Source: a bacterium
GTDB taxonomy: Bacteria > Auribacterota > Tritonobacteria > UBA1439
Direction: 5' to 3'
Assembly (NCBI GenBank): GCA_028716845.1
Contig: JAQUPF010000001.1
Coordinates: 311,590-375,589 of the forward strand
DNA length: 64,000 bases
Made by a program: the position numbers and the translations under genes. The notes under the pieces are model-generated. The model searched no databases. It saw nothing but the letters and a program-made list of their open reading frames with translations, and was not told where the DNA came from. Shown here in pieces: positions 1 to 64,000 of this stretch. Within the stretch, counting starts at the first letter, position 1. The number at the start of each line of letters is the position of its first letter.

Positions 1-638
1 CCGAGCCGCTCCTTCAGGGCGCCGATCCGTTCCATGATCACCGCGCCGATCAGGCGATAGCCCCCCCGGTCCCTCGGGAACCGTTCCAGATCCCCGTACC
101 TGATGAGGGGGCCATAGGCGACCCGTATCTTCCGGGGCCTCGGGAGGAGGCAGCCCTTCGGGAGGGCGCGCCACGCCCCGGAGATGTAGCAGGGGATGAC
201 GTCGGTCCGGGCGCGGGAGATGAACATCCCGATCCCCTCCCGGGCGAGCCCGAGCGCGCCGTCCTCGCTCCTCGTCCCCTCGGGGAACATGAGCACGATG
301 TTCCCCGAGCGGATGAGCCTGATGATCCGCTTCGTCGCCCCCAGGTCGGCCTCGCCGCGCGTGATGGGGATGAGGTGCTGGCAGGCGAGGATGAACTCGA
401 CGAGGCGGTTCCTCACGAGGGTCGCCCGGCCGACGTACCATATCTTCCGCCGGAGCGCGGCGCCGGCGAGGGGCGGGTCGAGGGCGCTCGCGTGGTTGAC
501 CGCGAGGACGGCGCCGCCCGTCGCGGGGATGTGCTCGAGCCCCTCCACCTCCCAGCGGAAGGCGGTCGCGAAGAAGAGGCGGTAGAGGGCCCGGAAGACC
601 GAGTAGGCGCCCTCGGAGAACGCGCCGCCGGGCCTCAT
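1..638 (-). CDS. 1-acyl-sn-glycerol-3-phosphate acyltransferase (PlsC family), 3' end outside window
   Basis: Reading the minus strand from the ATG at 636-638 gives an uninterrupted frame to the window edge (at least 212 residues). It carries the two hallmark blocks of the PlsC/LPLAT family: the catalytic NHxxxxD box (NHASALDPP, about residue 48) and the FPEGTRS box (about residue 119). The family transfers an acyl group to lysophosphatidate at the inner membrane, the second acylation step of phospholipid synthesis. The ATG overlaps the stop of the upstream SLOG-like gene by 4 nt (ATGA), so the two are probably translationally coupled. The stop codon is off the window. It could act on another lysophospholipid or on an ornithine-type lipid; family assignment is firm, substrate is not. 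Confidence 0.85.
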   Translation of the reverse strand, partial: MRPGGAFSEGAYSVFRALYRLFFATAFRWEVEGLEHIPATGGAVLAVNHASALDPPLAGAALRRKIWYVGRATLVRNRLVEFILACQHLIPITRGEADLGATKRIIRLIRSGNIVLMFPEGTRSEDGALGLAREGIGMFISRARTDVIPCYISGAWRALPKGCLLPRPRKIRVAYGPLIRYGDLERFPRDRGGYRLIGAVIMERIGALKERL

Positions 639-1165
639 CCCGAGCCCTCCAGGGCGGCGACGGCGGCGGCGGGGGAGTCGGCGTACCGGATGTCGGTCTC
701 CGCCCCGATCTCGGCCGGGACGGGGCTGCAGAGCCCCCTGATGACGAGCACCGGGATCCGCTTCGTCCACTTCGTCCAGGCGATCTCGCAGACGGTGCCG
801 CAGCTCATCCCGATGCATATCATCGCGTCGGCGAGCCGCACCAGCCGCGAGTGCTGCTCGTACCAGGTGAGGTCCTCGAGGACCTCGTCGCAGAGGGGCC
901 TGTTCCGCTGCACCCTGCCGGGCGACCCGGCCGCCGCGTCCCCCGCGGTCGGGATCAGGCCGCGGAGCCTCCTCCCCCCCGCCTCCTTGTACGCCGCCGC
1001 GGCGATGACGGCGACGCCCCGGTCGGGGCAGACGACGAGCTCGTGTCCCGCCGCCGCGAGGAGCCGCCCGGTCTCGGCGGCCGCCTCCCTGATCAACCCG
1101 GCCCCGACGCCGGCGGCGCGGGCGACCGTGTCGATGTCCGAGGGGCCGATGACCGCGACCTTCAT
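635..1165 (-). CDS. SLOG/LOG-like Rossmann-fold protein, function unknown
   Basis: 176 residues from the ATG at 1163-1165 (MKVAVIGPSD...). The N-terminal beta strand and Gly-rich turn, the CPDRG segment near residue 48, and the C-terminal block ICIGMSCGTVCEIAW (about residues 119-133) resemble the nucleotide-binding core of the SLOG/LOG 'lysine decarboxylase-like' superfamily. Here the usual GGxGT is replaced by GMSCGT. No catalytic role can be assigned. Its stop overlaps the start of the plsC-like gene by 4 nt, so it is the first gene of a small operon. The stretch upstream is a repeat remnant, and a longer in-frame extension into it is less likely to be translated because it runs through repeat DNA. 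Confidence 0.6.
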   Translation of the reverse strand: MKVAVIGPSDIDTVARAAGVGAGLIREAAAETGRLLAAAGHELVVCPDRGVAVIAAAAYKEAGGRRLRGLIPTAGDAAAGSPGRVQRNRPLCDEVLEDLTWYEQHSRLVRLADAMICIGMSCGTVCEIAWTKWTKRIPVLVIRGLCSPVPAEIGAETDIRYADSPAAAVAALEGSG

Positions 1166-1297
1166 CTCAGTTCGTCCATCGTCCTTCTTACATCGTACAT
1201 CGCGCGGAGCGCGGCGTATATCCGAAAGGGGGAGGAGCCTCGCGGAGGGATGCGAGACCGGGTGTGGCGGGACGCGCATCCGGATCCGGGGATCGCA
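1166..1297. repeat. Remnant of dispersed intergenic repeat (module C)
   Basis: The gap between dnaE and the SLOG-like gene starts with the CAGTTCGTCC...TCGTACATCGC word (about 1169-1203). This is one member of a degenerate module also seen at about 4768, 9128 (inverted), 12211 and 32088 (inverted). The rest of the gap is GC-rich with no recognisable gene or terminator. Confidence 0.6.
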
Positions 1298-4200
1298 TCA
1301 GCCCGCGAGGCGCAGCCCCGTCTCCCCCAGGAGCGCCCCGACCATCCTGACGAGGTCGCGCGTGGGGGTGACGCGGAACATGTTGCCCGCCCGCATCGTG
1401 ACCCGCTCCCCGGTGGGCCCGATGAAGTCGAGGAAGACCGGGCACCTGCCGGGGGATGACTCGAACAGCCGACGCAGCTCCTCGAGCTTCCCGTGCTCGA
1501 TGTCCGACAGGTGGATCTGGACGTGGAGGGCGCTCGTGCACCGCTCCTGGACATCGTCGAGCGGGATGACGTCGGAGACGATCACCTTCGGGCTCTCCTC
1601 GTCGACATCCACCCTTCCGACGACGAGGACCGCGGCCTCCTCGCAGACGAGGCCCCCCACCTTCGCGAACGCCTTCGGGTAGACGACGACCTCGACCGAG
1701 CCGGCGAGGTCCTCGAGCGTCGCGACGGCCATCTTCTCGTTCTTCCGGTGCGTGAAGGTGTGGCGCACCCTCGTGATGATCCCGCCGAGCTTCACCGTCT
1801 CCCCCCCCTTCCGCCCGGCGAGGGTGGAGGAGTCGGCCGTCGCGAAGCGGCGGATGTCCTCCTCGTGGCGCGCGAGCGGGTGCCCGCTGACGTAGAAGCC
1901 GAGGAGGGCCTTCTCCATCGACAGGCGCTGCCCCTCGGGCCACTCCGGGACGTCCGGGAGCGCGTCGCCGCCCGCCCCGGCGGTCGCCTCGAACGCCTCG
2001 AAGAAGGAGCCCTGCCCCGCCCGCCGGTCCCGCTGCGCCTCCGCCGCCCGCTCGAGCGCCTCGCCGACGGCGGCGGTGAGCTGCGCCCGCCGGCGGCCGA
2101 GGCTGTCGAACGCGCCGCAGGCGATGAGGCTCTCGAGAACCTTCTTGTTGACGAGGCGGAGGTCGACCCGGGCGGCGAAGTCGTGGATGCCGCCGAATCT
2201 CCCCCCCTCCTCCCGGGCGGCGAGGATGGACTCGACGGCGCCCGCGCCGACGTTCTTGACCGCCTCGAGGCCGAACCGGATCGCGTCGCCGACGACCGTG
2301 AAGCGGGAGAAGCTCTCGTTGACGTCGGGCGGCAGGATCCGGATGCCCATCCGCCTGCACTCGGCGATGTACTCGGCGATCTTGTCGGTGTTGTTGATCT
2401 CGCTCGACAGGAGCGCGGCCATGTACTCGGTCGGGTAGTTCGCCTTGAGGTAGGCGGTGCGGTAGGCGATGAGGGCGTAGGCGGCGCTGTGCGACTTGTT
2501 GAAGCCGTACTCGGCGAACCGCTGCACGAGGCCGAATATCCGCTCGGCGACCGCCTTCCGGATCCCCTTCCGGACGGCGCCCCGGACGAACGCCTCCTCC
2601 TGCCGCTTCATCTGCTCGACGATCTTCTTGGCCATGATGCGGCGCAGGTTGTCGGCCTGGGGGAGCGTGAAGCCGGCGATCTCGTGGGCGATCTGGATCA
2701 CCTGCTCCTGGTAGAGCATGACGCCGTAGGTGTCCTTGAGGATCGGCTCGAGGGCGGGGTGGTCGTAGGCGATGGGGATCTGCCCGTGCTTGCGGCGGAC
2801 GTAGTCGTCGAGCATCCGCATCGGGCCGGGGCGGAAGAGGGCGAGGAGGGCGACGAGGTCGTCGAACCGGTCGAGGCCGATCTTCTTGGAGAGCTCCCGC
2901 ATCCCCGCGCTCTCGAGCTGGAAGACCCCGATCGTGTCGGCCCTGTTGAGGAGGTCGAAGGTCGCCCGGTCGTCGGCCGGGATCTCGTCCCACGAGATCG
3001 TCACGCCGCGGGTGCGGGCGATGATCCTGACGGCGTTGTGGAGCACCGTGAGCGTGCGGAGGCCGAGGAAGTCCATCTTGAGCAGGCCGATGTCCTCGAC
3101 CGGCTTCATCGCGTACTGGGTGATCGGCTCGTCGTTCGTGCCGCGGCAGAGGGGGAGGTAGTCCATGAGCGGCCGGTCCGAGATGACGACGCCGGCGGCG
3201 TGGGTGGAGGCGTTGCGGGCGAGCCCCTCGAGCGTGAAGGCGAGCTCGACGAGGCGGCCCACCTTCGGGTCGCCGTCCCGGACGCGCCGGAGCTCGGGCT
3301 CCATCTCCAGCGCCTCCGCGAGCGTGATCTTCGGGTCCGCCGGAACGAGCTTCGCGATCCGGTCGACCTCCCCGTACGGCATGCCGAGCACCCTGCCGAC
3401 GTCCCGGATGACCGCCTTCGCCTTCATGCGGCCGAAGGTGATGATCTGCGCGACGTTCTCGGTGCCGTACCGCCGGGAGACGTACTCGATGATCTCGCCG
3501 CGCCGGTCGTAGCAGAAGTCGATGTCCATGTCCGGCATCGTCACCCGGTTCGCGTTCAGGAACCGCTCGAAGAGCAGGTTGTGGCGGAGCGGGTCGATGT
3601 CGGTGATGCCGAGGGCGTAGGCGGCGATGGAGCCGGCGGCCGACCCCCGCCCGGGACCCACCGGAATGTCCTGCCCCTTCGCCCACGAGATGAAGTCCCA
3701 GACGATGAGGAAGTAGCTCGCGAAGTTCATCCGCTCGATGATCCGCAGCTCCCGCTCGAGCCGCTCCCGCACCGCGGCGTCCGCCCCGGGGTACCGGCGG
3801 GCGAGCCCCTCCGTGCAGAGCGCGCGCAGGTACTCCATGCGGTCGCGGCCGCCGGGGGCCTCGTACTCGGGGATGTGGTAGATCTGCCGTCCGCGCTCGT
3901 CCGTGAACGGGATCTCGAGGTTGCACTTCTCGGCGACCTCGATCGTCCGGGCGAGGGCCTCGGGGAACTCGCCGAGCGCCTGCTGCATCTCCTCCGCCGT
4001 CTTGAAATAGAACTCCCCCGTCGAGAACCGCATCCGCTGCTCGTCGAAGAGGGTCTTGCCGGTCTGGATGCAGAGGAGCACCTCGTGGGCGAGGGCGTCC
4101 TCCGCCCGCATGTAGTGGATGTCGTTCGTCGCGAGGAGCGGGATGCCGAGCCGGCGCGAGATGCCGGCGAGCTCCCGGTTCACCGCGCGCTGCTCGGGGA

Positions 4201-4747
4201 TGCCGTGGTTGTGGACCTCGAGGTAGAAGTCGCCGCGCTCGAAGATGTCCCGGTACTCGGCGGCCGCGCGCTCGGCGCCCGCGACGTCCCCCTTGAGGAT
4301 GCGGTGGGCGATCTCCCCCTTCAGGCAGCCGCTCGCCCCGATGAGGCCGCGGTGCCGCACGGCGAGGAGGTCCCGGTCGATCCGGGGCCTGTAGTAGAAC
4401 CCCTCGAGGTGGCCGAGCGAGGAGAGGCGGATCAGGTTCCGGTACCCCTCGAGGTCCTTCGCGAGGAGGAGGAGGTGGAAGGAGGCGTCCCGGATCCCCT
4501 CCGTCTTCCGCTCGAAGCGGCTCCCCGGGGCGACGTACATCTCCTGGCCGATGATCGGCTTGACCCCGCCGGCCATCGCCTTCTGGTAGAACTCGACCGC
4601 GCCCCCCATGAAGCCGTGGTCGGTGACCGCGAGGGCCGGCATCCTGCACTCGCGCGCCCGCGCGACGAGCTCGTCGATACGGCAGGCGCCGTCGAGGAGG
4701 CTGTACTCGCTGTGCACGTGGAGGTGCGCGAACCGCTCGTGCTGCAT
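1298..4747 (-). CDS. dnaE: DNA polymerase III subunit alpha
   Basis: 1149 residues, close to the usual length of DnaE1 (about 1160). It begins with the PHP domain (HLHVHSEYSLLDGA, residues 8-21). The palm of the C-family polymerase follows: the PDMDIDF motif at about residues 402-408 supplies two metal-binding aspartates, and LLKMDFLGL at about 555-563 supplies the third, at positions matching E. coli Asp401, Asp403 and Asp555. A tandem HhH/OB region follows toward the C-terminus. This is the replicative polymerase of the chromosome. It is a single-gene unit flanked on both sides by repeat DNA. No strong promoter was recognised upstream. Confidence 0.97.
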   Translation of the reverse strand: MQHERFAHLHVHSEYSLLDGACRIDELVARARECRMPALAVTDHGFMGGAVEFYQKAMAGGVKPIIGQEMYVAPGSRFERKTEGIRDASFHLLLLAKDLEGYRNLIRLSSLGHLEGFYYRPRIDRDLLAVRHRGLIGASGCLKGEIAHRILKGDVAGAERAAAEYRDIFERGDFYLEVHNHGIPEQRAVNRELAGISRRLGIPLLATNDIHYMRAEDALAHEVLLCIQTGKTLFDEQRMRFSTGEFYFKTAEEMQQALGEFPEALARTIEVAEKCNLEIPFTDERGRQIYHIPEYEAPGGRDRMEYLRALCTEGLARRYPGADAAVRERLERELRIIERMNFASYFLIVWDFISWAKGQDIPVGPGRGSAAGSIAAYALGITDIDPLRHNLLFERFLNANRVTMPDMDIDFCYDRRGEIIEYVSRRYGTENVAQIITFGRMKAKAVIRDVGRVLGMPYGEVDRIAKLVPADPKITLAEALEMEPELRRVRDGDPKVGRLVELAFTLEGLARNASTHAAGVVISDRPLMDYLPLCRGTNDEPITQYAMKPVEDIGLLKMDFLGLRTLTVLHNAVRIIARTRGVTISWDEIPADDRATFDLLNRADTIGVFQLESAGMRELSKKIGLDRFDDLVALLALFRPGPMRMLDDYVRRKHGQIPIAYDHPALEPILKDTYGVMLYQEQVIQIAHEIAGFTLPQADNLRRIMAKKIVEQMKRQEEAFVRGAVRKGIRKAVAERIFGLVQRFAEYGFNKSHSAAYALIAYRTAYLKANYPTEYMAALLSSEINNTDKIAEYIAECRRMGIRILPPDVNESFSRFTVVGDAIRFGLEAVKNVGAGAVESILAAREEGGRFGGIHDFAARVDLRLVNKKVLESLIACGAFDSLGRRRAQLTAAVGEALERAAEAQRDRRAGQGSFFEAFEATAGAGGDALPDVPEWPEGQRLSMEKALLGFYVSGHPLARHEEDIRRFATADSSTLAGRKGGETVKLGGIITRVRHTFTHRKNEKMAVATLEDLAGSVEVVVYPKAFAKVGGLVCEEAAVLVVGRVDVDEESPKVIVSDVIPLDDVQERCTSALHVQIHLSDIEHGKLEELRRLFESSPGRCPVFLDFIGPTGERVTMRAGNMFRVTPTRDLVRMVGALLGETGLRLAG

Positions 4748-5095
4748 TGCCGCCGCTCCCGGATATCAGTTCGTCCTTCGCATCTCGTATCGCGTATCCC
4801 GCGAGACCCGCGGCGGCCGGCATCGCCGTGCCGCGGATTCCCGCGGAACGAAGAGCGAATCCACCGCGGATGAACGCGGATGAACGCGGATCATCTTTCG
4901 CCACAGAGGGCACAGAGAACGCAGAGGATATCGTTGCTTTCGACTTTGAACGTTCAACTTTGAACCGTAGTTGTTCTCTGTGATCCCCGTGGCGAAAAAC
5001 ATCATCCGTTATCCGCGAAGATCCGCGGGAATCCGTCGATCATCCGTCAAGATCCGCGGTGAGCGGTCCATCATCTCTCCGCATTCCCCCGGCGC
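4748..5095. repeat. Mosaic intergenic repeat block between dnaE and exbD
   Basis: 348 bp without a gene. It holds, in order: module C (CAGTTCGTCCTTCGC, about 4768), CGGATGAACG units, module A (CACAGAGGGCACAGAG, about 4902-4917), and module B (CTTTGAACGTTCAACTTTG, about 4942-4965). Module A then recurs in inverse orientation (TTCTCTGTGATCCCCGTGGC, 4974-4993), and more ATCCGCG words follow. Modules A and its inverse flank B, so the centre (about 4895-4999) can fold as a long imperfect hairpin. The same arrangement recurs at 28918-29020. Confidence 0.85.
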
Positions 5096-5512
5096 TCACT
5101 TCCGCTCCGCCGCCTCCAGCTCCGCGGCGATCGCGAGGCGCCGCAGCCCCCGCGCGTGCGCCATCCCCATCACCCCCACCACGTCGCCGTGGCGCACCCC
5201 GCGGTCGGCGTCGAGGACGACGAGCGTCCCCGGCTCGGCCGCCGCCAGGTCCGCCATCTTCCGGTCGAGCTCCTCCCGCTCCACCCGCTTCCCCTGCCAG
5301 AAGAGCCGGCCCGAGCGGTCGATCGTCAGCTTCACCGTTCTCCCCCCCTGCACGGCCGCCGCGGGGGATCGCGGCAGGTCGATGCGGAACGCCGTCTGCA
5401 GCACCATGGAGGAGGAGAGCATGAAGAAGATGAGGAGCAGGAGGACGACGTCGATGAGCGGGGCGATGTCGAGCTTCCCCCGCTCGATCTTGCAGCGGCG
5501 CTTGAAGATCAT
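5096..5512 (-). CDS. exbD: Biopolymer transport protein ExbD/TolR family
   Basis: 138 residues from the ATG at 5510-5512 (MIFKRRCKIERGK...), the usual length for ExbD. A short cytoplasmic N-terminus precedes one membrane helix (about residues 16-38, IAPLIDVVLLLLIFFML) that contains the conserved aspartate of the proton path. A periplasmic domain follows, with the typical VVLDAD and DVVGVM elements. With ExbB it forms an inner-membrane proton-driven motor energising TonB- or Tol-type processes. It lies 55 bp downstream of lptG, in the same direction, and the matching exbB is 2.6 kb away on the far side of lptF. That split layout is unusual. Confidence 0.9.
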   Translation of the reverse strand: MIFKRRCKIERGKLDIAPLIDVVLLLLIFFMLSSSMVLQTAFRIDLPRSPAAAVQGGRTVKLTIDRSGRLFWQGKRVEREELDRKMADLAAAEPGTLVVLDADRGVRHGDVVGVMGMAHARGLRRLAIAAELEAAERK

Positions 5513-5567
5513 CTCTGCGTCGACCCGGCCGGGGGCGCGCCCCGGCCCGTTGTTCAAGATCAGTCCG

Positions 5568-6638
5568 CTACCGGATCCTGGCGATGAGCGCGATCCCGAT
5601 CGCGCCGAACAGCACGTTCGGGAGCCAGGCGCCGGCACACGGCGGGACCATCCCGCCGCGTCCCATCGAGAGGCCGATGACCTCGACCACGTAGTAGGAG
5701 ATGCCGAGGGCGATGCTCAGGCCGGCGCTCCCGGCGGCGCCGCCGCGGGAGGCGCGCATCGCGAGCGGCACCGCGATGAGGACGATCGTGAGCCCCACGA
5801 ACGGCCGGGCCGTCTTGTGGCGCAGGTCGACGAGCTTCCGCCGGTAGATCTCGGAATCGGGCGGGTAGAACGCCATGTTCCTGCTCAGCTCGCGGCTGCT
5901 CATCGAGATCGAGTCCTTCTGGCTGCTCACGAAGTCATCCGGCTTCTCCTTGAAGGGCAGCCGGCGCTTGGTGAACGGCTCCTCCCGGCTGCGGAGGCGG
6001 CCCCTGCCGTCGTAGTACTGGATCGAGCCGTCGAAGAACCACCACTCCCCGTCGAGGTAGGACGCCTTCTTCGCGGAGACCTTGTCGGTCACCTGCCTGC
6101 TCATCAGGCTCCGGACGGAGACGTCGTAGAGCGAGTCCCCGCCGGGCACCCACTGCGCCGACCATGTCCGCTGCTCGATCGGATTGAAGAAGGCGAGCGG
6201 CTGGAGCGCCTCCCTCCCGGCCCGCCGGCCGTACTCCTCGATGAGCCGCTCGGACCTCGCGTACGCCTCGGGGGCGAAGTTCTCGTTGAGCCAGGCGAGG
6301 AGGAGGGTGAAGCAGACGCCGAGACCGATGAACGGCAGCATGATCCGGTAGATGCTGATCCCGCTCGCGCGCATCGCGGTGATCTCGTTGTGGCGGGCGA
6401 GCATGCCGAGGCAGTACACGATGGCGAGGAGGATGGAGAGCGGGATGATGTTGACGAGGACGAGCGGCATCTGGACGAGGTAGTAGTTGCCGAGGAGGCG
6501 CAGCGGGATCTGGTGCGAGATGTACTCGTCGAGATGGGCGGAGAGGTCGTAGATGATGTAGACGAGGAGGAAGGCGGCGAGGCAGTAGCCGCACGGCACG
6601 AGGAACTCGCGGACGAGGTAGCGGTCGATGGTCTTCAC
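5568..6638 (-). CDS. lptG: LPS export ABC transporter permease LptG (YjgP/YjgQ family)
   Basis: 356 residues, the normal size for LptF/LptG. The topology is that of the family: an N-terminal RYLVREFL amphipathic start, three membrane helices, a large periplasmic beta-jellyroll (about residues 120-260), then three helices. The family signature NEITAMRASGISIYRI is at about residues 84-99. LptG is part of the LptB2FG complex that extracts LPS from the inner membrane into the Lpt bridge. The gene follows lptF with a 6-bp gap and is followed by exbD. Which of the two permeases is F and which is G rests on order and similarity only. Confidence 0.88.
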   Translation of the reverse strand: MKTIDRYLVREFLVPCGYCLAAFLLVYIIYDLSAHLDEYISHQIPLRLLGNYYLVQMPLVLVNIIPLSILLAIVYCLGMLARHNEITAMRASGISIYRIMLPFIGLGVCFTLLLAWLNENFAPEAYARSERLIEEYGRRAGREALQPLAFFNPIEQRTWSAQWVPGGDSLYDVSVRSLMSRQVTDKVSAKKASYLDGEWWFFDGSIQYYDGRGRLRSREEPFTKRRLPFKEKPDDFVSSQKDSISMSSRELSRNMAFYPPDSEIYRRKLVDLRHKTARPFVGLTIVLIAVPLAMRASRGGAAGSAGLSIALGISYYVVEVIGLSMGRGGMVPPCAGAWLPNVLFGAIGIALIARIR

Positions 6639-6644
6639 GGCGGC

Positions 6645-7763
6645 TCACCTCCTCGCGAGCCGGTAGGTCAGGACCGGCCCGAGGACGGCGAAGGTGACGT
6701 TCGGGACCCAGAGGAGGAGGGCGGTGTACGGATCGACCCTCGTCTGGAGCGCCTGGACGCAGATGATGAAGGCGTAGTTGAGCCCCACGAGGGCGAGGCT
6801 GATGGCGGCGCCGATCGACGTCTCCCCCCGGTGGGCGGTGACGCCGAGCGGCATCCCGATCATGACGAAGGCGAGGACGCAGAAGGTGGAGACGAACCGC
6901 TGGCTGATCTCGATGCGGATGACGTTCATCCTGCGCCCGATGTCCCGCTGGAGGTTGGGGCTCGCCCCCCGGAGCATCATGTGGAAGCGCCGCAGCCGCC
7001 CCACCAGCTCGACCATCGTGTAGTTGGACATCTTCTTCGGGATCGCCTCCCGGTCGCCGCCGACGTTCATCTTGACGATGTAGGTCTTGAACGCGCCCGA
7101 CAGGGAGGTGCTCTCCCCCTCCTTCGTGGGCTCCTCCACCGTCCCGTCGTAGATGTTGAACGTCACCTGCCCCTCCCCCTCCACGGCGATCTCCCCGCTC
7201 TTCGCCTTGAGGAAGCGGGTGCGCCCGTCGGGGAGATTCTCGTAGATGATGACGTCCCGGAACAGCTTGCCGTCCTTCTGCCCGATGTAGAACTGGTACG
7301 GCTTGAAATGGTCGATGAAGACGCCGGGCTCGAGCAGCGCCTCCGGGCTCCGCTCGCCCACCCGGTAGCGGAGCTGCCGGACCTCGTAGTGGGCGCGGGG
7401 GGCGATGTCCGCGTTCACGACGAAGGAGACGGCCGTGAGCGCGACCGCGATGACGTACCCGCTCAGGAAGATGCTGTGGAAGCCGATCCCGCAGGCGCGC
7501 ATCGCGGTGACCTCGTTGTCGGCGGAGAGGCGCCCGAAGGAGAGCAGGCTCGCCGTCAGGATCGCCATCGGGATCGAGAACGGCAGCAGGTACGGGATGA
7601 AGTTGAGGAAGAGGCGCAGGAGGAGCCCCGCCGCCACGCCCCGATCGAGGAGGTCGAGGATCCGGATCACGTTTCCCATGAAGAGGATGAAGGTGAAGAC
7701 GACGAGCGATATACCGAAGCTCTTCAGGAGCCGGAGCCCGATGTACCGGTGGATGATCTTCAC
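6645..7763 (-). CDS. lptF: LPS export ABC transporter permease LptF (YjgP/YjgQ family)
   Basis: 372 residues with the same architecture as the next gene. It has paired helices at the N-terminus, the conserved NEVTAMRACGIGFHSIF block (about residues 89-105), a periplasmic domain of about 170 residues, and a final helical bundle that ends in a basic tail. It would pair with LptG and the ATPase LptB (not in this window). The gene leads an lptF-lptG-exbD operon, with a good promoter at 7806-7834 about 45 bp upstream of the ATG. Confidence 0.88.
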   Translation of the reverse strand: MKIIHRYIGLRLLKSFGISLVVFTFILFMGNVIRILDLLDRGVAAGLLLRLFLNFIPYLLPFSIPMAILTASLLSFGRLSADNEVTAMRACGIGFHSIFLSGYVIAVALTAVSFVVNADIAPRAHYEVRQLRYRVGERSPEALLEPGVFIDHFKPYQFYIGQKDGKLFRDVIIYENLPDGRTRFLKAKSGEIAVEGEGQVTFNIYDGTVEEPTKEGESTSLSGAFKTYIVKMNVGGDREAIPKKMSNYTMVELVGRLRRFHMMLRGASPNLQRDIGRRMNVIRIEISQRFVSTFCVLAFVMIGMPLGVTAHRGETSIGAAISLALVGLNYAFIICVQALQTRVDPYTALLLWVPNVTFAVLGPVLTYRLARR

Positions 7764-7805
7764 GACGACCTCGCGCGGGGACGGGGGGCACCCCGTCGAT
7801 GGCTC

Positions 7806-7834
7806 ATCGTATCACAGCGGGCGGCCGGCGGCAA
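7806..7834 (-). promoter_or_regulatory. Predicted sigma-70 type promoter of lptF-lptG-exbD
   Basis: On the minus strand TTGCCG (7829-7834) and TACGAT (7806-7811) are separated by exactly 17 bp, with TGTG just upstream of the -10. The predicted start lies about 35 bp before the lptF ATG. Confidence 0.6.
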
Positions 7835-7854
7835 CAGGAGCCCGGCTCAGCCGA

Positions 7855-8110
7855 ATCCGCGCCGGAACAATGAACCACGAGCCACGGATCTCCGCTGATT
7901 GGATTGCCGCAGATACAGGGTTCCAGCCGCGGATTGACGCGGATTATCGCTGATAAGAACCGAATAAATCGGCTTCCCTTTCTCTTGCTTCGTTCAATCT
8001 GCGTGAATCCGCGTTCATCCGCGGCAGGGCATTTGATCCTTTCAACTTTGAACGTTCAACTTTGAACTGTAGTTGGATCCGTGACAATCCGCGGTGGATT
8101 GGTGTCCATC
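7855..8110. repeat. Mosaic intergenic repeat block between lptF and exbB
   Basis: Contains the GAACAATGAACCACGAGCC word (about 7865-7883), GGATTGACGCGGATTATCG, CGTTCATCCGCGG, and a clean copy of module B (TTCAACTTTGAACGTTCAAC, 8040-8059) followed by AATCCGCGGTGGATTGG. All of these recur in the other intergenic blocks. No gene or terminator was recognised in the 396-bp gap. Confidence 0.85.
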
Positions 8111-8159
8111 CCGTCGGGAATCCGCGGCCGGCGGCGCCCCGGGCGGCCCTCCGGCCGGT

Positions 8160-8795
8160 TCAGCCGGACGCGCCCCCTCGCTCCGCGCGCGCCGACAGGT
8201 CCTCGATGACGGCCGTCGCGCTCGTCTCCATGTCGAGCACGATGGCGTTGACGCGCGCGGTGAGGTAGTTGTAGGCGACGAACGAGGGGATCGCCACCAT
8301 GAGGCCGGCCGCCGTGGTGAGGAGGGCCTCCCAGATGCCGCCGGCGAGGTCGCCGGGGTTGACCACGCCGCCGTGGGTCTGGATCTGCTGGAACGCCTTG
8401 ATCATCCCCGCCACCGTCCCGAGGAGGCCGAGGAGCGGGCAGACGTGCGCCACGGTGGCGAGGATGGGGAGGTGCCGCTCGAGCCGGGGGACCTCGTGGA
8501 GGCCCGCGTCCTCGATCGCCTGCCTGATCTCGGCCCGGCTCCGGCCGGCCGCGCGGAGCGCCGCCGAGACGATCGAGGCGATCGGCCCCGGCGTGGATTC
8601 ACAGAGGGCCGCCGCCTCGTCCATCCTCGAGGCGGCGATCCGCTTCCGCACCGCGCGGAGGAACGCACGCGCGTCGATGCCGGCGCGGTGGAGGTTGACG
8701 AGGCGCTCGGTGAAGACCGCGAGCGCGACGATGGAGCAGCCCGCGATGATCCACATGATGGGACCGCCCCGTTCAAGCCACGCCATTCCGCCCAT
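8160..8795 (-). CDS. exbB: MotA/TolQ/ExbB proton channel family protein
   Basis: 211 residues from the ATG at 8793-8795, chosen because a GGGAGGAG ribosome site sits 2-4 nt upstream; a longer GC-rich extension lacks family similarity. Helix 1 (about residues 9-27) is followed by a cytoplasmic loop and two closely spaced helices. The second part, VAHVCPLLGLLGTVAGMIKAF (about 130-150), is the family signature in which Thr/Gly residues line the proton channel. It would form a pentamer around an ExbD dimer. Its partner exbD is separated by a repeat block plus lptF-lptG. The C-terminal DMETSATAVIEDL helix is also typical. Confidence 0.9.
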   Translation of the reverse strand: MGGMAWLERGGPIMWIIAGCSIVALAVFTERLVNLHRAGIDARAFLRAVRKRIAASRMDEAAALCESTPGPIASIVSAALRAAGRSRAEIRQAIEDAGLHEVPRLERHLPILATVAHVCPLLGLLGTVAGMIKAFQQIQTHGGVVNPGDLAGGIWEALLTTAAGLMVAIPSFVAYNYLTARVNAIVLDMETSATAVIEDLSARAERGGASG

Positions 8796-8835
8796 CGCTC
8801 CTCCCGCCGCGGCCTCCGCCGACCGCCACGCGCTC

Positions 8836-8865
8836 ACTATACAGGCCGCCGCGCCGCTCCCGCAA
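8836..8865 (-). promoter_or_regulatory. Predicted sigma-70 type promoter of exbB
   Basis: Minus-strand TTGCGG (8860-8865) and TATAGT (8836-8841) are 18 bp apart. The predicted start is about 35 bp before the exbB ATG. Confidence 0.5.
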
Positions 8866-8917
8866 GACCAATCTCCCCGCCCGCCGCATCCCGGAGGAAC
8901 ACGGCACAAACAGCCGC

Positions 8918-9123
8918 GGAGATCACAGAGAACAACTACAGTTCAAAGTTGAACGTTCAAAGTCGAAAGCAGCACTATCCTCCGCGTCCTCTGTGCCCTC
9001 TGTGGCCGGTTGTATCTGCGTCGATCCGCGGCCGGAACCCTGTATCTACTGCAATCCAATCCGTGACAATCCGTCAATGATCCGTGGAGATCCGCGGCTC
9101 GTGGTTCATTGTTCCGCCGCGGC
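8918..9123 (-). repeat. 207-bp repeat, inverted near-identical copy of 28803-29009
   Basis: Reading the minus strand gives the same order of words as 28803-29009 on the plus strand. That order is GCCGCGGCGGAACAATG, GATCTCCACGGATCATTGAC, GGATTGCAGTAGATACAGGG, module A, module B and TTCTCTGTGATCTCC. Only scattered differences were seen by eye. The first 98 bp are shared again, in the orientation of the 28.8-kb copy, at 12260-12358. Confidence 0.85.
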
Positions 9124-9127
9124 TCAT

Positions 9128-9255
9128 GCGATGTACGAAGTACGAAGGACGACCGACGGACTGCGTCTGCAGAATCCGCGTTCATCCGTGGCGGATCCTC
9201 TGTTCCTTTCAACCTTGAACGTTCAACTTTGAACTGTAGTTGGATCCGTGGTGGA
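9128..9255. repeat. Repeat modules C and B downstream of uvrA
   Basis: TACGAAGTACGAAGGACGAC (module C, about 9133-9152) is followed by CGCGTTCATCCGTGGCGG and module B (CTTGAACGTTCAACTTTG, about 9213-9231). Module B overlaps the last codons of uvrA (see that gene). Confidence 0.8.
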
Positions 9256-12099
9256 TTCTTTCTTCTTTCGCGCGGCCTGGCGGAGGTAGGGCCGCAGGGC
9301 GCGGCCGGTGTGCGACGCGCCGCACGCGGCGACCGCCTCGGGCGCCCCCTCGGCGACGATGCGCCCCCCCGCCTCCCCCCCCTCGGGGCCGAGGTCGATG
9401 ACCCAGTCGGCGCACTTGACGACCTCCATGTTGTGCTCGACGACGATGACGGTGTTCCCCGCGTCCACGAGGCGCCCGAGGACGTCGAGGAGGGCGCTGA
9501 TGTCGGCGAAGTGGAGGCCGGTCGTCGGCTCGTCGAGGATGTAGAGGGTGTTCCCCGTCGAGACGCGGCCGAGCTCGGCGGCGAGCTTCACCCGCTGCGC
9601 CTCCCCGCCGGAGAGGGTGGTGGCCGGCTGGCCGAGGGCGATGTAGCCGAGCCCCACCTCGGCGAGGACGCCGAGCCGGCGGTGGAGGGGGGGGACGGCC
9701 CGGAAGAGGAGACGCGCCTCGTCGACGGTCATCGCGAGGACGTCCGCGATGCTCTTCCCCTTGAACCGCACCTCGAGCGTCTCCCGGTTGTAGCGCCGGC
9801 CGCCGCACGCCTCGCACGGGACGTAGACGTCCGGCAGGAAGTGCATCTCCACCCGCAGCAGGCCGTCGCCGCGGCATGCCTCGCAGCGGCCCCCCTTCAC
9901 GTTGAAGCTGAAGCGTCCCGGCTTCCAGCCGCGCGCCCTCGATTCGGGATGGCGGGAGAAAAGGTCACGGATGACCGTGTAGACGCCCGTGTAGGTGGCG
10001 GGGTTCGAGCGCGGCGTACGGCCGATCGGCGACTGGTCGATCAGGACGACCTTGTCGATCAGGTCGAGGCCGCGGAGCTCCCGGTGCGCCCCGGGCTGTT
10101 CGCGTGCGCCGTGGAAATGCCGCTCGAGGGCGCGCCGGAGCGTCTCGTCCACGAGCGAGCTCTTGCCCGCCCCCGACACGCCGGTGACGGCGCACACGAC
10201 CCCGAGCGGGAAATGGACGTCGATCGACCGCAGGTTGTTGTGCGCCGCGCCGATGACGCTCAGCCGCCGTTTCCCCGGCCGCCGCCGGCGGGGCGGCACC
10301 GGGATCCGGCGCGCCCCCGAGAGGAACTGCCCCGTGACCGATTCCGCGGCCGCGACGATCTCCTCGACGCCGCCCCGGGCGACGACCCGGCCGCCCTGGA
10401 CGCCCGCCCCGGGGCCGAGGTCCACGATGTAATCCGCCGCCCTGATCGTCGCCTCGTCGTGCTCGATGACCACCACGGTGTTCCCGAGGTCCCGCAGCCG
10501 CGCGAGCGTGTCGAGGAGCCGCGCCGTGTCGCGCGGGTGGAGGCCGACGCTCGGCTCGTCGAGGATGTACAGCACGCCGACGAGGCCGGCGCCGATCTGC
10601 GTGGCGAGCCGCGTCCGCTGGGCCTCGCCGCCCGAGAGCGTGCCGCTCTCCCGGTCGAGGGTGAGGTAGTCGAGGCCGACGCGGCGGAGGAAGGAGAGCC
10701 GCTCCGCGATCTCCCGGACGAGCTCGCGCCCCACCGCCTCGTCCCTCCCGGCGAGCTCGAGGCCCCCGAAGAAGGCGAGGGCCCGGTCGACCGTCATGGC
10801 GGCGACGGCGCTGATCGATTCGCCGCCGACCGTCACGGCGAGCGCCTCCGGCCGGAGCCGCCGGCCGCCGCACTCGGGGCAGGGGATCTCCACCATGAAC
10901 TCCCGGAACTTCTCCCGGACGTACGCGCTCCCCGTGTCGCGGAAACGCCGCTCGAGGATCGGGATGACGCCCTCGAAGGCGGCGCGCCGGTCGCGGGGCC
11001 GCCGCCCGTGCCGGGAGCGGACCGTGACCGGCCCGCCGCCGGAGCCGCGGAGCACGATCTCCTGCCACCGCCGCTCGAGCCGGTCGAACGGCACGTCGAG
11101 GCTGAAGCCGTACCGCCGGGCGGCCGCGCGGAGGAGGCGCTTGTAGTGGAGGGCGAGGGAGCGGGAGCCGGCGTAGCGGAACGGGATGATCGCGCCGGCG
11201 GCCAGGCTCCGGCCCCCGTCGACGATCATCTCGCGGGTGAACGTGAGCCGGCGGCCGAGTCCGTGGCAGGCGGGGCATGCCCCCTGGGGGCTGTTGAACG
11301 AGAAGCCGCTCGGCTCGAGGTCCCGGTGGCCCCGCCCGCACGCGCCGCAGCTCAGCCGCTCGCTGAATCGCCGCTCCTCCGCGGGGGCGTCCGCCCCGAT
11401 GATCGCCTCCCCCCCGCCGAGGCGGAGGGCGAGCTCGAGGGAGTCGGTGAGGCGGTTCCTGATTCCCTCCCGGAGCGCGAGGCGGTCCACGACGACGTCC
11501 ACGGTGTGCGGCTGCCGGGGGTCGAGCCGCCCGGCGGCCTCGATCTCGGCGAGGCGGCCGTCGACGCGGACCCGGACGAAGCCCTCCTGGGCGAACCGGC
11601 GGAGCATCGCCGCGTGATCCCCCTTCGCCTCCTCGACCGCCCGCGCCATGACCATGACGGCCCTCCCGTCCCCCATGCCGAGGACCTCGTCCGCCATTTC
11701 CTGCACCGTCCGCCGGCGGACGGGACCGCCGCAGGCGACGCAGTGCGGGACGCCGGCGCGGGCGTAGAGGACGCGGAGGTAGTCGTGGATCTCGGTGACC
11801 GTGGCGACCGTGGAGCGTGGGTTCGCGCCGAGCGGGCGCTGGCCGATGGCGATCGCCGGCGAGAGCCCCTCGATGTGCTCCACCTCCGGCTTCTGCATCT
11901 GGGAGAGGAACTGCCGCGCGTAGGCCGAGAGGCTCTCCACGTACTTCCGCTGCCCCTCGGCGAAGAGGGTGTCGATCGCGAGCGAGGACTTCCCGGAGCC
12001 GGAGACGCCCGTGACGACGATGAGCCGGTCGCGGGGCAGATCGAGGTCGATCCCCTTCAGGTTGTGCTCGCGCGCGCCGCGGATGACGATCCGGTCCAC
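9223..12099 (-). CDS. uvrA: Excinuclease ABC subunit A
   Basis: 958 residues; UvrA is usually about 940. It contains two ABC modules. Walker [10 protein letters not shown] is at residues 31-39, and the second, GVSGAGKSS, is at about residue 640. Two LSGGEAQR signatures and the UvrB-interaction and zinc-finger segments (CGACGRG...CPACHG and CEACRG...CEACGG) are also visible. It detects bulky DNA damage and loads UvrB. The start codon is GTG at 12099, with a -10-like TATAAT ending only 6 nt upstream, so the mRNA may be leaderless. The last 11 or so codons ([11 protein letters not shown]) and the stop are encoded by repeat module B, a tail foreign to UvrA. Confidence 0.96.
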
Positions 12100-12105
12100 G
12101 AAACT

Positions 12106-12111
12106 ATTATA
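12106..12111 (-). promoter_or_regulatory. -10 element of uvrA, suggesting a leaderless mRNA
   Basis: TATAAT on the minus strand ends 6 nt before the GTG start at 12099. No convincing -35 hexamer was found at 16-18 bp; that position falls in repeat module A. Confidence 0.45.
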
Positions 12112-12372
12112 GCCACAGAGAACACAGAGAACACAAAGGATATTGGTTCAGCCGCATCCGAACATCGAGAGTTGAAAGAACTTCTGTTTCGGCCGCGGAT
12201 TGACGCGGATCATGCAAACGCAGTTCGTCGGTCGTCGTTCGTACTTCGTCCATCGCATGAGCCGCGGCGGAACAATGAACCACGAGCCGCGGATCTCCAC
12301 GGATCATTGACGGATTGTCACGGATTGGATTGCAGTAGATACAGGGTTCCGGCCGCGGCAAGGGACGGATTA
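12112..12372. repeat. Mosaic intergenic repeat block between uvrA and nadB
   Basis: Holds module A (CACAGAGAACACAGAGAACA, 12114-12133), a GGATTGACGCGGATCATG unit, module C (CAGTTCGTCGGTCGTCG, about 12211) and a 98-bp segment (12260-12358) that looks identical to the first half of the repeat at 28803. The two divergent genes uvrA and nadB read outward from it. Confidence 0.85.
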
Positions 12373-12389
12373 TGGAGGGCGGCTTCCCA

Positions 12390-12419
12390 TTGCCTCGCGT
12401 CGCGTCCGGTTGCTACCAT
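12390..12419 (+). promoter_or_regulatory. Predicted promoter of nadB (leaderless start)
   Basis: TTGCCT (12390-12395) and TACCAT (12414-12419) are 18 bp apart. The -10 ends 7 nt before the nadB ATG, so transcription would start at or next to the initiation codon. Confidence 0.45.
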
Positions 12420-12426
12420 CTCAGGG

Positions 12427-14024
<1,598 letters not shown>

Positions 14025-14028
<4 letters not shown>

Positions 14029-14699
14029 TGCGGCGCCTTCCCCTGCCGCCCCTCGCCGCGGCGGCCGCCCTCGCGGCGGCCGCTCCCGCAGGGGGGGAGG
14101 AGGCGTGCGTCCGGATCGGTTTCGAGGCCGGCGCGCCGCTCGCGGTGCAGGGGTGGGAGGAGAAGGTCTACAACAGGCCGAACCGCTGGGAGGTCGGCAT
14201 GGACGGCGGCGAGGCCTTTCTCCGCGCCGTGAGCGACGGGAGCGCCTCCATGCTCTACCGCCCCGTCCGCTTCGACGCCCGCGACTGTCCGGTCGTCCGC
14301 TGGTCCTGGAAGGTGACGCGCCTGCCGCGCAAGGGGCCGGCGCACACGCAGGCGAACGACGACTACGGCGCCCGGATCTACTTCTTCTTCCCGGGCCGGA
14401 CGTTCCTCACCTCCCGCGTCCTCCAGTACGTCCGGGACAACGAGACGCCCCCGGGGACGATCAGGACGAGCCCATCCTCGGGGAGGTGCCGGCTGGTCGT
14501 CGTGCACTCGGGGGCGGCGGAGCTCGGGGAGTGGATCACCGTGGAGCGGAACCTGTTCGAGGATTACGCGCGGGCGTTCGGCCGGGCGCCGGCCCGGCCC
14601 GTCGGGGGGATCGGTTTCATGACCGACTCCGACGACACCGCGTCCTCCGCCGAGGCGTACTACGGCCCCCTCACCGTGGGGTCAGATCTTCACTATTAA
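14025..14699 (+). CDS. DUF3047 family secreted protein, C-terminus altered by repeat element
   Basis: 224 residues, starting at one of two adjacent ATGs (14025 or 14028) behind a GGGGAGGAGGG ribosome site. A signal peptide (about residues 1-22, ending APAGG) precedes a DUF3047 domain. The domain shows the segment WSWKVTRLPRKG, the DDYGARIYFFFPG stretch and the ending IGFMTDSDDTASSAEAYYGPL. These are characteristic of the family, whose function is unknown but which is probably periplasmic. The last codons (VGSDLHY) and the TAA stop lie in the left arm of the 110-bp inverted-repeat element, so the native end has been replaced. DUF3047 normally ends near this point, so activity may be kept. Confidence 0.8.
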
Positions 14700-14787
14700 C
14701 CAAGCGCGGGAATCGGCTTATGGCAGCGGTGGCTCCGTTCGGGAATCAGCGGCTCCGATCGTCAGTTAATAGTGAAGATCTGACCCC
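14678..14787. mobile_element. 110-bp element with perfect 23-bp terminal inverted repeats (MITE-like)
   Basis: The left arm GGGGTCAGATCTTC... (14678-14700) and the right arm (14765-14787) are perfect 23-bp inverted repeats around a 64-bp centre with no open frame. The left arm supplies the last codons and the stop of the DUF3047 gene; the right arm ends at the base before the next ATG. From memory (not checked), GGGGTCAGA...TATTAA-type ends occur beside IS200-like/REP-associated tyrosine transposases in many environmental genomes. No transposase is encoded here, and no target duplication is evident. Confidence 0.75.
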
Positions 14788-15309
14788 ATGAAGATCGCGG
14801 TCGGGTCAAGGAACCCGCTCAAGATCGAGGCGGTGCGGAACGTCGCCGCGAGGGTCTTCGACGGCGTCACGGTCGAGGGGGTCGCCGTCGATTCGGGCGT
14901 CCGCGGAAACCCCCTCACCGACGCCGAGACGATCGCCGGCGCCGTCGCGCGCGCGAGGGCGGCGCGCGAGAAGACCGGCGCCGACCTCGGCGTCGGCCTG
15001 GAGGGCGGGATCACGCGGGTCGAGGGCTCCTGCTACACCTGCGTCTGGTGCGCGATCGACGACGGGGGGCGGGTGCTGAAGGGCGGCGGCGTGCACGTGC
15101 CCGTGCCGGACAGGGTGGCCGCCATGATCGCCGACGAGGGGGTGGAAATGGGCGCCGCGATGGACCTCCTCACCTCGATGCGCGACACGAAGCGGAAGAT
15201 GGGCTTCGAGGGGATCGTCACGCGCGGCCTCGTGGATCGCAGGGGCTCGTTCGAGTCCGTGGTCGCCTATGCCCTCTCGCGGATCCTCTCGCCGCACCTC
15301 TACGACTAG
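14788..15309 (+). CDS. Inosine/xanthosine triphosphatase, YjjX/NTPase family
   Basis: 173 residues. The N-terminus MKIAVGSRNPLKIEAVRN is the diagnostic start of the YjjX (ITPase/XTPase) family, and DLGVGLEGGI and GFEGIVTRGLVDR... are its further motifs. The enzyme hydrolyses non-canonical purine triphosphates (ITP, XTP) to the diphosphates, keeping the nucleotide pool clean. Homology puts the start at 14788, directly adjoining the 110-bp repeat, so its original upstream region and ribosome site have been replaced. The only purine-rich stretch upstream is GTGAAGA within the repeat. Expression may depend on read-through from nadB-DUF3047 or on the element itself. Confidence 0.85.
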   Translation: MKIAVGSRNPLKIEAVRNVAARVFDGVTVEGVAVDSGVRGNPLTDAETIAGAVARARAAREKTGADLGVGLEGGITRVEGSCYTCVWCAIDDGGRVLKGGGVHVPVPDRVAAMIADEGVEMGAAMDLLTSMRDTKRKMGFEGIVTRGLVDRRGSFESVVAYALSRILSPHLYD

Positions 15310-15336
15310 GATCGGCGCCCCCCGGGCCGATATCGC

Positions 15337-15366
15337 TTTACATCCCCCGCCGCGTTCCGCTACCGT
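15337..15366 (+). promoter_or_regulatory. Predicted promoter of the sensor-kinase operon
   Basis: TTTACA (15337-15342) and TACCGT (15361-15366) are 18 bp apart, 80 bp before the kinase ATG. A possible ATCGGC/GCCGAT hairpin lies just upstream. Confidence 0.4.
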
Positions 15367-15447
15367 AGTGCGCCGGCGGACCCACACAGGCGGCGGCCCG
15401 CGCGGCACGCCGCCCGCGCGATCCGCCCCTCCCGAGGAGGCACGCCG

Positions 15448-17229
15448 ATGGCCGGCCGGATCATGGTCGTGGACGACGACCCGGACGTGCGGAACGTCCT
15501 CGCCCGCTACCTCACGGGAGAGGGGTGGGAGGTCGTCGCCACGGACGATGCGGCCGCCGCCGCGGACGGGGCTGCCGGCTGCGACCTCCTCCTCCTCGAC
15601 ATCCGGATGCCCGGCGTGGACGGCATCGACCTCCTCGGGCGGTGCAGGCAGACCGCGCCGGCCACCGAGGTCATCATCATCACCGGCCATGCCAGCATGG
15701 AGACCGCCATCCGGGCGCTCGAGTACGGCGCCTTCGACTACCTCCTCAAGCCCCTCGACCTCGACCTCCTCTGCCGCACCGCCCGCCGCGCCCTCGAGAA
15801 GAAGCGCCTCGTCGACGAAAACCGCCGGCTCCTGGAGGAGCTCACGGACTCCAATAGGCGGCTGGCGGACCTCGCCCGGACGCTCGAGCGCCGGGTGGAG
15901 GAGCGCACGCGCGAACTCGCCGAATCGAAAGAGGCGGCGGAGCGGGGCGCCCGCAGGCTCGCCACGATCAACGAGATCACGCGGGCCGTCACCTCCAGCC
16001 TCGACCTCCGCGAGGTGCTCCGGATCGTCGCGTCGGAGACGGGGAAGATCATCCGCTTCGACCGCGCCAGCATCACGCTCACCGACGGCCTCCGCAGCGT
16101 CAACAAGGTCTACTTCCTCAAGCCGGCCCCCGAGGGGGAGCCCGAGGACGGCGCCCCCTTCCCCATCGGGGGAACCGGCATCGAGCGTGTAATCCGCACC
16201 GGCGAACCCCTCATCCGCGACGGCCTCGACACGGCGGCCGTCTTCCCCGAGGACGAATTCATCCGGGCGACCGGCATGCGGTCGGGCATCGTGCTCCCGC
16301 TCATCTCGAGGGGCGTGCCGATCGGCACGTTCAACCTGGGGAGCGCGGAGGCCGGGGCATACGGCGCGGAGGACGGGGCGGTCCTCCGGCAGATCGCCGG
16401 CCAGATCGCCATCGCGATCGAGAACGCCGACCTCTACCGGCGGCTCCGGCAATACAGCGACTCGCTCGAGTCCATGGTCGCCCGGCGGACCGAGGACCTC
16501 CAGCGGAGCATCGCCGAGCTCCGGGCGGCGCAGGACCGGCTCGTCCAATCCGAGAAGCTCGCCGCCACCTCCAAGCTCATCGCGGGCGTGGCGCACGAGA
16601 TCAAGAACCCGCTCAACTCGATGGCGTTCGCGACCGCGAACATCGAGAAGGCGCTCTCCTCGCCGCTCGACCGGAAGAAGGCGCTCGCCCTCTGCCGGGA
16701 GAACCTCTCCATCCTCCGATCGGACATCGCCCGGCTCGGGGAAATGGTGAACGCGTTCATGTCGTTCACGAAGCCGGTCCGCGTCCAGCGCGAGGCGGCG
16801 GACCCGAACGAGATCGTCCGGGAGGTCGTCCGCCGCCTCGGCCCCGAGCTCGCCGCGAAGCGGATCGGCCTCGATGAGCGCTACGATCCGGCCGTCCCCC
16901 GCCTCATGCTCGAGCGGGACCCGTTCCACCGCGCCCTCCTCAACCTGCTCCTGAACGCGCGCGACGCGGCACCGAGGGGCGGCGCCATCCGGCTCTCGAC
17001 GAGGCGCGCGGGGGGCCGGGTCGAGATCGAGGTGGCGGACGACGGCTGCGGCATCCCGCCCGAGATCAGGGACCGGGTCTTCGACATCTTCTTCACCACG
17101 AAGGCGGAGGGGGCGGGCCTCGGCCTCGCGCAGGTGTACCGGACCGTCGAGAGCCACGGCGGGACGATCACGTTCCGGAGCGAGGTCGGCGGGGGGACGA
17201 CGTTCCTCATCTCCCTGCCGGCGGGGTGA
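15448..17229 (+). CDS. Hybrid receiver-GAF-histidine kinase
   Basis: 593 residues with an unusual order: an N-terminal receiver domain (phospho-acceptor Asp51 in LLLLDIRMPG, conserved Lys in LLKPLD near 110), a coiled coil (about 120-170), a GAF domain (about 175-330), and a second coiled coil. A HisKA domain follows with the phospho-acceptor His383 in VAHEIKNPLNSM, and then a HATPase domain (N box LLNLLLNARDAA; G boxes DDGCGIPPE and GAGLGLAQV). No membrane helix is present, so it is a cytoplasmic kinase driven by its own receiver and a small-molecule or redox GAF signal. An AGGAGGC ribosome site precedes the ATG. It overlaps or abuts the sigma-54 regulator that follows, its likely partner. 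Confidence 0.9.
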   Translation: MAGRIMVVDDDPDVRNVLARYLTGEGWEVVATDDAAAAADGAAGCDLLLLDIRMPGVDGIDLLGRCRQTAPATEVIIITGHASMETAIRALEYGAFDYLLKPLDLDLLCRTARRALEKKRLVDENRRLLEELTDSNRRLADLARTLERRVEERTRELAESKEAAERGARRLATINEITRAVTSSLDLREVLRIVASETGKIIRFDRASITLTDGLRSVNKVYFLKPAPEGEPEDGAPFPIGGTGIERVIRTGEPLIRDGLDTAAVFPEDEFIRATGMRSGIVLPLISRGVPIGTFNLGSAEAGAYGAEDGAVLRQIAGQIAIAIENADLYRRLRQYSDSLESMVARRTEDLQRSIAELRAAQDRLVQSEKLAATSKLIAGVAHEIKNPLNSMAFATANIEKALSSPLDRKKALALCRENLSILRSDIARLGEMVNAFMSFTKPVRVQREAADPNEIVREVVRRLGPELAAKRIGLDERYDPAVPRLMLERDPFHRALLNLLLNARDAAPRGGAIRLSTRRAGGRVEIEVADDGCGIPPEIRDRVFDIFFTTKAEGAGLGLAQVYRTVESHGGTITFRSEVGGGTTFLISLPAG

Positions 17230-17237
17230 CGGAGACA

Positions 17238-18629
17238 ATGGGCGCGCTCGACATCCTCCTGCTCGACGACGACGACAACACGCGGAGGAGTCTTTCCACC
17301 TTCCTCCGCATGCACGGCCACGAGGTCGCGACCGCCGCGCGCCCCTCCGAGGCGCTCGCGATGCTCGGCGCCGGCGCGCACCACGTCCTCCTCACCGACG
17401 TCCGGATGCCCGAGATGGACGGCATCCAGGTCATCGGCAGGGCGCGGGCGCTCTCCCCCGACCTCACCGTCATCGTCATGACCGCCTACGGGGACGTGAA
17501 GGACGCCGTCCGCGCCATGCAGGCGGGGGCGTTCGACTACCTGACGAAGCCACTCGACGAGGAGGAGCTCATCGCCATCCTCGGGAAGGCGGCCGAGCGC
17601 CACGCCCTGATCGAGGAGGTCCGGACGCTCCGCCGGAAGGTGGGCGCGGAATCGCCGTTCGAGGGGATCATCGGCACGAGCGCCGCCATGGGCGGCGTCT
17701 ACGACCTCATCCGGATGGCCGCGGGGAGCGAGGCGGCCGTCCTCATCACCGGCGAGACCGGCAGCGGGAAGGAGGTGGCGGCCCGCGCGATCCATCGGGC
17801 GGGCGCGCGCGCCGCCGGCCCGCTCGTCACCGTCTCCTGCGGGGCGCTCCCCGAGACGCTGCTGGAGAGCGAGCTCTTCGGCCACGTGAAGGGCGCCTTC
17901 ACGGGCGCGGTGAGCGACCGGGCGGGGAAGATCCGAACGGCCGACGGCGGGACCCTCTTCCTCGACGAGGTGGGGACGCTGAGCCCGTCCGCCCAGGCGA
18001 AGCTCCTCCGCTGCCTCGAGGAGAAGAAGTGCGAGCCGCTCGGCGGCGACCGGACGGTCGAGACGGACATCCGGGTCATCGCCGCCACGAACGAGGACCT
18101 CGCGCGCGCGGTCGGGGAGAAGCGGTTCCGGAAGGACCTCTACTACCGCCTCAACGTCCTCCAGATCGAGATCCCCCCGCTCAGGAAGCGGAAGGAGGAC
18201 ATCCCGCTCCTCGCCCGGCACTTCCTGGGCGGGATGGGGCGGCCGGAGGCCTCGGTCTCCTCCGAGGCGATGAGCCTCCTCCTCGCGCACGACTGGCCCG
18301 GCAACGTGCGCGAGCTGGAACACGTCATCGAGCGGGGGATCGCCTCGATGCGCGGCGATGTCCTCACGCCGGACGACCTTCCGCCGGCGATCGGCCGCGG
18401 CGGCGTCCAGGAGGCGGCCACGCTCGGCGACAAGGTCGCCGTCTTCGAAAAGAACCTCATCGAGGACAAGTTGCGCGAGACCGGCGGCAACGTCGCCCGC
18501 GCCGCGCTGGAACTGCGCGAGCCGATCCGGACGCTCAGGCGCAAGATCAAGCGCTACGGCATCCGACCGCGGAAAAAGACCGGCGACGCCCCTCTCCCCC
18601 TCCCAGAGAATCACCCCCTGCCAGAATAG
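17238..18629 (+). CDS. Sigma-54-dependent response regulator (NtrC family)
   Basis: 463 residues from ATG 17238. A GTG at 17226 that overlaps the kinase stop is an alternative start. The receiver has its phospho-acceptor at about Asp54 (LLTDVRMPEMDG). The AAA+ domain shows Walker A GETGSGKE (about residue 172), the sigma-54 contact loop GAFTGA (about 220) and the DLYYRLNV/PPLRKRKEDI segments. The C-terminus is a Fis-type helix-turn-helix (VARAALELREPIRTLRRKI). It should activate sigma-54 promoters when phosphorylated by the upstream kinase. Its targets are not evident here; no clear -24/-12 box was found upstream of the genes that follow. Confidence 0.92.
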   Translation: MGALDILLLDDDDNTRRSLSTFLRMHGHEVATAARPSEALAMLGAGAHHVLLTDVRMPEMDGIQVIGRARALSPDLTVIVMTAYGDVKDAVRAMQAGAFDYLTKPLDEEELIAILGKAAERHALIEEVRTLRRKVGAESPFEGIIGTSAAMGGVYDLIRMAAGSEAAVLITGETGSGKEVAARAIHRAGARAAGPLVTVSCGALPETLLESELFGHVKGAFTGAVSDRAGKIRTADGGTLFLDEVGTLSPSAQAKLLRCLEEKKCEPLGGDRTVETDIRVIAATNEDLARAVGEKRFRKDLYYRLNVLQIEIPPLRKRKEDIPLLARHFLGGMGRPEASVSSEAMSLLLAHDWPGNVRELEHVIERGIASMRGDVLTPDDLPPAIGRGGVQEAATLGDKVAVFEKNLIEDKLRETGGNVARAALELREPIRTLRRKIKRYGIRPRKKTGDAPLPLPENHPLPE

Positions 18630-18647
18630 TGCCATCATGGCACTATT
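18625..18647. promoter_or_regulatory. 23-bp near-perfect palindrome (11-bp arms, 1-bp centre)
   Basis: AATAGTGCCAT (18625-18635) and ATGGCACTATT (18637-18647) are perfect inverted arms around a single C. The left arm overlaps the stop codon of the sigma-54 regulator. There is no T-run after it, so it looks more like a dimeric-protein operator than a terminator. A weaker related repeat (AATGGCCAT..ATGGCATT) lies at 18669-18687. Confidence 0.55.
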
Positions 18648-18712
18648 GTATTCTTGCTGATCTTCGCCAATGGCCATTTATGGCATTCCCCATCCGGGCA
18701 ATCACCCTCGCC

Positions 18713-18755
18713 ATAATGTGTATCTCATAGCACCAGAATGAATTATGCACATTAT
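18713..18755. promoter_or_regulatory. Inverted repeat upstream of the lone receiver gene
   Basis: ATAATGTG (18713-18720) and CACATTAT (18748-18755) are perfect 8-bp arms 27 bp apart in a stretch clearly more AT-rich than its surroundings, 75 bp before the next start. It may be a protein-binding or promoter region; no canonical promoter could be fixed. Confidence 0.35.
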
Positions 18756-18829
18756 CTCAAATGAACCAACACCGGCATGTCTCTTGCTGATTTCTTCGCC
18801 GTGCGCGGGAATAGCGCGGAGTGATTGCG

Positions 18830-19222
18830 ATGGCCCGGAAAACGAAAATACTGGTCGTGGACGACGCGGAGAACATCCGGCGCGCCTTCTCCGGCATGCT
18901 CGAGCTCTCCGGTTATGAGGCCTTCCAGGCGGAGACCGGTGAGGAGGCGATCGAGACAATCGAGCGGGAGGATATCTCGCTCACGCTGATGGACGTCGTC
19001 ATGCCCGGGATGGGGGGCCTCGAGGCGGCGAAGCGGATTCGCGCGATCAGGAAAGACCACCCCGTCATCCTCATGAGCGGCTACGCGGATGACCGCATCG
19101 AAACATCCGGCATGGAGGCCGGGGTGCGCGCATTCCTCAGGAAGCCGTTCGACGGCTCCATCCTCCTCAAAACGATCCGCGGCGAGATCCGCTCGGCCGA
19201 AGCGGTGGAGGCGGCGCGATGA
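18830..19222 (+). CDS. Single-domain response regulator (CheY-like)
   Basis: 130 residues from ATG 18830, preferred over the GTG at 18821 because GGAG is 8 nt upstream. It is a receiver domain only. It has the acidic pair DD (residues 11-12), the phospho-acceptor Asp55 in [11 protein letters not shown], Ser in ILMSGYA and Lys in FLRKPFD. With no output domain it probably acts by protein-protein contact or in a phosphorelay. Its stop overlaps the start of the secreted Pro/Thr-repeat protein (ATGA), an odd coupling of a cytoplasmic receiver with an exported protein. Confidence 0.88.
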
Positions 19223-21291
19223 GGACGCCCGCGCCCGGACGGCTCTCCATGACGGCGCTCGCCGCCTGCGCCTGCGCGCTCCTCGCCTCCGCGGCTCCCG
19301 CCCAGGATGTGCGTGATGTCATCCTCAACGCGGCCAAGCCGGCGCACCTGCTCGCCGGAGGGTTCGTTGAGTTCGCCCTGCGGGGAAACAGCTCCTACAT
19401 CGAGATCGACGGCACGCGCTTCAACCTGAAGAACAAGGATGTCGTCCGCCTGACGGTGGGGGCGGACGGGAACGGCAGGATCTACATCACCGGTGACAGA
19501 ATGACGTCGTTCACGTTCGACGATGTCACGGTCGAGGTCAACGGCCAGGTGATCGGCATCGGTTCCATCACCGCCATCTACCTCACCAAGGACCCGTATC
19601 TCACCTCCACGCTCGCTCTCGTGACCCCCCCGGCGATGGCATGGACGCAATTGAGGGTGGACGGAACGGATGTCATCTACGGGGACGACAGCCGGGAGAT
19701 CCTCATCGAAAATCTCCAGCTGAACGGCGGCGGGGTCATGAATCTGAACAACGAGGGCGGGACGGTCTGGTACGACGGGGGAGCGACCGGCTACCAGATC
19801 GATCCGGGAGAGACGCCGACGGCAACCCCCACGAGCACGCCCGAGCCGACGGCGACGCCGACGAGCACGCCCGAGCCCACGGCGACGCCGACGAGCACGC
19901 CCGAGCCCACGGCGACGCCGACGAGCACACCCGAGCCGACGGCGACGCCGACGAGCACGCTCGAGCCGACGGCCACGCCGACGAGCACGCCCGAGCCCAC
20001 GGCGACGCCGACGAGCACGCCCGAGCCCACGGCGACGCCGACGAGCACACCCGAGCCCACGGCGACGGCCACGAGCACACCGGAGCCGACGTCGACGCCG
20101 ACGAGCACGCCCGAGCCCACGGCGACGGCCACGAGCACGCCCGAGCCCACGGCGACGGCCACGAGCACACCGGAGCCCACGGCGACGCCGACGAGCACGC
20201 CGGAGCCCACGGCAACGGCCACGAGCACGCCCGAGCCCACGGCGACGGCCACGAGCACGCCCGAGCCCACGGCCACGCCGACCGGGACGCCGCTTGTCGG
20301 CGACACATTCGTCCTTCCGTTCCAGGTATCCCCCGTTTTCAGCGGTGGGGAGGACACCTGCCGGTTCAACAATCAATACGAGGATTACAGCTGCATCAAG
20401 TTCCCCGAGACCGGCCCCGATGTCGTCTACTCGTTCTCGCTCGCCGCCCCCGGCACGATAGACGTGACGCTCTCGGGTCTTTCCGCCGACCTCGACCTCT
20501 TCCTCTGCGACGGGCCAAGCGCCGACATCTGCGCGGCCGAAAGCACCAATCCGGGGACGCAGGATGAGCGCATCACGTATGCCGCCGGAACGGGGACCTA
20601 CTACGTCGTCATCGACGGTTACGACGGCGCCTGCAGCGCCTTCAGCATCGACATCAGGGGGATCGTGCCGGGCGAGACGTTCGAATCGCCGATCGAGGTC
20701 CCGTCGAACTTCAGCGCGGGCGGGACGACCTGCGGCTTCGCGAGCGATTACGAAGCGTACGGCTGCATCAAGTTCCCCGAGACCGGCCCTGATGTCGTCT
20801 ACTCGTTCTCGCTCGCGGGACCGGCGACGGTCAACATCTCGCTGACCGGCCTCACGGCCGACCTCGACCTCTTCCTCTTCGACGCCCCCGATCCGGAGAG
20901 CTGCGTCGCCTTCAGCGCGAACCCGGGCCCGGGCGATGAGGCGATCGAGCACGAGGCGGGAGCGGGCACCTACTATGTCGTCGTGGACGGCTTCGACGGC
21001 GCCTGCGGCGACTACGAGATCGGCATCTCATCCACGGTTCCGGCAACGCCCACGCCGACGGCCACGCCGACGAGCACGCCCGAGCCCACGGCGACGCACA
21101 CACCGACGCCCATGGCGACGAGCACGCCATCGGGGCCGACACCGACCCCCTCGCCGACGCCGCGTCTCTTCGCCGCGAAGATCACCTTCGAGCCGACGGA
21201 CTTCCAGACGCCCGACGGCTGGATGAAGGACGACGGTTCCGTCTTCGGACCGAAGCTCAACCACCACACCTACGGCTGGACCGATCGCTGA
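19219..21291 (+). CDS. Secreted protein with Pro/Thr repeat linker and two PPC-like domains
   Basis: 690 residues. Signal peptide about 1-29 (ASAAPAQD). Residues 30-195 form an unrecognised beta-rich domain. Residues about 200-355 are some 15 copies of the decapeptide [10 protein letters not shown]. Two copies of a 115-residue pre-peptidase-C-terminal (PPC)-like domain follow (about 358-475 and 478-595), each with [24 protein letters not shown] and GTYYVV. A second Thr/Pro linker leads to the C-terminal segment ITFEP...DDGSVFGP...YGWTDR, a divergent relative of the FQP...RGxGW tail on neighbouring proteins. No catalytic domain was recognised, so it is probably a surface or adhesive protein. 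Translation is coupled to the receiver gene upstream. Confidence 0.75.
19826..20285 (+). repeat. 30-bp in-frame tandem repeat, about 15 units
   Basis: The unit ACGAGCACGCCCGAGCCCAC plus GGCGACGCCG encodes [10 protein letters not shown]. Units differ mainly by CCC/CCG for Pro, ACG/GCC swaps and one CTC for CCC (Leu). The nearly uniform copies point to recent slippage or recombination. Confidence 0.9.
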
Positions 21292-21354
21292 CGCGGCACC
21301 GCATCCGCCGTGCGTTCCCCCCTTCCGCTGACGGCACCGGCTCATCCCGGATCC

Positions 21355-21500
21355 GGTGAAGTTCCAGCCGCGGATCCACGCGGATGATCATTACTTACCG
21401 CGGATGAACGCGGAATCACGCGGATTCAACGAAGTGAAGGGGGGGAGCTGCTCCATCCGGGTCTTCTCAGCGATAATCTGCGGAGATCCGCGACAGAATC
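21355..21500. repeat. Intergenic repeat block (CGGAT-rich)
   Basis: Within the 275-bp gap: AGCCGCGGATCCACGCGGAT, ACCGCGGATGAACGCGGAA, CACGCGGATTC and AATCTGCGGAGATCCGCG belong to the dispersed CGGAT family. The consensus promoter follows immediately. Confidence 0.75.
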
Positions 21501-21509
21501 GTTGCCTCC

Positions 21510-21538
21510 TTGACAAATACGCCATGCCCGTGTATAAT
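21510..21538 (+). promoter_or_regulatory. Perfect consensus sigma-70 promoter
   Basis: TTGACA (21510-21515), 17 bp, TATAAT (21533-21538). Both hexamers match the consensus exactly with optimal spacing. The predicted start gives a leader of about 20 nt before the peptidase ATG. It is the strongest-looking promoter in the window. Confidence 0.85.
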
Positions 21539-21566
21539 GCAATCGGGTCGGGGGGGCGCGGGGAGG

Positions 21567-24500
21567 ATGTCCTTCTTCATCATGGTGCTGGTTGCGGCCG
21601 CCGCCTTCGCGGGGACCGCCGCCGCGGCCCCGGCCGACACGATCGTCCTCACATTCGATTTCCTCCCCCCGACGATCGAGGCGGCGGGCGCCTTCTCGCG
21701 CGTGACGATGGGCGACCTGCCGCTCCTCCAGAAGGCGGGCGAGCCGGCGCTGCCGTACCGGCCCGTCCGCGTTCTCATCCCGGACGGCAGGGCGGTCCGT
21801 TCCGTGCGGATCAGGCCGGGGACGCTCATCGGCATCGACGGGCGCCACACGGTCGAGCCTGCGGCCGAGCCCGTCCCGCTGAGTTACAGGGGGCCGCCGA
21901 AGCCGCCGGCGCCGAACAGCGCCGTGTACGCCTCGGGTCGTCCGTATCCCGCCTCCATCGAGACGGGCCGCAGCGCGCAGCGGAAGGGCCCCTATGAGTT
22001 CCTGCTCCTCAATCTCCACCCGGTCGTCTACCTCCCGTCGGAGCGGCGTCTCTCCTACTACGAGCGGCTCACGCTCGAGGTGGCGCTGGAGGACGCGTCG
22101 CCCGGGCGCCGGCCACGGCGGCCCGACACGGAGGAGCGGGATCGGCTGCAGCGGAAGATAGAGAACCCCGAGGCCCTCGAGAGCTACGACGGGGCCGGCA
22201 GCGCGCCGAGGCTCGACGGGGGCGGAGGCCCCCCGGGCGATTTCCCGCACGTCATCATCACGAGCGCCGCGCTCGAGGGCGCCCCCGGCCCCCACAACTT
22301 CCAGGCGCTCCGCGATCACCGGACGGCGCGGGGGATGCCGTCCACGATCGTGACGACGGAATACATCTACGCGAACTTCGACGGGGCGAGGCCCTCGGGG
22401 GGGAGCGACAACCAGACCCGCATCCGCAACTTCATCGCCTGGGCGCACGAGAACTGGGGGACGCGGTACGTCCTCCTCGGCGGCGCCGTCGGGGTCGTTC
22501 CCGCCCGCCTGTTCTACGTGCTGTCGTATCCCGGCGGCTCCACCGCGAACATGCCGGTGGACATGTACTACGGGAACCTCGACGGCACCTTCGACCATGA
22601 CGCGGACGGCGTCTACGGCGAGCCGACCGACGGCCCCGGCGGCGGCGAGGTGGACCTGTACGCGGAGGTGTACATCGGCCGCGCCTGCGTGGAGAACGCG
22701 ACGGAGGTCGCGAACCTCGTCCGGAAGACCATCGCCTACGAGACGTCGACCTCCGATTCCCTCCGGCGGGCCGTGATGGTCGGCGAACACCTCGGCTTCG
22801 GCGGCGTGTCGGAGTACGCGACCGAGTCGATGGAGGAGATCCGGCTCGGCTCCTGCGCGCACGGCTACTGCACGAAGGGGTTCGCCGACGACGAGTTCTT
22901 CCAGACCGAGACGCTCTACGACGCCCCGGGATACTCCTGGCCGAAGAGCGCGCTCGTCTCGATCATGAACGAGGGGGTGCACGTCCTCAACCACCTCGGC
23001 CACGCCAACTACACCTTCGACATGAAGCTGTACACATCGGACCTCCCCTCGCTCGCGAACACCGAGTATTTCTTCATCTACAGCCAGGGGTGCAATCCGG
23101 GCGGCTTCGACACGGCGAACTGCTTCGCGGAGTCCGTCACGACGATGGAGAAGGGGGCGGTCGCCGCCGTGATGAACGCCCGCTACGGGTGGGGGGCGTA
23201 CAACAGCACGGCGGGGCCGTCGCAGTACTACGACCGCGAGTTCTGGGACGCCCTCTTCGGCGAGGGGATACGGGAGCTGGGGCGGATGAACGCCGACTCC
23301 AAGGAGGACAACGACTTCCGGATCAACAACTCGTGCATGCGCTGGTGCCTCTACGAGCTGAACCTGTTCGGCGACCCGGCCGTCCGGATCCAGAACATCT
23401 CGTCCAGGGGGAGGGTGTCGCTCGACGCCGACCGCTACCCCTTGCCGGGCTCCGCGACGGTGACCGTCGTGGACGCCGACCTCGACCTGGACCCGGGCGC
23501 GCCGGACACGGCGACCGCGGAGCTGCGGAGCGCGACGGAGACGGCGGCCGAGATCCTGCTCCTGACGGAGACGGGGCCCTCGACGAAGACGTTCCGCGGC
23601 ACGATCCTCCTCGCCCCGGGGCCGGCGGTCCCGGGCGACGGGATCCTCCAGGCCGCCGACGGCGACGCGCTCACCGCGCGCTACCTCGACGCGGACGACG
23701 GGACGGGGAGCGCCGCGTGGGCCGAGGCCGGGGCGACGGCGGACGCCTCGGGGCCGGCCATCTCGAACATCCAGGCCGCGCCCGCGGCGCTCTCGTGCAC
23801 GCTCACCTTCGGGACGGACGAGCCGGCGACGGCCGTCGTGCGGTACGGGACGGCCGTCCCGCCGGGCGCCGAGGCCCCGTCGGGCACGCTCGCGACCTCC
23901 CACGCCGTCCGGCTCCGGGGCCTCGACCCGGAGACGACCTATTATTTCGAGGTGGTCGCGACCGACGGCGTCGGCAATGCCGGGACCGACGACAACGGCG
24001 GGGCATACCACCAGTTCACGACGCTCGCCGGCGGCGGCATCCTCCTCGTGGACGACGACGAGGGGGATTCGCACGAGACCTATTTCAAGCAGGCCCTGGA
24101 CGCCGCCGGCTACGGCTACGACGCCTGGGACGTGAAGGAGGCGGGGGCGTCTCCCGACGCCGACGACCTCTCGAACTACGGGGTGGTCATCTGGAACTGC
24201 GGCTACAACTACTCCGCCTCGACGGCGGGGCTCACGACGGCCGAGCAGGCGGCACTCGCCTCCTACATGGACGGCGGCGGGCGGGTCTTCCTCTGCGGCC
24301 AGGACATCCTCTACAAAGGGGTGGCCGCCTCCTTCCGGACGAACTACCTGCGCCTCGCCGGCTACTCGAGCGACACGCAGGTGACTCGGGCGATGGGGAT
24401 CGACGGCGACCGGATCTCGGGCGGCATGGACCTCGCCCTCTCCTACCCGTTCACCGACTGGTCGGACACCCTGACGCCCGACTCCTCCTCGTCGCCGGTC

Positions 24501-25331
24501 TTCAGGCGGGGGACGGCGAGCCCCGCCACCTGGTGCGCCGTCCGCCATCCGAAGGACGGCCTGGCCGCGTCGTTCCGGATCGTCTTCTTCGCCTTCCCGT
24601 TCGAGGCGATCCGGCACGATATCGCCGCCCCGAACAACGCCGCGACCGTGATGGACCGCGTCCTCCGGTTCCTCTCGCCCGTCAGGGTCGATGAGGTCTC
24701 CCCGCCGTACGGCCTGAACGACCGGTCGACGGCGGTCGCGATCCGGGGCGCCGGCTTCAGGGCGGATTCGACCGTCACGCTCGGGGGGGCGGCGCTCGGT
24801 GTCGACGCCATGGCCGGCTCCGAGATCGCCGCGACCGTCCCGGCGGGCCTCGCGGCGGGGGCGCACGACCTGGTCGTGCGGAACGCCGATTCGCTGCGGG
24901 GGTCGCTCGACGGCGCGTACACCGCGCTCGCGCCGGGCGGCGACGAGGACGGCGACGGCCTCACGAACGAGGAGGAGATCGTCACGCACGGCACGAACCC
25001 GCTCGACACCGACACCGACGGCGACGGCCTCCCCGATTCCGACGAGATCCTCGTCCACGGCACGGATCCGCTCAATCCCGACACCGACGGCGACGGCCTC
25101 CCCGACGGGGAGGAGATCGCCCGCGGCACGTCCCCGTTCCTCCCCGACACCGACGGCGACGGCGTCCCCGACTTCATCGAGGTCACGCTCGGGAGCGACC
25201 CGCTCGACCCCGCGTCCGTCCCCGGCGCCTACTGCGTGAACTTCCAGCCGCCGCAGGCCGACCCCTATCCCGGCTTTATCCCCGAGGCGGGCGCCCCGTT
25301 CGGCCCCCGCGGCTGCGGTTGGACCGAGTGA
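21567..25331 (+). CDS. Gingipain-type (C25) cysteine peptidase, large secreted multidomain protein
   Basis: 1254 residues from ATG 21567; GGGGAGG abuts this ATG, so ATG 21582 is an alternative. After a signal peptide and a propeptide (GDLPLLQKAGEPALPYRPV) comes the C25 peptidase domain. His in HVLNHLGHANY (about 475-480) and Cys in YSQGCNPGG (about 508) form the expected catalytic dyad. Then follow an FN3-like domain (about 725-820), a ThuA/GATase-like Rossmann segment (ILLVDDDEGD, about 828), an IPT/TIG domain (about 1030-1120) and four type-3 calcium repeats (DTDGDGLPD). The tail VNFQP...RGCGWTE ends the protein. Likely role: a secreted or surface protease. It heads a run of genes sharing the same tail. 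Confidence 0.88.
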   Translation: MSFFIMVLVAAAAFAGTAAAAPADTIVLTFDFLPPTIEAAGAFSRVTMGDLPLLQKAGEPALPYRPVRVLIPDGRAVRSVRIRPGTLIGIDGRHTVEPAAEPVPLSYRGPPKPPAPNSAVYASGRPYPASIETGRSAQRKGPYEFLLLNLHPVVYLPSERRLSYYERLTLEVALEDASPGRRPRRPDTEERDRLQRKIENPEALESYDGAGSAPRLDGGGGPPGDFPHVIITSAALEGAPGPHNFQALRDHRTARGMPSTIVTTEYIYANFDGARPSGGSDNQTRIRNFIAWAHENWGTRYVLLGGAVGVVPARLFYVLSYPGGSTANMPVDMYYGNLDGTFDHDADGVYGEPTDGPGGGEVDLYAEVYIGRACVENATEVANLVRKTIAYETSTSDSLRRAVMVGEHLGFGGVSEYATESMEEIRLGSCAHGYCTKGFADDEFFQTETLYDAPGYSWPKSALVSIMNEGVHVLNHLGHANYTFDMKLYTSDLPSLANTEYFFIYSQGCNPGGFDTANCFAESVTTMEKGAVAAVMNARYGWGAYNSTAGPSQYYDREFWDALFGEGIRELGRMNADSKEDNDFRINNSCMRWCLYELNLFGDPAVRIQNISSRGRVSLDADRYPLPGSATVTVVDADLDLDPGAPDTATAELRSATETAAEILLLTETGPSTKTFRGTILLAPGPAVPGDGILQAADGDALTARYLDADDGTGSAAWAEAGATADASGPAISNIQAAPAALSCTLTFGTDEPATAVVRYGTAVPPGAEAPSGTLATSHAVRLRGLDPETTYYFEVVATDGVGNAGTDDNGGAYHQFTTLAGGGILLVDDDEGDSHETYFKQALDAAGYGYDAWDVKEAGASPDADDLSNYGVVIWNCGYNYSASTAGLTTAEQAALASYMDGGGRVFLCGQDILYKGVAASFRTNYLRLAGYSSDTQVTRAMGIDGDRISGGMDLALSYPFTDWSDTLTPDSSSSPVFRRGTASPATWCAVRHPKDGLAASFRIVFFAFPFEAIRHDIAAPNNAATVMDRVLRFLSPVRVDEVSPPYGLNDRSTAVAIRGAGFRADSTVTLGGAALGVDAMAGSEIAATVPAGLAAGAHDLVVRNADSLRGSLDGAYTALAPGGDEDGDGLTNEEEIVTHGTNPLDTDTDGDGLPDSDEILVHGTDPLNPDTDGDGLPDGEEIARGTSPFLPDTDGDGVPDFIEVTLGSDPLDPASVPGAYCVNFQPPQADPYPGFIPEAGAPFGPRGCGWTE

Positions 25332-25403
25332 GGCGGTGACGGTGGAAGGGCTTTCCTTACAATCAAGTCATAATTCCATGACAACTCCCCGGCGGGGAGG
25401 TGC

Positions 25404-25439
25404 GATGCTTTTCCCGGCACAGCGGAGGGAACCGGCGTG
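25404..25439 (+). other. Possible 11-codon leader ORF before the MBL-fold gene
   Basis: GGAGGTGCGATG starts an 11-codon frame whose TGA (25437-25439) overlaps the GTG start of the next gene (GTGA). The leader carries the ribosome site of that gene (CGGAGGG) inside it. It may couple translation. There is no evidence of a functional peptide. Confidence 0.3.
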
Positions 25440-26726
25440 AGACCCCTGGCACGGTGCGCGGCGCTCCTGGCCGCCGCGGCGATCCTCGCGGCGACATGGG
25501 CCGCCGCCGGGGAGCTCGAGATCCACGTCATCGACGTCGGCCAGGGGGCGAGCGAGCTCGTCATCGGCCCCAACGGGACGACGATCCTCATCGACGGGGG
25601 GACGAGCACGATGGGCCGAAACAGGGTTCTCCCCTACCTGAACGCGATCTTTCCTCCCGGCGGGCGGCGGCTCGACTACATGATCTGCTCCCACGACCAC
25701 GCCGACCACTACGGCGGGCTCCTCTCCCTCCTCGCGAGCGGCTACTCGGCCGACACCATCTACCACTGCGGGGCAAACGCGAGCTTCGGCCGCGGCGTTC
25801 CCATCGCCGTCGGCACGGTCATCGACCTCGGGGACGGCGCCATCGCCACCTGCGTCGCCGCCAACGGCCTTTTCATCGACGGCACCTACGTGGCGCCGAC
25901 GAGCGACAAGAACACGCGGAGCATCGCCATGCTCCTCCAGTACGGCGGCTTCGACTACCTCACCGCCGGCGACATGCCCGACAGCCGCGAGCGCCGGCTC
26001 GCCGATGCCCTCGTCAAGTATGTCAATCCCCCCTCACACCCCCACCACCCGGACCGGCCGTACCTCGACCCGGAGACGGGGGTGGACGTCCTCCACGTCA
26101 ACCACCACGGCTCGAAGTACAGCTCGTCGGCCTACTACGTCAATGCGATGCGGCCCGAGCTGGCCCTCATCAACGGCGGCGACGGCTACGGCCACCCCAC
26201 CTCGCAGGCGGTCGACCGGCTCCTCGGCAGGCCGTTCTACACGATCGCGTGCTCGTGCAGCTCCGACTGCGGCAGGGCGACCGGCGTCACCGTCCCCGGG
26301 GCCCTCGTCTTCCGGACGACGGCCGCCTCCTACGACTGCCGGCGGGCGATCGAGGCCGACTGCCCGACGATCGGGAACATCGTCGTCATCACCGACGGCA
26401 TGGCCGACTACACCGTCGAGGGGACATCCATGCCGCCCATCCGCCTGGCGCTCGACCAGTTGTCCCCGGACCAGGACACCGACGGCGACGGCCTCACCAA
26501 CGCACAGGAGTTCCTGTACGGCACCGACCCGCTCGACCCGGACACCGACGGCGACGGCGTCTCCGACTACGTCGAGGTCATGTCCGGGAGCGACCCGCTC
26601 GACCCGGCGTCAGTCCCCCACGTCCTCCACTTCACCTTCCAGCCTTGGGGCCTCGCGGCGCCCCCGGCGACCGTCCCCGACTCCGGCCAGTCCTATGCCG
26701 GCACCCGCGGCTTCGGCTGGCAATAG
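25437..26726 (+). CDS. Secreted metallo-beta-lactamase-fold hydrolase with type-3 repeats and FQP-GW tail
   Basis: 429 residues from GTG 25437, with GGAGGG 9 nt upstream. After a signal peptide (about 1-24) the protein matches the soluble ComEC/Rec2-like MBL domain: [19 protein letters not shown], the metal motif [10 protein letters not shown] (about 84-93), a second metal ligand in TAGD and [13 protein letters not shown] near 215-227. No ComEC membrane channel is present. The substrate is unknown; related domains are nucleases or phosphodiesterases. Two type-3 repeats and the tail HFTFQP...RGFGWQ finish the protein. It is probably exported and attached or sorted like its neighbours. Confidence 0.82.
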
Positions 26727-26744
26727 CGCCCCGCCGGCGGCGGA

Positions 26745-26870
26745 ACAATGAACCCCGAGCCGCGGATTGAAACGGATTCTTACGGATATTCACGGATTCG
26801 ACCTCAACCGTATCGGTGGAAATCCGTAATCATCAGTGGAAATCCGTGGTGGATTCGTACGTTGTCTCCG
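26745..26870 (+). repeat. CGGAT-phased intergenic repeat (family X, copy 1)
   Basis: CGGAT words start at 26763, 26773, 26783 and 26793, exactly 10 bp apart, followed by ATCCGTAATCATCAGTGG and AATCCGTGGTGGATTCGT. The two halves have opposite polarity (CGGAT, then ATCCG), so the unit can form an imperfect hairpin. Near-identical copies lie at 29110, 38248 and 40857 (same strand) and 31930 (inverted). Confidence 0.85.
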
Positions 26871-26938
26871 CCATAACTTAATTCGCCTGGTTCCGCGTGC
26901 ATGGACGGGAATTATCGGGTATAGTGGACACGGATCAC

Positions 26939-28774
26939 ATGTCCTCCCGCATGCTGTGCCGCATCGCCCCGGCGGTTGTCGCGGGCGTTTTCCTCCTGCA
27001 CGCCGGCGCCGTCCGCGCCGCGCCTCCCGCGTACGCCCCCGACAGGATAATCCTCAAACTCAGGGACGTCCCGCCGGGCCTCGACGCGGCCCTGCGGAGC
27101 GGCGGCGCGGCGCCCCTCCTCGGCATTCCGGCGCTCGACCGGATCGGCGAGCGCCTCGGGGCGAGGGCCGTGCGGCCACTCTTCCGGGCGCCCGCCCCGG
27201 CCGGCAAGGTCGACACGGCCGGCCTCTCGCGCATCCTCATCGTCGACCTCCCGCCGGGGACCGACATCCCGGCGGCGTGCCGCGATTACGCCCGCGACCC
27301 GGCCGTCGAGTACGCGGAGCCGGATTACGTGGCGCACGGCGGGGCACGCATCCCCGACGACCCGTCGTTCCCGCTCCAATGGGGGATGCGCAACACCGGC
27401 CAGACCGGGGGAACGCCCGGCGCCGACATCAGCGCGACGGCCGCGTGGGAATGGCAGACGGGGAGCGCCGACATCATCGTCGCGGTCGTCGATTCCGGCT
27501 CCGACTTCGACCATCCCGACCTCGCCGGGAGATTCCGGGCGAATCCAGGCGAAACCCCCGGGAGCGGGACGGACGACGACGGGAACGGCTTCGTCGACGA
27601 CGTGTACGGCTGGGACTTCGTCAACGACGACAACTGGCCGCAGGACGACCACGGCCACGGGACGCACGTCGCCGGCATCGCCGCGGCCGGGACGGACAAC
27701 GGCACCGGGGTGGCGGGCGTGGCCTGGGGGTGCCCGATCATGACCGTGAAGGTCCTGAACAGCGGCAACTGGGGATACTGGAGCTGGATCGAGAACGGGA
27801 TGCGCTACGCCGTCGACAACGGCGCCCGTGCGATCAACCTGAGCATCGGGGGCTACTCCCCCTCCTCATCCCTCGAGGACACCGTGAACTACGTTCACGC
27901 CAACGGCGGCATCCTGCTCGTCGCCACCCACAATTACGGCGGCGCGATCACGTACCCCGCGAAATACGACAACGTCATCGCCGTCGGCGCCACCGATCAC
28001 GACGACCAGCGCTGGAGCTCCTCGAACTACGGCCCCGAACTGGACGTCGTCGCGCCCGGCGTCTCCATCCACAGCACGCTCTGGAACGACACCTACGCGA
28101 GCTGGAGCGGGACGTCCATGGCCGCCCCCCACGTCACCGGCGTGGCGGCCCTCCTTCTCTCGGTCCGGGCGGACCTGACGTTCGAGCGGGTCAAGCAGCT
28201 GCTCGAGTCCACCGCCGCCGACGAGGTCGGGAGGCCTTCGGAGGATACCCCCGGCTGGGACCAGTACATGGGCTGGGGGAGGATCGACGCCTCCCGGGCG
28301 CTCCAGGCACTCGACGAGGATGCCGACGGCATGCCGGACGCATGGGAGGCATACTACGGCCTCGATCCGTACTCAGACGACACGGCCGGGGACCTGGACG
28401 GGGACGGCCTCACCAATCTCGAGGAGTACCTGCTCGGCACCAACCCGGCGGATCCCGACACCGACGGCGACGGCCTCTCCGATTCCGACGAGATCCTCGT
28501 CCACTTCACGGATCCGCTCGATCCCGACACCGACGGCGACGGCCTCACGGACGGGGAGGAGATCGACCGCGGCACCGATCCGCTCGCCCCCGACACCGAC
28601 GGCGACGGCGTCTCCGACGGCCTCGAGGTCATGTTCGGGAGCGACCCGCTCGACCCGGCCTCGCACCCCTCCGTCATCCGCGTCAGCTTCCAGCCGGAAG
28701 CGGCGCGGGCATCCGGCGACTTCGCCGCCGACGGGGGCCTCACCTTCGACGCGCGCGGCTTCGGCTGGTGGTAG
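26939..28774 (+). CDS. Subtilisin-like (S8) peptidase with type-3 repeats and FQP-GW tail
   Basis: 611 residues from ATG 26939; in-frame GTG 26924 and ATG 26897 are alternatives, and no start has a strong ribosome site. Signal peptide about 1-27; an I9-like pro-region (about 40-120, ending VEYAEPDYVAHG). The catalytic domain has Asp in VVDSGSDFDHPDL (about 184), His in GHGTHVAGIAA (about 240) and Ser in SGTSMAAPHVTG (about 391). Four type-3 calcium repeats (EDADGMPD... DTDGDGVSD) and the tail VSFQP...RGFGWW complete the protein. Expected to be a secreted, calcium-stabilised endopeptidase. It resembles the S8 gene at 55840, which has a different C-terminal module. Confidence 0.9.
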   Translation: MSSRMLCRIAPAVVAGVFLLHAGAVRAAPPAYAPDRIILKLRDVPPGLDAALRSGGAAPLLGIPALDRIGERLGARAVRPLFRAPAPAGKVDTAGLSRILIVDLPPGTDIPAACRDYARDPAVEYAEPDYVAHGGARIPDDPSFPLQWGMRNTGQTGGTPGADISATAAWEWQTGSADIIVAVVDSGSDFDHPDLAGRFRANPGETPGSGTDDDGNGFVDDVYGWDFVNDDNWPQDDHGHGTHVAGIAAAGTDNGTGVAGVAWGCPIMTVKVLNSGNWGYWSWIENGMRYAVDNGARAINLSIGGYSPSSSLEDTVNYVHANGGILLVATHNYGGAITYPAKYDNVIAVGATDHDDQRWSSSNYGPELDVVAPGVSIHSTLWNDTYASWSGTSMAAPHVTGVAALLLSVRADLTFERVKQLLESTAADEVGRPSEDTPGWDQYMGWGRIDASRALQALDEDADGMPDAWEAYYGLDPYSDDTAGDLDGDGLTNLEEYLLGTNPADPDTDGDGLSDSDEILVHFTDPLDPDTDGDGLTDGEEIDRGTDPLAPDTDGDGVSDGLEVMFGSDPLDPASHPSVIRVSFQPEAARASGDFAADGGLTFDARGFGWW

Positions 28775-28802
28775 CGCCCCGCCGGCATGATGAGAACAAA
28801 CC

Positions 28803-29009
28803 AGCCGCGGCGGAACAATGAACCACGAGCCGCGGATCTCCACGGATCATTGACGGATTGTCACGGATTGGATTGCAGTAGATACAGGGTTCCGGCCGCG
28901 GATTGACGCAGATACAACCGGCCACAGAGGGCACAGAGAACACGGAGGACAGTGCTGCTTTCGACTTTGAACGTACAACTTTGAACTGTAGTTGTTCTCT
29001 GTGATCTCC
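28803..29009 (+). repeat. 207-bp repeat, inverted near-identical copy of 8918-9123
   Basis: Carries GCCGCGGCGGAACAATG, ATTGACGGATTGTCACGG, GGATTGCAGTAGATACAGGG, module A (CACAGAGGGCACAGAG), module B and TTCTCTGTGATCTCC in that order. The first 98 bp match 12260-12358. The 90 bp that follow (29010-29100) have no recognisable feature. Confidence 0.85.
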
Positions 29010-29109
29010 GTGGCGAAAAGAGAGAGCTGCTATTCACGTTCATCCGCGGCGGAAGCACTGTTCCCCAACGCAGTCGGTTCCAGTCGCATTAGCGAAAATC
29101 CGCGGAACA

Positions 29110-29225
29110 CACAATGAACTCCGCACCACGGATGCGCGCGGATTCTTACGGATATTCACGGATTCGACCTCAACCGTATCGGTGGAAATCCGTAATCATC
29201 AGTGGAAATCCGCGGTGGATTCGTT
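29110..29225 (+). repeat. CGGAT-phased intergenic repeat (family X, copy 2)
   Basis: CGGAT at 29129, 29139, 29149 and 29159, again in exact 10-bp steps. The segment 29142-29222 is almost identical to 26776-26856. Confidence 0.85.
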
Positions 29226-29255
29226 CCTTGTGTCCGCGGCCGGTCCCGGCGGGCA

Positions 29256-29285
29256 TTGACATGCGCCATGCCGTTCCGATATAGT
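29256..29285 (+). promoter_or_regulatory. Predicted sigma-70 type promoter
   Basis: TTGACA (29256-29261) and TATAGT (29280-29285), 18 bp apart, about 53 bp before the ATG at 29339. Confidence 0.65.
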
Positions 29286-29338
29286 ATGCGCCACCCCCGG
29301 CCGGAGTTCGGGCGCGGGGGAAAGGCGACGGGTGGCAC

Positions 29339-29584
29339 ATGCCGTTCACGGGAAAACAGCGGGACATCCTTAAACTCATGCGCAACACCGTGCGGAGCTA
29401 CCAGACGCTCAGCATCGGAAGCGCTCACGGCCTCCAGCGCCTGGCGAAGGATTACTTCGACATCGAGATCGACATCCAGCCGACGATCGAGGCGGTCCGG
29501 AGCCGGCGGGGCGACCTGATCTACGCCGAGCTCGCCCGGCTCCAGGGGATCATCGGCGAGATCGAGAAGCGGGGCGCGCGATGA
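29339..29584 (+). CDS. Small alpha-helical protein of unknown function, coupled to glycosyltransferase
   Basis: 81 residues, MPFTGKQRDILKLMRNT..., predicted mostly helical, with no signal peptide, membrane segment or metal motif. I do not recognise the family. It is preceded by a good promoter (29256-29285), and its stop overlaps the start of the glycosyltransferase by 4 nt (ATGA). It is therefore probably real and co-translated. Its ribosome site is weak (GGGTGG). It could modulate the transferase, but the sequence does not show how. Confidence 0.6.
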   Translation: MPFTGKQRDILKLMRNTVRSYQTLSIGSAHGLQRLAKDYFDIEIDIQPTIEAVRSRRGDLIYAELARLQGIIGEIEKRGAR

Positions 29585-30342
29585 CGGCCGCGCGGAAGGC
29601 GCTCATCGTCATCGGGACGTATAACGAGCGGGAGAACATCCGCGAGCTCGTGGAGCGCGTCCTCGGCCTGGCGCTGGGGTTCCACATCCTCATCATCGAC
29701 GACAACTCGCCGGACGGCACCGGCCGGATCGCCGACGAGCTCGCCGACGCGCATCCCGAGGTCGGCGTCATCCACCGCCCCTCGAAGATGGGCCTCGGCA
29801 CCGCGTACCTGGCGGGATTCCGTCACGGCATCGAGCGCGGCTACGACCTCCTCCTCACCATGGACGCCGACTTCTCGCACGACCCCGCCGTCCTCCCGCG
29901 CCTCCTCGAGGCGGCGGAGACGCACGATCTCGTCATCGGCTCCCGCTACGTCCGCGGCGGCGGCGTGGTCAACTGGCCCTGGCACCGGAAGCTCGTGAGC
30001 CGCGGGGGGAGCATCTACGCCCGGCTCGTCACCGGCCTCCCCGTCGCCGACGCGACGGGGGGATTCAACTGCTACCGGAGCGAGGTCCTCCGGGCGATCG
30101 GCCTGGACGGCATCAGGTCCGAGGGGTACGCCTTCCACATCGAGATGAAGCACAAGGCCCGGCGGAAGGGGTTCCGCATTTGCGAGATCCCGATCACGTT
30201 CGTGGACCGGACGCTCGGGAAATCCAAGATGTCGAAACGGATCTTCCTCGAGGCGATCGGTCGCTGCTGGAAGATCCGCTTCAGCGGCCGGGACCGTTCA
30301 CCGTCCCCCCCCGCGCGTACAGGGCGAGGGCGAGCTTCCTGA
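29581..30342 (+). CDS. Polyprenol-phosphate mannosyltransferase-like GT2 (dolichol-P-mannose synthase family)
   Basis: 253 residues, GT2 fold. IGTYNERENI (about 11-20), IIDDNSPDGT (about 38-47), the metal-binding DADFSHDP (about 98-105) and the late SEGYAFHIEMKHKA segment match DPM1-type polyprenol monophosphomannose synthases. There is no C-terminal membrane domain. It would transfer a sugar from a GDP- or UDP-sugar to polyprenyl phosphate at the inner membrane. The product could feed the GT39-like transferase encoded on the opposite strand. The last 62 nt overlap the 3' end of that convergent gene. Confidence 0.87.
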   Translation: MTAARKALIVIGTYNERENIRELVERVLGLALGFHILIIDDNSPDGTGRIADELADAHPEVGVIHRPSKMGLGTAYLAGFRHGIERGYDLLLTMDADFSHDPAVLPRLLEAAETHDLVIGSRYVRGGGVVNWPWHRKLVSRGGSIYARLVTGLPVADATGGFNCYRSEVLRAIGLDGIRSEGYAFHIEMKHKARRKGFRICEIPITFVDRTLGKSKMSKRIFLEAIGRCWKIRFSGRDRSPSPPARTGRGRAS

Positions 30343-31843
30343 AGCGGCGCGCCTCCCGCTCCGGGAAATGCCCCTCCAGGAACGCCTCGATCTCCCGGTC
30401 GCCGTGGCCGCGGGTGTCATCCCCGACGAGGAGCCAGACCCGCTCCCGCCCCGCCGTGTAGCGGCGGAGCGTCTCCGCGAGGTCGTACCGGTCGCACTCC
30501 GCGATGCCGACCTGGCGCAGCCCCCCCCGGTAGTAGATGTTGAGCGGGATCATGTGGCCCGCGATGTTGACGAGGACGAGGTCGCCCCGCCGCTCGCCCG
30601 CGGCGATGACGGCCGCGGCGGCGCGGAAATCCGGCTTCGAGTGGTCGTTGTCGAAGACGCCGGGATAGAAGGGGAACGGGGCGGCGGCGAGGGAGACGGC
30701 GCAGACGGCCGCCGCGAGGAGCGCCCGCGCCCACGCCCCGCGGAGCGCCCAGACGGCTCCCGCCGCGAGGAGCAGGACGCCCGACGCCTCCCACATGTGG
30801 TACCGGGGCTTCATGTACCAGAGCGTCCACCTGAGGGCGCCGAAGGCGGCGATCACGCCGAGCGGGACGAGGAGGAGGAGGAGCGCGAAGGCGACCGCGC
30901 GCCCCTTTCCCCGCCGGACGAGGCGGACGGAGCCCGCCGCGAGGAGGGCGGCGAGACCCCCCCCGACCGCGCGCCGGACGCCGTCGCCGACGATCTCCCT
31001 GCTGTACATGGGGCCGAGGACGAGCGAGTCCGCGATGTACCGCAGGCCGGCGAGCGTCGCCCGGATGAACGCCCCCGCCTCCGCGGGGCCCGGCGGCGCG
31101 TACCCGCTCGAGACGGCGAGCTGTTTCCCGAAGGCGAGGGCGAGCCAGGGGAGGCAGAGCCCCGCCGCCGCGGCCATGCTCAGCGCGAACGGCCGGAGGC
31201 GCGCGCGCGCGAAGACGAGGACGTAGAGGGCGTGTGCGGCGAGGACGAGAGCGGCGAAGTAGAAGCTGTAGCAAACGAGGAGCGCCGCGGCCGCGTAGGC
31301 CGCCCACGGTCCCGCCCCCCGCTCCGCGTCGAGGGCCCGGAGGAGCAGCCAGGAGGCGGCGACGGCCGCGCAGTTCGCCATCATGTAGGCGCGCGCCTCC
31401 TGCGAGAAGTAGATGTTGAGCGGGGAGACGGCGAGGAAGAGCGCCGCGAGGAGGGCGGGCACGGGGTCCCCGAACAGGCGGCGGCCGAGGAGGTAGAAGA
31501 GCGGCACGGCGAGGACACCGAGGACGGCGGAGAGCGAGCGGACGGCGAGGTCGCTCCCCCCGAACGCCTTCATCCATGCCGCGAGGGCGAGGAAGTAGGC
31601 GGGGGGCGTCCCCTCGTTCCGGACGCAGGCGCGCACGATGGCGCGGAGCGAGGGGCGGGGGTTCACGAACCGCCGGTGCGTCGCGTCCACGAGCGAGGCG
31701 GTCATGAAGTGCATGTCCACGCCCCGGGCATCGTAGACGGAGAACGCCTCGTCGCCCCAGAGGCCCTGGTGCGTGATGCCGGAGAAGCGCAGGCCGGCGG
31801 CGAGGGCGGTGACGAGGATGAGCGCGATCCGTTCCCGGTACAT
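30281..31843 (-). CDS. GT39/PMT-like membrane glycosyltransferase
   Basis: 520 residues with about 11-12 hydrophobic segments. The first periplasmic loop has the family motif GLWGDEAFS (about 27-35), with the acidic residue used in catalysis. FSQEARAYM (about 155-163) is the second conserved loop. These match the GT-C fold ArnT/PMT-like enzymes that use a polyprenyl-phosphate sugar as donor on the outer face of the inner membrane. The convergent, overlapping polyprenol-P-mannose synthase is the natural donor-making partner. The acceptor (lipid A, glycan or protein) cannot be told. An upstream promoter is predicted at 31870-31899. Confidence 0.8.
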   Translation of the reverse strand: MYRERIALILVTALAAGLRFSGITHQGLWGDEAFSVYDARGVDMHFMTASLVDATHRRFVNPRPSLRAIVRACVRNEGTPPAYFLALAAWMKAFGGSDLAVRSLSAVLGVLAVPLFYLLGRRLFGDPVPALLAALFLAVSPLNIYFSQEARAYMMANCAAVAASWLLLRALDAERGAGPWAAYAAAALLVCYSFYFAALVLAAHALYVLVFARARLRPFALSMAAAAGLCLPWLALAFGKQLAVSSGYAPPGPAEAGAFIRATLAGLRYIADSLVLGPMYSREIVGDGVRRAVGGGLAALLAAGSVRLVRRGKGRAVAFALLLLLVPLGVIAAFGALRWTLWYMKPRYHMWEASGVLLLAAGAVWALRGAWARALLAAAVCAVSLAAAPFPFYPGVFDNDHSKPDFRAAAAVIAAGERRGDLVLVNIAGHMIPLNIYYRGGLRQVGIAECDRYDLAETLRRYTAGRERVWLLVGDDTRGHGDREIEAFLEGHFPEREARRFRKLALALYARGGTVNGPGR

Positions 31844-31869
31844 GGCGGCCTCCGCGGCGGGACGGGGAT

Positions 31870-31899
31870 ATGCTAGCAGGGAGGCGGCCCGCCCAACAA
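31870..31899 (-). promoter_or_regulatory. Predicted promoter of the GT39-like gene
   Basis: Minus strand TTGTTG (31894-31899) and TAGCAT (31870-31875), 18 bp apart; the -10 ends about 26 bp before the ATG. Confidence 0.4.
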
Positions 31900-31929
31900 C
31901 GGGAAACGGCGGCCGCGTCCGTCGCGGAG

Positions 31930-32150
31930 AGCCGAAGCACCTCTTTCAAAGAGCCAATCCACCACGGATGCGCACGGATGATTACGGATTTCCACCGATA
32001 CGATTGAAGTCGGATCCGTGAGTATCCGTACGAATCCGTTTCAATCCGCGGCTCGTGGTTCATCGTTCTGCTGCGGCTCGTGCGATATACGAAGTGCGAA
32101 GGACGAACGACGAACTGCATTTTCAGGATCCGTGTTCGTCCATGGCCGAA
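31930..32150 (-). repeat. Family X repeat (inverted) joined to module C
   Basis: 31930-32062 is the reverse complement of 40858-40991, including the flanking AGCCGAAGCACCTCTTTCAA word, with few differences. It continues into module C (ATACGAAGTGCGAAGGACGA, about 32087-32106). No gene is seen in the 393-bp gap. Confidence 0.85.
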
Positions 32151-32212
32151 TGGCCGTTTTTTCGCCTGGTGACACGCCTGTGATTATCATGTGCGGATCG
32201 GTGAAGCGGTGG

Positions 32213-32218
32213 TACAAT
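32213..32218 (+). promoter_or_regulatory. -10 element before the first GH26-like gene
   Basis: TACAAT is followed 7 nt later by AGGAGGTGG, the strongest ribosome site in the window. No good -35 was seen. Confidence 0.4.
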
Positions 32219-32236
32219 GTATTTTAGGAGGTGGAC

Positions 32237-33580
32237 ATGTACATGCGCGCACTTGCTTCCGCTCTTCTCGCCGCGGCGATCGCCGCGGGCCCGGCACGGG
32301 GGGCCGTTTCCCTGGGGGTCTTTCTCGACGGCGCCCCCGACGCTCAGATAACGGGCCTCTTCGGCGCCACCCGCCCGCACGCCATCGTGCAGTACGCGCT
32401 GGTGTGGGCGTACTCGAACGCCGGCTCGCACACCGAGCTGATGAACAGGGTCCGCGGCAGGAACGCCACGCCGATGTGCGTCTGGGGCTCCGGCTGGGAG
32501 CGCAACCTGAACGACATCGCGAACGGCGCGCACGATGCGTACATCACGGGCATCGCGAACGCGGTGCGCGACTTCGGTCACCCGGTCATCCTCGCCTTCA
32601 ACGCGGAGTTCAACCTCACGACGAACCCCTACAACGCGAGCCATTACGGGAATGATGCCGGCGCTTACATCGCGGCGTGGAGGCATGTGGTCGACCGCTT
32701 CAGGGCAGCGGGCGCGACGAACGCGCAGTGGGCCTGGTGCCCGAACTACGCGTCGAATCCCCCCGCGTCCTGGAATCAGCCGGAGAACTACTATCCCGGC
32801 GACGAGTACGTGGACTGGCTCGGGACGCTCGGGTTCGACTGCAACTGGGCCGGCGGCGGCGGCACCGCGAACCTTTCATTCAACGATCTCTTCGGCCCCA
32901 TTCTCTCCTCCATGGCATCCCTCAAGCCCGATAAGCCGCAGATCGTGATGTGGTTCGCCACGGCGGGGAGCGCCGCGCAGAAGCCGGCGTGGATCCAGTC
33001 GAGCTACGGCTCGATGGCGAACTACCCGAACCTCCGGGCGGTGGTCTGGTACAACAAGAGGGACGATGCCCCCGCGAACGCCGATTACCGCGTCTGGGAC
33101 ACCGCCGGCGTGCAGGCGTCGGTGACGAACGCCTACAGGAACGCGATATCGGCCCCGCTCTTCCTCACCACCCTCCCCCCCTACGACGAGCTCGTCCCGA
33201 ACGGCAATGGGAACGGGGGCGGCGGCACGCTCGCCATCACGCCGTCGCCCGTGACGGTCTGGAGGGGCGACACGCTCAGCATCGGCTGGGCGTTCCAGGG
33301 GATCACGCAGCGCGTGGACGCCTACCTGCGCGTGACGACGCCCGAGGATGACCTCTACTACATGGACGCGAGGCAGCAATTCAACCTCCGCGTCGCGCCC
33401 GTCGCCTCCAACTACAACGTGAGCGGCAACCCCTCCGGCACGCTCCGGTTCACGGTCCCGCGGAACATCTCCGCCGGCGATTACACCTTCGAGGCGATGT
33501 GCGTCCCCGCGGGGCGCTCCGTCGCGGATCCGGCGAACTGGATCGGCGGGGCGGACGAGGATGTCGTCCAGGTCCGATAG
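32237..33580 (+). CDS. GH26-like secreted protein, copy 1 (nucleophile position changed)
   Basis: 447 residues from ATG 32237, 5 nt after AGGAGG. Signal peptide about 1-21. The domain resembles the GH26 (beta-mannanase) TIM barrel. VILAFNAEFN (about 115-124) aligns with the acid/base block IRWAHEPN of copy 2, keeping the Glu but losing the preceding His. WAWCPN and YYPGDEYVDWLG follow. At the nucleophile block, where copy 2 has GKPQGIFEFGS, this copy has DKPQIVMWFATAGS, so the Glu position is Trp in my alignment. A linker and a beta-rich C-terminal domain (about 330-447) end the protein. Possibly a carbohydrate-binding, non-hydrolytic member. Confidence 0.72.
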   Translation: MYMRALASALLAAAIAAGPARGAVSLGVFLDGAPDAQITGLFGATRPHAIVQYALVWAYSNAGSHTELMNRVRGRNATPMCVWGSGWERNLNDIANGAHDAYITGIANAVRDFGHPVILAFNAEFNLTTNPYNASHYGNDAGAYIAAWRHVVDRFRAAGATNAQWAWCPNYASNPPASWNQPENYYPGDEYVDWLGTLGFDCNWAGGGGTANLSFNDLFGPILSSMASLKPDKPQIVMWFATAGSAAQKPAWIQSSYGSMANYPNLRAVVWYNKRDDAPANADYRVWDTAGVQASVTNAYRNAISAPLFLTTLPPYDELVPNGNGNGGGGTLAITPSPVTVWRGDTLSIGWAFQGITQRVDAYLRVTTPEDDLYYMDARQQFNLRVAPVASNYNVSGNPSGTLRFTVPRNISAGDYTFEAMCVPAGRSVADPANWIGGADEDVVQVR

Positions 33581-33614
33581 CCCTCCGGCCGGTCTTCAGC
33601 CGCGCGCGGCGCCG

Positions 33615-35237
33615 ATGATGATTTATTCAGGTATCTTCCGCGGGACCGCCGCGCTGCTCTCCCTCGCCGCCGCGCTCCTTTCTCCGTCCCTCTCCGCCGC
33701 CCCCGAGCGGCCGGGGATCATGCTCGGCGCCTTCATCCCCGCCACGTGGGAATACGACGAGGACATCGAGGCGTTCGACGAGGCGGCAGGAAGATCCCAC
33801 ACCCACATCATGATCTTCTGCCATTTCAAGTACGATTTCTGGGAGGGGCCGTTCCTCCTCGAGAAGGTGGGCGAGAAGGAAAAGAGCCCCGTCATCTGCT
33901 GGCAGTCGGGTGACATCGAGGGGAGGCCGCACCCCGACTACTCCAACGCGAGTTTCATTAGGGGTGAACACGATGCGGTCATAAAGGACATGGCCCAGCA
34001 GGTGAAGCGGTTCATAGACCGGTTCGGCCTTCCGGTCTACATCCGCTGGGCGCACGAGCCGAACATCAAGAGCTCCCCCGCCTGGCCCGGCCACAAATGG
34101 AACAACCGGAGCGTGGAGGAGTACATCCAGATGTTCCGCCATGTCCACACGGTCTTTCACAAGGAACTGGACGAGGCGACGCGGGAGAAGGTTGTCTGGA
34201 CCTGGTCAGTGAACTACTTCGGCTCGAGGGAGGGCCTCGACACCTACAGCGACTGGAAGCGCCTCTACCCGGGCGACGACTTCGTGGACATGACCGGCCT
34301 GAGCGGCCTGAACTACGGCGACCACCCCACCGCGGGCCCCCGATTCCCCGTCACCGTCCAGTGGCTCTACCTCCCGATCCTCCGCGACATGATGGCCGGC
34401 GAGTACGGGGGCGGCGTCCCGCTCCGCGACATGGCGCGACTGACCGGCGGCAAGCCGCAGGGCATCTTCGAGTTCGGCAGCGTGGACAACGGGCCCTCGT
34501 ACGCGGGAGAGCTCGCGCGGTCGATGCCGGAGTACTTCTCGGCGATCCCGAAGGCGGACTGGATACGGCAGGGGTACGACGCCCTCGCGAATACGGAGGA
34601 GTTCGCCTTCGTCCGCCTCGTCCTCTGGTACAACGACATCGCGACGAGCGACGACGTGCTCTCCGACTACCGCGTCTCCCGGAACCCGAACAGAAAGGGT
34701 GAGGGCGAGGTGCCGGAACACGTCACGCGCGCCTACCGGGAGGCGATCCGCGATCCGGTCTTCCTCGACGCCCCCCTGACACTCGAGGAGATGACGCCCG
34801 GCGGATTCCACCGCGCGCGATCCATGCCGGTGCCGAGGACCTATCCGCAGCACGAGTTCTGGCCGAGCGTCCGCGACGGCGGGACGCTCCGCCGCGGCGA
34901 GACGCTCTCGGCCGCCTACTTCCTCCATCCGCCCTCGGCGGGGGGACGGTCCCGCTGCGACGCCTACGTCGCCGCCCGGCTGCCGGCGGGCGACCTGTTC
35001 GCCTTCGTCCCCCCCTCCAGATGGATCCCGTTCACGCTCAGCGGCGGTTCCGTCCCCGCCGCCCGGAAGGGCCTGGACGTCACCGGGGAGTCACGCGGGA
35101 TGGCCTTCGTGATGCGGCCCGGCGAGGGCCTCCCGTCCGGCTCGTACACCATCTACTCGATCCTCGTCCCGCCCGGCGCGGATCCGAGGGGCGGCGGGCC
35201 CGACCTGCGCGAATCCCGCTTCTCCCTCGCCGACTGA
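33615..35237 (+). CDS. GH26-like secreted glycoside hydrolase, copy 2 (both catalytic Glu present)
   Basis: 540 residues from ATG 33615 (MMIYSGIF...); 34 bp separate it from copy 1. Signal peptide about 1-29. The barrel begins PGIMLGAFIPATWEYDEDIEAFDE. The acid/base Glu lies in YIRWAHEPNIKSSPAWPGHKWN (about 138-158), WTWSVNYF and LYPGDDFVDMTGLSG follow, and the nucleophile Glu is in GKPQGIFEFGS (about 279-289). It is therefore the one copy of the three that looks fully catalytic. GH26 enzymes cleave beta-mannans or mixed beta-glucans. A C-terminal beta domain (about 410-540) with SGSYTIYSILVPPG is shared with copy 3. The ribosome site is poor. Confidence 0.8.
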   Translation: MMIYSGIFRGTAALLSLAAALLSPSLSAAPERPGIMLGAFIPATWEYDEDIEAFDEAAGRSHTHIMIFCHFKYDFWEGPFLLEKVGEKEKSPVICWQSGDIEGRPHPDYSNASFIRGEHDAVIKDMAQQVKRFIDRFGLPVYIRWAHEPNIKSSPAWPGHKWNNRSVEEYIQMFRHVHTVFHKELDEATREKVVWTWSVNYFGSREGLDTYSDWKRLYPGDDFVDMTGLSGLNYGDHPTAGPRFPVTVQWLYLPILRDMMAGEYGGGVPLRDMARLTGGKPQGIFEFGSVDNGPSYAGELARSMPEYFSAIPKADWIRQGYDALANTEEFAFVRLVLWYNDIATSDDVLSDYRVSRNPNRKGEGEVPEHVTRAYREAIRDPVFLDAPLTLEEMTPGGFHRARSMPVPRTYPQHEFWPSVRDGGTLRRGETLSAAYFLHPPSAGGRSRCDAYVAARLPAGDLFAFVPPSRWIPFTLSGGSVPAARKGLDVTGESRGMAFVMRPGEGLPSGSYTIYSILVPPGADPRGGGPDLRESRFSLAD

Positions 35238-35293
35238 TCCCCTCACCCGCGCTGCTGGCGCCGCCGCACAGGCGGTGCTATATTACGTTTGGA

Positions 35294-36889
35294 ATGAACG
35301 CGATGAGACCGATCCGCACGCTCCTCATGCCGGCGATTCTCCTCGCCGCGGGCGGCCCGGTCCGGGCGGAGGCGCCCGCCGGCCATCCCGGCATCATGCT
35401 CGGCGCATTCATACCGGCGGTGAACGGAGACGGAAAATACCGGGAATCGATCAAGGCGTTCGACGACGCCACGGGGAAACGGCACACGCACGTCATGATG
35501 TACTGCAACTTCACGTTCGACATCGACGCGTATCCGCATCTCGTCCGGCAGATTGTCGACGCCGGGAAGGTGCCGATCATCACCTGGCAGTCGGGGAACG
35601 AGATGGGGGGGGCCGATCCCCGTTATTCCAACGAGAGCTTCGTCAGGGGGGCGCACGACGCCGTCATCGATAAAATGGCGGAGCGGTGCGCGGAATTGCG
35701 TGAAACAATCTACATGCGCTGGGCGCACGAGATGAACATCAGGAGCGCCCCGGCGTGGCCGGGGCACGAATGGAACAGGGAGAGCCCCGACGATTTCATA
35801 CAGATGTGGCGGCACGTGCACGCGCGGTTCCGTAATAAGAAGGCGACGAACGTGAAATGGATCTGGTCGGTCAACTACGAGAGCTCGCCGGAATGGTTCA
35901 GCGACTACAACGTCCTCTACCCCGGCGACGATTACGTGGACATGATCGGCGTGAGCGGCCTGAACTACGGGAACCACCCCAACGCCGGGCCCCGCTTTCC
36001 CGTCACCGTCCAGTGGCTCTACCTGCCCCCGATGCGCGACCTCATGGCCGGGAGCTACGCCGCAGAGGACGCCGCGCGGACGCACCGCCGCCTCGCCGCG
36101 CTGGGCGGCGGCAAGCCGCAGGGATCGTTCAGCATCGGCACCGTCGGCGCGCCGTGGGAGACGACGGTGCCGGGCGGCTCGACCTCCTCCATCCCGAAGG
36201 CGGACTGGATCCTGCAGGGCTACGACGCCCTCGCCCACATGGAGGAATTCGGTTTCGTCAGGCTCCTCGTCTGGTACAACGACATCGCGACGAGCGGCGG
36301 GATCCCCTCCGATTTCCGCGCGGCCCGAAACCCCGGCAGGAGCGAGCCCCCCGTGCCCCCGCACATCACGGAGGCGTACGCCCGGGCGATCAGCGATCCG
36401 GTCTTCATCGAGGAGGAGCTCTCGTTCGAGGATATGGACCCGGGGCCGTTCCGCGAGGCGTCCTCGCTCGTCACGCCGGCCGACTACCCGCAGCACGAGT
36501 TCATGCTCGACGTGCGCCGCGGGGGAACGGTGCGGGCGGGAGGGAGCGTCTCGGGCGCCTATTTCCTCGTTCCGGCGATCGACACGGGCCCGCTCAACTG
36601 GGACACGGACGCCTACATCGTCGCGCGGTTGCCGAACGGCGAGTATTACGCCTTCATCCCGCCCGCGGCGTGGCGGCGCTTCGACCCGAACCTCGGCCCG
36701 CCGCCACCGACGGTGCGCCGGTTCAGCGTGAAGCGGCCCTCCCGCGGCATGGCCTTCGCCCAGCGGCTCGGCGCGGGGCTGCCCGGGGGCGAGTACACGG
36801 TCTATTCGGTCCTCGTGAAGCCCGGGACGGACCCGAGGGAGCCGGGGCAGCCCGATCTCAGGACGACCGCCTTCACCCTTTCGGATTGA
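35294..36889 (+). CDS. GH26-like secreted protein, copy 3 (nucleophile Glu replaced by Ser)
   Basis: 531 residues from ATG 35294 (or ATG 35303), with TATATT 10-15 bp upstream. Signal peptide about 1-25. It is the closest paralogue of copy 2. The acid/base block is intact (YMRWAHEMNIRSAPAWPGHEWN, about 140-160), as are LYPGDDYVDMIGVSGLNYG and GPRFPVTVQWLYLP. The nucleophile block reads GKPQGSFSIGT, with Ser where copy 2 has Glu. Retaining hydrolysis by the GH26 mechanism would not be expected. The C-terminal domain ends GEYTVYSVLVKPGTDP. It may bind glycans or act as a decoy or scaffold, and the small lipoprotein gene follows 7 bp later. Confidence 0.75.
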   Translation: MNAMRPIRTLLMPAILLAAGGPVRAEAPAGHPGIMLGAFIPAVNGDGKYRESIKAFDDATGKRHTHVMMYCNFTFDIDAYPHLVRQIVDAGKVPIITWQSGNEMGGADPRYSNESFVRGAHDAVIDKMAERCAELRETIYMRWAHEMNIRSAPAWPGHEWNRESPDDFIQMWRHVHARFRNKKATNVKWIWSVNYESSPEWFSDYNVLYPGDDYVDMIGVSGLNYGNHPNAGPRFPVTVQWLYLPPMRDLMAGSYAAEDAARTHRRLAALGGGKPQGSFSIGTVGAPWETTVPGGSTSSIPKADWILQGYDALAHMEEFGFVRLLVWYNDIATSGGIPSDFRAARNPGRSEPPVPPHITEAYARAISDPVFIEEELSFEDMDPGPFREASSLVTPADYPQHEFMLDVRRGGTVRAGGSVSGAYFLVPAIDTGPLNWDTDAYIVARLPNGEYYAFIPPAAWRRFDPNLGPPPPTVRRFSVKRPSRGMAFAQRLGAGLPGGEYTVYSVLVKPGTDPREPGQPDLRTTAFTLSD

Positions 36890-36896
36890 GCGGACG

Positions 36897-37133
36897 ATGA
36901 GAGCGATCGCCGTTTTCCTCGCGGCGTGCCTGCTGGCCGTCGCCGTCGCCTCGTGCGTCCAGGTTACGACCGCCCGGCGGGCGGAGACGGTCGCCCGCAC
37001 CGAGGAGGGGGAGGAGGCGCGCCGCTCCGAGGTCGTCGTGCGGACCTGGGGCTGGGACCTCCTCGGAGGCCTCCTCAAGGCGCTCTTCTTCCCGTTCAAG
37101 GTCCTCGGGAAGGCGGTGGACGCGATCACCTGA
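36897..37133 (+). CDS. Small lipoprotein of unknown function
   Basis: 78 residues. The signal sequence ends in a lipobox (AVASC, Cys20), so the mature protein should be a lipid-anchored peptide of about 59 residues. It has a charged middle (TARRAETVARTEEGEEARR) and an amphipathic or hydrophobic C-terminal helix (WDLLGGLLKALFFPFKVLGKAVDAI). No family is recognised. It starts 7 bp after GH26-like copy 3 and is probably co-transcribed with it. Confidence 0.7.
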   Translation: MRAIAVFLAACLLAVAVASCVQVTTARRAETVARTEEGEEARRSEVVVRTWGWDLLGGLLKALFFPFKVLGKAVDAIT

Positions 37134-37149
37134 GGCCCCCGGCATTGCC

Positions 37150-38232
37150 ATGACGCCGATCGGGACACGCATGGAAATGCAGTCGGCGCTGGTCGCGCTG
37201 CTGCTCCCCTGCGCCGCCCTGGCGGCTGATCCGTGGCCGGGGGGCCCGGGGACCGACATCGGCGGCAACCTCCCCTCCCCGTGCGAGCCGAGCGGCGTCG
37301 TCTGGCACACGCGCCTCGAGCGGCTGTTCGTCGCGAGCGACGACGGCCGGGTCATCCGGATGGACGCCGACGGGAACGGCGTGACATCCCGGTCGCCCGG
37401 GGGCGACATCGAGGGGATCGCGGTCGCCGACGCGGACACCGATTACATCTACCTCGGCATCGAGCACCCCGACTCGATCAGGGAGTTCGACGTGGCGGAG
37501 GGGGCGCTGACGGGGAAGTCGTGGGACCTCACCCCCTGGATGCAGAGCGCGAGCAGCAACCTCGGCCTCGAGGCGCTCACCTTCATCCCGAACGGCCACC
37601 ACCCATATGCCGACGGCGGCTCGGGCGGCCTTTTCTACGCGGGCCTCCAGGAGGACGGGAGGATCTACGTCTTCGACGTGGACCTCTCGACCGGCGGCGC
37701 CGTGTCGCACGTCGACGTGATCACGCCCGTCGCGGGCAGGGCCGACCTCTCCGGCCTCCACTACGCGACGGAGACCCGGACGCTCTACGCGGTGTTCGAC
37801 GGTTCAAGCCGGATCCGCGAGATGACCGCGGGCGGGTCGTTCATCGCCGAGTATGAGCTGCCGGGGAGCGGCCAGGAGGGGGTGACGGTGGTCCCGTCAT
37901 GCCCCTCCGGATCGGCGGCGGTCTCCATCGCCGAGGACTCCGGCGGTGTCGTCCGGTACGACGGCTACCCGGTCGCGTGCGCCGACGTCGACGCCGACGG
38001 CCTGTCCGACGTCGAGGAGGCCCTCCTCGGGACGGATCCCGACTCGCCGGACACCGACGGCGACGGCTTCAGCGATTCGATCGAGCATTTCTGCGGGAGC
38101 GACCCGCTCCTCGAGACGAGCGTTCCCGACCCGCTCGCCGTCAACTTCCAGCCCGGCGCCGCCCGCATCCCCGCCCGCCACTGCCCCGACGCGGGCGCCG
38201 CCTTCTCCCCGCGCGGCCACGGCTGGCTGTAG
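37150..38232 (+). CDS. SdiA-regulated/phytase-like beta-propeller with type-3 repeats and FQP-GW tail
   Basis: 360 residues from ATG 37150; ATG 37171 is a plausible alternative giving a cleaner signal peptide (ALVALLLPCAALAA). The propeller part (about 30-275) shows the pattern of the SdiA-regulated (YjiK) family: PSGVVWHTRLERLFVASDDG, DIEGIAVADADTDYIYLGIE, LGLEALTFIPNG, DLSGLHYATETRTLYAVFD and QEGVTVV. Two type-3 calcium repeats (DVDADGLSD, DTDGDGFSD) and the tail VNFQP...RGHGWL follow. Such propellers bind or hydrolyse small ligands; no catalytic set is evident. Its C-terminus is built like those of the C25, MBL and S8 proteins 10-15 kb upstream. Confidence 0.75.
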   Translation: MTPIGTRMEMQSALVALLLPCAALAADPWPGGPGTDIGGNLPSPCEPSGVVWHTRLERLFVASDDGRVIRMDADGNGVTSRSPGGDIEGIAVADADTDYIYLGIEHPDSIREFDVAEGALTGKSWDLTPWMQSASSNLGLEALTFIPNGHHPYADGGSGGLFYAGLQEDGRIYVFDVDLSTGGAVSHVDVITPVAGRADLSGLHYATETRTLYAVFDGSSRIREMTAGGSFIAEYELPGSGQEGVTVVPSCPSGSAAVSIAEDSGGVVRYDGYPVACADVDADGLSDVEEALLGTDPDSPDTDGDGFSDSIEHFCGSDPLLETSVPDPLAVNFQPGAARIPARHCPDAGAAFSPRGHGWL

Positions 38233-38247
38233 GCCCCCCGGCGGAAC

Positions 38248-38360
38248 GATGAACCCCGAGCCACGGATTGAAACGGATCAGTACGGATACTCACGGATCC
38301 GACCTCAAGCATATCAGTGGGAATCCGTAATCATCCGTGAAAATCCGCGGTGGATTGTTT
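38248..38360 (+). repeat. CGGAT-phased intergenic repeat (family X, copy 3)
   Basis: CGGAT at 38264, 38274, 38284 and 38294, then AATCCGTAATCATCCGTG and AATCCGCGGTGGATTG. TATAAT at 38423-38428 just beyond may be the -10 of the following ATP-grasp gene; no clear -35 was found. Confidence 0.85.
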
Positions 38361-38465
38361 CTTCAGTCGGCGGATGAGGCGCGCGTCTTCACTTCGCGCT
38401 GGCGCGCGGCGCGTCGCGCGTTTATAATCGTTACCGGCCGTGCCACGGATGCGAGGCGGACGCGC

Positions 38466-39485
38466 GTGAAGAAGCTCAGGATCACGATCCTCTACGATCG
38501 CTCCCCCGACCAGTCGGACGAGAAGGAGCACGAGCTCGCGATGGCGGGGACGGGCGAGGACGCGCACCACCACCTCGTCGAGCACCTCTCGAAGGCCGGC
38601 CACGACGTCGCCCTCCACGGCGTCCACGACGACGTGAAGGCCCTCATCGCGGCGATCGAGTCCCGGCAGCCGGAGATCGTCTTCAACCTCTGCGAATCGT
38701 TCCGCGGGGACTCGGCGATGGAGTTCCACATCCCCGCGCTCCTCGAGATGCTCGGCGCGCGGTACACCGGCTCCGGTCCCGGGGCGATCATGCTCGCCCT
38801 CGACAAGGGCCTCGCGAAGAAGGTCCTCGCCTACCACGGCCTCTGGTCCGCCGATTTCACGGTGTACCCGCGGGGCCAGTTCGACATCCGCCCGTCGAAG
38901 CTCCGCTTCCCGCTCATCGTCAAGCCCCTCACCGAGGACGCCTCCATCGGCATCGCCGAGAGCTCCGTCGTGCGGAACGACGACGCCCTCGCCGCCCGCA
39001 TCTCGTACGTGCACGAGAAGATCGGCTGCGCCGCCCTCGTCGAGGAATACATCGAGGGGCGGGAGCTCTTCGTGGGCGTCATCGGCAACGACCGGCCGAC
39101 GATCCTCCCCCCGATGGAGCTCGACTTCAGCAAGGCGCCGGACGACAAGCTCAAGGTCTACAGCTTCAAGGCGAAGTTCGACTCCTCCTACAGGGACAAG
39201 TGGGGGATCCAGTCCGTCTTCCCGGAGGACCTGAAGAAGGAGACGCTCGACCGGATCGGGGAGATCACGCGCACCGCCTACACGGCGCTCGGCCTCAGGG
39301 ACTACGGCCGTGTCGACCTCATGCTCGCACCGGACGGCGCCGTCTACGTCCTCGAGGTGAACCCCAACCCGAACATCGCCGAGAACGAGGACCTCCCGAA
39401 CGCCGCCGCCCAGACCGGACTCGGCTACGCGGAGTTCGCCGAGAAGATCATCAAGATCGCCCTCGACCGGTACCGGAACGGCTGA
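38466..39485 (+). CDS. D-alanine-D-alanine ligase-like ATP-grasp protein, paralogue 1
   Basis: 339 residues from GTG 38466 (KKLRITILYDRSP...), with GAGG about 10 nt upstream. Ddl-type features: IVFNLCESFRGDSAMEFHIPALLEMLGARYTGSGP (about 76-110), the ATP-grasp lysine in PLIVKPLTEDASIGI, EEYIEGRELFVGVIG, and the metal ligands in RVDLMLAPDG...VLEVNPNPNI. It lacks the HGxxGEDG loop of true Ddl, so it probably joins other amino acids or peptides. It stands alone between repeat blocks. A related gene in the lysine-aminomutase cluster lies 6 kb downstream. The pairing of these two ligases is discussed under findings. Confidence 0.8.
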   Translation: MKKLRITILYDRSPDQSDEKEHELAMAGTGEDAHHHLVEHLSKAGHDVALHGVHDDVKALIAAIESRQPEIVFNLCESFRGDSAMEFHIPALLEMLGARYTGSGPGAIMLALDKGLAKKVLAYHGLWSADFTVYPRGQFDIRPSKLRFPLIVKPLTEDASIGIAESSVVRNDDALAARISYVHEKIGCAALVEEYIEGRELFVGVIGNDRPTILPPMELDFSKAPDDKLKVYSFKAKFDSSYRDKWGIQSVFPEDLKKETLDRIGEITRTAYTALGLRDYGRVDLMLAPDGAVYVLEVNPNPNIAENEDLPNAAAQTGLGYAEFAEKIIKIALDRYRNG

Positions 39486-39502
39486 TCCCCGCCCGGCCGC
39501 GC

Positions 39503-40783
39503 TCAGAGGACCCGGGCCGCGGCGACGGGCGAGGGGGGCGGACCGCCCGGCCGCCCCTTCCGCCGCTCCTCGAGGAGGATCGCCCGCCGGAAGAGCGCCG
39601 CCGCCTCGCCGTGCCGGTGGTACCCCCCCTGCCGCGAGAGCGCCTCCCCGAGCATCCGGTGCGCCTCCGGGTCGTCGGGGGAGAGCCGCGCCGCCTCCCG
39701 GAACTGGACTTCGGCGGCCGCGTGGTCGCCGGCCCGGTGGAGGATGAGGCCGAGGCCGAATCGGGCCGGTCCGTGCGACGGCCGCTCGGCCACGACGCCG
39801 GCGAGGAGGCGCCGGGCCTCCGTCTCCCTCCCGCGGGCCGACAGGCAGTCGGCGAGGAGGCACCGGGCATGGACGTCCCCCGGGCGGACGCGCAGCGCCC
39901 GCTCCAGGAGCCGGGCCGCCGCGTCGAACTCGCCCCGCCTCGCCTTCAGCCCCGCCGCCTCGCGGAGCGCGTCGACGAACGTCGGCTGGATGCGGGCGGC
40001 CCGCTCGAACGCCGACTCGGCGAGCGCCCGGCGGTCGAGGGAGAGCCACACCATCCCCTCCCGGAAGACGGGGTGGGCGAACGACGGATCGAGCCGCGCC
40101 GCTTCCGAGAAGAGCCGGAGGGCGGCGTAGGGTCGGCGCTCGCCCGCCGCGGCGATGCCCGCCAGGTACCGGGCGTCGGCGGACGCCGGGAAATCCTCCG
40201 CGAGCGCCTCCGCCTCCCGCAGCGCGCCGGCGGTGTCGCCGCCCCTGTGCAGGATGAGGGCGCGGGAGAAGCGCTCCAGCATGCCGGCGGGCATCCGGGG
40301 GGGCGGCTCCGCCTTCCCGCCGGGGCAGGCCCTCGCGGCGGCGAACTCGGCGAGCGCCGGGAACGAATCCGCGCCCGAGACATCCGCCCTGAACACAGCC
40401 GGCGCGCCGAGGGGCGCCCCCCCCGCATAGAAGGTGACCGCGAACGACGCCCCGCCCCCGCCGTCGAGGCGCTCGAACCTTCCGAGCAGGTACCGTCCCG
40501 CGCCGGCGCGCGAGCACTCCTCCTCGATCCGATCGAGTCGCGGGAGGCCGGCCGCGTCGTAGCAGCGATCGATGAACGCGCGCGGGGGCGAATCGGGCAG
40601 GACCGCGTCGCAGGCGCCGGCGGCGTTGATCGCGCGCGCGACCAGGTACGGGACGCCGGCGGAGAGCGCGGGCTCGTCACCCGCCTTCCGGCCGGCGGGG
40701 GCGAGATCGCCCGAGAGGACGGTCCCCGCGGCGGGCCGCGTCGAGGCGGCGGCGAGGCAGCAGGCGATCAGGACGCGTCGCAC
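39503..40783 (-). CDS. Secreted tetratricopeptide-repeat protein
   Basis: 426 residues from GTG 40783, with GGGGGA about 6 nt upstream and a TATAAT at 40811-40816. Signal peptide about 1-20 (VLIACCLAAASTRPAAG). Residues 30-175 form an unrecognised domain (VPYLVARAINAAGACDAVLP, GAGRYLLGRFERLDGG) that looks like a lipoprotein-type or CsgG-like beta sheet, though I cannot confirm this. Residues 185-410 hold about six TPRs with the usual W/L-G-A-P spacing (YAALRLFSEAARLDPSFA, AARLLERALRVRPGDV, AEVQFREAARLSPDDP). TPRs are scaffolds for protein contacts, so a periplasmic assembly role is possible. It is convergent with the ATP-grasp gene, with a 17-bp gap. Confidence 0.75.
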   Translation of the reverse strand: MRRVLIACCLAAASTRPAAGTVLSGDLAPAGRKAGDEPALSAGVPYLVARAINAAGACDAVLPDSPPRAFIDRCYDAAGLPRLDRIEEECSRAGAGRYLLGRFERLDGGGGASFAVTFYAGGAPLGAPAVFRADVSGADSFPALAEFAAARACPGGKAEPPPRMPAGMLERFSRALILHRGGDTAGALREAEALAEDFPASADARYLAGIAAAGERRPYAALRLFSEAARLDPSFAHPVFREGMVWLSLDRRALAESAFERAARIQPTFVDALREAAGLKARRGEFDAAARLLERALRVRPGDVHARCLLADCLSARGRETEARRLLAGVVAERPSHGPARFGLGLILHRAGDHAAAEVQFREAARLSPDDPEAHRMLGEALSRQGGYHRHGEAAALFRRAILLEERRKGRPGGPPPSPVAAARVL

Positions 40784-40856
40784 GGCGGTTCCCCCGGTGG
40801 CGGCACTCCCATTATACCCCGTTCTCGCCGCGCCGATACGCGAAGATCGGCAGCAA

Positions 40857-41000
40857 TATGAACCCCGAGCCGCGGATTGAAACGGATCATTACGGATATT
40901 CACGGATCCGACTTCAATCGTATCAGTGGGAATCCGTAATCATCCGTGAACATCCGTGGTGGATTGGTTCTTTGAAAGAGGTGCTTCGGCTCTTCACGCC
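40857..41000 (+). repeat. CGGAT-phased intergenic repeat (family X, copy 4)
   Basis: CGGAT at 40873, 40883, 40893 and 40903; then AATCCGTAATCATCCGTG, GGTGGATTGGTTC and AAAGAGGTGCTTCGGCTC. The inverted copy at 31930-32062 includes the last word too, so the unit is about 134 bp. Confidence 0.85.
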
Positions 41001-41041
41001 GGCCGCGGTGGATTTGTTCATCGCGGCCGCGGCGAAAGGAA

Positions 41042-41070
41042 TGGACAGCGCCCGGTCGAAAATATACAGT
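41042..41070 (+). promoter_or_regulatory. Predicted promoter of tRNA-Gly
   Basis: TGGACA (41042-41047), 17 bp, TACAGT (41065-41070); transcription would start a few bases before the mature tRNA 5' end at 41085. Confidence 0.55.
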
Positions 41071-41084
41071 ATGGGGTCCGGCGC

Positions 41085-41158
41085 GCGGGCGTAGCTCAAT
41101 GGCAGAGCCCCAGCCTTCCAAGCTGGTTATGTGGGTTCGATTCCCATCGCCCGCTCCA
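41085..41158 (+). tRNA. tRNA-Gly (anticodon TCC)
   Basis: Full cloverleaf: acceptor GCGGGCG/CGCCCGC, D arm GCTCAATGGCAGAGC, anticodon stem CCAGC/GCTGG around the loop CTTCCAA (TCC), variable loop, and T arm TGGG-TTCGATT-CCCA. CCA is encoded at 41156-41158. The discriminator base is T. Confidence 0.97.
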
Positions 41159-41218
41159 TCGCCGCAGGGATTCGGGAATAGGGACGAGGGGAGAGAGGCT
41201 CTCCGTGGCGGCGCACTG

Positions 41219-42682
41219 ATGCGATTGGGGCTCGTATTCAATCCGTTCTCGTACAAGCTGCACGAGGAGAACCTCCGCGTCGTCCAGCGGTTCTTCGGCC
41301 TCTTCCCGCCGCTCTCCCTCGCCTGGGTGGCGGCCATCGCCGAGAAGGCCGGCCACGAGGTCGCCATCGTCGACGCCCGCACCCTCCGGCTCACGAAGGA
41401 GGAGACGCTCGAACGCCTCCGCCGCTTCTCCCCGGACATCATCGGCTTCATGATGACGACCTACATGTTCCGGGAGACGCTCGAGTGGATCCGCTTTCTC
41501 AGGGAGCGGCTCAAGGTTCCGGTCCTCGTCGGCGGCTACAACCTCCGCGTCTACCCGGTGGAGTCGCTCATGCCGGAGGAGATCGACTTCGGCTGCGTCG
41601 AGCACGCCTACCACACCGTCCCCAAACTGCTCGAGGAGCTCGAGGGCGGCCGGCGGTTCGCGGACGTCCCCGGCCTCGCGTACAAGGAGAACGGCCGCGT
41701 GATCGTCACGCCGCACGACCTCCCGATCGACTTCGACAAGTTCCCGAACCCCGCCCGGCACCTCCTCCCCAACGAGCTCTACGCGGAGTTCCCCACCGAG
41801 CGGCGGAACTTCACGGTCATGGTGACGTCGCTCGGCTGCCCGCGCCGGTGCGGCTTCTGCGAGGCGGGCGGCACCCGCTACGCCCCCCGCCGCCCGGAGA
41901 CCGTCGTGGCCGAGGTCGAGGAGTGCTGCACGAAGCACGGCGTCCGCGAGATCGACATCTTCGATTACGAGTTCCCCGTCAACCGGCGGCGGACGCTCGA
42001 GATCTGCCGCCTCATGAAGGAGAAGCGGCTCGACGTCGAGTGGGCCTGCCGCGCCCGCGTGGACTCGATGGACGAGCACCTCCTCCGGGAGATGAAGGAG
42101 GCCGGCTGCCGGCGGATCTACTACGGCCTGGAGTCGGGCGTCCAGGAGATCCTCGACCGGGTGAACAAGGGGATCACCCTCCGCCAGGTGCAGGACACCG
42201 TCCGCCTCACGAAGGAGACGGGGATCCGCCCCCTCGGATTCTTCCTCGTCGGCGCCCCCGGCGAGACGCGCGAGACGTTCCGCCGGACGGTCGCCTTCGC
42301 CAAGCGGCTCGACCTCGACTACGTCCAGTTCTCCAAGACGCTCGCCAAGCCCCTCACCCCCCTCTGGCGGGAGATGGTCCGGGAGACGGGCTACGACTAC
42401 TGGCGCGAGTACATTCTCGGCAACGTCCCCGACATGCCGCTCCCGCGGCCGTGGACCGGGCTGGGCAACGAGGAGATCGACCGCCTCGCCCACCGCGCCT
42501 ACCTGAGCTTCCACAGCCGGCCGCTCTACCTGCTCCGCTCGGCGCTCCGGTTGCGCTCCTGGAGCGAGTTCAGGCGCAAGTTCCGCGCGTGGCTTGAGAT
42601 GCGCTTCTCGCAGGAGCAGGTCTCGACGCTCGACCATGCCTTCTCCGCCTACCACGACGAGCAGATCCACCTCCCGCACTAG
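41219..42682 (+). CDS. B12-binding-domain radical SAM protein
   Basis: 487 residues from ATG 41219, 60 bp after the tRNA. The N-terminal half is a cobalamin-binding-like Rossmann domain (about 1-150: PPLSLAWVAAIAEKAGHEVAIVDA, IIGFMMTTYMFRE, VPVLVGGY). The radical SAM core has the CxxxCxxC cluster motif (SLGCPRRCGFC, about 206-213) and the IYYGLESGVQEILDRVNKGIT, GFFLVGAPGET blocks typical of the BchE/MiaB-like Elp3 fold. Such enzymes methylate or rearrange unactivated carbons. The substrate is unknown; many work on lipids, hopanoids or antibiotics. Its end overlaps the proposed start of the following histidine kinase. Confidence 0.88.
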   Translation: MRLGLVFNPFSYKLHEENLRVVQRFFGLFPPLSLAWVAAIAEKAGHEVAIVDARTLRLTKEETLERLRRFSPDIIGFMMTTYMFRETLEWIRFLRERLKVPVLVGGYNLRVYPVESLMPEEIDFGCVEHAYHTVPKLLEELEGGRRFADVPGLAYKENGRVIVTPHDLPIDFDKFPNPARHLLPNELYAEFPTERRNFTVMVTSLGCPRRCGFCEAGGTRYAPRRPETVVAEVEECCTKHGVREIDIFDYEFPVNRRRTLEICRLMKEKRLDVEWACRARVDSMDEHLLREMKEAGCRRIYYGLESGVQEILDRVNKGITLRQVQDTVRLTKETGIRPLGFFLVGAPGETRETFRRTVAFAKRLDLDYVQFSKTLAKPLTPLWREMVRETGYDYWREYILGNVPDMPLPRPWTGLGNEEIDRLAHRAYLSFHSRPLYLLRSALRLRSWSEFRRKFRAWLEMRFSQEQVSTLDHAFSAYHDEQIHLPH

Positions 42683-44153
42683 GGCGGGGGGGAGCGGCGG
42701 GGAGGCCGCCGCGCCGCTTCTCGCGCGCGGGATCGCCCTCCTCGACGCCGGCATCGTCATCCTCGACCGCCGCCACAGGGCGCGCTGGGCGAACCGCGCC
42801 GCGGCGCGCCTCCTCGGCTCGAACCCCGCCGGGGCGGACTTCCGCCGTTTCGTCAGGGACATCCTCTCCCCCGCGGCGACGGACGGCCGCCGCTACGCGC
42901 GGTCGGTCCTCGCCGCCTACCGCGCCGGCACGCGCATCGGCGGCCTCCGGCTCGAGCTGCCGCGCGGCCCGGGGCGGCGGGCGAGGATCCTCCGGCACCG
43001 GAGCGTGCCGTTCGGCCGCGGGGCGGCGGCCGGAAGGATCGAGCAGTTCACCGACGTGACCGCCGGGGAGGAGGCGCGCCGCGCGCGCCGCTTCTCCGGC
43101 GAGCGGTACCGCGTTCTCGCCGAGCGCGCGAACGAGGGGCTGTCGTACTCGGACGAGGAGGGGATCATCCGGTACGCGAACAGGGGCCTCCGCGACATGC
43201 TCGGCTACCGGCGCGGCGGGCTGATCGGGCGGAGCGTCGCGGAGTTCCTCGACGAGACGGGGCAGGAGGTCCACGCGCGCCAGATGCGCCGGCGGGCGCG
43301 GGGGGAGCCGTCGCGCTACGAGCTCCGCCTCCGGTCCGCGCGGGGGGAGATGGTGCCGATGCGCGTCGCCGCCGTGCCGGTGTTCGACGAGGCGGGGCGG
43401 TTCCGCGGCGGCTACGCGGTCTTCACCGACCTCCGCGAGCGCGAGCGCGTCGAGCGGATGCGGGAGGAGATCCACCGCGAGTCGTCGCACCGTCTCAAGA
43501 CGCCCGCGGCCAAGATCGGCATGGGGCTCAATCTCCTGAAGCGGCACGTCGGCCCCGGGGGGCCGGCGGAGGCGCGCCTGGGGCTGGATATGATCGAGAC
43601 GGAGCTCGATCGGATGCGGCGGAACACGGACTCGCTCCTCGAGCTCTCCCTCATCGAGGCGGGCGGCGCGGCCGCGAGGCGCGAGCGGTTCGATCTGGCG
43701 GCGCTCCTCGACGATCTCGCCGCGCGGTTCCTGCCCGCGGCGCGCCGGAAGGGGATCCGGATCGAGGTCTCCACACCCGGCGGCCGCCTTCCCGTCGACG
43801 CCGACCGGGACCGGCTCGATCTCCTCCTCAGGAACGTCCTTGATAACGCGGTCGCCTTCTCGCGCCGCGGCACGATCGCCGTGACCGCCGCGAGGCGGGG
43901 CGGCGGGACGTCGGTATCCGTCAGGGACGAGGGGCGTGGGATCGAGCCCGCGTACCTGGAGCGGATGTTCGACCGGAACTTCCAGCGGTACCCCGGCGAG
44001 CCGGGGGCGGGGATCGGCCTCGCGGCCTGCCGGGCGATCGCGTCCCTCCACGGCGGGCGCATCCGGGCGGAGTCGGAGGGGAAGGGCAGGGGTGTGACGA
44101 TCCGGCTGTGGCTTCCCGACGCCGGGATGAGGTCGCGCCGGAGGAAAAAATGA
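42636..44153 (+). CDS. PAS-domain sensor histidine kinase (cytoplasmic)
   Basis: About 505 residues if the ATG at 42636 is used; this overlaps the radical SAM gene by 47 nt. No start has a good ribosome site, and the first 25 residues (Ser/Thr/Arg-rich) look non-native, so the true start may be nearer 42700. Domains: PAS (about 35-140, ending EQFTDVT), PAS (about 150-275, YRVLAERANEGLSYSDEEG, ending FTDLRERER), HisKA with the phospho-acceptor His in ESSHRLKTPAAK (about 284), and HATPase (LLRNVLDNAV, DEGRGIEP, GAGIGLAACRAI). There are no membrane helices and no response regulator next to it, so it is an orphan kinase. Confidence 0.83.
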   Translation: MPSPPTTTSRSTSRTRAGGSGGEAAAPLLARGIALLDAGIVILDRRHRARWANRAAARLLGSNPAGADFRRFVRDILSPAATDGRRYARSVLAAYRAGTRIGGLRLELPRGPGRRARILRHRSVPFGRGAAAGRIEQFTDVTAGEEARRARRFSGERYRVLAERANEGLSYSDEEGIIRYANRGLRDMLGYRRGGLIGRSVAEFLDETGQEVHARQMRRRARGEPSRYELRLRSARGEMVPMRVAAVPVFDEAGRFRGGYAVFTDLRERERVERMREEIHRESSHRLKTPAAKIGMGLNLLKRHVGPGGPAEARLGLDMIETELDRMRRNTDSLLELSLIEAGGAAARRERFDLAALLDDLAARFLPAARRKGIRIEVSTPGGRLPVDADRDRLDLLLRNVLDNAVAFSRRGTIAVTAARRGGGTSVSVRDEGRGIEPAYLERMFDRNFQRYPGEPGAGIGLAACRAIASLHGGRIRAESEGKGRGVTIRLWLPDAGMRSRRRKK

Positions 44154-44162
44154 AAAAAGATA

Positions 44163-44191
44163 TTGACATATAGGCATCACGATGCTAGTAT
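44163..44191 (+). promoter_or_regulatory. Predicted sigma-70 promoter in an AT-rich gap
   Basis: TTGACA (44163-44168), 17 bp, TAGTAT (44186-44191). The surrounding 44154-44310 is far more AT-rich than the rest of the window and contains a T8 run and the short palindrome ACATAACTATGT (44226-44237). It would drive the RHH/ATP-grasp/GNAT/KamA genes. Confidence 0.65.
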
Positions 44192-44316
44192 GTCTGGAGA
44201 ATGGCGATTTTTTTTCACATGGTGCGACATAACTATGTAATGATGCGGATATGTCATGAGTTAATCGCATGGCCCACGCCCCAAGGGGCGATTGCCGAAG
44301 AAAGGTGATGCGGTCA

Positions 44317-44496
44317 ATGAAAAAGCGAACGACCATCTACCTGGACGAGGATCTGCACAAGAAGGTCCGCATGCTCGCCGTCAGGGAGAACACGACGATG
44401 GCGAAGATTTTCGTCCAGGCGCTCAAGCGCTACCTGGCGGAGATCCAGGAGGATCCGCGCCAGGAGAAGTTCGCCCAGCTCCTCGGGAGACCGTAG
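44317..44496 (+). CDS. Ribbon-helix-helix DNA-binding protein
   Basis: 59 residues from ATG 44317, with AGGTGA 8 nt upstream (ATG 44308 is an alternative). The N-terminal beta strand KKRTTIYLDEDLHKKVRMLA and the following helices (MAKIFVQALKRYLAEI) match the RHH/CopG family of small dimeric repressors and antitoxins. No toxin gene is next to it; the next gene, 9 bp downstream, is an ATP-grasp ligase. It may regulate the cluster by binding the palindromes in the AT-rich gap upstream. Confidence 0.8.
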   Translation: MKKRTTIYLDEDLHKKVRMLAVRENTTMAKIFVQALKRYLAEIQEDPRQEKFAQLLGRP

Positions 44497-44505
44497 AGGC
44501 CCCCC

Positions 44506-45555
44506 ATGCGCGTCGCCGTCGTGTACAACTGCAGGCCGAGCACCCCCGCCGCCCCCGGCGACGACCGCTACGCCGAGTGGGACGAACGGGGGACGATCGA
44601 CGCCGTCTCCTCGGCGCTCGCCCGCGCGCACGAGGTGGTCGAAATCGAGGCCGACGCCGACATCGTCGAGAGCCTGAAGCGTGAACGCCCCGACATCGTC
44701 TTCAACATCGCCGAGGGGATCAACTCCCAGAACCGGGAGTCGCAGGTGCCGATCATCTGCGAGATGCTCGGCATCCCGTACACCGGCTCCGACGGCTTCA
44801 CCCTCGCGGCCTGCCTCAACAAGGCGCGCGCGAAGGAGATCCTCTCCTACCACGGCGTGCCGACTCCGGCGTTCCGCGTCGTGACCGATTCGAACGGGCC
44901 GCTCGCGCCGCTCGCGCCGCCCCTCATCGTCAAGCCGCTCTGGGAGGGGTCGAGCATGGGCGTCGGAGACGACTCGGTCGCGCGGCGGCCGCGCGACGTG
45001 CCGGCGAAGGTCCGGCGGGTGCGCGCCCGCTACCGCCAGCCCGCCCTCGTCGAGGAGTACCTCGAGGGTCGGGAGTTCACCGCGGCGCTCATCGGCAACG
45101 GCCCCGGCCTCCGTGTCCTCCCCCTCGTCGAGATCGACTTCGGCACGCTCCCCGCGGGCGCGAACCGCATCTACTCCTTCGAGGCGAAATGGGTCTGGGA
45201 CAGGCCGGAGGCGCCCCTCAGGATCTTCACCTGCCCGGCGCCGGTCGATCCGGCCCTCCGGCGGGAGATCGAGGAGGTGTGCCGGCGCGCGTTCACGGTC
45301 CTCGGCTGCCGCGACTGGTGCCGCATCGACGTGCGGCTCGACGGGGAGGGGCGGCCGCACGTCATCGAGCTGAACCCCCTCCCCGGCATCCTCCCGGACC
45401 CGGACCAGAACTCCTGCTTCCCGAAGGCCGCGCGGGCCGCGGGGATGGGCTACGCGGAGCTCGTGCGGGAGGTGCTCCGGATCGCCTGTGATCGGAACGG
45501 GATCGCGGAGGGCCGCCTCAAGGAGGCCGCCCTCGGGACGGGAGGCGGGAAATGA
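44506..45555 (+). CDS. D-alanine-D-alanine ligase-like ATP-grasp protein, paralogue 2
   Basis: 349 residues. DIVFNIAEGINSQNRESQVPIICEMLGIPYTGSD (about 64-98) is the Ddl-like N-domain block. PPLIVKPLWEGSSMGVGDDS and VEEYLEGREFTAALIG form the ATP-grasp core, and CRIDVRLDGEGRPHVIELNPLPGI holds the Mg2+ ligands. As in paralogue 1 (38466), the loop of genuine Ddl is replaced (EGINSQNRES), so it probably makes an amide bond between other amino acids. Its stop overlaps the GNAT start by 4 nt, and the lysine 2,3-aminomutase follows, so its substrate may include beta-lysine. Confidence 0.83.
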   Translation: MRVAVVYNCRPSTPAAPGDDRYAEWDERGTIDAVSSALARAHEVVEIEADADIVESLKRERPDIVFNIAEGINSQNRESQVPIICEMLGIPYTGSDGFTLAACLNKARAKEILSYHGVPTPAFRVVTDSNGPLAPLAPPLIVKPLWEGSSMGVGDDSVARRPRDVPAKVRRVRARYRQPALVEEYLEGREFTAALIGNGPGLRVLPLVEIDFGTLPAGANRIYSFEAKWVWDRPEAPLRIFTCPAPVDPALRREIEEVCRRAFTVLGCRDWCRIDVRLDGEGRPHVIELNPLPGILPDPDQNSCFPKAARAAGMGYAELVREVLRIACDRNGIAEGRLKEAALGTGGGK

Positions 45556-46037
45556 GCGCGCCGGCCGTCCGACCGGCGGAGGCCGGCGACCGCGCGGCGA
45601 TCGAGCGCATCCTTCGCCGCGCCGGGGAGTTCAGGCCGGAGGAGGCGGACTGCGCCATGGAACTCCTGGACGAGGCGGTCCGCGACGGCGGGGACGACGA
45701 GGAGTACGCCGCCCTCTGCGCCGACGAAGGCGGAGAGGTCGTCGGCTTCCTCTGCTACGGAAAGACGCCGCTCACGCGCTCGACATGGGATTTGTACTGG
45801 ATCGTGACCGATCCGGACCGGCGGCGGCGCGGCGCGGCCCGCCTGATGCTCGCCCGGATGGAGGAGGAGATCCGGCGGAAGGGGGCGACGCTCCTCGTCG
45901 CGGAGACCTCGTCGCTTCCCGCGTACGGCCGGGCGCGCGCCTTCTACGAGGCGGCGGGGTTCGGGGAGGAATCGCGGATCAGGGATTTCTACGCGCCAGG
46001 CGACGACCGGCTGATCTACTGCAGGAGGTTCGACTGA
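45552..46037 (+). CDS. GNAT-family N-acetyltransferase
   Basis: 161 residues, a single GNAT domain. The acetyl-CoA loop DPDRRRRGAARLML (about 95-108) and the C-terminal ARAFYEAAGFGEESRIRDFY motif are clear. It is fused by overlap (ATGA) to the ATP-grasp gene and lies 56 bp before the aminomutase. In archaea and some bacteria an aminomutase (AblA) and an acetyltransferase (AblB) together make N-epsilon-acetyl-beta-lysine. AblB is about 270 residues, so this protein is not a plain AblB, but an analogous acetylation is plausible. Confidence 0.85.
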   Translation: MSAPAVRPAEAGDRAAIERILRRAGEFRPEEADCAMELLDEAVRDGGDDEEYAALCADEGGEVVGFLCYGKTPLTRSTWDLYWIVTDPDRRRRGAARLMLARMEEEIRRKGATLLVAETSSLPAYGRARAFYEAAGFGEESRIRDFYAPGDDRLIYCRRFD

Positions 46038-46093
46038 GGCCCGCCGCGCCCCGGCAAACGGCCGACGCGGACGGGCGGCCGACGGAGGGAAGC

Positions 46094-47284
46094 ATGTTAC
46101 ATCCGAGAATGAGATACGCGCTGTGGAAGGACGTTCCGGACGACGACTGGAACAACTGGAAGTGGCAGATGAAGAACAGGGTCTGCACGCTGGAGGCGCT
46201 CGCCGCCGCCGGCCTCCGGCTCGCCCCGGCGGAGGTCCAGGGCATCCGGCGGGAGGAGGAACGCCTCCGGATGGCGGTCACGCCCCACTTCCTCTCGCTC
46301 GTCGATCCCGAGAACCCGGACTGCCCCATCCGGCGGCAGGTCGTCCCGCGGATCGAGGAGCACTTCGTCTGCCCGCGGGACATGGACGACCCCTGCGGCG
46401 AGGTCAAGGACTCGCCCGTGCCGGGCCTCGTCCACAGGTACCCGGACCGCGTCCTCGTCCTCGCCACGGAGGCGTGCGCGAGTTACTGCCGCTACTGCAC
46501 CCGGAAGCGGATCGTCGGCAAGCGGCTCCACACGATCGACCGGGACGAGCTCGCCCGGATCTGCGACTACATATCCGCGAACAGGAAGATCCGCGACGTC
46601 CTCGTCTCCGGCGGCGACCCGCTCGCACTCTGCGACGAGAAACTCGACATGATCCTCGGCGCGCTCCGGTCGATCCGGCACGTCGAGATGCTTCGGATCG
46701 GCTCGCGGGTCCCGGTCTTCCTCCCCCAGCGCGTCACGCCGGCGCTCCTCTCGGTCCTGCGGCGGCACCACCCGGTCTACCTGAGCCTCCACTTCTCGCA
46801 CCCGCGCGAGATCACGCCGGAGACGGCGCGGGCGTGCGAGGCGCTCGCCGATGCGGGCATCCCCCTCGGCAGCCAGACCGTGCTCCTCAAGGGGATCAAC
46901 GACAGCGCCGCCGTCATCAAGCGGCTCATGCACGACCTCCTGCGCGTCCGCGTGCGGCCCTACTACCTCTACCAGTGCGACCTCGCCGTCGGCACCGATC
47001 AGTTCCGGACACCGATCTCGACGGGGATCAACATCATCGAGAAGCTCCGCGGCCACACCTCCGGCTACGCCGTCCCCACCTTCGTCGTGGACGCGCCCGG
47101 CGGCGGGGGGAAGATCCCCATCGGCCCGGGCTATTTCATCGCGCTCGTCGAGGGGCGGGCGGTCCTCCGGAACTACGAGGGGAAGATCTTCGAATACCCG
47201 GAGCCGGTGGAGCCGGGCAGCATCAGGGTGAAACTCCGGAAGGCCGAGCTCCCCGAGAAGGCCGAGCCGCTCCTCGTCCGATGA
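46094..47284 (+). CDS. kamA: Lysine 2,3-aminomutase-like radical SAM enzyme (KamA family)
   Basis: 396 residues from ATG 46094, 5 nt after GGAGGGA. N-terminal DDDWNNWKWQMKNRV is the usual KamA start. The 4Fe-4S motif is in EACASYCRYCTRKRIVG (about 129-145). The C-terminal part has YYLYQCDLAVGTDQFRTP and VVDAPGGGGKIPIGP. The Lys in GGGGK binds PLP, and the two aspartates (QCD, VVD) correspond to the pair that hold the epsilon-amino group of lysine in the clostridial enzyme, so lysine is the likely substrate. It is too complete to be the EF-P modifier EpmB. Product: L-beta-lysine, made next to a GNAT and an ATP-grasp ligase. Confidence 0.9.
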   Translation: MLHPRMRYALWKDVPDDDWNNWKWQMKNRVCTLEALAAAGLRLAPAEVQGIRREEERLRMAVTPHFLSLVDPENPDCPIRRQVVPRIEEHFVCPRDMDDPCGEVKDSPVPGLVHRYPDRVLVLATEACASYCRYCTRKRIVGKRLHTIDRDELARICDYISANRKIRDVLVSGGDPLALCDEKLDMILGALRSIRHVEMLRIGSRVPVFLPQRVTPALLSVLRRHHPVYLSLHFSHPREITPETARACEALADAGIPLGSQTVLLKGINDSAAVIKRLMHDLLRVRVRPYYLYQCDLAVGTDQFRTPISTGINIIEKLRGHTSGYAVPTFVVDAPGGGGKIPIGPGYFIALVEGRAVLRNYEGKIFEYPEPVEPGSIRVKLRKAELPEKAEPLLVR

Positions 47285-47328
47285 AGAGCCAATCCACCGC
47301 GGATCCGCGCTGATCATGACGAATTCAC
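47284..47328. repeat. Remnant of CGGAT-family repeat after kamA
   Basis: AAGAGCCAATCCACCGCGGA and TCCGCGCTGATCATGACG match one end of the inverted family X copy at 31950. Confidence 0.6.
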
Positions 47329-47363
47329 ACGGCGTACAACTTCAGCCTGAAGTTGTACGCCGT
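47329..47363. repeat. Perfect 16-bp hairpin (loop GCC) between kamA and the kelch remnant
   Basis: ACGGCGTACAACTTCA (47329-47344), loop GCC, then its perfect complement (47348-47363). No T-run follows. The stem is longer than usual terminators, so it could be a transposon end, an insertion hot spot or a strong RNA processing signal. Nothing else was recognised from 47364 to 47463 except a degenerate CGGATCC word. Confidence 0.8.
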
Positions 47364-47463
47364 CAGCCGGTAGGGGGCCGCCGCGGATCGAGCGGTTTTC
47401 CCTTTCTCGCACTGCATCGGATCCGCGCGTAGCCGCGGCCAGGAATCATCCTCACATTTTATT

Positions 47464-48609
47464 GTGTGGCATAATCGCCGCGAAACGGGCGGCGCCGTCG
47501 GCATCTATGTCGTCGGCGGCCGGAAGGGCGACGGCGACTACACGAAGCGCGTGCAGGTCTACTACCCGGCGACGAATACCGCGGCGAATCTCGGCGACGA
47601 CGACGAATGGCCCGCCGCCCCCGTGCGGCTCACCGGCGGCGTCGTCGAACACGACAACAAGATGTACGTCTTCGGCGGCACCAACGGCACCCTCGACACC
47701 CATTACGCCGACACATGGGAATTCGATCCGTCGGAAGCGGCCGGGAACCGCTGGCAGGACCTGGGTGTTCCTCTTTCCCAGGCGAGGGGCTTCATCTACG
47801 CCTGCGTCGTCGACGGGTACGCGTACGCCGTCGGCGGCAACGATTACTCGGCGGTCAATGTCCTCAGGGCGCTCGCGAGAACCGAGCGACTGAATCTTGC
47901 CGACATCGCCGCCGGCTGGGACGACGCCGCCGTCGCGAATCTCCCCGGCGGCGTCGGCACCGGCGAGGGGCGGGCGTTCGGCTTCGACTCGGACGCCGGC
48001 CACGCCCTCGCGGGCCGCATCATTCTCGCCGGGGGCGGGCAGTGGTCCTCCGAGTGGGCGAACTGCTATTCCTATGATGTCGCATCGAACGAGTGGTCGG
48101 CGTTCCCGTCGCTCATGGAGGCGAGGCGCAATCACGCCGGCGCCCTCGTCTCCGGCCCGGCCGGCCCGGAGATGTGGGTCTTCGGCGGCCGGCGCTGGAT
48201 CGACCAGAACGTCCTCGCCACCGCCGAACGGTACCGCCTCATCGCCCCGCCGCGCCTCGCCGTCGCCGTGAACGACCCCACGCCCGCCGTCGGCGACACC
48301 CTCACCGTGGATGTCACGGTCCAGCCGATCGCCGACGCGTTCGACGCGTGGGGGCTCATCTACGGCCCGGGCAACGTCGTCTATTCGTTCGTCCTGGGGA
48401 GACCGGGGACCGTGGCGACCGGCGCCCGCCCCCTCGCCGCGAACGTGCCGGGCCTCGCCTCGACCTACGAGGCGCGGCTGCTCGACCTCGCCATCCCGCC
48501 GGGGACCGAGGGATCCTACACGATCGTCGTGCAGCTCGTCCCGGCGGGAATCCCCCCGGTCGTCCCGTACGAGGGGTACGCGGCGGAGGCGGACGTCACG
48601 GTGCGATGA
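47464..48609 (+). pseudogene. Kelch-repeat protein, 5'-truncated (no signal peptide)
   Basis: The frame is open for 381 codons from GTG 47464, but the protein starts in the middle of a kelch blade (GIYVVGGRKGDGDYTKRVQVYYP). It lacks the signal peptide expected from its composition and its C-terminal module. About five blades remain (MYVFGGTNGT, YAYAVGGNDY, IILAGGGQW, MWVFGG). They are followed by the C-terminal beta domain (VNDPTPAVGDTLTVDV... GSYTIVVQLVPAG), as in the GH26-like and 48-residue-repeat proteins. Upstream are the perfect hairpin and repeat remnants, so a rearrangement has probably removed the 5' end. No ribosome site precedes the GTG. It could still be an expressed cytoplasmic fragment. 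Confidence 0.65.
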
Positions 48610-48639
48610 CCGGGCGGGTTGATCGCGCCGCGGACGGAA

Positions 48640-48740
48640 TGGCGCCACGGGCCGCGGATCCGCGCGAATCCGCGGGAACGATGGTTCCAATCCGTTGTGA
48701 TCCGCATTAATCCGTGAACATCCGCGGTGGATTGGCGCTT
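48640..48740 (+). repeat. CGGAT-family intergenic repeat, diverged
   Basis: GGCCGCGGATCCGCGCGAAT, AATCCGTTGTGATCCGCATT and AATCCGTGAACATCCGCGG, then TGGATTGG. Same ending as family X; the 10-bp phasing is degraded. Confidence 0.7.
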
Positions 48741-48792
48741 TTCCACCCGCCATTTATTCCATTTCGCCGTGGCGCGGCGTCGCCCGCCCTGC

Positions 48793-48819
48793 TATAATTC
48801 CCGAAACCGGGTTCGGGAA
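48793..48819 (+). promoter_or_regulatory. -10 box with an overlapping 8-bp inverted repeat at the add start
   Basis: TATAAT (48793-48798) is directly followed by TTCCCGAA (48798-48805) and, after 6 nt, TTCGGGAA (48812-48819). The palindrome spans the expected transcription start, where a repressor could block the promoter or the 5' end of the mRNA could fold. No clear -35 was found. Confidence 0.5.
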
Positions 48820-48827
48820 ACGATCCG

Positions 48828-49895
48828 ATGACGCCGTCGGCCGACACCATCAGGAGGATCCCCAAGGTCCTCCTCCACGACCACCTCGACGGGGGGCTCC
48901 GCGTCGAGACGATCATCGAGCTCGCCCGGAAGGAGAAGTGCCCCCTCCCCGCGGAGGAGCCGGGGCCGCTCCTCGACTGGTTCCACCGCGGCGCCGACCG
49001 GGGAGACCTCGGCCTCTACCTCGAGACGTTCAAGATCATCTACGCCGTCCTCCAGACCGAGGAGGCGCTCGAGCGGGTCGCCCGGGAGGCGCTCCTCGAC
49101 CTGAAGGAGGACAACGTCGCCTACGCCGAACTGCGCTTCGCCCCGTTCTTCCACACGCGGAAGGGGCTCACGCACGACGAGATCATGACGGCGGTCCTGC
49201 GGGGGCTCGAGGCGGGGAGGCGGGAGAGCGGCGTCCGGTACGGCCTCATCGTGAGCTCCATGCGCGACACCGACTGGTCGCTCCCGATGGCGGAGCTCGC
49301 CGTGAAGTACCGCGAGAAGGGCTGCGTCGCCTTCGACCTCGCCGGCGACGAGTCGGGGCACCCCCCGAAGAAGCACGTCGCCGCCTTCCAGTACTGCCAG
49401 CGGGAGAACTTCAACATCACCATCCACGCGGGGGAGGCGTTCGGGGCGCGGTCGATCTGGCAGGCGCTCCAGTACTGCGGCGCGCACCGGATCGGCCACG
49501 GCACGCGGCTCGTGGATGATTTCGTCGTCGAGGACGGGAGGGTGAAGGGCCTCGGCACCCTCGCCCAGTACGTCCTCGACAAGCGGATCCCGCTCGAGTG
49601 CTGCCTGAGCAGCAACATCCACACGGCGGCCGCCGAGAGCTTCGCCGCCCATCCCTTCCGGCTCTTCTACGAGAACCGGTTCCGCGTCACGCTCAACACC
49701 GACAACCGGCTCATGAGCGACACCTCGATGAGCAGGGAGCTCGGGATCGCCGTGCGCGAGTACGGCCTCTCGATCCGCGACCTGGAGGTGCTCACGCTGA
49801 ACGCCATGAAGAGCGCCTTCATCCACTACGCGGAGCGCTGCGACCTCATCTACAACGTCATCAAGCCCGGCTTCGCCGCCCTCTCCCCCGGCTAG
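48828..49895 (+). CDS. add: Adenosine deaminase
   Basis: 355 residues. Zinc ligands HDH (residues 17 and 19, in LLHDHLDGG), the catalytic HAGEAFG block (about 203-209), the IGHGTRL histidine and the TDN segment (LNTDNRLMSDT, about 288-298) match the adenosine deaminase family. The TDN variant and the KVLLHDHLDGG opening are those of the bacterial/actinobacterial-type branch. It hydrolyses adenosine to inosine in purine salvage in the cytoplasm. It is a single-gene unit, convergent with the next minus-strand operon. Confidence 0.93.
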   Translation: MTPSADTIRRIPKVLLHDHLDGGLRVETIIELARKEKCPLPAEEPGPLLDWFHRGADRGDLGLYLETFKIIYAVLQTEEALERVAREALLDLKEDNVAYAELRFAPFFHTRKGLTHDEIMTAVLRGLEAGRRESGVRYGLIVSSMRDTDWSLPMAELAVKYREKGCVAFDLAGDESGHPPKKHVAAFQYCQRENFNITIHAGEAFGARSIWQALQYCGAHRIGHGTRLVDDFVVEDGRVKGLGTLAQYVLDKRIPLECCLSSNIHTAAAESFAAHPFRLFYENRFRVTLNTDNRLMSDTSMSRELGIAVREYGLSIRDLEVLTLNAMKSAFIHYAERCDLIYNVIKPGFAALSPG

Positions 49896-49899
49896 GCGG

Positions 49900-50262
49900 T
49901 CAACCTTCCCCCCGGAACTGCCCGCGGAGGCGGCGGAACCTGCTCTCGTAGATCATCTCGAAGAGGCCGAGCCGGCCGGGGAAGAGCGCCGCGCACCTGT
50001 CCCGCACCCGCTCGACGGCGATCTCGATGTCCACCTCGGCGGCCGACGGGTCGAGGATCATGCGGCAGACGCCGTCGGCCATCCGCCTGATCTCCGCGGC
50101 CGCCTCGCGGTCGTCGAGCTCCTCGAGGATGCGGCCGATCCCGCGGAACGGCTCGACGTGCGCCTCGTCGATGAGGGCCCCGCAGGCGCAGCGCACCGTC
50201 CTTCCGAACTGGAAGAGGGCGATGTCGTGCTGCCGCCCGCACGCGGGGCAGATGACCGCCAT
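49900..50262 (-). CDS. Zinc-ribbon protein of unknown function
   Basis: 120 residues from ATG 50260-50262, with GGGGGAG 7 nt upstream. A CPACG (residues 5-9) plus CACG (about 28-31) ribbon at the N-terminus could bind zinc. A helical rest follows (IGRILEELDDREAAAEIRRM, VDIEIAVERVRDRCAALFPG, ending FEMIYESRFRRL). I do not recognise the family. It lies 11 bp downstream of the endonuclease III-like gene and probably belongs to the same operon. Confidence 0.7.
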   Translation of the reverse strand: MAVICPACGRQHDIALFQFGRTVRCACGALIDEAHVEPFRGIGRILEELDDREAAAEIRRMADGVCRMILDPSAAEVDIEIAVERVRDRCAALFPGRLGLFEMIYESRFRRLRGQFRGEG

Positions 50263-50273
50263 GATCTCCCCCC

Positions 50274-50942
50274 TCATCCCCCGCCGGGCGGGCGAGCGAG
50301 CACGGGCCGCAGCGGGCAGCCGTCGCACCGCGGCCTCGTTCGGCAGAACTCCTTGCCCGCCCTGACGAGCAGGGCGTGGAACTCGTTGTAGAGCCGCGCG
50401 CGCGCCGGGACGCGCTCCTCGAGGAATCGCCGGACCTCGCCGTAGGAGGCGCCGGCCCGAATGAGGCCGTGGCGGCCGAGGATCCGCACCGTGTAGGCGT
50501 CCACGACGAACGCCCGCTTCCCGAAGGCGTAGAGGAGGATGCTGTCGGCCGTTTCCGGCCCGATGCCGCGGACGGCCAGGAGCTCCTCCCGGAGCGCGGC
50601 GGCGGGAACGCGCCCCATCCGCGCGAGGCTCCCCCCGTGCGCCCGGTCGAGGTGGGCGATGAACGCCTTGAGCCGCCCGGCCTTCTGGTTGAAGTACCCC
50701 GCGGGGCGGACGAGCGCCGCGAGCCGCCGCCCCGTGGCGCGCCGGAGGCCCGCCGCCGAGAGGAGCCCCGCCCGGCGGAGGTTCTCGATCGCCTTCTCGA
50801 CGTTCCCCCAGGCGGTGTTCTGCGTGAGGATGGCGCCGGCGATGACCTCGAGCGGCGTCTCGCCCGGCCACCAGTGCTGCGGCCCGAACGCCCCGTACAG
50901 CGTCCGGTAGATCTCCATGACCGGCCCGCGGGGCGCCGTCAC
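50274..50942 (-). CDS. Endonuclease III-like DNA glycosylase (HhH-GPD)
   Basis: 222 residues. The helix-hairpin-helix LLAVRGIGPETADSILLYAFGK (about 118-139) and catalytic VDAYTVRI Asp (about 143) define an HhH-GPD glycosylase. AILTQNTAWGNVEKAI is the N-terminal signature of the 'endonuclease III domain' branch related to HP0602/MagIII and mismatch T/U glycosylases. The C-terminal FCRTRPRCDGCPL has three cysteines (C-x5-C-x2-C) and then the chain ends after 15 residues with no fourth, so the usual 4Fe-4S cluster (C-x6-C-x2-C-x5-C) may be absent or unusually liganded. Start and stop overlap era by 4 nt. Confidence 0.85.
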   Translation of the reverse strand: MTAPRGPVMEIYRTLYGAFGPQHWWPGETPLEVIAGAILTQNTAWGNVEKAIENLRRAGLLSAAGLRRATGRRLAALVRPAGYFNQKAGRLKAFIAHLDRAHGGSLARMGRVPAAALREELLAVRGIGPETADSILLYAFGKRAFVVDAYTVRILGRHGLIRAGASYGEVRRFLEERVPARARLYNEFHALLVRAGKEFCRTRPRCDGCPLRPVLARPPGGG

Positions 50943-51817
50943 GGGACGTACCCCGCCTTCCTGAGGCCGCCCTCGTCCCGCTTCCAGTCCCGCATGACCT
51001 TCACCCGCAGGTCGAGGAAGACCCGCGCGCCGAGGAACTCCTCGATCTCGGCGCGGGCGGCGGTGCCGATCCGCCGGATCATGCTCCCCCCCTTCCCGAT
51101 GAGGATCCCCTTCTGCGATTCGCGCTCGACGATGATCGTCGCCCGCACCTCGGTGAGGCCGTCATCCCGCTCCCGCATCCCCTCCATCCGCACGGCGGTG
51201 CCGTACGGGATCTCCTCCCGGACGGCGTCGAACACCTTCTCGCGGATCAGCTCGCCGACGACGAACCGGGTCGGCTGGTCGGAGAGAAGATCGTCGGGGA
51301 AGATCTTCTCACCCTCCGGGAGGAGGGCGACCGTCCGCTCCACGAGGCGGTCCGTCCCGTCGCCGGTGCGCGCCGAGATCGGGATGATCTCCCTGAAGGG
51401 GAGGAGGCCCCGGTACGACTCGATCACGGGCAGGAGCGTCTCCTTCGGCACCGCGTCCACCTTGTTCACGAGGAGGAAGACCGGCGCCCGCGCGCCTCGG
51501 AGTGGACCGGCGATCCCGCGCGCCGCGGCCCCGGCCGGCTCCGGCTCGACCATCAGGTAGACGAGGTCGGCCTCACCGAGCGACCGGCGGGCCGCCCGGA
51601 GCATGTAGCGGCCGAGGACATCGCGCGGGACGTGGAGGCCGGGGGTGTCGATGAAGACGATCTGCGCCTCGGGCGTCGTGAGGATCCCGCGGACGGCGTC
51701 GCGCGTCGTCTGGGGCTTCGGGGTGACGATGGCGACCTTCTGGCCGACGAGCCGGTTCAGGAGCGTGGACTTCCCCACGTTCGGCCTGCCGGCGATGGCG
51801 ACGAAGCCGAATTTCAC
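50939..51817 (-). CDS. era: GTPase Era
   Basis: 292 residues, the usual length. The GTPase domain has G1 GRPNVGKST (residues 10-18), G2 around QTTRDAVRG, G3 DTPG (about 57-60), G4 NKVD (about 118-121) and G5 SAR (about 147). The KH domain holds the motif GILIGKGGSMIRRIG (about 240-254). Era binds the 3' end of 16S rRNA and helps 30S maturation. It is embedded in an operon by 4-nt overlaps with trmJ upstream and the glycosylase downstream. Confidence 0.96.
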   Translation of the reverse strand: MKFGFVAIAGRPNVGKSTLLNRLVGQKVAIVTPKPQTTRDAVRGILTTPEAQIVFIDTPGLHVPRDVLGRYMLRAARRSLGEADLVYLMVEPEPAGAAARGIAGPLRGARAPVFLLVNKVDAVPKETLLPVIESYRGLLPFREIIPISARTGDGTDRLVERTVALLPEGEKIFPDDLLSDQPTRFVVGELIREKVFDAVREEIPYGTAVRMEGMRERDDGLTEVRATIIVERESQKGILIGKGGSMIRRIGTAARAEIEEFLGARVFLDLRVKVMRDWKRDEGGLRKAGYVP

Positions 51818-52545
51818 GGTCGACCTCCCGCACCCCGCGCGAAGCGCTCGATCTGCTGGCAGATGCCGTGGAGGGCGCGGAGCTCGTCGTCGGCGATGCC
51901 GCTCCGGCCGAAGACGCGGCGGAGCGTCCGCATGACGCTCCGGAGGACCGCCCGGTCCCCCTCCCGCCCGTAGCCGATCAGGGCGAGCGCGCGCTCCAGC
52001 CGGGCGTAGAGGCCTTCGAGCTCCGCGAGGGGCACGAGCGGCGGGACGGCGGGCGACGGCCGCGGCGCGGCGGCCCGGAACAGCTCGTAGAGGACGACCA
52101 TCACCGCCTGGGCGACGTTGAGCGAGGGCATCCCGCGGCTCGCCGGGATGGAGACGGCGGCCTGGCAGAGGGAGAGCTCGTCGTTGTCGAGCCCCTTGTC
52201 CTCCCTGCCGAAGACGAGGGCGACCCTTCCGCGCCCCGTCGCCGCGGCGATCCGGGGCGCCGCCTCGCGCAGGTCCGCCACCGGCCGGCGCCGACGTCCC
52301 CGCCGCCTCGTCGTGCCGACCGCGAGGACGCAGCCGGCGATCGCCTCCGCGAGGGAGGGAGGCACCTCGGCCCCGCGGAGGATCTCCTCCGCGCCCCAGG
52401 CGAGCTTGTGCGCCTCCGGCGTGTCGAACGGGACGGGATCGACGAGGGCGAGCCGGCGCACCCCCATGTTCTTCATCGCCCGCGCCGCCGAGCCGATGTT
52501 GCCGGCGTTCCTGACGCCGACGAGGACGACCGTCAGGTTCTCCAT
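51814..52545 (-). CDS. tRNA/rRNA methyltransferase, SpoU/TrmJ family
   Basis: 243 residues from ATG 52543-52545 (MENLTVVLVG...), with AAGGCGG just upstream; ATG 52596 gives a 17-residue extension. SPOUT motifs: VRNAGNIGSAARAMKNMGV (about 10-28), VALVFGREDKGLDNDEL (about 111-127) and the knot loop SLNVAQAVMVVLYEL (about 144-158). TrmJ methylates ribose 32 of tRNA; another SpoU target is possible. A C-terminal helical domain (about 180-243) is as in TrmJ. Overlaps era by 4 nt; the FmdB-type gene lies 91 bp upstream. Confidence 0.88.
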   Translation of the reverse strand: MENLTVVLVGVRNAGNIGSAARAMKNMGVRRLALVDPVPFDTPEAHKLAWGAEEILRGAEVPPSLAEAIAGCVLAVGTTRRRGRRRRPVADLREAAPRIAAATGRGRVALVFGREDKGLDNDELSLCQAAVSIPASRGMPSLNVAQAVMVVLYELFRAAAPRPSPAVPPLVPLAELEGLYARLERALALIGYGREGDRAVLRSVMRTLRRVFGRSGIADDELRALHGICQQIERFARGAGGRP

Positions 52546-52636
52546 CGCCGCCTTCACCGTGGCGTCCCTCCCCCGCCCGAACGCAGGAGTGCCCATCGCG
52601 GACCGCCGCTCGCGATGGGCACGGGCCTGCCGGCGC

Positions 52637-52801
52637 TCAGCTCTTCTTCGAGGTGACCGGGAAGAACGAGGCGAGCTGCTGCGCGACCTTCCTGCTCCCG
52701 CATTTCGGGCAGGCGGGCTTCCTCCGGTCATGCTCGCTCATCGACAGCCGCGCCGTGAAGGCCCGGCGGCACTTCCCGCACCGGTATTCGTACGTGGGCA
52801 T
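52637..52801 (-). CDS. FmdB-family zinc-ribbon protein
   Basis: 54 residues from ATG 52799-52801, with GGGAGGGAG 7 nt upstream. MPTYEYRCGKCRRAF starts the single zinc ribbon, and CPKCGSRKV closes it (CxxC...CxxC), as in the FmdB/CxxC_CxxC_SSSS family. The family is small and cytoplasmic, a putative regulator with no proven activity. First gene of the operon with trmJ, era and the glycosylase. Confidence 0.85.
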   Translation of the reverse strand: MPTYEYRCGKCRRAFTARLSMSEHDRRKPACPKCGSRKVAQQLASFFPVTSKKS

Positions 52802-52838
52802 GACGCGCTCCCTCCCGAACGAACGGTTTGTATGTTGC

Positions 52839-52868
52839 ATTATATGACAATCGTCCCGGTTGCGGCAA
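52839..52868 (-). promoter_or_regulatory. Predicted sigma-70 promoter of fmdB-trmJ-era-nth-like operon
   Basis: Minus strand TTGCCG (52863-52868), 18 bp, TATAAT (52839-52844), about 38 bp before the fmdB-like ATG. Confidence 0.65.
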
Positions 52869-52958
52869 GTGTCGGGAAGGACGGGATCGGGGGGGTGCCG
52901 GGAAAATGAACATGGACATTCCCGATACGACCGGAGGCGGGCGAGTAAGAAATTATGA

Positions 52959-52987
52959 TTGACTTTAGTGTATCGTTATGGTACTAA
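52959..52987 (+). promoter_or_regulatory. Predicted promoter of the 48-residue-repeat protein
   Basis: TTGACT (52959-52964), 17 bp, TACTAA (52982-52987), 64 bp before the ATG. Confidence 0.5.
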
Positions 52988-53050
52988 AACACCGTGTAAG
53001 CAAGCGGGAACCTTCCGGGCGCCGGGGATCGCCGAAATGCGGAGCGTGAG

Positions 53051-55780
53051 ATGGACATCCCTTCGCTCGTGAAAAACGGGAGCGCGTCCCGGCGCCGGCA
53101 CGCTGGCCCGATCTCCCTTCGCGCACTCATCACGGCGGCGGTCTCGATGATCGCGCTGCTCCTCCCGTCTCCCGCCCCCGCCCAGTCGAGCATTCCCGAC
53201 GAGGGCACCTGGGTGGCGAACGCGCCGGTGTATTCCATGGTGTCCGCAGGGAATGTCGTCTTCATCGGCGGCAGTTTCAGGCGAGTCGGGCCGAGTACCG
53301 GCCACGGCGTCCCCATCGACGCCTCCACCGGCATGCCGACTCCGCCGTTCCCCAAGGTGAACAATATCGTCTACGCCGTCGTTCCCGACAGATCAGGCGG
53401 CTGGTACATCGGGGGGTATTTCACGCGCGTGGGCGACACAGACAGGAACCGCCTCGCGAGGATCCTCGCCGACGGGAGCGTGGATCCCGCCTGGAACCCG
53501 AATGCGAGCTCCACCGTGTATGCACTCGCGGCGGACGAAGGCGTCATCTATGCGGGAGGCGCTTTTTCGACCGTCGGCGGCCTGACGAGGAACCGCATTG
53601 CGGCGATCGACGCGGCGACGGGCATACCGACCGCCTGGAACCCGAATGCGAGCGGCACCGTGCGCGCGCTCGCGGCGGGCGACGGCGTCGTCTACGCTGG
53701 GGGCGAGTTCACGGAGGTCGGCGGCGCGGAGAGGAAATACATCGCGGCGATCGACGCGGCAACGGGCCTGCCAGCCGGCTGGAACCCGGACTCGAACGAC
53801 ATCGTGCGCGCACTTGCGACGGGCGAAGGCGTCGTCTATGCGGGAGGCGATTTCACGGAGGCCGGCGGCCAGCCGAGGAACCGCATTGCCGCGCTCGATG
53901 CGGCAACCGGCGCCGCGACTCCCTGGAACCCGAATGCGAACGACCAGGTGGATGCCCTCGCGACGGGCGAAGGCGTCGTCTACGCGGGAGGACATTTCTC
54001 GAGCATTGGCGACGGAGCGAGGGGCCGCATCGCTGCCATCGACTCGGAAACAGGCACGGCAACCGACTGGAAGCCGTCTGCAAACAACTACGTGTATGCC
54101 ATTGCCGTGCACGATAGCACTGTTTACGCCGGAGGCTCTTTCTCGGCCATCGGCGGTGAGGCGAGAAACCGCATCGCGGCGATCGAAGCGGAAACGGGAA
54201 AGGCGACCGCATGGAACCCCGCCGCGGGCGACACTGTGCGCGCCATCGCCGTCCAGGGCGGCACAATCTACGCCGGAGGGAGTTTCGGAACCGTCGGCGT
54301 CGTGGAGAGAAACTATATCGCGGCGATCGACGCAACCACCGGTGAACCGACAGACTGGAACCCGAATGCGAACGGCTCGGTGCGCACCCTTTCGACGCAC
54401 GACGGCATCATCTACGCGGGAGGCTATTTCACGTTCATCGGAGGTAATATAAGGAACTACATCGCGGCGATCGATCCGACAACGGGCGCTGTGACCGGCT
54501 GGAACCCGAGTGCAAATGGTTTCGTGCGCGCACTCGAGGCCGGCGACGGCGTCATCTATGCAGGGGGGGATTTCACGAGCATCGGCGGCGAGGCGAGGAA
54601 TTACATCGCGGCGATCGACGCGGCAACAGGCACGGTGACAAGCTGGAACCCGAACGCGGACTTCCCCGTGCTTGCCCTCGCCGCGAGCGGGAGCACCGTC
54701 TGCGCGGGAGGCGAGTTCACGGAGGCCGGCGGCGCGGAGAGGAAATACATCGCGGCGATCGACGCGGCGACGGGCCTCGCGACCGGCTGGAACCCGAACG
54801 CGGACGACATCGTGCACGCACTCGCGGTGGACGGGAACGTCATCTACGCGGGAGGCGAGTTCACGGCCATCGGCCTCGCGGCAAGGAACCGCATCGCGGC
54901 CCTCGATGCCGCTACCGGCGCGGCGACCGGCTGGAACCCGAATGCAAACTCCACGGTGAGGATCCTCATGGTGAGCGGCGGCACCCTCTACGCCGGTGGA
55001 TCGTTCATAACCATCGGCAGCGCGTCGAGGCGCCGGCTCGCGGCTCTCGACGCGGCCACCGGCTCGGCAACCGCCTGGAACCCGAATGCGAATTTAACGG
55101 TGTATTCCATCGCGGCGCGCGGCGGTACGGTCTACGCGGGAGGGTCGTTCTCCGCCATTGGCAACGAATCGAGGTCAAACTTTGCGCGCTTCGATCCGAT
55201 CCCCACGCCGACGCCGACGAGGACGCCCACGATCACCCCGACGCCCACGATCACCCCCACGCGCACGGTGACCCCCACGCCGACGCCGACGAGGACGCCC
55301 ACCGTCACGCCGACGCCCACGCCCACGCCCACGATCACCCCGACGCGGACCGTCACGCCGACGCCCACGATCACGCCGACCCCCTCCCCCGGCATGGAAC
55401 TGGTCGTGAACGGCGAGGCATTCAACCCGGGCGACCCGATCACGGTGGGCGCGCGGGCCACGATCCCCGTCTGGACGGCCTTCGACGCCTACATCCTGGC
55501 GGACACGCCGATCGGCCTCTTCAGCATCCTGCTGGACGGCCGCATCGTTCCGGGGGTCCGGGCGGCGGCGCGGGATGTCAAACGGCTCGACGCGCCGTTC
55601 GAAACGACGGTATTGCGGGACCTCCCCTGCCCCGCCTCCATCGCGGGGACGACGACGCTCTACCTGGTGACGACGGACGCCGGCAGGATGCCGCCGGTCA
55701 GCCGTCCCGGGGACCTCCGCCCCGACACGCCGAACGTCATCACGCTCGACCGGAAGGTCGTCATGGTGTATGATATGTGA
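53051..55780 (+). CDS. Secreted 48-residue-repeat beta-propeller protein with Thr/Pro linker
   Basis: 909 residues. Signal peptide about 1-45 (long basic n-region, then [21 protein letters not shown]). Residues about 55-710 are two diverged plus twelve clear 48-residue repeats. Their pattern is NPNA..xVxALA...GxxYAGGxFTxxGG..[17 protein letters not shown]. It resembles delta-60/DUF5122-like or Rax2-like propeller repeats and would form two beta-propellers. Residues about 717-780 are a Thr/Pro linker ([13 protein letters not shown]). The C-terminal domain (about 785-909) starts [19 protein letters not shown] and is nearly identical to that of the S8 peptidase next door. Likely a surface-exposed binding protein. 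Good promoter and GGAG ribosome site. Confidence 0.82.
53494..55200 (+). repeat. Twelve in-frame 144-bp tandem repeats
   Basis: Units of 48 codons, each opening NPNA (or NPDS, KPSA, NPAA, NPSA). Unit 2 and unit 9 share [20 protein letters not shown] almost perfectly while their neighbours do not, pointing to block duplication about seven units apart. Confidence 0.85.
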
Positions 55781-55839
55781 CGGGGGATGGGGCATGGCCG
55801 ACGGTTTGCCTGTGTCCCCCCCATGAAAAGGAGCGCACG

Positions 55840-57771
55840 ATGCGACGGCCGGGATGGGGCCTGACCCGATGCGGCTGTCGTCCGCGGGCGGGGATCCTTT
55901 CCGCCCTCCCGGCGGCCTTTCTCCTCGTCGCCCTCGCCGGGCCCGCCTCCGGTTACGTCCGGGAGACGCCTCACCCGGTGATCGAGGGCGCCGGGCAGGA
56001 GCCGGCGCCCGCATCCCCGGCGTATGCATACCGGCCCGGCGCCGGGTCCGTCCTCGATCATCCCCACCTTCCCGACCTGCTGATCGTGGGCTTCAAGCCC
56101 CGCGTCCAGGCGGCGGCGCGCGCCTCGGTCCACGCCGGTCTCGGCGCCCGCCGGCTCCACGCGTACCGCCGGATCCCCGCTGAGGTGGTCGAGCTGCCGC
56201 CGGGGAGCGACCTGGAGCGGTTCATCGCCGCCTACGAGTCGCTGCCCGAGGTCGACTACGCCGAGCCGAACTACGAGGTGCACGCGCTCGCCGTTCCGAA
56301 CGACCCGCGCTTCGGAGAGCTGTGGGGGATGCGGAATACGGGCCAGACCGGCGGCACGGCGGGGGCGGACATCAAGGCGGTCCCGGCGTGGGACCTCACC
56401 ACCGGCTCGGCCGATGTCATCGTCGCGGTGATCGACACGGGGATCGACTACAATCACCCCGACCTCGCCGCCAACATGTGGGTGAACCCGAACCCCACCT
56501 TCGGCGACATCCACGGCGCGCGCTGGACCGGCGGCTCCGGGACGGTCACGAGCGGCGACCCGATGGACGGCAACGGCCACGGGACGCACTGCGCCGGCAC
56601 GATCGGCGGCGTCGGGAACAACGGCGTCGGCGTGGCGGGGGTCTCCTGGAGCGTCCGGCTGATGGCGCTGAAGTTCCTCAGCGACAGCGGCAGCGGCTGG
56701 ACGGACGACGCGATCGCCGCCCTCGAGTACGCGATCGACAAGGGGGCGCACCTGTCGAGCAATTCGTGGGGGGGCGGCGGCTACTCGACGTCGCTCAGGA
56801 ACATGATCGAGGCCGCCGGCGCCGCCAATCAGCTCTTCGTGGCCGCCGCCGGGAACAGCAGCGTCAACAACGACACGTCGCCCCATTATCCCTCGAGCTA
56901 CGACTGCGCGAACATCATCGCGGTCGCCAGCAGCGACCACAACGACAACCGCTCCTCCTTCAGCAACTGGGGACGCGTGAGCGTGGACCTCGCGGCCCCC
57001 GGCTCGAACATCCTGAGCACCTGGAAGGGGGGCGCCTACAACACGATCAGCGGGACGTCGATGGCCACGCCGCACGTCTCGGGCGTCGCCGCCCTGATCC
57101 TGTCGCTCGATCCCGGCGCCGGTCACCAGGAAGTCAAGACCCGGATACTGGAGGGCGTCACGCCGCTCCCGCAGTGGGCCAACCTGGTGCTCTCCGGCGG
57201 GCGGCTGAACGCCGAGAACGCGCTCCCCCCGATCATGCCGACGCCCACGATCACGCCGACCCCGACACCCACGCCGACGCCCACGCCGTCCCCCACGCCG
57301 ACACCCTCCCCCACCGTCACGCCGACGCCCTCCCCCGGCGTGGACCTCGTCGTGAGCGGCGCGGCGTTCAATCCGGGCGACCCGATCACGCTGGGCGCGC
57401 GGGCCACGATCTCGATCTGGACGGCGTTCGACGCCTACATCCTCGCCGACACGCCGATCGGCCTCTACAGCATCATGCTCGACGGCCGCATCGTCCCGTG
57501 GGCCCGGGCGGCGGCGCGGGACGTCAAGCGCCTCGATGCGCCGTTCGAGACGACGTTCCTGCGGGACCTCCCCTGCCCCGCCTCCATCGCGGGGACAACG
57601 ACGCTGTACCTGGTCACGATGGAGGCGGGCAGGCCGCTCCCCTCCCCCCGTCCCGGCGACCTCCGCCCCGACAGCCCGGGACTCATCACGATCGACTTCA
57701 GGATCATCGCGGTGGGGCCGGCGGGGGAGCCGGGGCCCGGGGACGTGTTTTACGAGCCGCCGCGGTTCTGA
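55840..57771 (+). CDS. Subtilisin-like (S8) secreted peptidase with Thr/Pro linker and shared C-terminal domain
   Basis: 643 residues from ATG 55840, 7 nt after AAGGAG. Signal peptide about 1-40. Pro-region to about 150 (DLLIVGFKP, ending VDYAEPNYEVHAL). Catalytic Asp in VIDTGIDYNHPDL (about 199), His in GHGTHCAGTIG (about 248) and Ser in SGTSMATPHVSG (about 406). The sequence from LWGMRNTGQTGGTAGADI on is close to the S8 gene at 26939. Instead of type-3 repeats it has a Thr/Pro linker (about 466-503) and the C-terminal beta domain seen in the preceding gene. Probably secreted or surface-anchored. Confidence 0.9.
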   Translation: MRRPGWGLTRCGCRPRAGILSALPAAFLLVALAGPASGYVRETPHPVIEGAGQEPAPASPAYAYRPGAGSVLDHPHLPDLLIVGFKPRVQAAARASVHAGLGARRLHAYRRIPAEVVELPPGSDLERFIAAYESLPEVDYAEPNYEVHALAVPNDPRFGELWGMRNTGQTGGTAGADIKAVPAWDLTTGSADVIVAVIDTGIDYNHPDLAANMWVNPNPTFGDIHGARWTGGSGTVTSGDPMDGNGHGTHCAGTIGGVGNNGVGVAGVSWSVRLMALKFLSDSGSGWTDDAIAALEYAIDKGAHLSSNSWGGGGYSTSLRNMIEAAGAANQLFVAAAGNSSVNNDTSPHYPSSYDCANIIAVASSDHNDNRSSFSNWGRVSVDLAAPGSNILSTWKGGAYNTISGTSMATPHVSGVAALILSLDPGAGHQEVKTRILEGVTPLPQWANLVLSGGRLNAENALPPIMPTPTITPTPTPTPTPTPSPTPTPSPTVTPTPSPGVDLVVSGAAFNPGDPITLGARATISIWTAFDAYILADTPIGLYSIMLDGRIVPWARAAARDVKRLDAPFETTFLRDLPCPASIAGTTTLYLVTMEAGRPLPSPRPGDLRPDSPGLITIDFRIIAVGPAGEPGPGDVFYEPPRF

Positions 57772-57777
57772 TAGAAT
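57749..57777 (+). promoter_or_regulatory. Possible promoter of cmk inside the end of the S8 gene
   Basis: TTTACG (57749-57754), 17 bp, TAGAAT (57772-57777); the cmk ATG is 20 nt further on. Confidence 0.4.
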
Positions 57778-57796
57778 CCCCTCCCTGACCGGCCCC

Positions 57797-58480
57797 ATGA
57801 AGACGCGCGTCAGCATCGCCATCGACGGCCCCGTCGGCTCGGGGAAGAGCACCGTCGCCCGGCTCGTCGCCCGGCGGCTCGGCTCCACCTACATCGACAC
57901 CGGCGCGATGTACCGCGCCGTCGCCCTCAAGGCGAGGCGGCGCGGGATCCGGTGGGACGACGCCGACGCCATGGCGGCGCTCGCCCGCGACACGTCGGTC
58001 GAACTGCGCCCCGCCGCCGCGGCGGGGGTCACCTCCACCGTCCTCCTCGACGGCGAGGACGTCTCCCGGGCGATCCGCGAGACCGAGATCGGCCGGGGGG
58101 CCTCGGACATCGCCGTCATCCCCGGCGTCCGGCGGGCGCTCGTCTCGATGCAGCGCCGGATGGCGGCGGCCGGCGGCGTCGTCATGGAGGGGCGCGACAT
58201 CGGGACCGTGGTCCTGCCGGAGGCGGGCCTCAAGGTCTTCCTCGCCGGTTCCGTCGAGGAGCGGGCGCGCCGCCGGTTCCTCGAGCTCAAGGCGAAGGGG
58301 GCCTCGCCCGTCATGCGGGAGGTCGTCGAGGAGGTCAGGGCGCGGGACCTCCAGGATTCGACGCGGGCGGACAGCCCCCTGAAGAAGGCGGACGACGCCG
58401 TCGAGATCGACACCACGAACATGACGATCGACGACGTCGTCGCGGAGATCGTGCGCCTCGCCGGCGTCCGGTCGGGCTGA
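57797..58480 (+). CDS. cmk: Cytidylate kinase
   Basis: 227 residues from ATG 57797, normal length for CMK. P-loop IDGPVGSGKST (residues 8-18), YIDTGAMYRAVAL (about 35-47), the CMP-binding insert and MEGRDIGTVVLPEA (about 132-145) are all present, with RARRRFLEL and the C-terminal DTTNMTIDDVV. It phosphorylates CMP/dCMP. The plsC-like gene, often next to cmk elsewhere, is at the other end of this window. Confidence 0.95.
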   Translation: MKTRVSIAIDGPVGSGKSTVARLVARRLGSTYIDTGAMYRAVALKARRRGIRWDDADAMAALARDTSVELRPAAAAGVTSTVLLDGEDVSRAIRETEIGRGASDIAVIPGVRRALVSMQRRMAAAGGVVMEGRDIGTVVLPEAGLKVFLAGSVEERARRRFLELKAKGASPVMREVVEEVRARDLQDSTRADSPLKKADDAVEIDTTNMTIDDVVAEIVRLAGVRSG

Positions 58481-58494
58481 AGGGGCGCCGCCGC

Positions 58495-58821
58495 CTACCC
58501 GGCGGATTCCAGGAACAGCCGCCGGGAGAAGCCGCCGCGCTCGCTCCGCTTCCGGCGGACGAGCTCCCTGAATCGGCGTCCGCCGACGCCGAGGAGGCGG
58601 CGGTGGGCGTCCACGAGCTCCTGCAGGTCGACCAGCTCGTTCAGCACCGCGTCCCTGCCCCTCGCCGCGGCGAGCTCCGCGGCCTCCTCGCGGATCTTCT
58701 CCTTCAGGGCGCGGGCGTACGGCGCCTTTCCGAGCCGGCGCACCTCGCAGCGGAGCCCGCGCGCCTCGATGATCCGCGGGATCCGGTCGCGCACGAGCTT
58801 GCGGTAGCGTCTCGCGGGCAC
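58495..58821 (-). CDS. NTP pyrophosphohydrolase-like protein (MazG/all-alpha NTP-PPase fold)
   Basis: 108 residues from GTG 58819-58821, with TAGGGA 5 nt upstream. YRKLVRDRIPRIIEARG at the start, KEKIREEAAEL in the middle (acidic metal-binding helix), ELVDLQELVDA and a final RSERGGFSRRLFLES match the COG4997-type all-alpha nucleotide pyrophosphohydrolases. These are thought to clear unusual nucleotides. It starts 7 bp after the LysM gene on the same strand. The expected ExxE is present in KIREEAAEL. Confidence 0.8.
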   Translation of the reverse strand: MPARRYRKLVRDRIPRIIEARGLRCEVRRLGKAPYARALKEKIREEAAELAAARGRDAVLNELVDLQELVDAHRRLLGVGGRRFRELVRRKRSERGGFSRRLFLESAG

Positions 58822-58828
58822 GGCGTCC

Positions 58829-59860
58829 CTACTCGCGGGTGAGATAGATGACGTCGCCGACGTGAAGCGCGTTCGGGTCCGAGAGGTCGTTCTCACGGAT
58901 CACCCGCTCGACCGCCGCGGGGTCGTTCAGGACGCGCCGGCAGATGAGCCAGATATTGTCGCCCTTTTTCACCGTGTAGGCGACGCGCTCCGCCGCCGGC
59001 GCGGGGGCCGCGGCGGGAATCTCCTCGCGGGGGGCCGGCGCGGCGGGCGGCGGTTCCGGCCTGGGGAGCAGGTCGGACTCCTCCGCGACGGTGAAGGCCG
59101 CGGGGAGCGGCCGGACCTCGAACGCCATCGCCTCGGCGGGGATCGGGTTGTACTGCTTCACCTTCATTGCGACGATGAACAGGAGCGCCACGCCGAGACC
59201 CGCGGCGACCCCCCGGAGCGCCGCCTGCCCCCGCCGGAGCGCGGCGACCTGCACCTGGGCCGTCCGGTAGGCGGCCTCCCGTTCCTCGAGCGTCCCCTCG
59301 AGCGAGCGGATGCGCGCCTCCGCATCCGCGGCGGGCGCCTCCGGCGCCGGCGGGAGGTCCCCCATCCGCTCGAGTTCCCGCATGAGTTCCGCGATCCGCT
59401 CCTCGAAGGCGGCCCGCGCGCGCCCGGCCTCCGCCAGGAGGGATTCCCGCTCGGCGAGCCGCTCCTCCAGCTCCGCGCGCCGCCGCGCCCACTCCTCCCG
59501 CTCCGCCGCGAGGGTCTCCTCGAGGCCGGCCGCCCGGCCGTTCCCCGCTTCCGCCGGATCGGCCGCCTCGCCGCCCCCCGACGCCGCGGCGAGCGCCCGC
59601 TCCTTCTCCTCGAGTTCGGCGGCGAGGGCGTCCAGCCGCTCCCGCGCCCCCGACTCGACCTTTTTCAGCTTCGCCCGGAGGGCGGCCGCCTCCTCCTTCT
59701 TCTCCTCGAGCTCCCGGATGAGGCCGTCGGCGACCGTCGCCTCCTCCCGCCCGCCGTCGCCCGAGGCGCCGCGGAGGCGGGCGAGCTCCTCCTCCTTCGC
59801 GGCGAGCAGCAGGCGCAGCTGCTGGATGACGGTCTCCTGGTCCTGGTAAAACTCGTCCAT
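58829..59860 (-). CDS. Coiled-coil membrane protein with periplasmic LysM domain
   Basis: 343 residues from ATG 59858-59860, with GGGAGGG 7 nt upstream. A long cytoplasmic coiled coil (about 10-205, Glu/Arg/Ala-rich heptads), one membrane helix (about 218-236, GVAAGLGVALLFIVAMKV), a Pro/Ala linker (about 265-290) and a C-terminal LysM domain (about 294-343, YTVKKGDNIWLICRRVLNDP...LHVGDVIYL). LysM binds peptidoglycan, so the protein would tether cytoplasmic coiled coils to the cell wall, a layout reminiscent of cell-shape or polarity factors. No close family is recognised. Confidence 0.8.
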   Translation of the reverse strand: MDEFYQDQETVIQQLRLLLAAKEEELARLRGASGDGGREEATVADGLIRELEEKKEEAAALRAKLKKVESGARERLDALAAELEEKERALAAASGGGEAADPAEAGNGRAAGLEETLAAEREEWARRRAELEERLAERESLLAEAGRARAAFEERIAELMRELERMGDLPPAPEAPAADAEARIRSLEGTLEEREAAYRTAQVQVAALRRGQAALRGVAAGLGVALLFIVAMKVKQYNPIPAEAMAFEVRPLPAAFTVAEESDLLPRPEPPPAAPAPREEIPAAAPAPAAERVAYTVKKGDNIWLICRRVLNDPAAVERVIRENDLSDPNALHVGDVIYLTRE

Positions 59861-60014
59861 GGCGGAACCCTCCCGTGCGGGAGGAATAGAGATACGCGGC
59901 GGGGAACGGTGTGGGGGCACCGATCAGTCGCGAAAAGGGCGATCCGGCCGACTGTGTAAAAAGAATATCATGACGGCGGCCGGCCGCGCAAGGAAAAAAT
60001 GCAGCCATGCACCC

Positions 60015-60165
60015 GACACCACGGATTCGCACGGATAAAACAACAGTAGTTGTCATCCGCGGGAGAAACTCCGCTCCTTCCCTTTTCGAGCTTTCTGCGT
60101 TCCGCCGCAGCCGGATCCGTGAGAATCCGTGATTATCCGTGTACATCCGCGGTGAATTGGTACAT
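60015..60165 (+). repeat. Diverged CGGAT-family repeat upstream of the heptose/Kdo operon
   Basis: CACCACGGATTCGCACGGAT, AGCCGGATCCGTGAGAATCC and GATTATCCGTGTACATCCGC, then GGTGAATTGG. The middle is diverged from other copies. The rest of the 374-bp gap holds only the promoter below. Confidence 0.7.
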
Positions 60166-60188
60166 CGTGCCTGCGGCCGCGGGCGGGA

Positions 60189-60218
60189 TTGACTTTGCCG
60201 CCGCGGGGCTGCTACTAT
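60189..60218 (+). promoter_or_regulatory. Predicted promoter of the heptose/Kdo operon
   Basis: TTGACT (60189-60194), 18 bp, TACTAT (60213-60218); the leader to the ATG at 60235 would be only about 10 nt. Confidence 0.55.
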
Positions 60219-60234
60219 TCCCCCAGGGCCTGAG

Positions 60235-61188
60235 ATGGCGAGAATGACCGGATCTCCGCAATTCCCGCTCTGGGACAGGATACGGACGATGCCGATCCGC
60301 GAGCGGCGGCACAAGGTGTCGCTCGCGTCCTTCGGTCGGCCGTGCCGGAAAGGGGAATCGTTCCGTCGCTTCCTCCTCTCCCTGCCCGACATCCTTGCGG
60401 CGACGGAGTTCCGGGAGGTCGTCGGCGCCGTCGTCCGAGCGCGGCGGCGGTCGAGGCACGTCGTCCTCTGCATGGGCGGGCACGTGATCAAGTGCGGCCT
60501 GAGCAGGGTGGTCATCGACCTCATGCGCAGGGGGGTCGTCACGGCCGTGGCCATGAACGGAGCCGCGGCCATCCACGACTTCGAGATCGCCCTCATCGGC
60601 AGGACCTCCGAGGACGTCCAGCGGGGCCTCGATGACGGGACGTTCGGCATGGCGAGGGAAACGGGGGAGATGATGAACGAGGCGCTCGCCGTCGGCGCGG
60701 CGGAGGACCTCGGCGCCGGCTGGGCGATCGGCCGCGCCGTCATCGAGCGGCGGCTCCCCCACCGCGACGCGAGCGTCCTCGCCCGGGCCGTCCGGCTTCG
60801 GATGCCGGCCACCGTCCACATCGCCATCGGGACGGACATCATCCACCAGCATCCCGGCGCCGACGGGGCGGCCACGGGGAAGGCGACGATGGACGATTTC
60901 AGGATCTTCACGGAGGTCGTCGCCGACCTCGCGGACGGCGTCATCCTCAATTTCGGCTCGGCCGTCATCATGCCCGAGGTCTTCCTCAAGGCGCTCACGG
61001 TCGCGCGGAACGCCGGGGGGGGGCCGCGCCGGTTCACCGCGGCCGTCTTCGACATGGCGCGGCAGTACCGCCCGATGGAGAACATCGCGCGCCGGCCGGT
61101 CGCCCGCGGCGGGAGGGGATACTACATCTGCGGGCACCACGAGATCATGCTCCCCCTCCTCGCCCGCGCCGTCGTCGAGGCGCTCTAG
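60235..61188 (+). CDS. Conserved protein, possibly deoxyhypusine-synthase-like fold, linked to LPS precursor genes
   Basis: 317 residues from ATG 60235 (ATG 60244 is an alternative). Notable blocks: VVLCMGGHVIKCGLSRVVIDLMRRG (about 78-102), VAMNGAAAIHDFEIALIGRTSEDVQ (about 105-129), DGTFGMARETGEMMNEAL (about 132-149), TVHIAIGTDIIHQHP (about 197-211) and NFGSAVIMPEVF. The glycine-rich turns and GAxxxHDxE segment suggest a Rossmann-like fold such as deoxyhypusine synthase, but I see no proper catalytic Lys motif. The family is not identified with certainty. It is the first gene of an operon with a heptose kinase, gmhB, kdsB and kdsA, so a role in LPS-core sugar supply is likely but unproven. 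Confidence 0.55.
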   Translation: MARMTGSPQFPLWDRIRTMPIRERRHKVSLASFGRPCRKGESFRRFLLSLPDILAATEFREVVGAVVRARRRSRHVVLCMGGHVIKCGLSRVVIDLMRRGVVTAVAMNGAAAIHDFEIALIGRTSEDVQRGLDDGTFGMARETGEMMNEALAVGAAEDLGAGWAIGRAVIERRLPHRDASVLARAVRLRMPATVHIAIGTDIIHQHPGADGAATGKATMDDFRIFTEVVADLADGVILNFGSAVIMPEVFLKALTVARNAGGGPRRFTAAVFDMARQYRPMENIARRPVARGGRGYYICGHHEIMLPLLARAVVEAL

Positions 61189-61198
61189 GAGCCGGACG

Positions 61199-62185
61199 AT
61201 GAAGAAACCGCCGCGGCGGAGGATCGAGCGGCTGCTCGACCGGTTCGGCGAGGCGACGGTCCTCGTCGCCGGGGACCTCATGCTCGACCGCTTCGTCTGG
61301 GGCTCCGTCACGAGGATCTCGCCGGAGGCCCCCGTCCCGATCGTGGAGGTGACCTCGGAGACGGACGTCCCCGGCGGCGCGGCGAACGTCGTGGGCAACA
61401 TCTGCGCCCTCGGCGGGACGGCCTGCGTCGCCGGCGTCATCGGGGAGGACCGGATCGGGCGGGCGCTCCTCGAGCGGCTCGCCCACCGGCGGATCGACCT
61501 CGCCGGCGTCATCGTGGACCCGGCGAGGTCCACGACGCTCAAGACGCGGATCATCGCCCACAGCCAGCAGGTCGTCCGCGTGGACAAGGAGGCGACGCGC
61601 GACATCGGCGAGGGCGAGATCGAGCGGATCCTCTCCTTCGCGCGAGCCCGCTCCTCCCGCCTCGGCGCCATCATCATCGAGGACTACGGCAAGGGGATCG
61701 TCCGCCAGTCGCTCGTGGCGGGGCTCGTCAGGCTCTCGAGGCGGCGCGGCATCACCCTCGCCGCGGACCCGAAAAAGGGCCACCCGATCGACTACCGCGG
61801 CGTCACGGTCATGACCCCCAACCGCGAGGAGGCCGTCTGGCTCGCCGGCGACGGGAAGGCCGCCGGCGCCGATCCGGACGCGATCGGGCAGCTGCTCATC
61901 AGGCGTTTCGCCCTGCACGGCGTCCTCATCACGCTCGGGGAGAAGGGGATGTGCCTCTGCCGGGGCGGCAGGCCGCCCGTCCGAATCCCGACCGCCGCCC
62001 GGGAGGTGTTCGACGTCTCCGGCGCCGGCGACACGGTCGTGAGCGCCTTCACCCTCGCCCTCGCCGCGGGGGCCTCCATGGAGGAGGCGGCGTTCGTCGC
62101 CAACCACGCCGCGGGGGTGGTGGTGGGAAAGGTGGGGACGGCCGTCGTCAGCCGGAAGGAAATCATCGAGGCGATCTACCGATGA
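61199..62185 (+). CDS. D-glycero-beta-D-manno-heptose-7-phosphate kinase (HldE/RfaE domain I)
   Basis: 328 residues from ATG 61199, with AGGAGCC upstream. pfkB/ribokinase fold. The N-terminal VLVAGDLMLDRFVWGSVTRISPEAPVPIV is the HldE/RfaE signature. PGGAANVVGNICALGG binds sugar; DVSGAGDTVVSAFTLAL (about 281-297) contains the catalytic Asp and anion hole. Only the kinase half is present, so the adenylyltransferase (domain II) must be separate, as in organisms with HldA/HldC. It phosphorylates heptose-7-P to the 1,7-bisphosphate, the substrate of the next gene product, GmhB. Overlaps gmhB by 4 nt. Confidence 0.92.
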   Translation: MKKPPRRRIERLLDRFGEATVLVAGDLMLDRFVWGSVTRISPEAPVPIVEVTSETDVPGGAANVVGNICALGGTACVAGVIGEDRIGRALLERLAHRRIDLAGVIVDPARSTTLKTRIIAHSQQVVRVDKEATRDIGEGEIERILSFARARSSRLGAIIIEDYGKGIVRQSLVAGLVRLSRRRGITLAADPKKGHPIDYRGVTVMTPNREEAVWLAGDGKAAGADPDAIGQLLIRRFALHGVLITLGEKGMCLCRGGRPPVRIPTAAREVFDVSGAGDTVVSAFTLALAAGASMEEAAFVANHAAGVVVGKVGTAVVSRKEIIEAIYR

Positions 62186-62799
62186 GGAGGAAGGCCGTTT
62201 TCCTGGACCGCGACGGGACGCTGAACGTCGACCCCGGCTACCTCGCCGACCCGGCGCAGTTCCGCCTCCTGCCGGGCGTCGTGGCGGCGCTCAGGCGCCT
62301 CCGCGGCGCGGGGTACCGCATCTTCGTCGTCAGCAACCAGTCGGGGATCGCGCGCGGGCTGTTCGGGGAGGAGGAGCTCCGTCGGATCCACGAGCGGATG
62401 GACGCCGCGCTCCGCCGCGGGGGCGTTGCGCTCGACGGGATCTACTACTGCCCGCACCACCCGACCGACCGCTGCGGCTGCCGGAAGCCGTCGCCGAAGA
62501 TGGTCCTCGACGCGGCCCGCGAGCACCGCGTGGACCTGAAGGCGTCGTATTTCGTCGGCGACCGGCTGACCGACATCGAGGCGGGCAGGAAGGCCGGCTG
62601 CCGCACCGTCCTCGTCCTCACCGGCGCGGGCGGCGAGACGCTCGAGACGCTCCCGCCGCGCGCGCGGCCGGACCACGTCGCCCGGTCGCTCGGCGACGCC
62701 TCCCGCTGGATCCTCCGCCGGGAGGCGGCGGGAGGCGGCGCGCGCCCCGCCGTCCGGCGGGCGGCCCGGACGCGGCGGCGCGCCGCGGGGGGGCGATGA
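62182..62799 (+). CDS. gmhB: D,D-heptose 1,7-bisphosphate phosphatase (HAD family)
   Basis: 205 residues from ATG 62182 (ATGA overlap). HAD motif I FLDRDGTLN (residues 7-15, nucleophile Asp9 and Asp11), motif II VVSNQSGIARG, the Cys-rich zinc loop CPHHPTDRCGCRKPSP (about 93-108) and GDRLTDIEAG (about 130-139) are diagnostic of GmhB/histidinol-phosphate phosphatases. It removes the 7-phosphate in ADP-heptose synthesis. A basic Ala/Arg-rich C-terminal tail of about 25 residues (REAAGGGARPAVRRAARTRR) looks like an unconstrained extension. Confidence 0.92.
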   Translation: MRRKAVFLDRDGTLNVDPGYLADPAQFRLLPGVVAALRRLRGAGYRIFVVSNQSGIARGLFGEEELRRIHERMDAALRRGGVALDGIYYCPHHPTDRCGCRKPSPKMVLDAAREHRVDLKASYFVGDRLTDIEAGRKAGCRTVLVLTGAGGETLETLPPRARPDHVARSLGDASRWILRREAAGGGARPAVRRAARTRRRAAGGR

Positions 62800-63548
62800 C
62801 GGATCGGGCCGTGGTCGCTGTGGGGATCATCCCCGCGCGGTGGGGGTCGACGCGGTTCCCGGGGAAGGCGCTCGCGGAGACGGGGGCCGGCCCGCTCATC
62901 CGCCTCGTCCACGACGCCGCGCGCGCGGCGCGGAGCCTCGCGCGCGTCGTCGTGGCGACCGACGACGAGCGGATCGCCGCCGCCGTCCGCAGCTTCGGCG
63001 GCGAGGCGGCGATGACCTCGGGCGCGCACCGCTCCGGGAGCGACCGGGCCGCCGAGGCGGCCGGCCGGATCGACTGCGACGTCGTCGTCAACATCCAGGG
63101 GGACGAGCCGCTCATCGGGGCGGCGGCGATCGACGCGGCCGTGGAAGCGCTCCGGCGGGAGCCGGCGCTCGGCGCCGCGACGCTCGCGACGCCCCTCGAG
63201 GACGACGCGGCGGCGGACGACCCGCACACGGTCAAGGTCGTGACGGACGCTGCCGGGAACGCCCTCTACTTCTCGCGGGCGGCGATCCCCTGGGGCGGGG
63301 GGGCGCGCCGGCTCAAGCACATCGGGCTCTACGCGTTCAGGAAGGAATTCCTGCTGCGGTTCACCCGCTGGCCGGCGACGCCGCTCGAGGAGGCCGAGCG
63401 GCTCGAGCAGCTCCGGATCCTCGAGCGCGGGGAGCGGATACGGGTCGTCGAGACGCCGTTCGACTCCGTCGGCGTGGACACGCCGGAGGACCTCGATCGC
63501 GTGCGGGCGATCATCGCGGCCGGCCGGCGCGGGGAGGCGGGAACATGA
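62796..63548 (+). CDS. kdsB: 3-deoxy-manno-octulosonate cytidylyltransferase (CMP-Kdo synthetase)
   Basis: 250 residues, ATGA overlap with gmhB. IIPARWGSTRFPGKAL (about 11-26), VVVATDDERI (about 51-60), HRSGSDRAAEA, VVNIQGDEPLI (about 99-109) and KHIGLYAFRKEFLLRF (about 171-186) are the KdsB signatures. It activates Kdo with CTP for transfer to lipid A. Its stop overlaps kdsA by 4 nt. Confidence 0.95.
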   Translation: MTDRAVVAVGIIPARWGSTRFPGKALAETGAGPLIRLVHDAARAARSLARVVVATDDERIAAAVRSFGGEAAMTSGAHRSGSDRAAEAAGRIDCDVVVNIQGDEPLIGAAAIDAAVEALRREPALGAATLATPLEDDAAADDPHTVKVVTDAAGNALYFSRAAIPWGGGARRLKHIGLYAFRKEFLLRFTRWPATPLEEAERLEQLRILERGERIRVVETPFDSVGVDTPEDLDRVRAIIAAGRRGEAGT

Positions 63549-64000
63549 AGACGAGGATCGTCGAGGCGGGCGGGGTCAGGATCGGCGGCGGCCTCCCGCT
63601 CGTCCTCATCGCGGGGCCGTGCGTCATCGAGAGCGAGGCGATGCTCCTCGAGACCGGGCGGGGGCTCGTCGAGGTCTCTCGGTCGCTCGGGGTGCCGCTC
63701 GTCTTCAAGACCTCCTTCGACAAGGCGAACCGGAGCGCGCACGACGCCTACCGCGGCCCCGGCCTCGAGGAGGGGCTCGCCGTCCTCCGCCGGGCGAAGG
63801 CGGCGCTCGGCGTCCCGTTCTGCGTCGACGTGCACGAGCCGGGGCAGGTCGAGGCGGTCGCCGCGGTGGCGGAGATCGTCCAGGTGCCGGCGTTCCTCTG
63901 CCGGCAGACGGACCTGATCAGGGCGGCGTGCCGCTCCGGCCGCGTCGTGAATGTGAAGAAGGGGCAGTTCCTCGCCCCCGACGACGCCGCCAACATCATC
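63545..64000 (+). CDS. kdsA: 3-deoxy-8-phosphooctulonate synthase, 3' end outside window
   Basis: 152 residues to the window edge from ATG 63545. LVLIAGPCVIESEAM (about 19-33), PLVFKTSFDKANRSA (about 51-65), VPFCVDVHEPGQVEAV and VVNVKKGQFLAPDDAANII are the conserved KdsA blocks, including the N-terminal PEP/A5P-binding Lys and Asn residues. It condenses PEP and arabinose-5-P to Kdo-8-P. Last visible gene of the operon; more LPS genes may follow. Confidence 0.95.
   Translation, partial: MKTRIVEAGGVRIGGGLPLVLIAGPCVIESEAMLLETGRGLVEVSRSLGVPLVFKTSFDKANRSAHDAYRGPGLEEGLAVLRRAKAALGVPFCVDVHEPGQVEAVAAVAEIVQVPAFLCRQTDLIRAACRSGRVVNVKKGQFLAPDDAANII

Follow-up and report, generated by a model that had tools for sequence, protein, structure and literature searches.

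A C-terminal tail common to diverse exported bacterial proteins as the probable plug of a split galactose-binding-like domain

Results

Five proteins of the window end in related tails

The window, a stretch of 64,000 nucleotides from the genome designated G000 (compared here with genomes G001–G006, G024, G026, G234 and G374), carries five forward-strand genes whose products end in related sequences. Profile matches placed the tail at 25227..25322 in a C25 peptidase (FQP..GCGW; gene 21567–25331; tail at G000:C1:336816-336911), at 26625..26720 in an MBL-fold hydrolase (FQP..GFGW; gene 25437–26726), at 28673..28768 in an S8 peptidase (FQP..GFGW; gene about 26939–28774) and at 38131..38226 in a propeller of the phytase/SdiA-regulated type (FQP..GHGW; gene 37150–38232). 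Translation confirmed the preliminary description, in which these four proteins end in a common FQP..GW pattern: the C25 peptidase terminates in ...YCVNFQPPQADPYPGFIPEAGAPFGPRGCGWTE, the S8 peptidase in ...RVSFQPEAARASGDFAADGGLTFDARGFGWW and the SdiA/phytase-like propeller in ...AVNFQPGAARIPARHCPDAGAAFSPRGHGWL, each followed directly by the stop codon. The fifth protein, with Pro/Thr repeats and a PPC domain (gene 19219–21291), had been credited with a diverged form of the pattern (ITFEP..VFGP..YGW; 21172..21279; G000:C1:332761-332868). It was indeed matched by an iterated profile with an E-value of 1.7e-11, the tail being itself one of the 20 rows of that profile.

Upstream of the tails, the Pfam scan of the window proteins recognized Peptidase_C25, Lactamase_B, Peptidase_S8, Phytase-like/SdiA-regulated and PPC domains as well as TSP3_bac repeats, and assigned no family to the tails. 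TSP3 calcium repeats lie ahead of the C25 protein tail (24941..25210, forward strand), and similar repeats precede the other three FQP-type tails. DNA comparison showed that the TSP3 and tail DNA is similar among the window genes, i.e. a copied cassette, which partly accounts for how closely the window tails resemble one another. A frameshifted complete domain behind the stop codon was ruled out, as none of the three forward frames 3′ of the five stops encodes a continuation or domain remainder.

Several other features of the window were recorded. Tandem GH26-like paralogues without tails (33561–35237 and 35021–36889), with stretches of about 80% DNA identity, adjoin the tail cluster. Intergenic repeats of ∼90–127 nt, rich in ACGGAT/ATCCGT, occur at 26745–26871, 29111–29237, 31960–32051 and 38246–38372; two copies directly follow genes for tailed proteins, and a third follows such a gene at a distance of a few hundred bases. 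Further downstream, a DUF5122 propeller (53051–55780) and an S8 peptidase (55777–57771) look exported and are tail-less, and share another C-terminal region of ∼90 residues; not every exported protein therefore uses the tail system.

The tail is widespread in four genomes and ends at a fixed point

A first profile built from the four FQP-type window tails found more copies in G000, the best with an E-value of 1e-8; iteration raised the number to 23 at E < 1e-3, well above anything expected by chance. Among 59 genomes searched as relatives, three were rich in tails, namely G003 and G005, which belong to the same family, and G006 from another family of the class. The numbers of C-terminal tails were 23 in G000, 21 in G003, 11 in G005 and 37 in G006. 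Only these four of 384 genomes had multiple terminal tails; elsewhere copies were few and lay inside complete domains, as do both copies in G374, and 38 other genomes of the phylum gave no match to the tail profile.

The tail is ∼33 residues long, with the consensus R-[IV]-N-F-Q-P ... P-x-G-Y-x-x-D-x-G-x-x-Y ... Y-G-W. In 88 of the 92 tails from the four genomes the chain ends 0–4 residues past the Gly-Trp, most commonly after exactly one, so that the proposed stop at the Trp holds and most copies do not continue beyond it. TSP3 repeats, said to stand directly before the tail, do so in the four window cases; genome-wide they precede it in 19 of 71 carriers and are missing from the remaining 52, and so do not belong to the signal.

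Carriers of the tail matched 37 Pfam families. The 25 commonest, which are the families listed, include GDSL lipases, C25, S8 and C1 peptidases, GH9, GH18, PQQ and other propellers, MBL, exo/endonuclease-like and PLD-like domains. The claim that carriers are exported was borne out by a simple scan, which detected a signal-peptide-like N-terminus in 69 of the 76 carriers whose 5′ ends are intact, versus 2 of 22 cytoplasmic-type controls; of the other seven carriers, three are anti-sigma factors that sit in the membrane and have the tail beyond it. The SdiA/phytase-like homologues of G003, G005 and G006 likewise end in the tail, while that of G024, a genome without tails, lies within a longer protein and has none, a comparison that agrees, if thinly, with a tail system.

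The module is not strictly C-terminal. A 369-residue protein of G006 (L085, contig C45) has FQP..YGW at its mature N-terminus, after the signal peptide and ahead of an unrelated domain, and one protein each in G000 (L026) and G003 (L103) has the module before further sequence. In the G000 case (L026/L136, G000:C5:86972-87079), the chain has TSP3-like repeats, a degenerate tail (DIGP..RGYGW) and then what seems to be a glucose/sorbosone dehydrogenase-like domain, which looks like a fusion across the tail.

The tail corresponds to the opening segment of a galactose-binding-like domain

Non-terminal matches in G002, G026, G234, G374 and other genomes run on into a beta-rich domain of ∼115 residues. 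Aligned with a profile of the N-terminal segments of such complete domains, the tail profile gave an hhalign probability of 99.1 (E 8e-19, 44% identity), and the two represent essentially a single family. The complete-domain profile in turn matched the N-terminal domain of Bacillus subtilis YxiM (PDB 2o14) with an E-value of 9e-6, and in this alignment the tail part pairs with the N-terminal segment of YxiM that ends in GYGF. PF21254 (AGA-YXIM_GBD) gave weak matches, below its cut-off, to some complete copies and to one receptor half (see below). Both parts of the PF21254/YxiM-type pattern, FxFGP..GYG and the core WEI.LPNG.Y.V..GD / DG.L.., exist here on separate chains. Judged by these sequence comparisons, the tail is the first ∼33 residues, from the FQP strand to the Gly-Trp, of a galactose-binding-like domain (GBD) of the YxiM/agarase type, and not itself a domain. 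The likeness to the opening strand of malectin-like domains suggested in the preliminary description was thus close, the profiles placing the tail at the start of a galactose-binding-like domain. A complete domain copy is also fused to the C-terminus of an apparent multi-TM protein in G003 (L149, contig C44), and G005 has a similar complete copy that includes its own segment (L150, contig C86).

The remainder of the domain is encoded beside a tailed anti-sigma factor

In all four tail genomes, genes for an ECF sigma factor, an anti-sigma factor and a signal-peptide protein, here named the receptor for its proposed role, follow one another in this order. In G000 they lie at C4:42362-42961, C4:43009-43578 and C4:43660-45096 respectively (locus L127, C4:36000-46000), and the operon is flanked by glycosyltransferase genes. 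The G000 sigma factor matches Sigma70_r2/r4 (PF04542/PF08281). In all four genomes the anti-sigma factor has one TM helix and its C-terminal tail outside the cytoplasmic membrane, that of G003 ending in ...LLLHVQFQPGEAGGMVSGGNARQEGVLRYGWK, so that the operon combines an ECF sigma factor with a single-TM partner. A Pfam scan of the G000, G005 and G006 anti-sigma factors found zf-HC2 in the latter two and detected none in the first.

Directly after the signal peptide, the first domain of each receptor consists of the ∼115-residue remainder; it is encoded at G000:C4:43738-44100 and G003:C37:91807-92142 in these two genomes. When the receptor domains were aligned with complete domains, the part deleted from them was precisely the FQP..GW segment with its following linker, and the mature N-terminus of the receptors coincided with the cut. 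Receptor first domains that lack precisely the tail segment have, as far as their sequences go, the make-up of an acceptor in donor-strand complementation. This domain is also the best conserved part of the protein; between G000 and G003, 68 of 116 residues (59%) are identical, versus 126 of 322 (39%) in the rest. The remainder profile had a single match in the whole of G000, adjoining the tailed anti-sigma gene, and matched 14 of 384 genomes. The other 19 remainder copies inspected all have the opening segment upstream in the same chain, leaving the four receptors as the only ones without it.

The receptors differ in their downstream regions, which are repeated and unclassified in G000 and G003. 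The G005 and G006 proteins have a large, modular build, in which complete GBD copies (three in G005), TSP3 and Golvesin_C (four matches in G006) are among the domains.

Tail and receptor occur in the same genomes

Multiple terminal tails and the segment-less receptor, which is present once in each genome, were found in the same four of 44 genomes of the phylum. By counting alone, with kinship ignored, such a coincidence has a chance of 1 in 135,751. Profile searches found neither tails nor remainder in G001 and G004, which belong to the same family. G002 and G026 have one fused copy each, and the other 38 genomes of the phylum have neither part. The co-occurrence rests on few independent events, because the system is seen only in four MAGs of one class. 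The preliminary description asked whether the tail co-occurs with one processing or transport gene; it does co-occur with a single partner locus, where the best candidate partner is a secreted protein with the complementary half, not a protease or transporter.

The tail differs from known C-terminal sorting signals

The tails contain no hydrophobic helix of the PEP-CTERM kind, and with their end 0–4 residues after the Gly-Trp both the TM helix and the basic end are absent. Among 64 tails, no NCBIfam family matched and Pfam gave single weak matches only. Exosortase (PF09721) was rejected as a partner, being present in G005 and G006 and absent from G000 and G003, which are 95–96% complete; the genes in question are L290 (G005, contig C158) and L289 (G006, contig C39), and these two organisms may therefore run two sorting systems in parallel. 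The SprA/Sov model TIGR04189 was unmatched in seven genomes and equally in the control genomes. Neither tails nor receptors had a Pfam match to dockerin EF-hand repeats or a cohesin domain (25 commonest of the 37 carrier families listed). The preliminary description was right in seeing a conserved C-terminus on diverse exported proteins, as expected of a sorting or anchoring signal; its comparison with cleaved, membrane-embedded CTERM signals was not borne out, given the exosortase distribution and the lack of an NCBIfam CTERM match.

Discussion

Overall, the sequence data are best explained by a naturally split beta-sandwich whose tail piece acts as a plug and docks many exported proteins on one receptor, an explanation that we consider probable; docking through a split domain, taken as such, is at least as likely. 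Client proteins would be exported via Sec, and their tails would insert in the receptor's incomplete domain and finish its fold, as in donor-strand complementation, with one receptor docking 10–40 different exported proteins. Since the complete domains are natural fusions of both parts, the separated parts are predicted to bind each other by the usual fusion argument. The receptor's other domains would hold the clients in or on cell-surface glycan, the glycans concerned being presumably products of the flanking glycosyltransferases; anchoring of docked clients at the surface has in our view an even chance of being correct. The tailed anti-sigma factor would compete for the same socket and report whether the receptor is free or saturated, whereupon expression would be adjusted and supply balanced. 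Occupancy sensing of this kind is a tentative proposal that we rate just short of even. The full scheme, in which a receptor with an incomplete GBD takes the ∼33-residue plug from 10–40 exported proteins and a plugged anti-sigma factor gauges occupancy, all beside a surface-glycan cluster, might equally prove right or wrong. Since the downstream architectures vary by genome, the common role of the receptor's remaining part may lie at the surface, in a matrix or in the periplasm. The regions upstream of the receptor genes appear sigma-70-like and, by eye, share no ECF motif, and hence lend no help to the sensing model.

In one variant of the split-domain reading, the receptor would work as a chaperone or carrier in the periplasm, covering the tails of clients while they are exported and then passing the clients on, similar to chaperone-usher systems. 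A single receptor gene per genome for 10–40 clients would suit this role, and anti-sigma/ECF pairs are a common device for watching periplasmic folding load. However, the G005 and G006 receptors have the size and modularity typical of surface or matrix proteins, and we regard such a carrier as unlikely, if well worth considering.

Alternatively, the tail could be a secretion or sorting signal, possibly cleaved, for a dedicated outer-membrane or membrane-embedded machine resembling those of T9SS, PEP-CTERM or MYXO-CTERM proteins, and its likeness to the first strand of a domain would then reflect the origin of the tail and not its working. The extreme C-terminal position on diverse exported carriers would fit, as would the lineage restriction, the many-to-one distribution and the operon among glycan genes, all reminiscent of PEP-CTERM/EpsH, where many short C-termini share one partner in a glycan neighbourhood (PMC1569441). 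Yet the tails have no TM helix or basic end and match no NCBIfam model, G000 and G003 are without exosortase, and one carrier has the module N-terminally. Above all, a sorting signal leaves unexplained why the complementary half exists in exactly these genomes, beside an anti-sigma factor with the same tail. We therefore think this alternative improbable. A docking plug fits the tail better than a processing signal does, and non-terminal copies such as L085 suit it better too.

Very improbable, in our judgement, is that the tails are decaying remnants of complete C-terminal GBD domains, or a ligand-binding mini-domain. Complete domains that begin with a homologous segment do occur in the same phylum, but some 90 carriers keep the FQP and Asp-x-Gly and end no more than four residues after the same Gly-Trp, where decay would give varied ends; nor is there a remainder 3′ of the five window genes, and a piece this short, taken from a fold of several strands, would hardly fold on its own. 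Finally, the idea that the window pattern is a duplicated TSP3 cassette of no wider meaning draws on the similarity of TSP3 and tail DNA between window genes and is refuted by the genome-wide copies, by tails of the same profile on the 52 TSP3-free carriers and by those of relatives, including another family of the class.

The proposed split domain can be set against several known systems. T9SS CTDs are complete sandwiches of ∼80 residues recognized by PorU/PorV; like the tail they are C-terminal, beta-type targeting modules on diverse secreted proteins, but the tail has only ∼33 residues. SpyTag/SpyCatcher, which is engineered and covalent, also divides a domain, giving a short tag strand and its acceptor, whereas the present split is natural and presumably non-covalent. 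Tail and receptor half together align over nearly the full PF21254/YxiM domain (2o14), a remote match that stays below the Pfam cut-off; unlike that domain, which is one polypeptide, the version here has its first segment distributed over many proteins and its remainder on a single other protein.

Donor-strand complementation is known from chaperone-usher pili and from the Mfa/Fim fimbriae of Bacteroidetes; in Mfa fimbriae, a precedent for the proposed docking, a C-terminal strand fills an empty beta position (PMC5789003). Here, too, an incomplete beta-sandwich would be completed by a strand of another exported protein, but the proposed donor, a C-terminal module of ∼33 residues, belongs to unrelated enzymes rather than to pilin subunits, and no usher or pilin polymerization is seen. 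In the cohesin–dockerin system, many enzymes dock on one receptor through the same module, and RsgI anti-sigma factors carry an extracellular carbohydrate-binding module (PMC12484212), a precedent for the sensing step in that anti-sigma factor and secreted enzymes have extracytoplasmic modules of one kind. The dockerin, however, is a complete Ca-binding fold and the cohesin a complete domain, whereas each partner here contains only a portion of a single domain. PEP-CTERM/exosortase (PMC1569441), GlyGly-CTERM/rhombosortase (PMC3237569) and MYXO-CTERM/myxosortase (PMC11980579) resemble the tail in that many exported proteins of a lineage end in a short conserved sequence, in the many-to-one pairing with a partner gene and, for PEP-CTERM, in the link to a glycan locus; the tail differs in having no TM helix, basic end, membrane protease partner or exosortase co-occurrence.

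We found no description of such a tail in the open-licence literature searched, and no system is known in which a split domain serves to tag a whole secretome, although donor-strand exchange and dockerins offer precedents for the logic. Because the tail is absent from the curated family libraries searched, nothing in the present annotation of its carriers hints that they share a destination. Peptide-tag/acceptor pairs could be drawn in large number from a natural split beta-sandwich for which dozens of tags have evolved. Since many tags would go with one acceptor, and the sigma/anti-sigma pair seems tied to the tag as well, both the anchoring and the regulation of the secretome could be tested directly with two small protein pieces. 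If our reading is true, these bacteria would have a new way to sort or anchor a whole exported set, in which a fold is cut in two and one piece serves as a universal tag.

Follow-up and report, generated by a model that had tools for sequence, protein, structure and literature searches.

The locus raises the question of what three neighbouring GH26-like secreted proteins of an uncultured bacterium may do when only the middle one keeps the catalytic nucleophile. In the window, by which we mean the whole stretch of 64,000 nucleotides that was analysed, they are encoded on the forward strand as c1 (32237..33580), c2 (33561..35237) and c3 (35294..36889). Judging from the sequence, the ATG near 33615 is a more likely start of c2 than position 33561. 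All three genes have intact long frames with signal peptides and C-terminal modules.

Family, fold and catalytic positions

The earlier note described three tandem GH26-like proteins, and this assignment was confirmed at the level of both family and fold. All three proteins pass the curated cut-off of the Pfam GH26 family PF02156 (E 3e-4 for c1, 3e-6 for c2 and 3e-8 for c3); NCBIfam gave no family name for c1-c3. The best PDB match by sequence was in each case CtLic26A, with 21-29% identity. The structures of c1 and c3 were predicted with AlphaFold2 from small input alignments, which gave models of moderate confidence (pLDDT 62 for c1 and 73 for c3). Both models were nearest to CtLic26A, with a TM of 0.84 for c1 and 0.87 for c3 (normalised by target). 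In both, the acid/base Glu is located directly past strand 4 and the substituted residue inside strand 7, which are the usual positions in clan GH-A. The c2 and c3 proteins are 52-53% identical to each other; c1 shares 24-30% identity with them, and its homology extends over its full length (hhalign E 1e-42).

The motifs quoted earlier (PGDxxVD, KPQ, AHExN and GPRFPVTVQWLYLP) were all found as given. The first of them reads PGDEYVD in c1, PGDDFVD in c2 and PGDDYVD in c3, and KPQ is present in every copy. The c2 and c3 proteins carry AHEPN/AHEMN and GPRFPVTVQWLYLP. The c1 equivalent of AHExN is NAEFN, which bears out the absence of the His before the acid/base residue. The blocks around the nucleophile, KPQIVMWFATAG in c1, KPQGIFEFGS in c2 and KPQGSFSIGT in c3, align without gaps. 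At the nucleophile position, the alignment places Trp in c1 (W239, codon TGG, 32951..32953), Glu in c2 (E304, codon GAG, 34470..34472) and Ser in c3 (S280, codon AGC, 36131..36133), and in the PDB alignment W239 coincides with the nucleophile position of CtLic26A. The acid/base Glu is present in all three (c1 E124, 32606..32608; c2 E166, 34056..34058; c3 E146, 35729..35731). The proposal that c2 alone has a Glu nucleophile thus held at the residue level, and no other acid aligns with this site in c1 or c3. The two substitutions are not single-base sequencing slips, since both codons are at least two bases away from GAG/GAA and orthologues carry the same residues.

Apart from the nucleophile, c1 has lost the Arg four residues before the acid/base, the His, the Trp, and the strand-6 Asp and Tyr. 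Throughout the c1 clade, in all three genera, Arg is replaced by Ala, Asp by Leu, Tyr by Phe and Glu by Trp, and the His is lost. The loss of the His alone is a weak criterion, because it is absent in 10 of the 21 reference homologues, 9 of which have a Glu nucleophile. The c2 protein retains the Arg, the His, the acid/base and the nucleophile, as do all its orthologues across genera. The position of the GH26 Tyr is taken by Phe in c1 and by Leu in c2 (L250, 34308..34310), in c3 and in every other member of the c2/c3 clade. In YpenMan26A this Tyr was described as hydrogen-bonded to the nucleophile (PMC6381184), so that c2, with Leu in its place, is not a textbook enzyme. According to the alignment, every c2/c3 member also has Ser at the Trp position, five residues past the acid/base; this assignment is less certain, as an adjacent Trp in c2 and c3 could fit after a one-residue shift. 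Among the residues that define a GH26 retaining hydrolase, the acid/base Glu is therefore found in all three proteins, the nucleophile Glu in c2 only, and the Tyr in none. The earlier idea of an active middle enzyme is weakened by these data: the Arg, the His and both Glu stand in its favour, but the Tyr and, by alignment, the Trp are absent.

Relatives and the stability of the substitutions

Relatives of the three proteins were collected from whole genomes, and those in G002, G003, G004 and G005 come from the same bacterial family as the host of c1-c3; none were found in viral contigs. G003 has one c1-like (G003_a) and one c2-like gene (G003_b), and G004 has one c1-like gene. G005 contains a c1 fragment, a truncated c2-like gene (G005_c), a fourth copy interrupted by an in-frame TAG and, on a separate contig, the sole c3 orthologue (G005_d). 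The fourth copy (L029, 1432-3081), with residues read on both sides of the TAG, is a GH26-type paralogue with a Glu nucleophile and represents either a pseudogene or an assembly error. The single copy in G002 is more distant from c1-c3.

A tree computed without the nucleophile column supported the c1 clade at 100/99 and the c2/c3 clade at 100/100; the pairing of c3 with G005_d was weakly supported (78/56). All three full c1 sequences have Trp at the nucleophile position and both c3 sequences (c3, G005_d) have Ser. Glu is found in all c2 sequences, including G003_b and G005_c, in the fourth G005 copy and in the G002 copy. Across 30 homologues the Glu nucleophile is present throughout, save in the c1 clade, in c3 with G005_d, and in the unrelated L076, and three changes, one of them in L076, explain the losses. 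The GH26 homologue L076 (from G302) is distant; it has Ser in place of the nucleophile and Leu in place of the Tyr, and may be an independent pseudoenzyme.

Beyond the earlier observation, these results show that the nucleophile losses in c1 and c3 are lineage-stable, with the same substitution in other genera. As the losses are fixed across related genera, c1 and c3 look like stable 'dead-enzyme' relatives and not like decaying genes. The pN/pS values of c1 pairs (0.57-0.69) and of c3 (0.63) were close to those of c2 pairs (0.52-0.60). We relied solely on this similarity, because a high G+C content compresses synonymous change. Conservation of the cleft in c1 or c3 orthologues was not significantly higher than in the rest of the barrel (Fisher p 0.26-0.43), and for this reason the retention of a binding site in c1 and c3 is something that we only infer.

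Two acids outside the nucleophile position were also followed. D201 of c1 (32837..32839) closes strand 6 and is specific to the c1 clade among the copies, with Asp in c1, G003_a and G004; an acid is found there in 2 of the 21 references. E289 of c3 (36158..36160) is located in the loop following strand 7, which has low confidence in the model, and its equivalent is Glu in c3 and G005_d only.

The G002 copy has both the Glu and the Tyr in place, and its locus shares the lipoprotein, ATP-grasp, TPR and radical-SAM genes. This suggests that a single copy is the ancestral state, and c1-c3 were probably formed by duplication and remodelling at the same locus.

Secreted modules and neighbouring genes

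Each of the three proteins ends in a module common to other secreted hydrolases (33212..33577 in c1, 34821..35234 in c2 and 36470..36886 in c3). It comprises about 115 amino acids, has no Pfam match and occurs on many kinds of secreted hydrolases in the host family (L099-L108); MBL-fold proteins, a subtilase, a GDSL lipase and a GHL15 protein carry it at the extreme C-terminus. Among the genomes searched, its pairing with a GH26-type barrel was found only in the host family. The distribution is consistent with a role in sorting or anchoring. A search for SprA, as a marker of type IX secretion, matched neither the genomes nor any control and was hence uninformative about the sorter of the module.

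Another C-terminal tail, of about 35 amino acids and reading roughly xIRVNFQP..P.G...D.G..Y..RGYGW(0-3)-stop, was observed on unrelated secreted proteins. Within the window it is carried by 25437-26726, 26897-28774, 37150-38232 and the end of 21510-25331, and the carriers are of MBL-fold, subtilase, phytase-like and peptidase C25 types. We counted 45 matches in 6 of 59 genomes, with 8 in the source genome and 23 in G006. At 26 of 30 inspected loci the protein stops no more than 3 residues past GW, and at the other 4 it continues into a longer domain. The tails that were scanned fell within no Pfam or NCBIfam family, and the sequence pattern may represent an undescribed C-terminal sorting tag.

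Upstream of c1 lie a GT2 gene related to polyprenyl-phosphate sugar synthases (29581..30342, forward strand) and a PMT_2-type glycosyltransferase gene (30281..31843, reverse strand). Orthologues of the former adjoin c1 in G003, G004 and G005. Close orthologues of the latter were restricted to G003 and G004; there is none in G001 and G002, both without c1, and the incomplete G005 assembly gave a distant match. The small lipoprotein placed at the end of the set by the earlier note is a real gene (36897..37133, forward strand), but its conserved partner is the downstream gene for a D-Ala-D-Ala ligase-like ATP-grasp protein (38337..39485, forward strand), a marker of the conserved locus, which it directly precedes in G002, G003 and G005. 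The lipoprotein thus probably does not belong with the GH26 proteins. A second D-Ala-D-Ala ligase-like ATP-grasp protein is encoded at 44506-45555; the first falls below the NCBIfam cut-offs.

The Pfam scan, which covered window ORFs between 4971 and 55777, revealed no transporter, SusC/D-like or other GH gene, so the uptake or SusC/D-like genes that accompany a polysaccharide utilisation locus are absent among the scanned ORFs. With no such genes among the scanned ORFs, the suggested capture-and-cleave system is unsupported in the sense of nutrient acquisition. The GT2 and PMT-type neighbours, together with the absence of uptake genes from the scanned ORFs, make a cell-surface or self-made glycan a more likely target than a nutrient; this neighbour argument is drawn from six genomes, some of them fragmentary.

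Probable roles and comparison with known systems

The explanation that we prefer, with a probability of about 0.6, is that c1 and c3 are secreted glycan-binding pseudoenzymes and that c2 may be a hydrolase, with a surface glycan as their target. An ancestral active GH26 enzyme resembling the G002 copy would have been duplicated. One product, c1, would have become a non-catalytic protein with a glycan-binding or structural function, and c3, no longer able to form the covalent intermediate, a lectin-like partner. The c2 protein would have been remodelled and would hydrolyse the same glycan, possibly slowly; this glycan would be located on the cell surface or be made by the cell itself.

A rather unlikely alternative is that none of the three is catalytic: replacement of the catalytic-subsite Tyr and Trp would have abolished activity in the c2/c3 clade, and the two Glu of c2 would be a relic or serve in sugar binding. 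The Leu and Ser in every c2/c3 member favour it, and L076 is the only reference that combines Leu with a lost nucleophile; however, each c2 orthologue across genera has kept the Arg and the His together with the Glu pair, and G031_1 pairs Leu at the Tyr position with a Glu nucleophile. It is distinctly improbable that c1 or c3 is catalytic by another route, c3 by means of E289 or by a transfer reaction that needs no covalent intermediate and c1 by means of D201. Both have an acid/base Glu, and the two acids are confined to c3 with G005_d and to the three c1 sequences, but these are samples of 2 and 3, neither acid aligns with the nucleophile, the E289 loop is poorly modelled, and c1 also lacks the Arg, His, Asp and Tyr. 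We give very little credence to a related idea, in which c3 or c1 catalyses another kind of reaction, such as the transfer of sugars in surface-glycan assembly with the neighbouring GT2 enzyme; if true, it would provide a natural counterpart of engineered glycosynthases. Decay of c1 and c3 as functionless duplicates is hardly credible: the c3 branches are slightly longer than those of c2 and the fourth G005 copy has an in-frame stop, but frames, signal peptides and C-terminal modules are all intact, the substitutions are identical in other genera, and pN/pS is close to that of c2.

If c1 and c3 are pseudoenzymes, as we prefer, their conservation beside a possibly active paralogue makes it possible to examine directly how a fold that cuts carbohydrates is put to another use. 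For stepwise experiments, a natural series is offered by the lineages with E-to-W and E-to-S changes, by the sister genome with its single copy of the intact type and by the locus that they share. An open-access full-text search, which was not exhaustive, gave no paper that mentions GH26 as well as pseudoenzymes.

Among known enzymes, the position of the acid/base Glu in c1-c3 is the same as in CtLic26A, the GH26 lichenase of Clostridium thermocellum (PDB 2bv9, 2cip, 2vi0). In contrast to it, c1 and c3 lack the nucleophile, the Tyr is replaced in all three proteins, the C-terminal module is added, and c2 and c3 have an insertion ahead of strand 7. The GH26 endomannanases (YpenMan26A, BoMan26A/B, CjMan26A) have the same barrel and acid/base Glu, and share the His and nucleophile with c2, but their -1/+1 subsite Tyr and Trp are not conserved in c1-c3, and the structural similarity is lower than that to CtLic26A. 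GH26 glycosynthase mutants are engineered and use activated donors. Like these nucleophile-less variants (PDB 1odz, CjMan26A), c3 combines the acid/base with a small residue at the nucleophile position. The heparanases offer an analogy of an active glycosidase beside an inactive paralogue, although they belong to another family, GH79, and to animals. Heparanase 1 is the active glycosidase of this pair, and its inactive paralogue, heparanase 2, appears to counteract it (PMC12406646).
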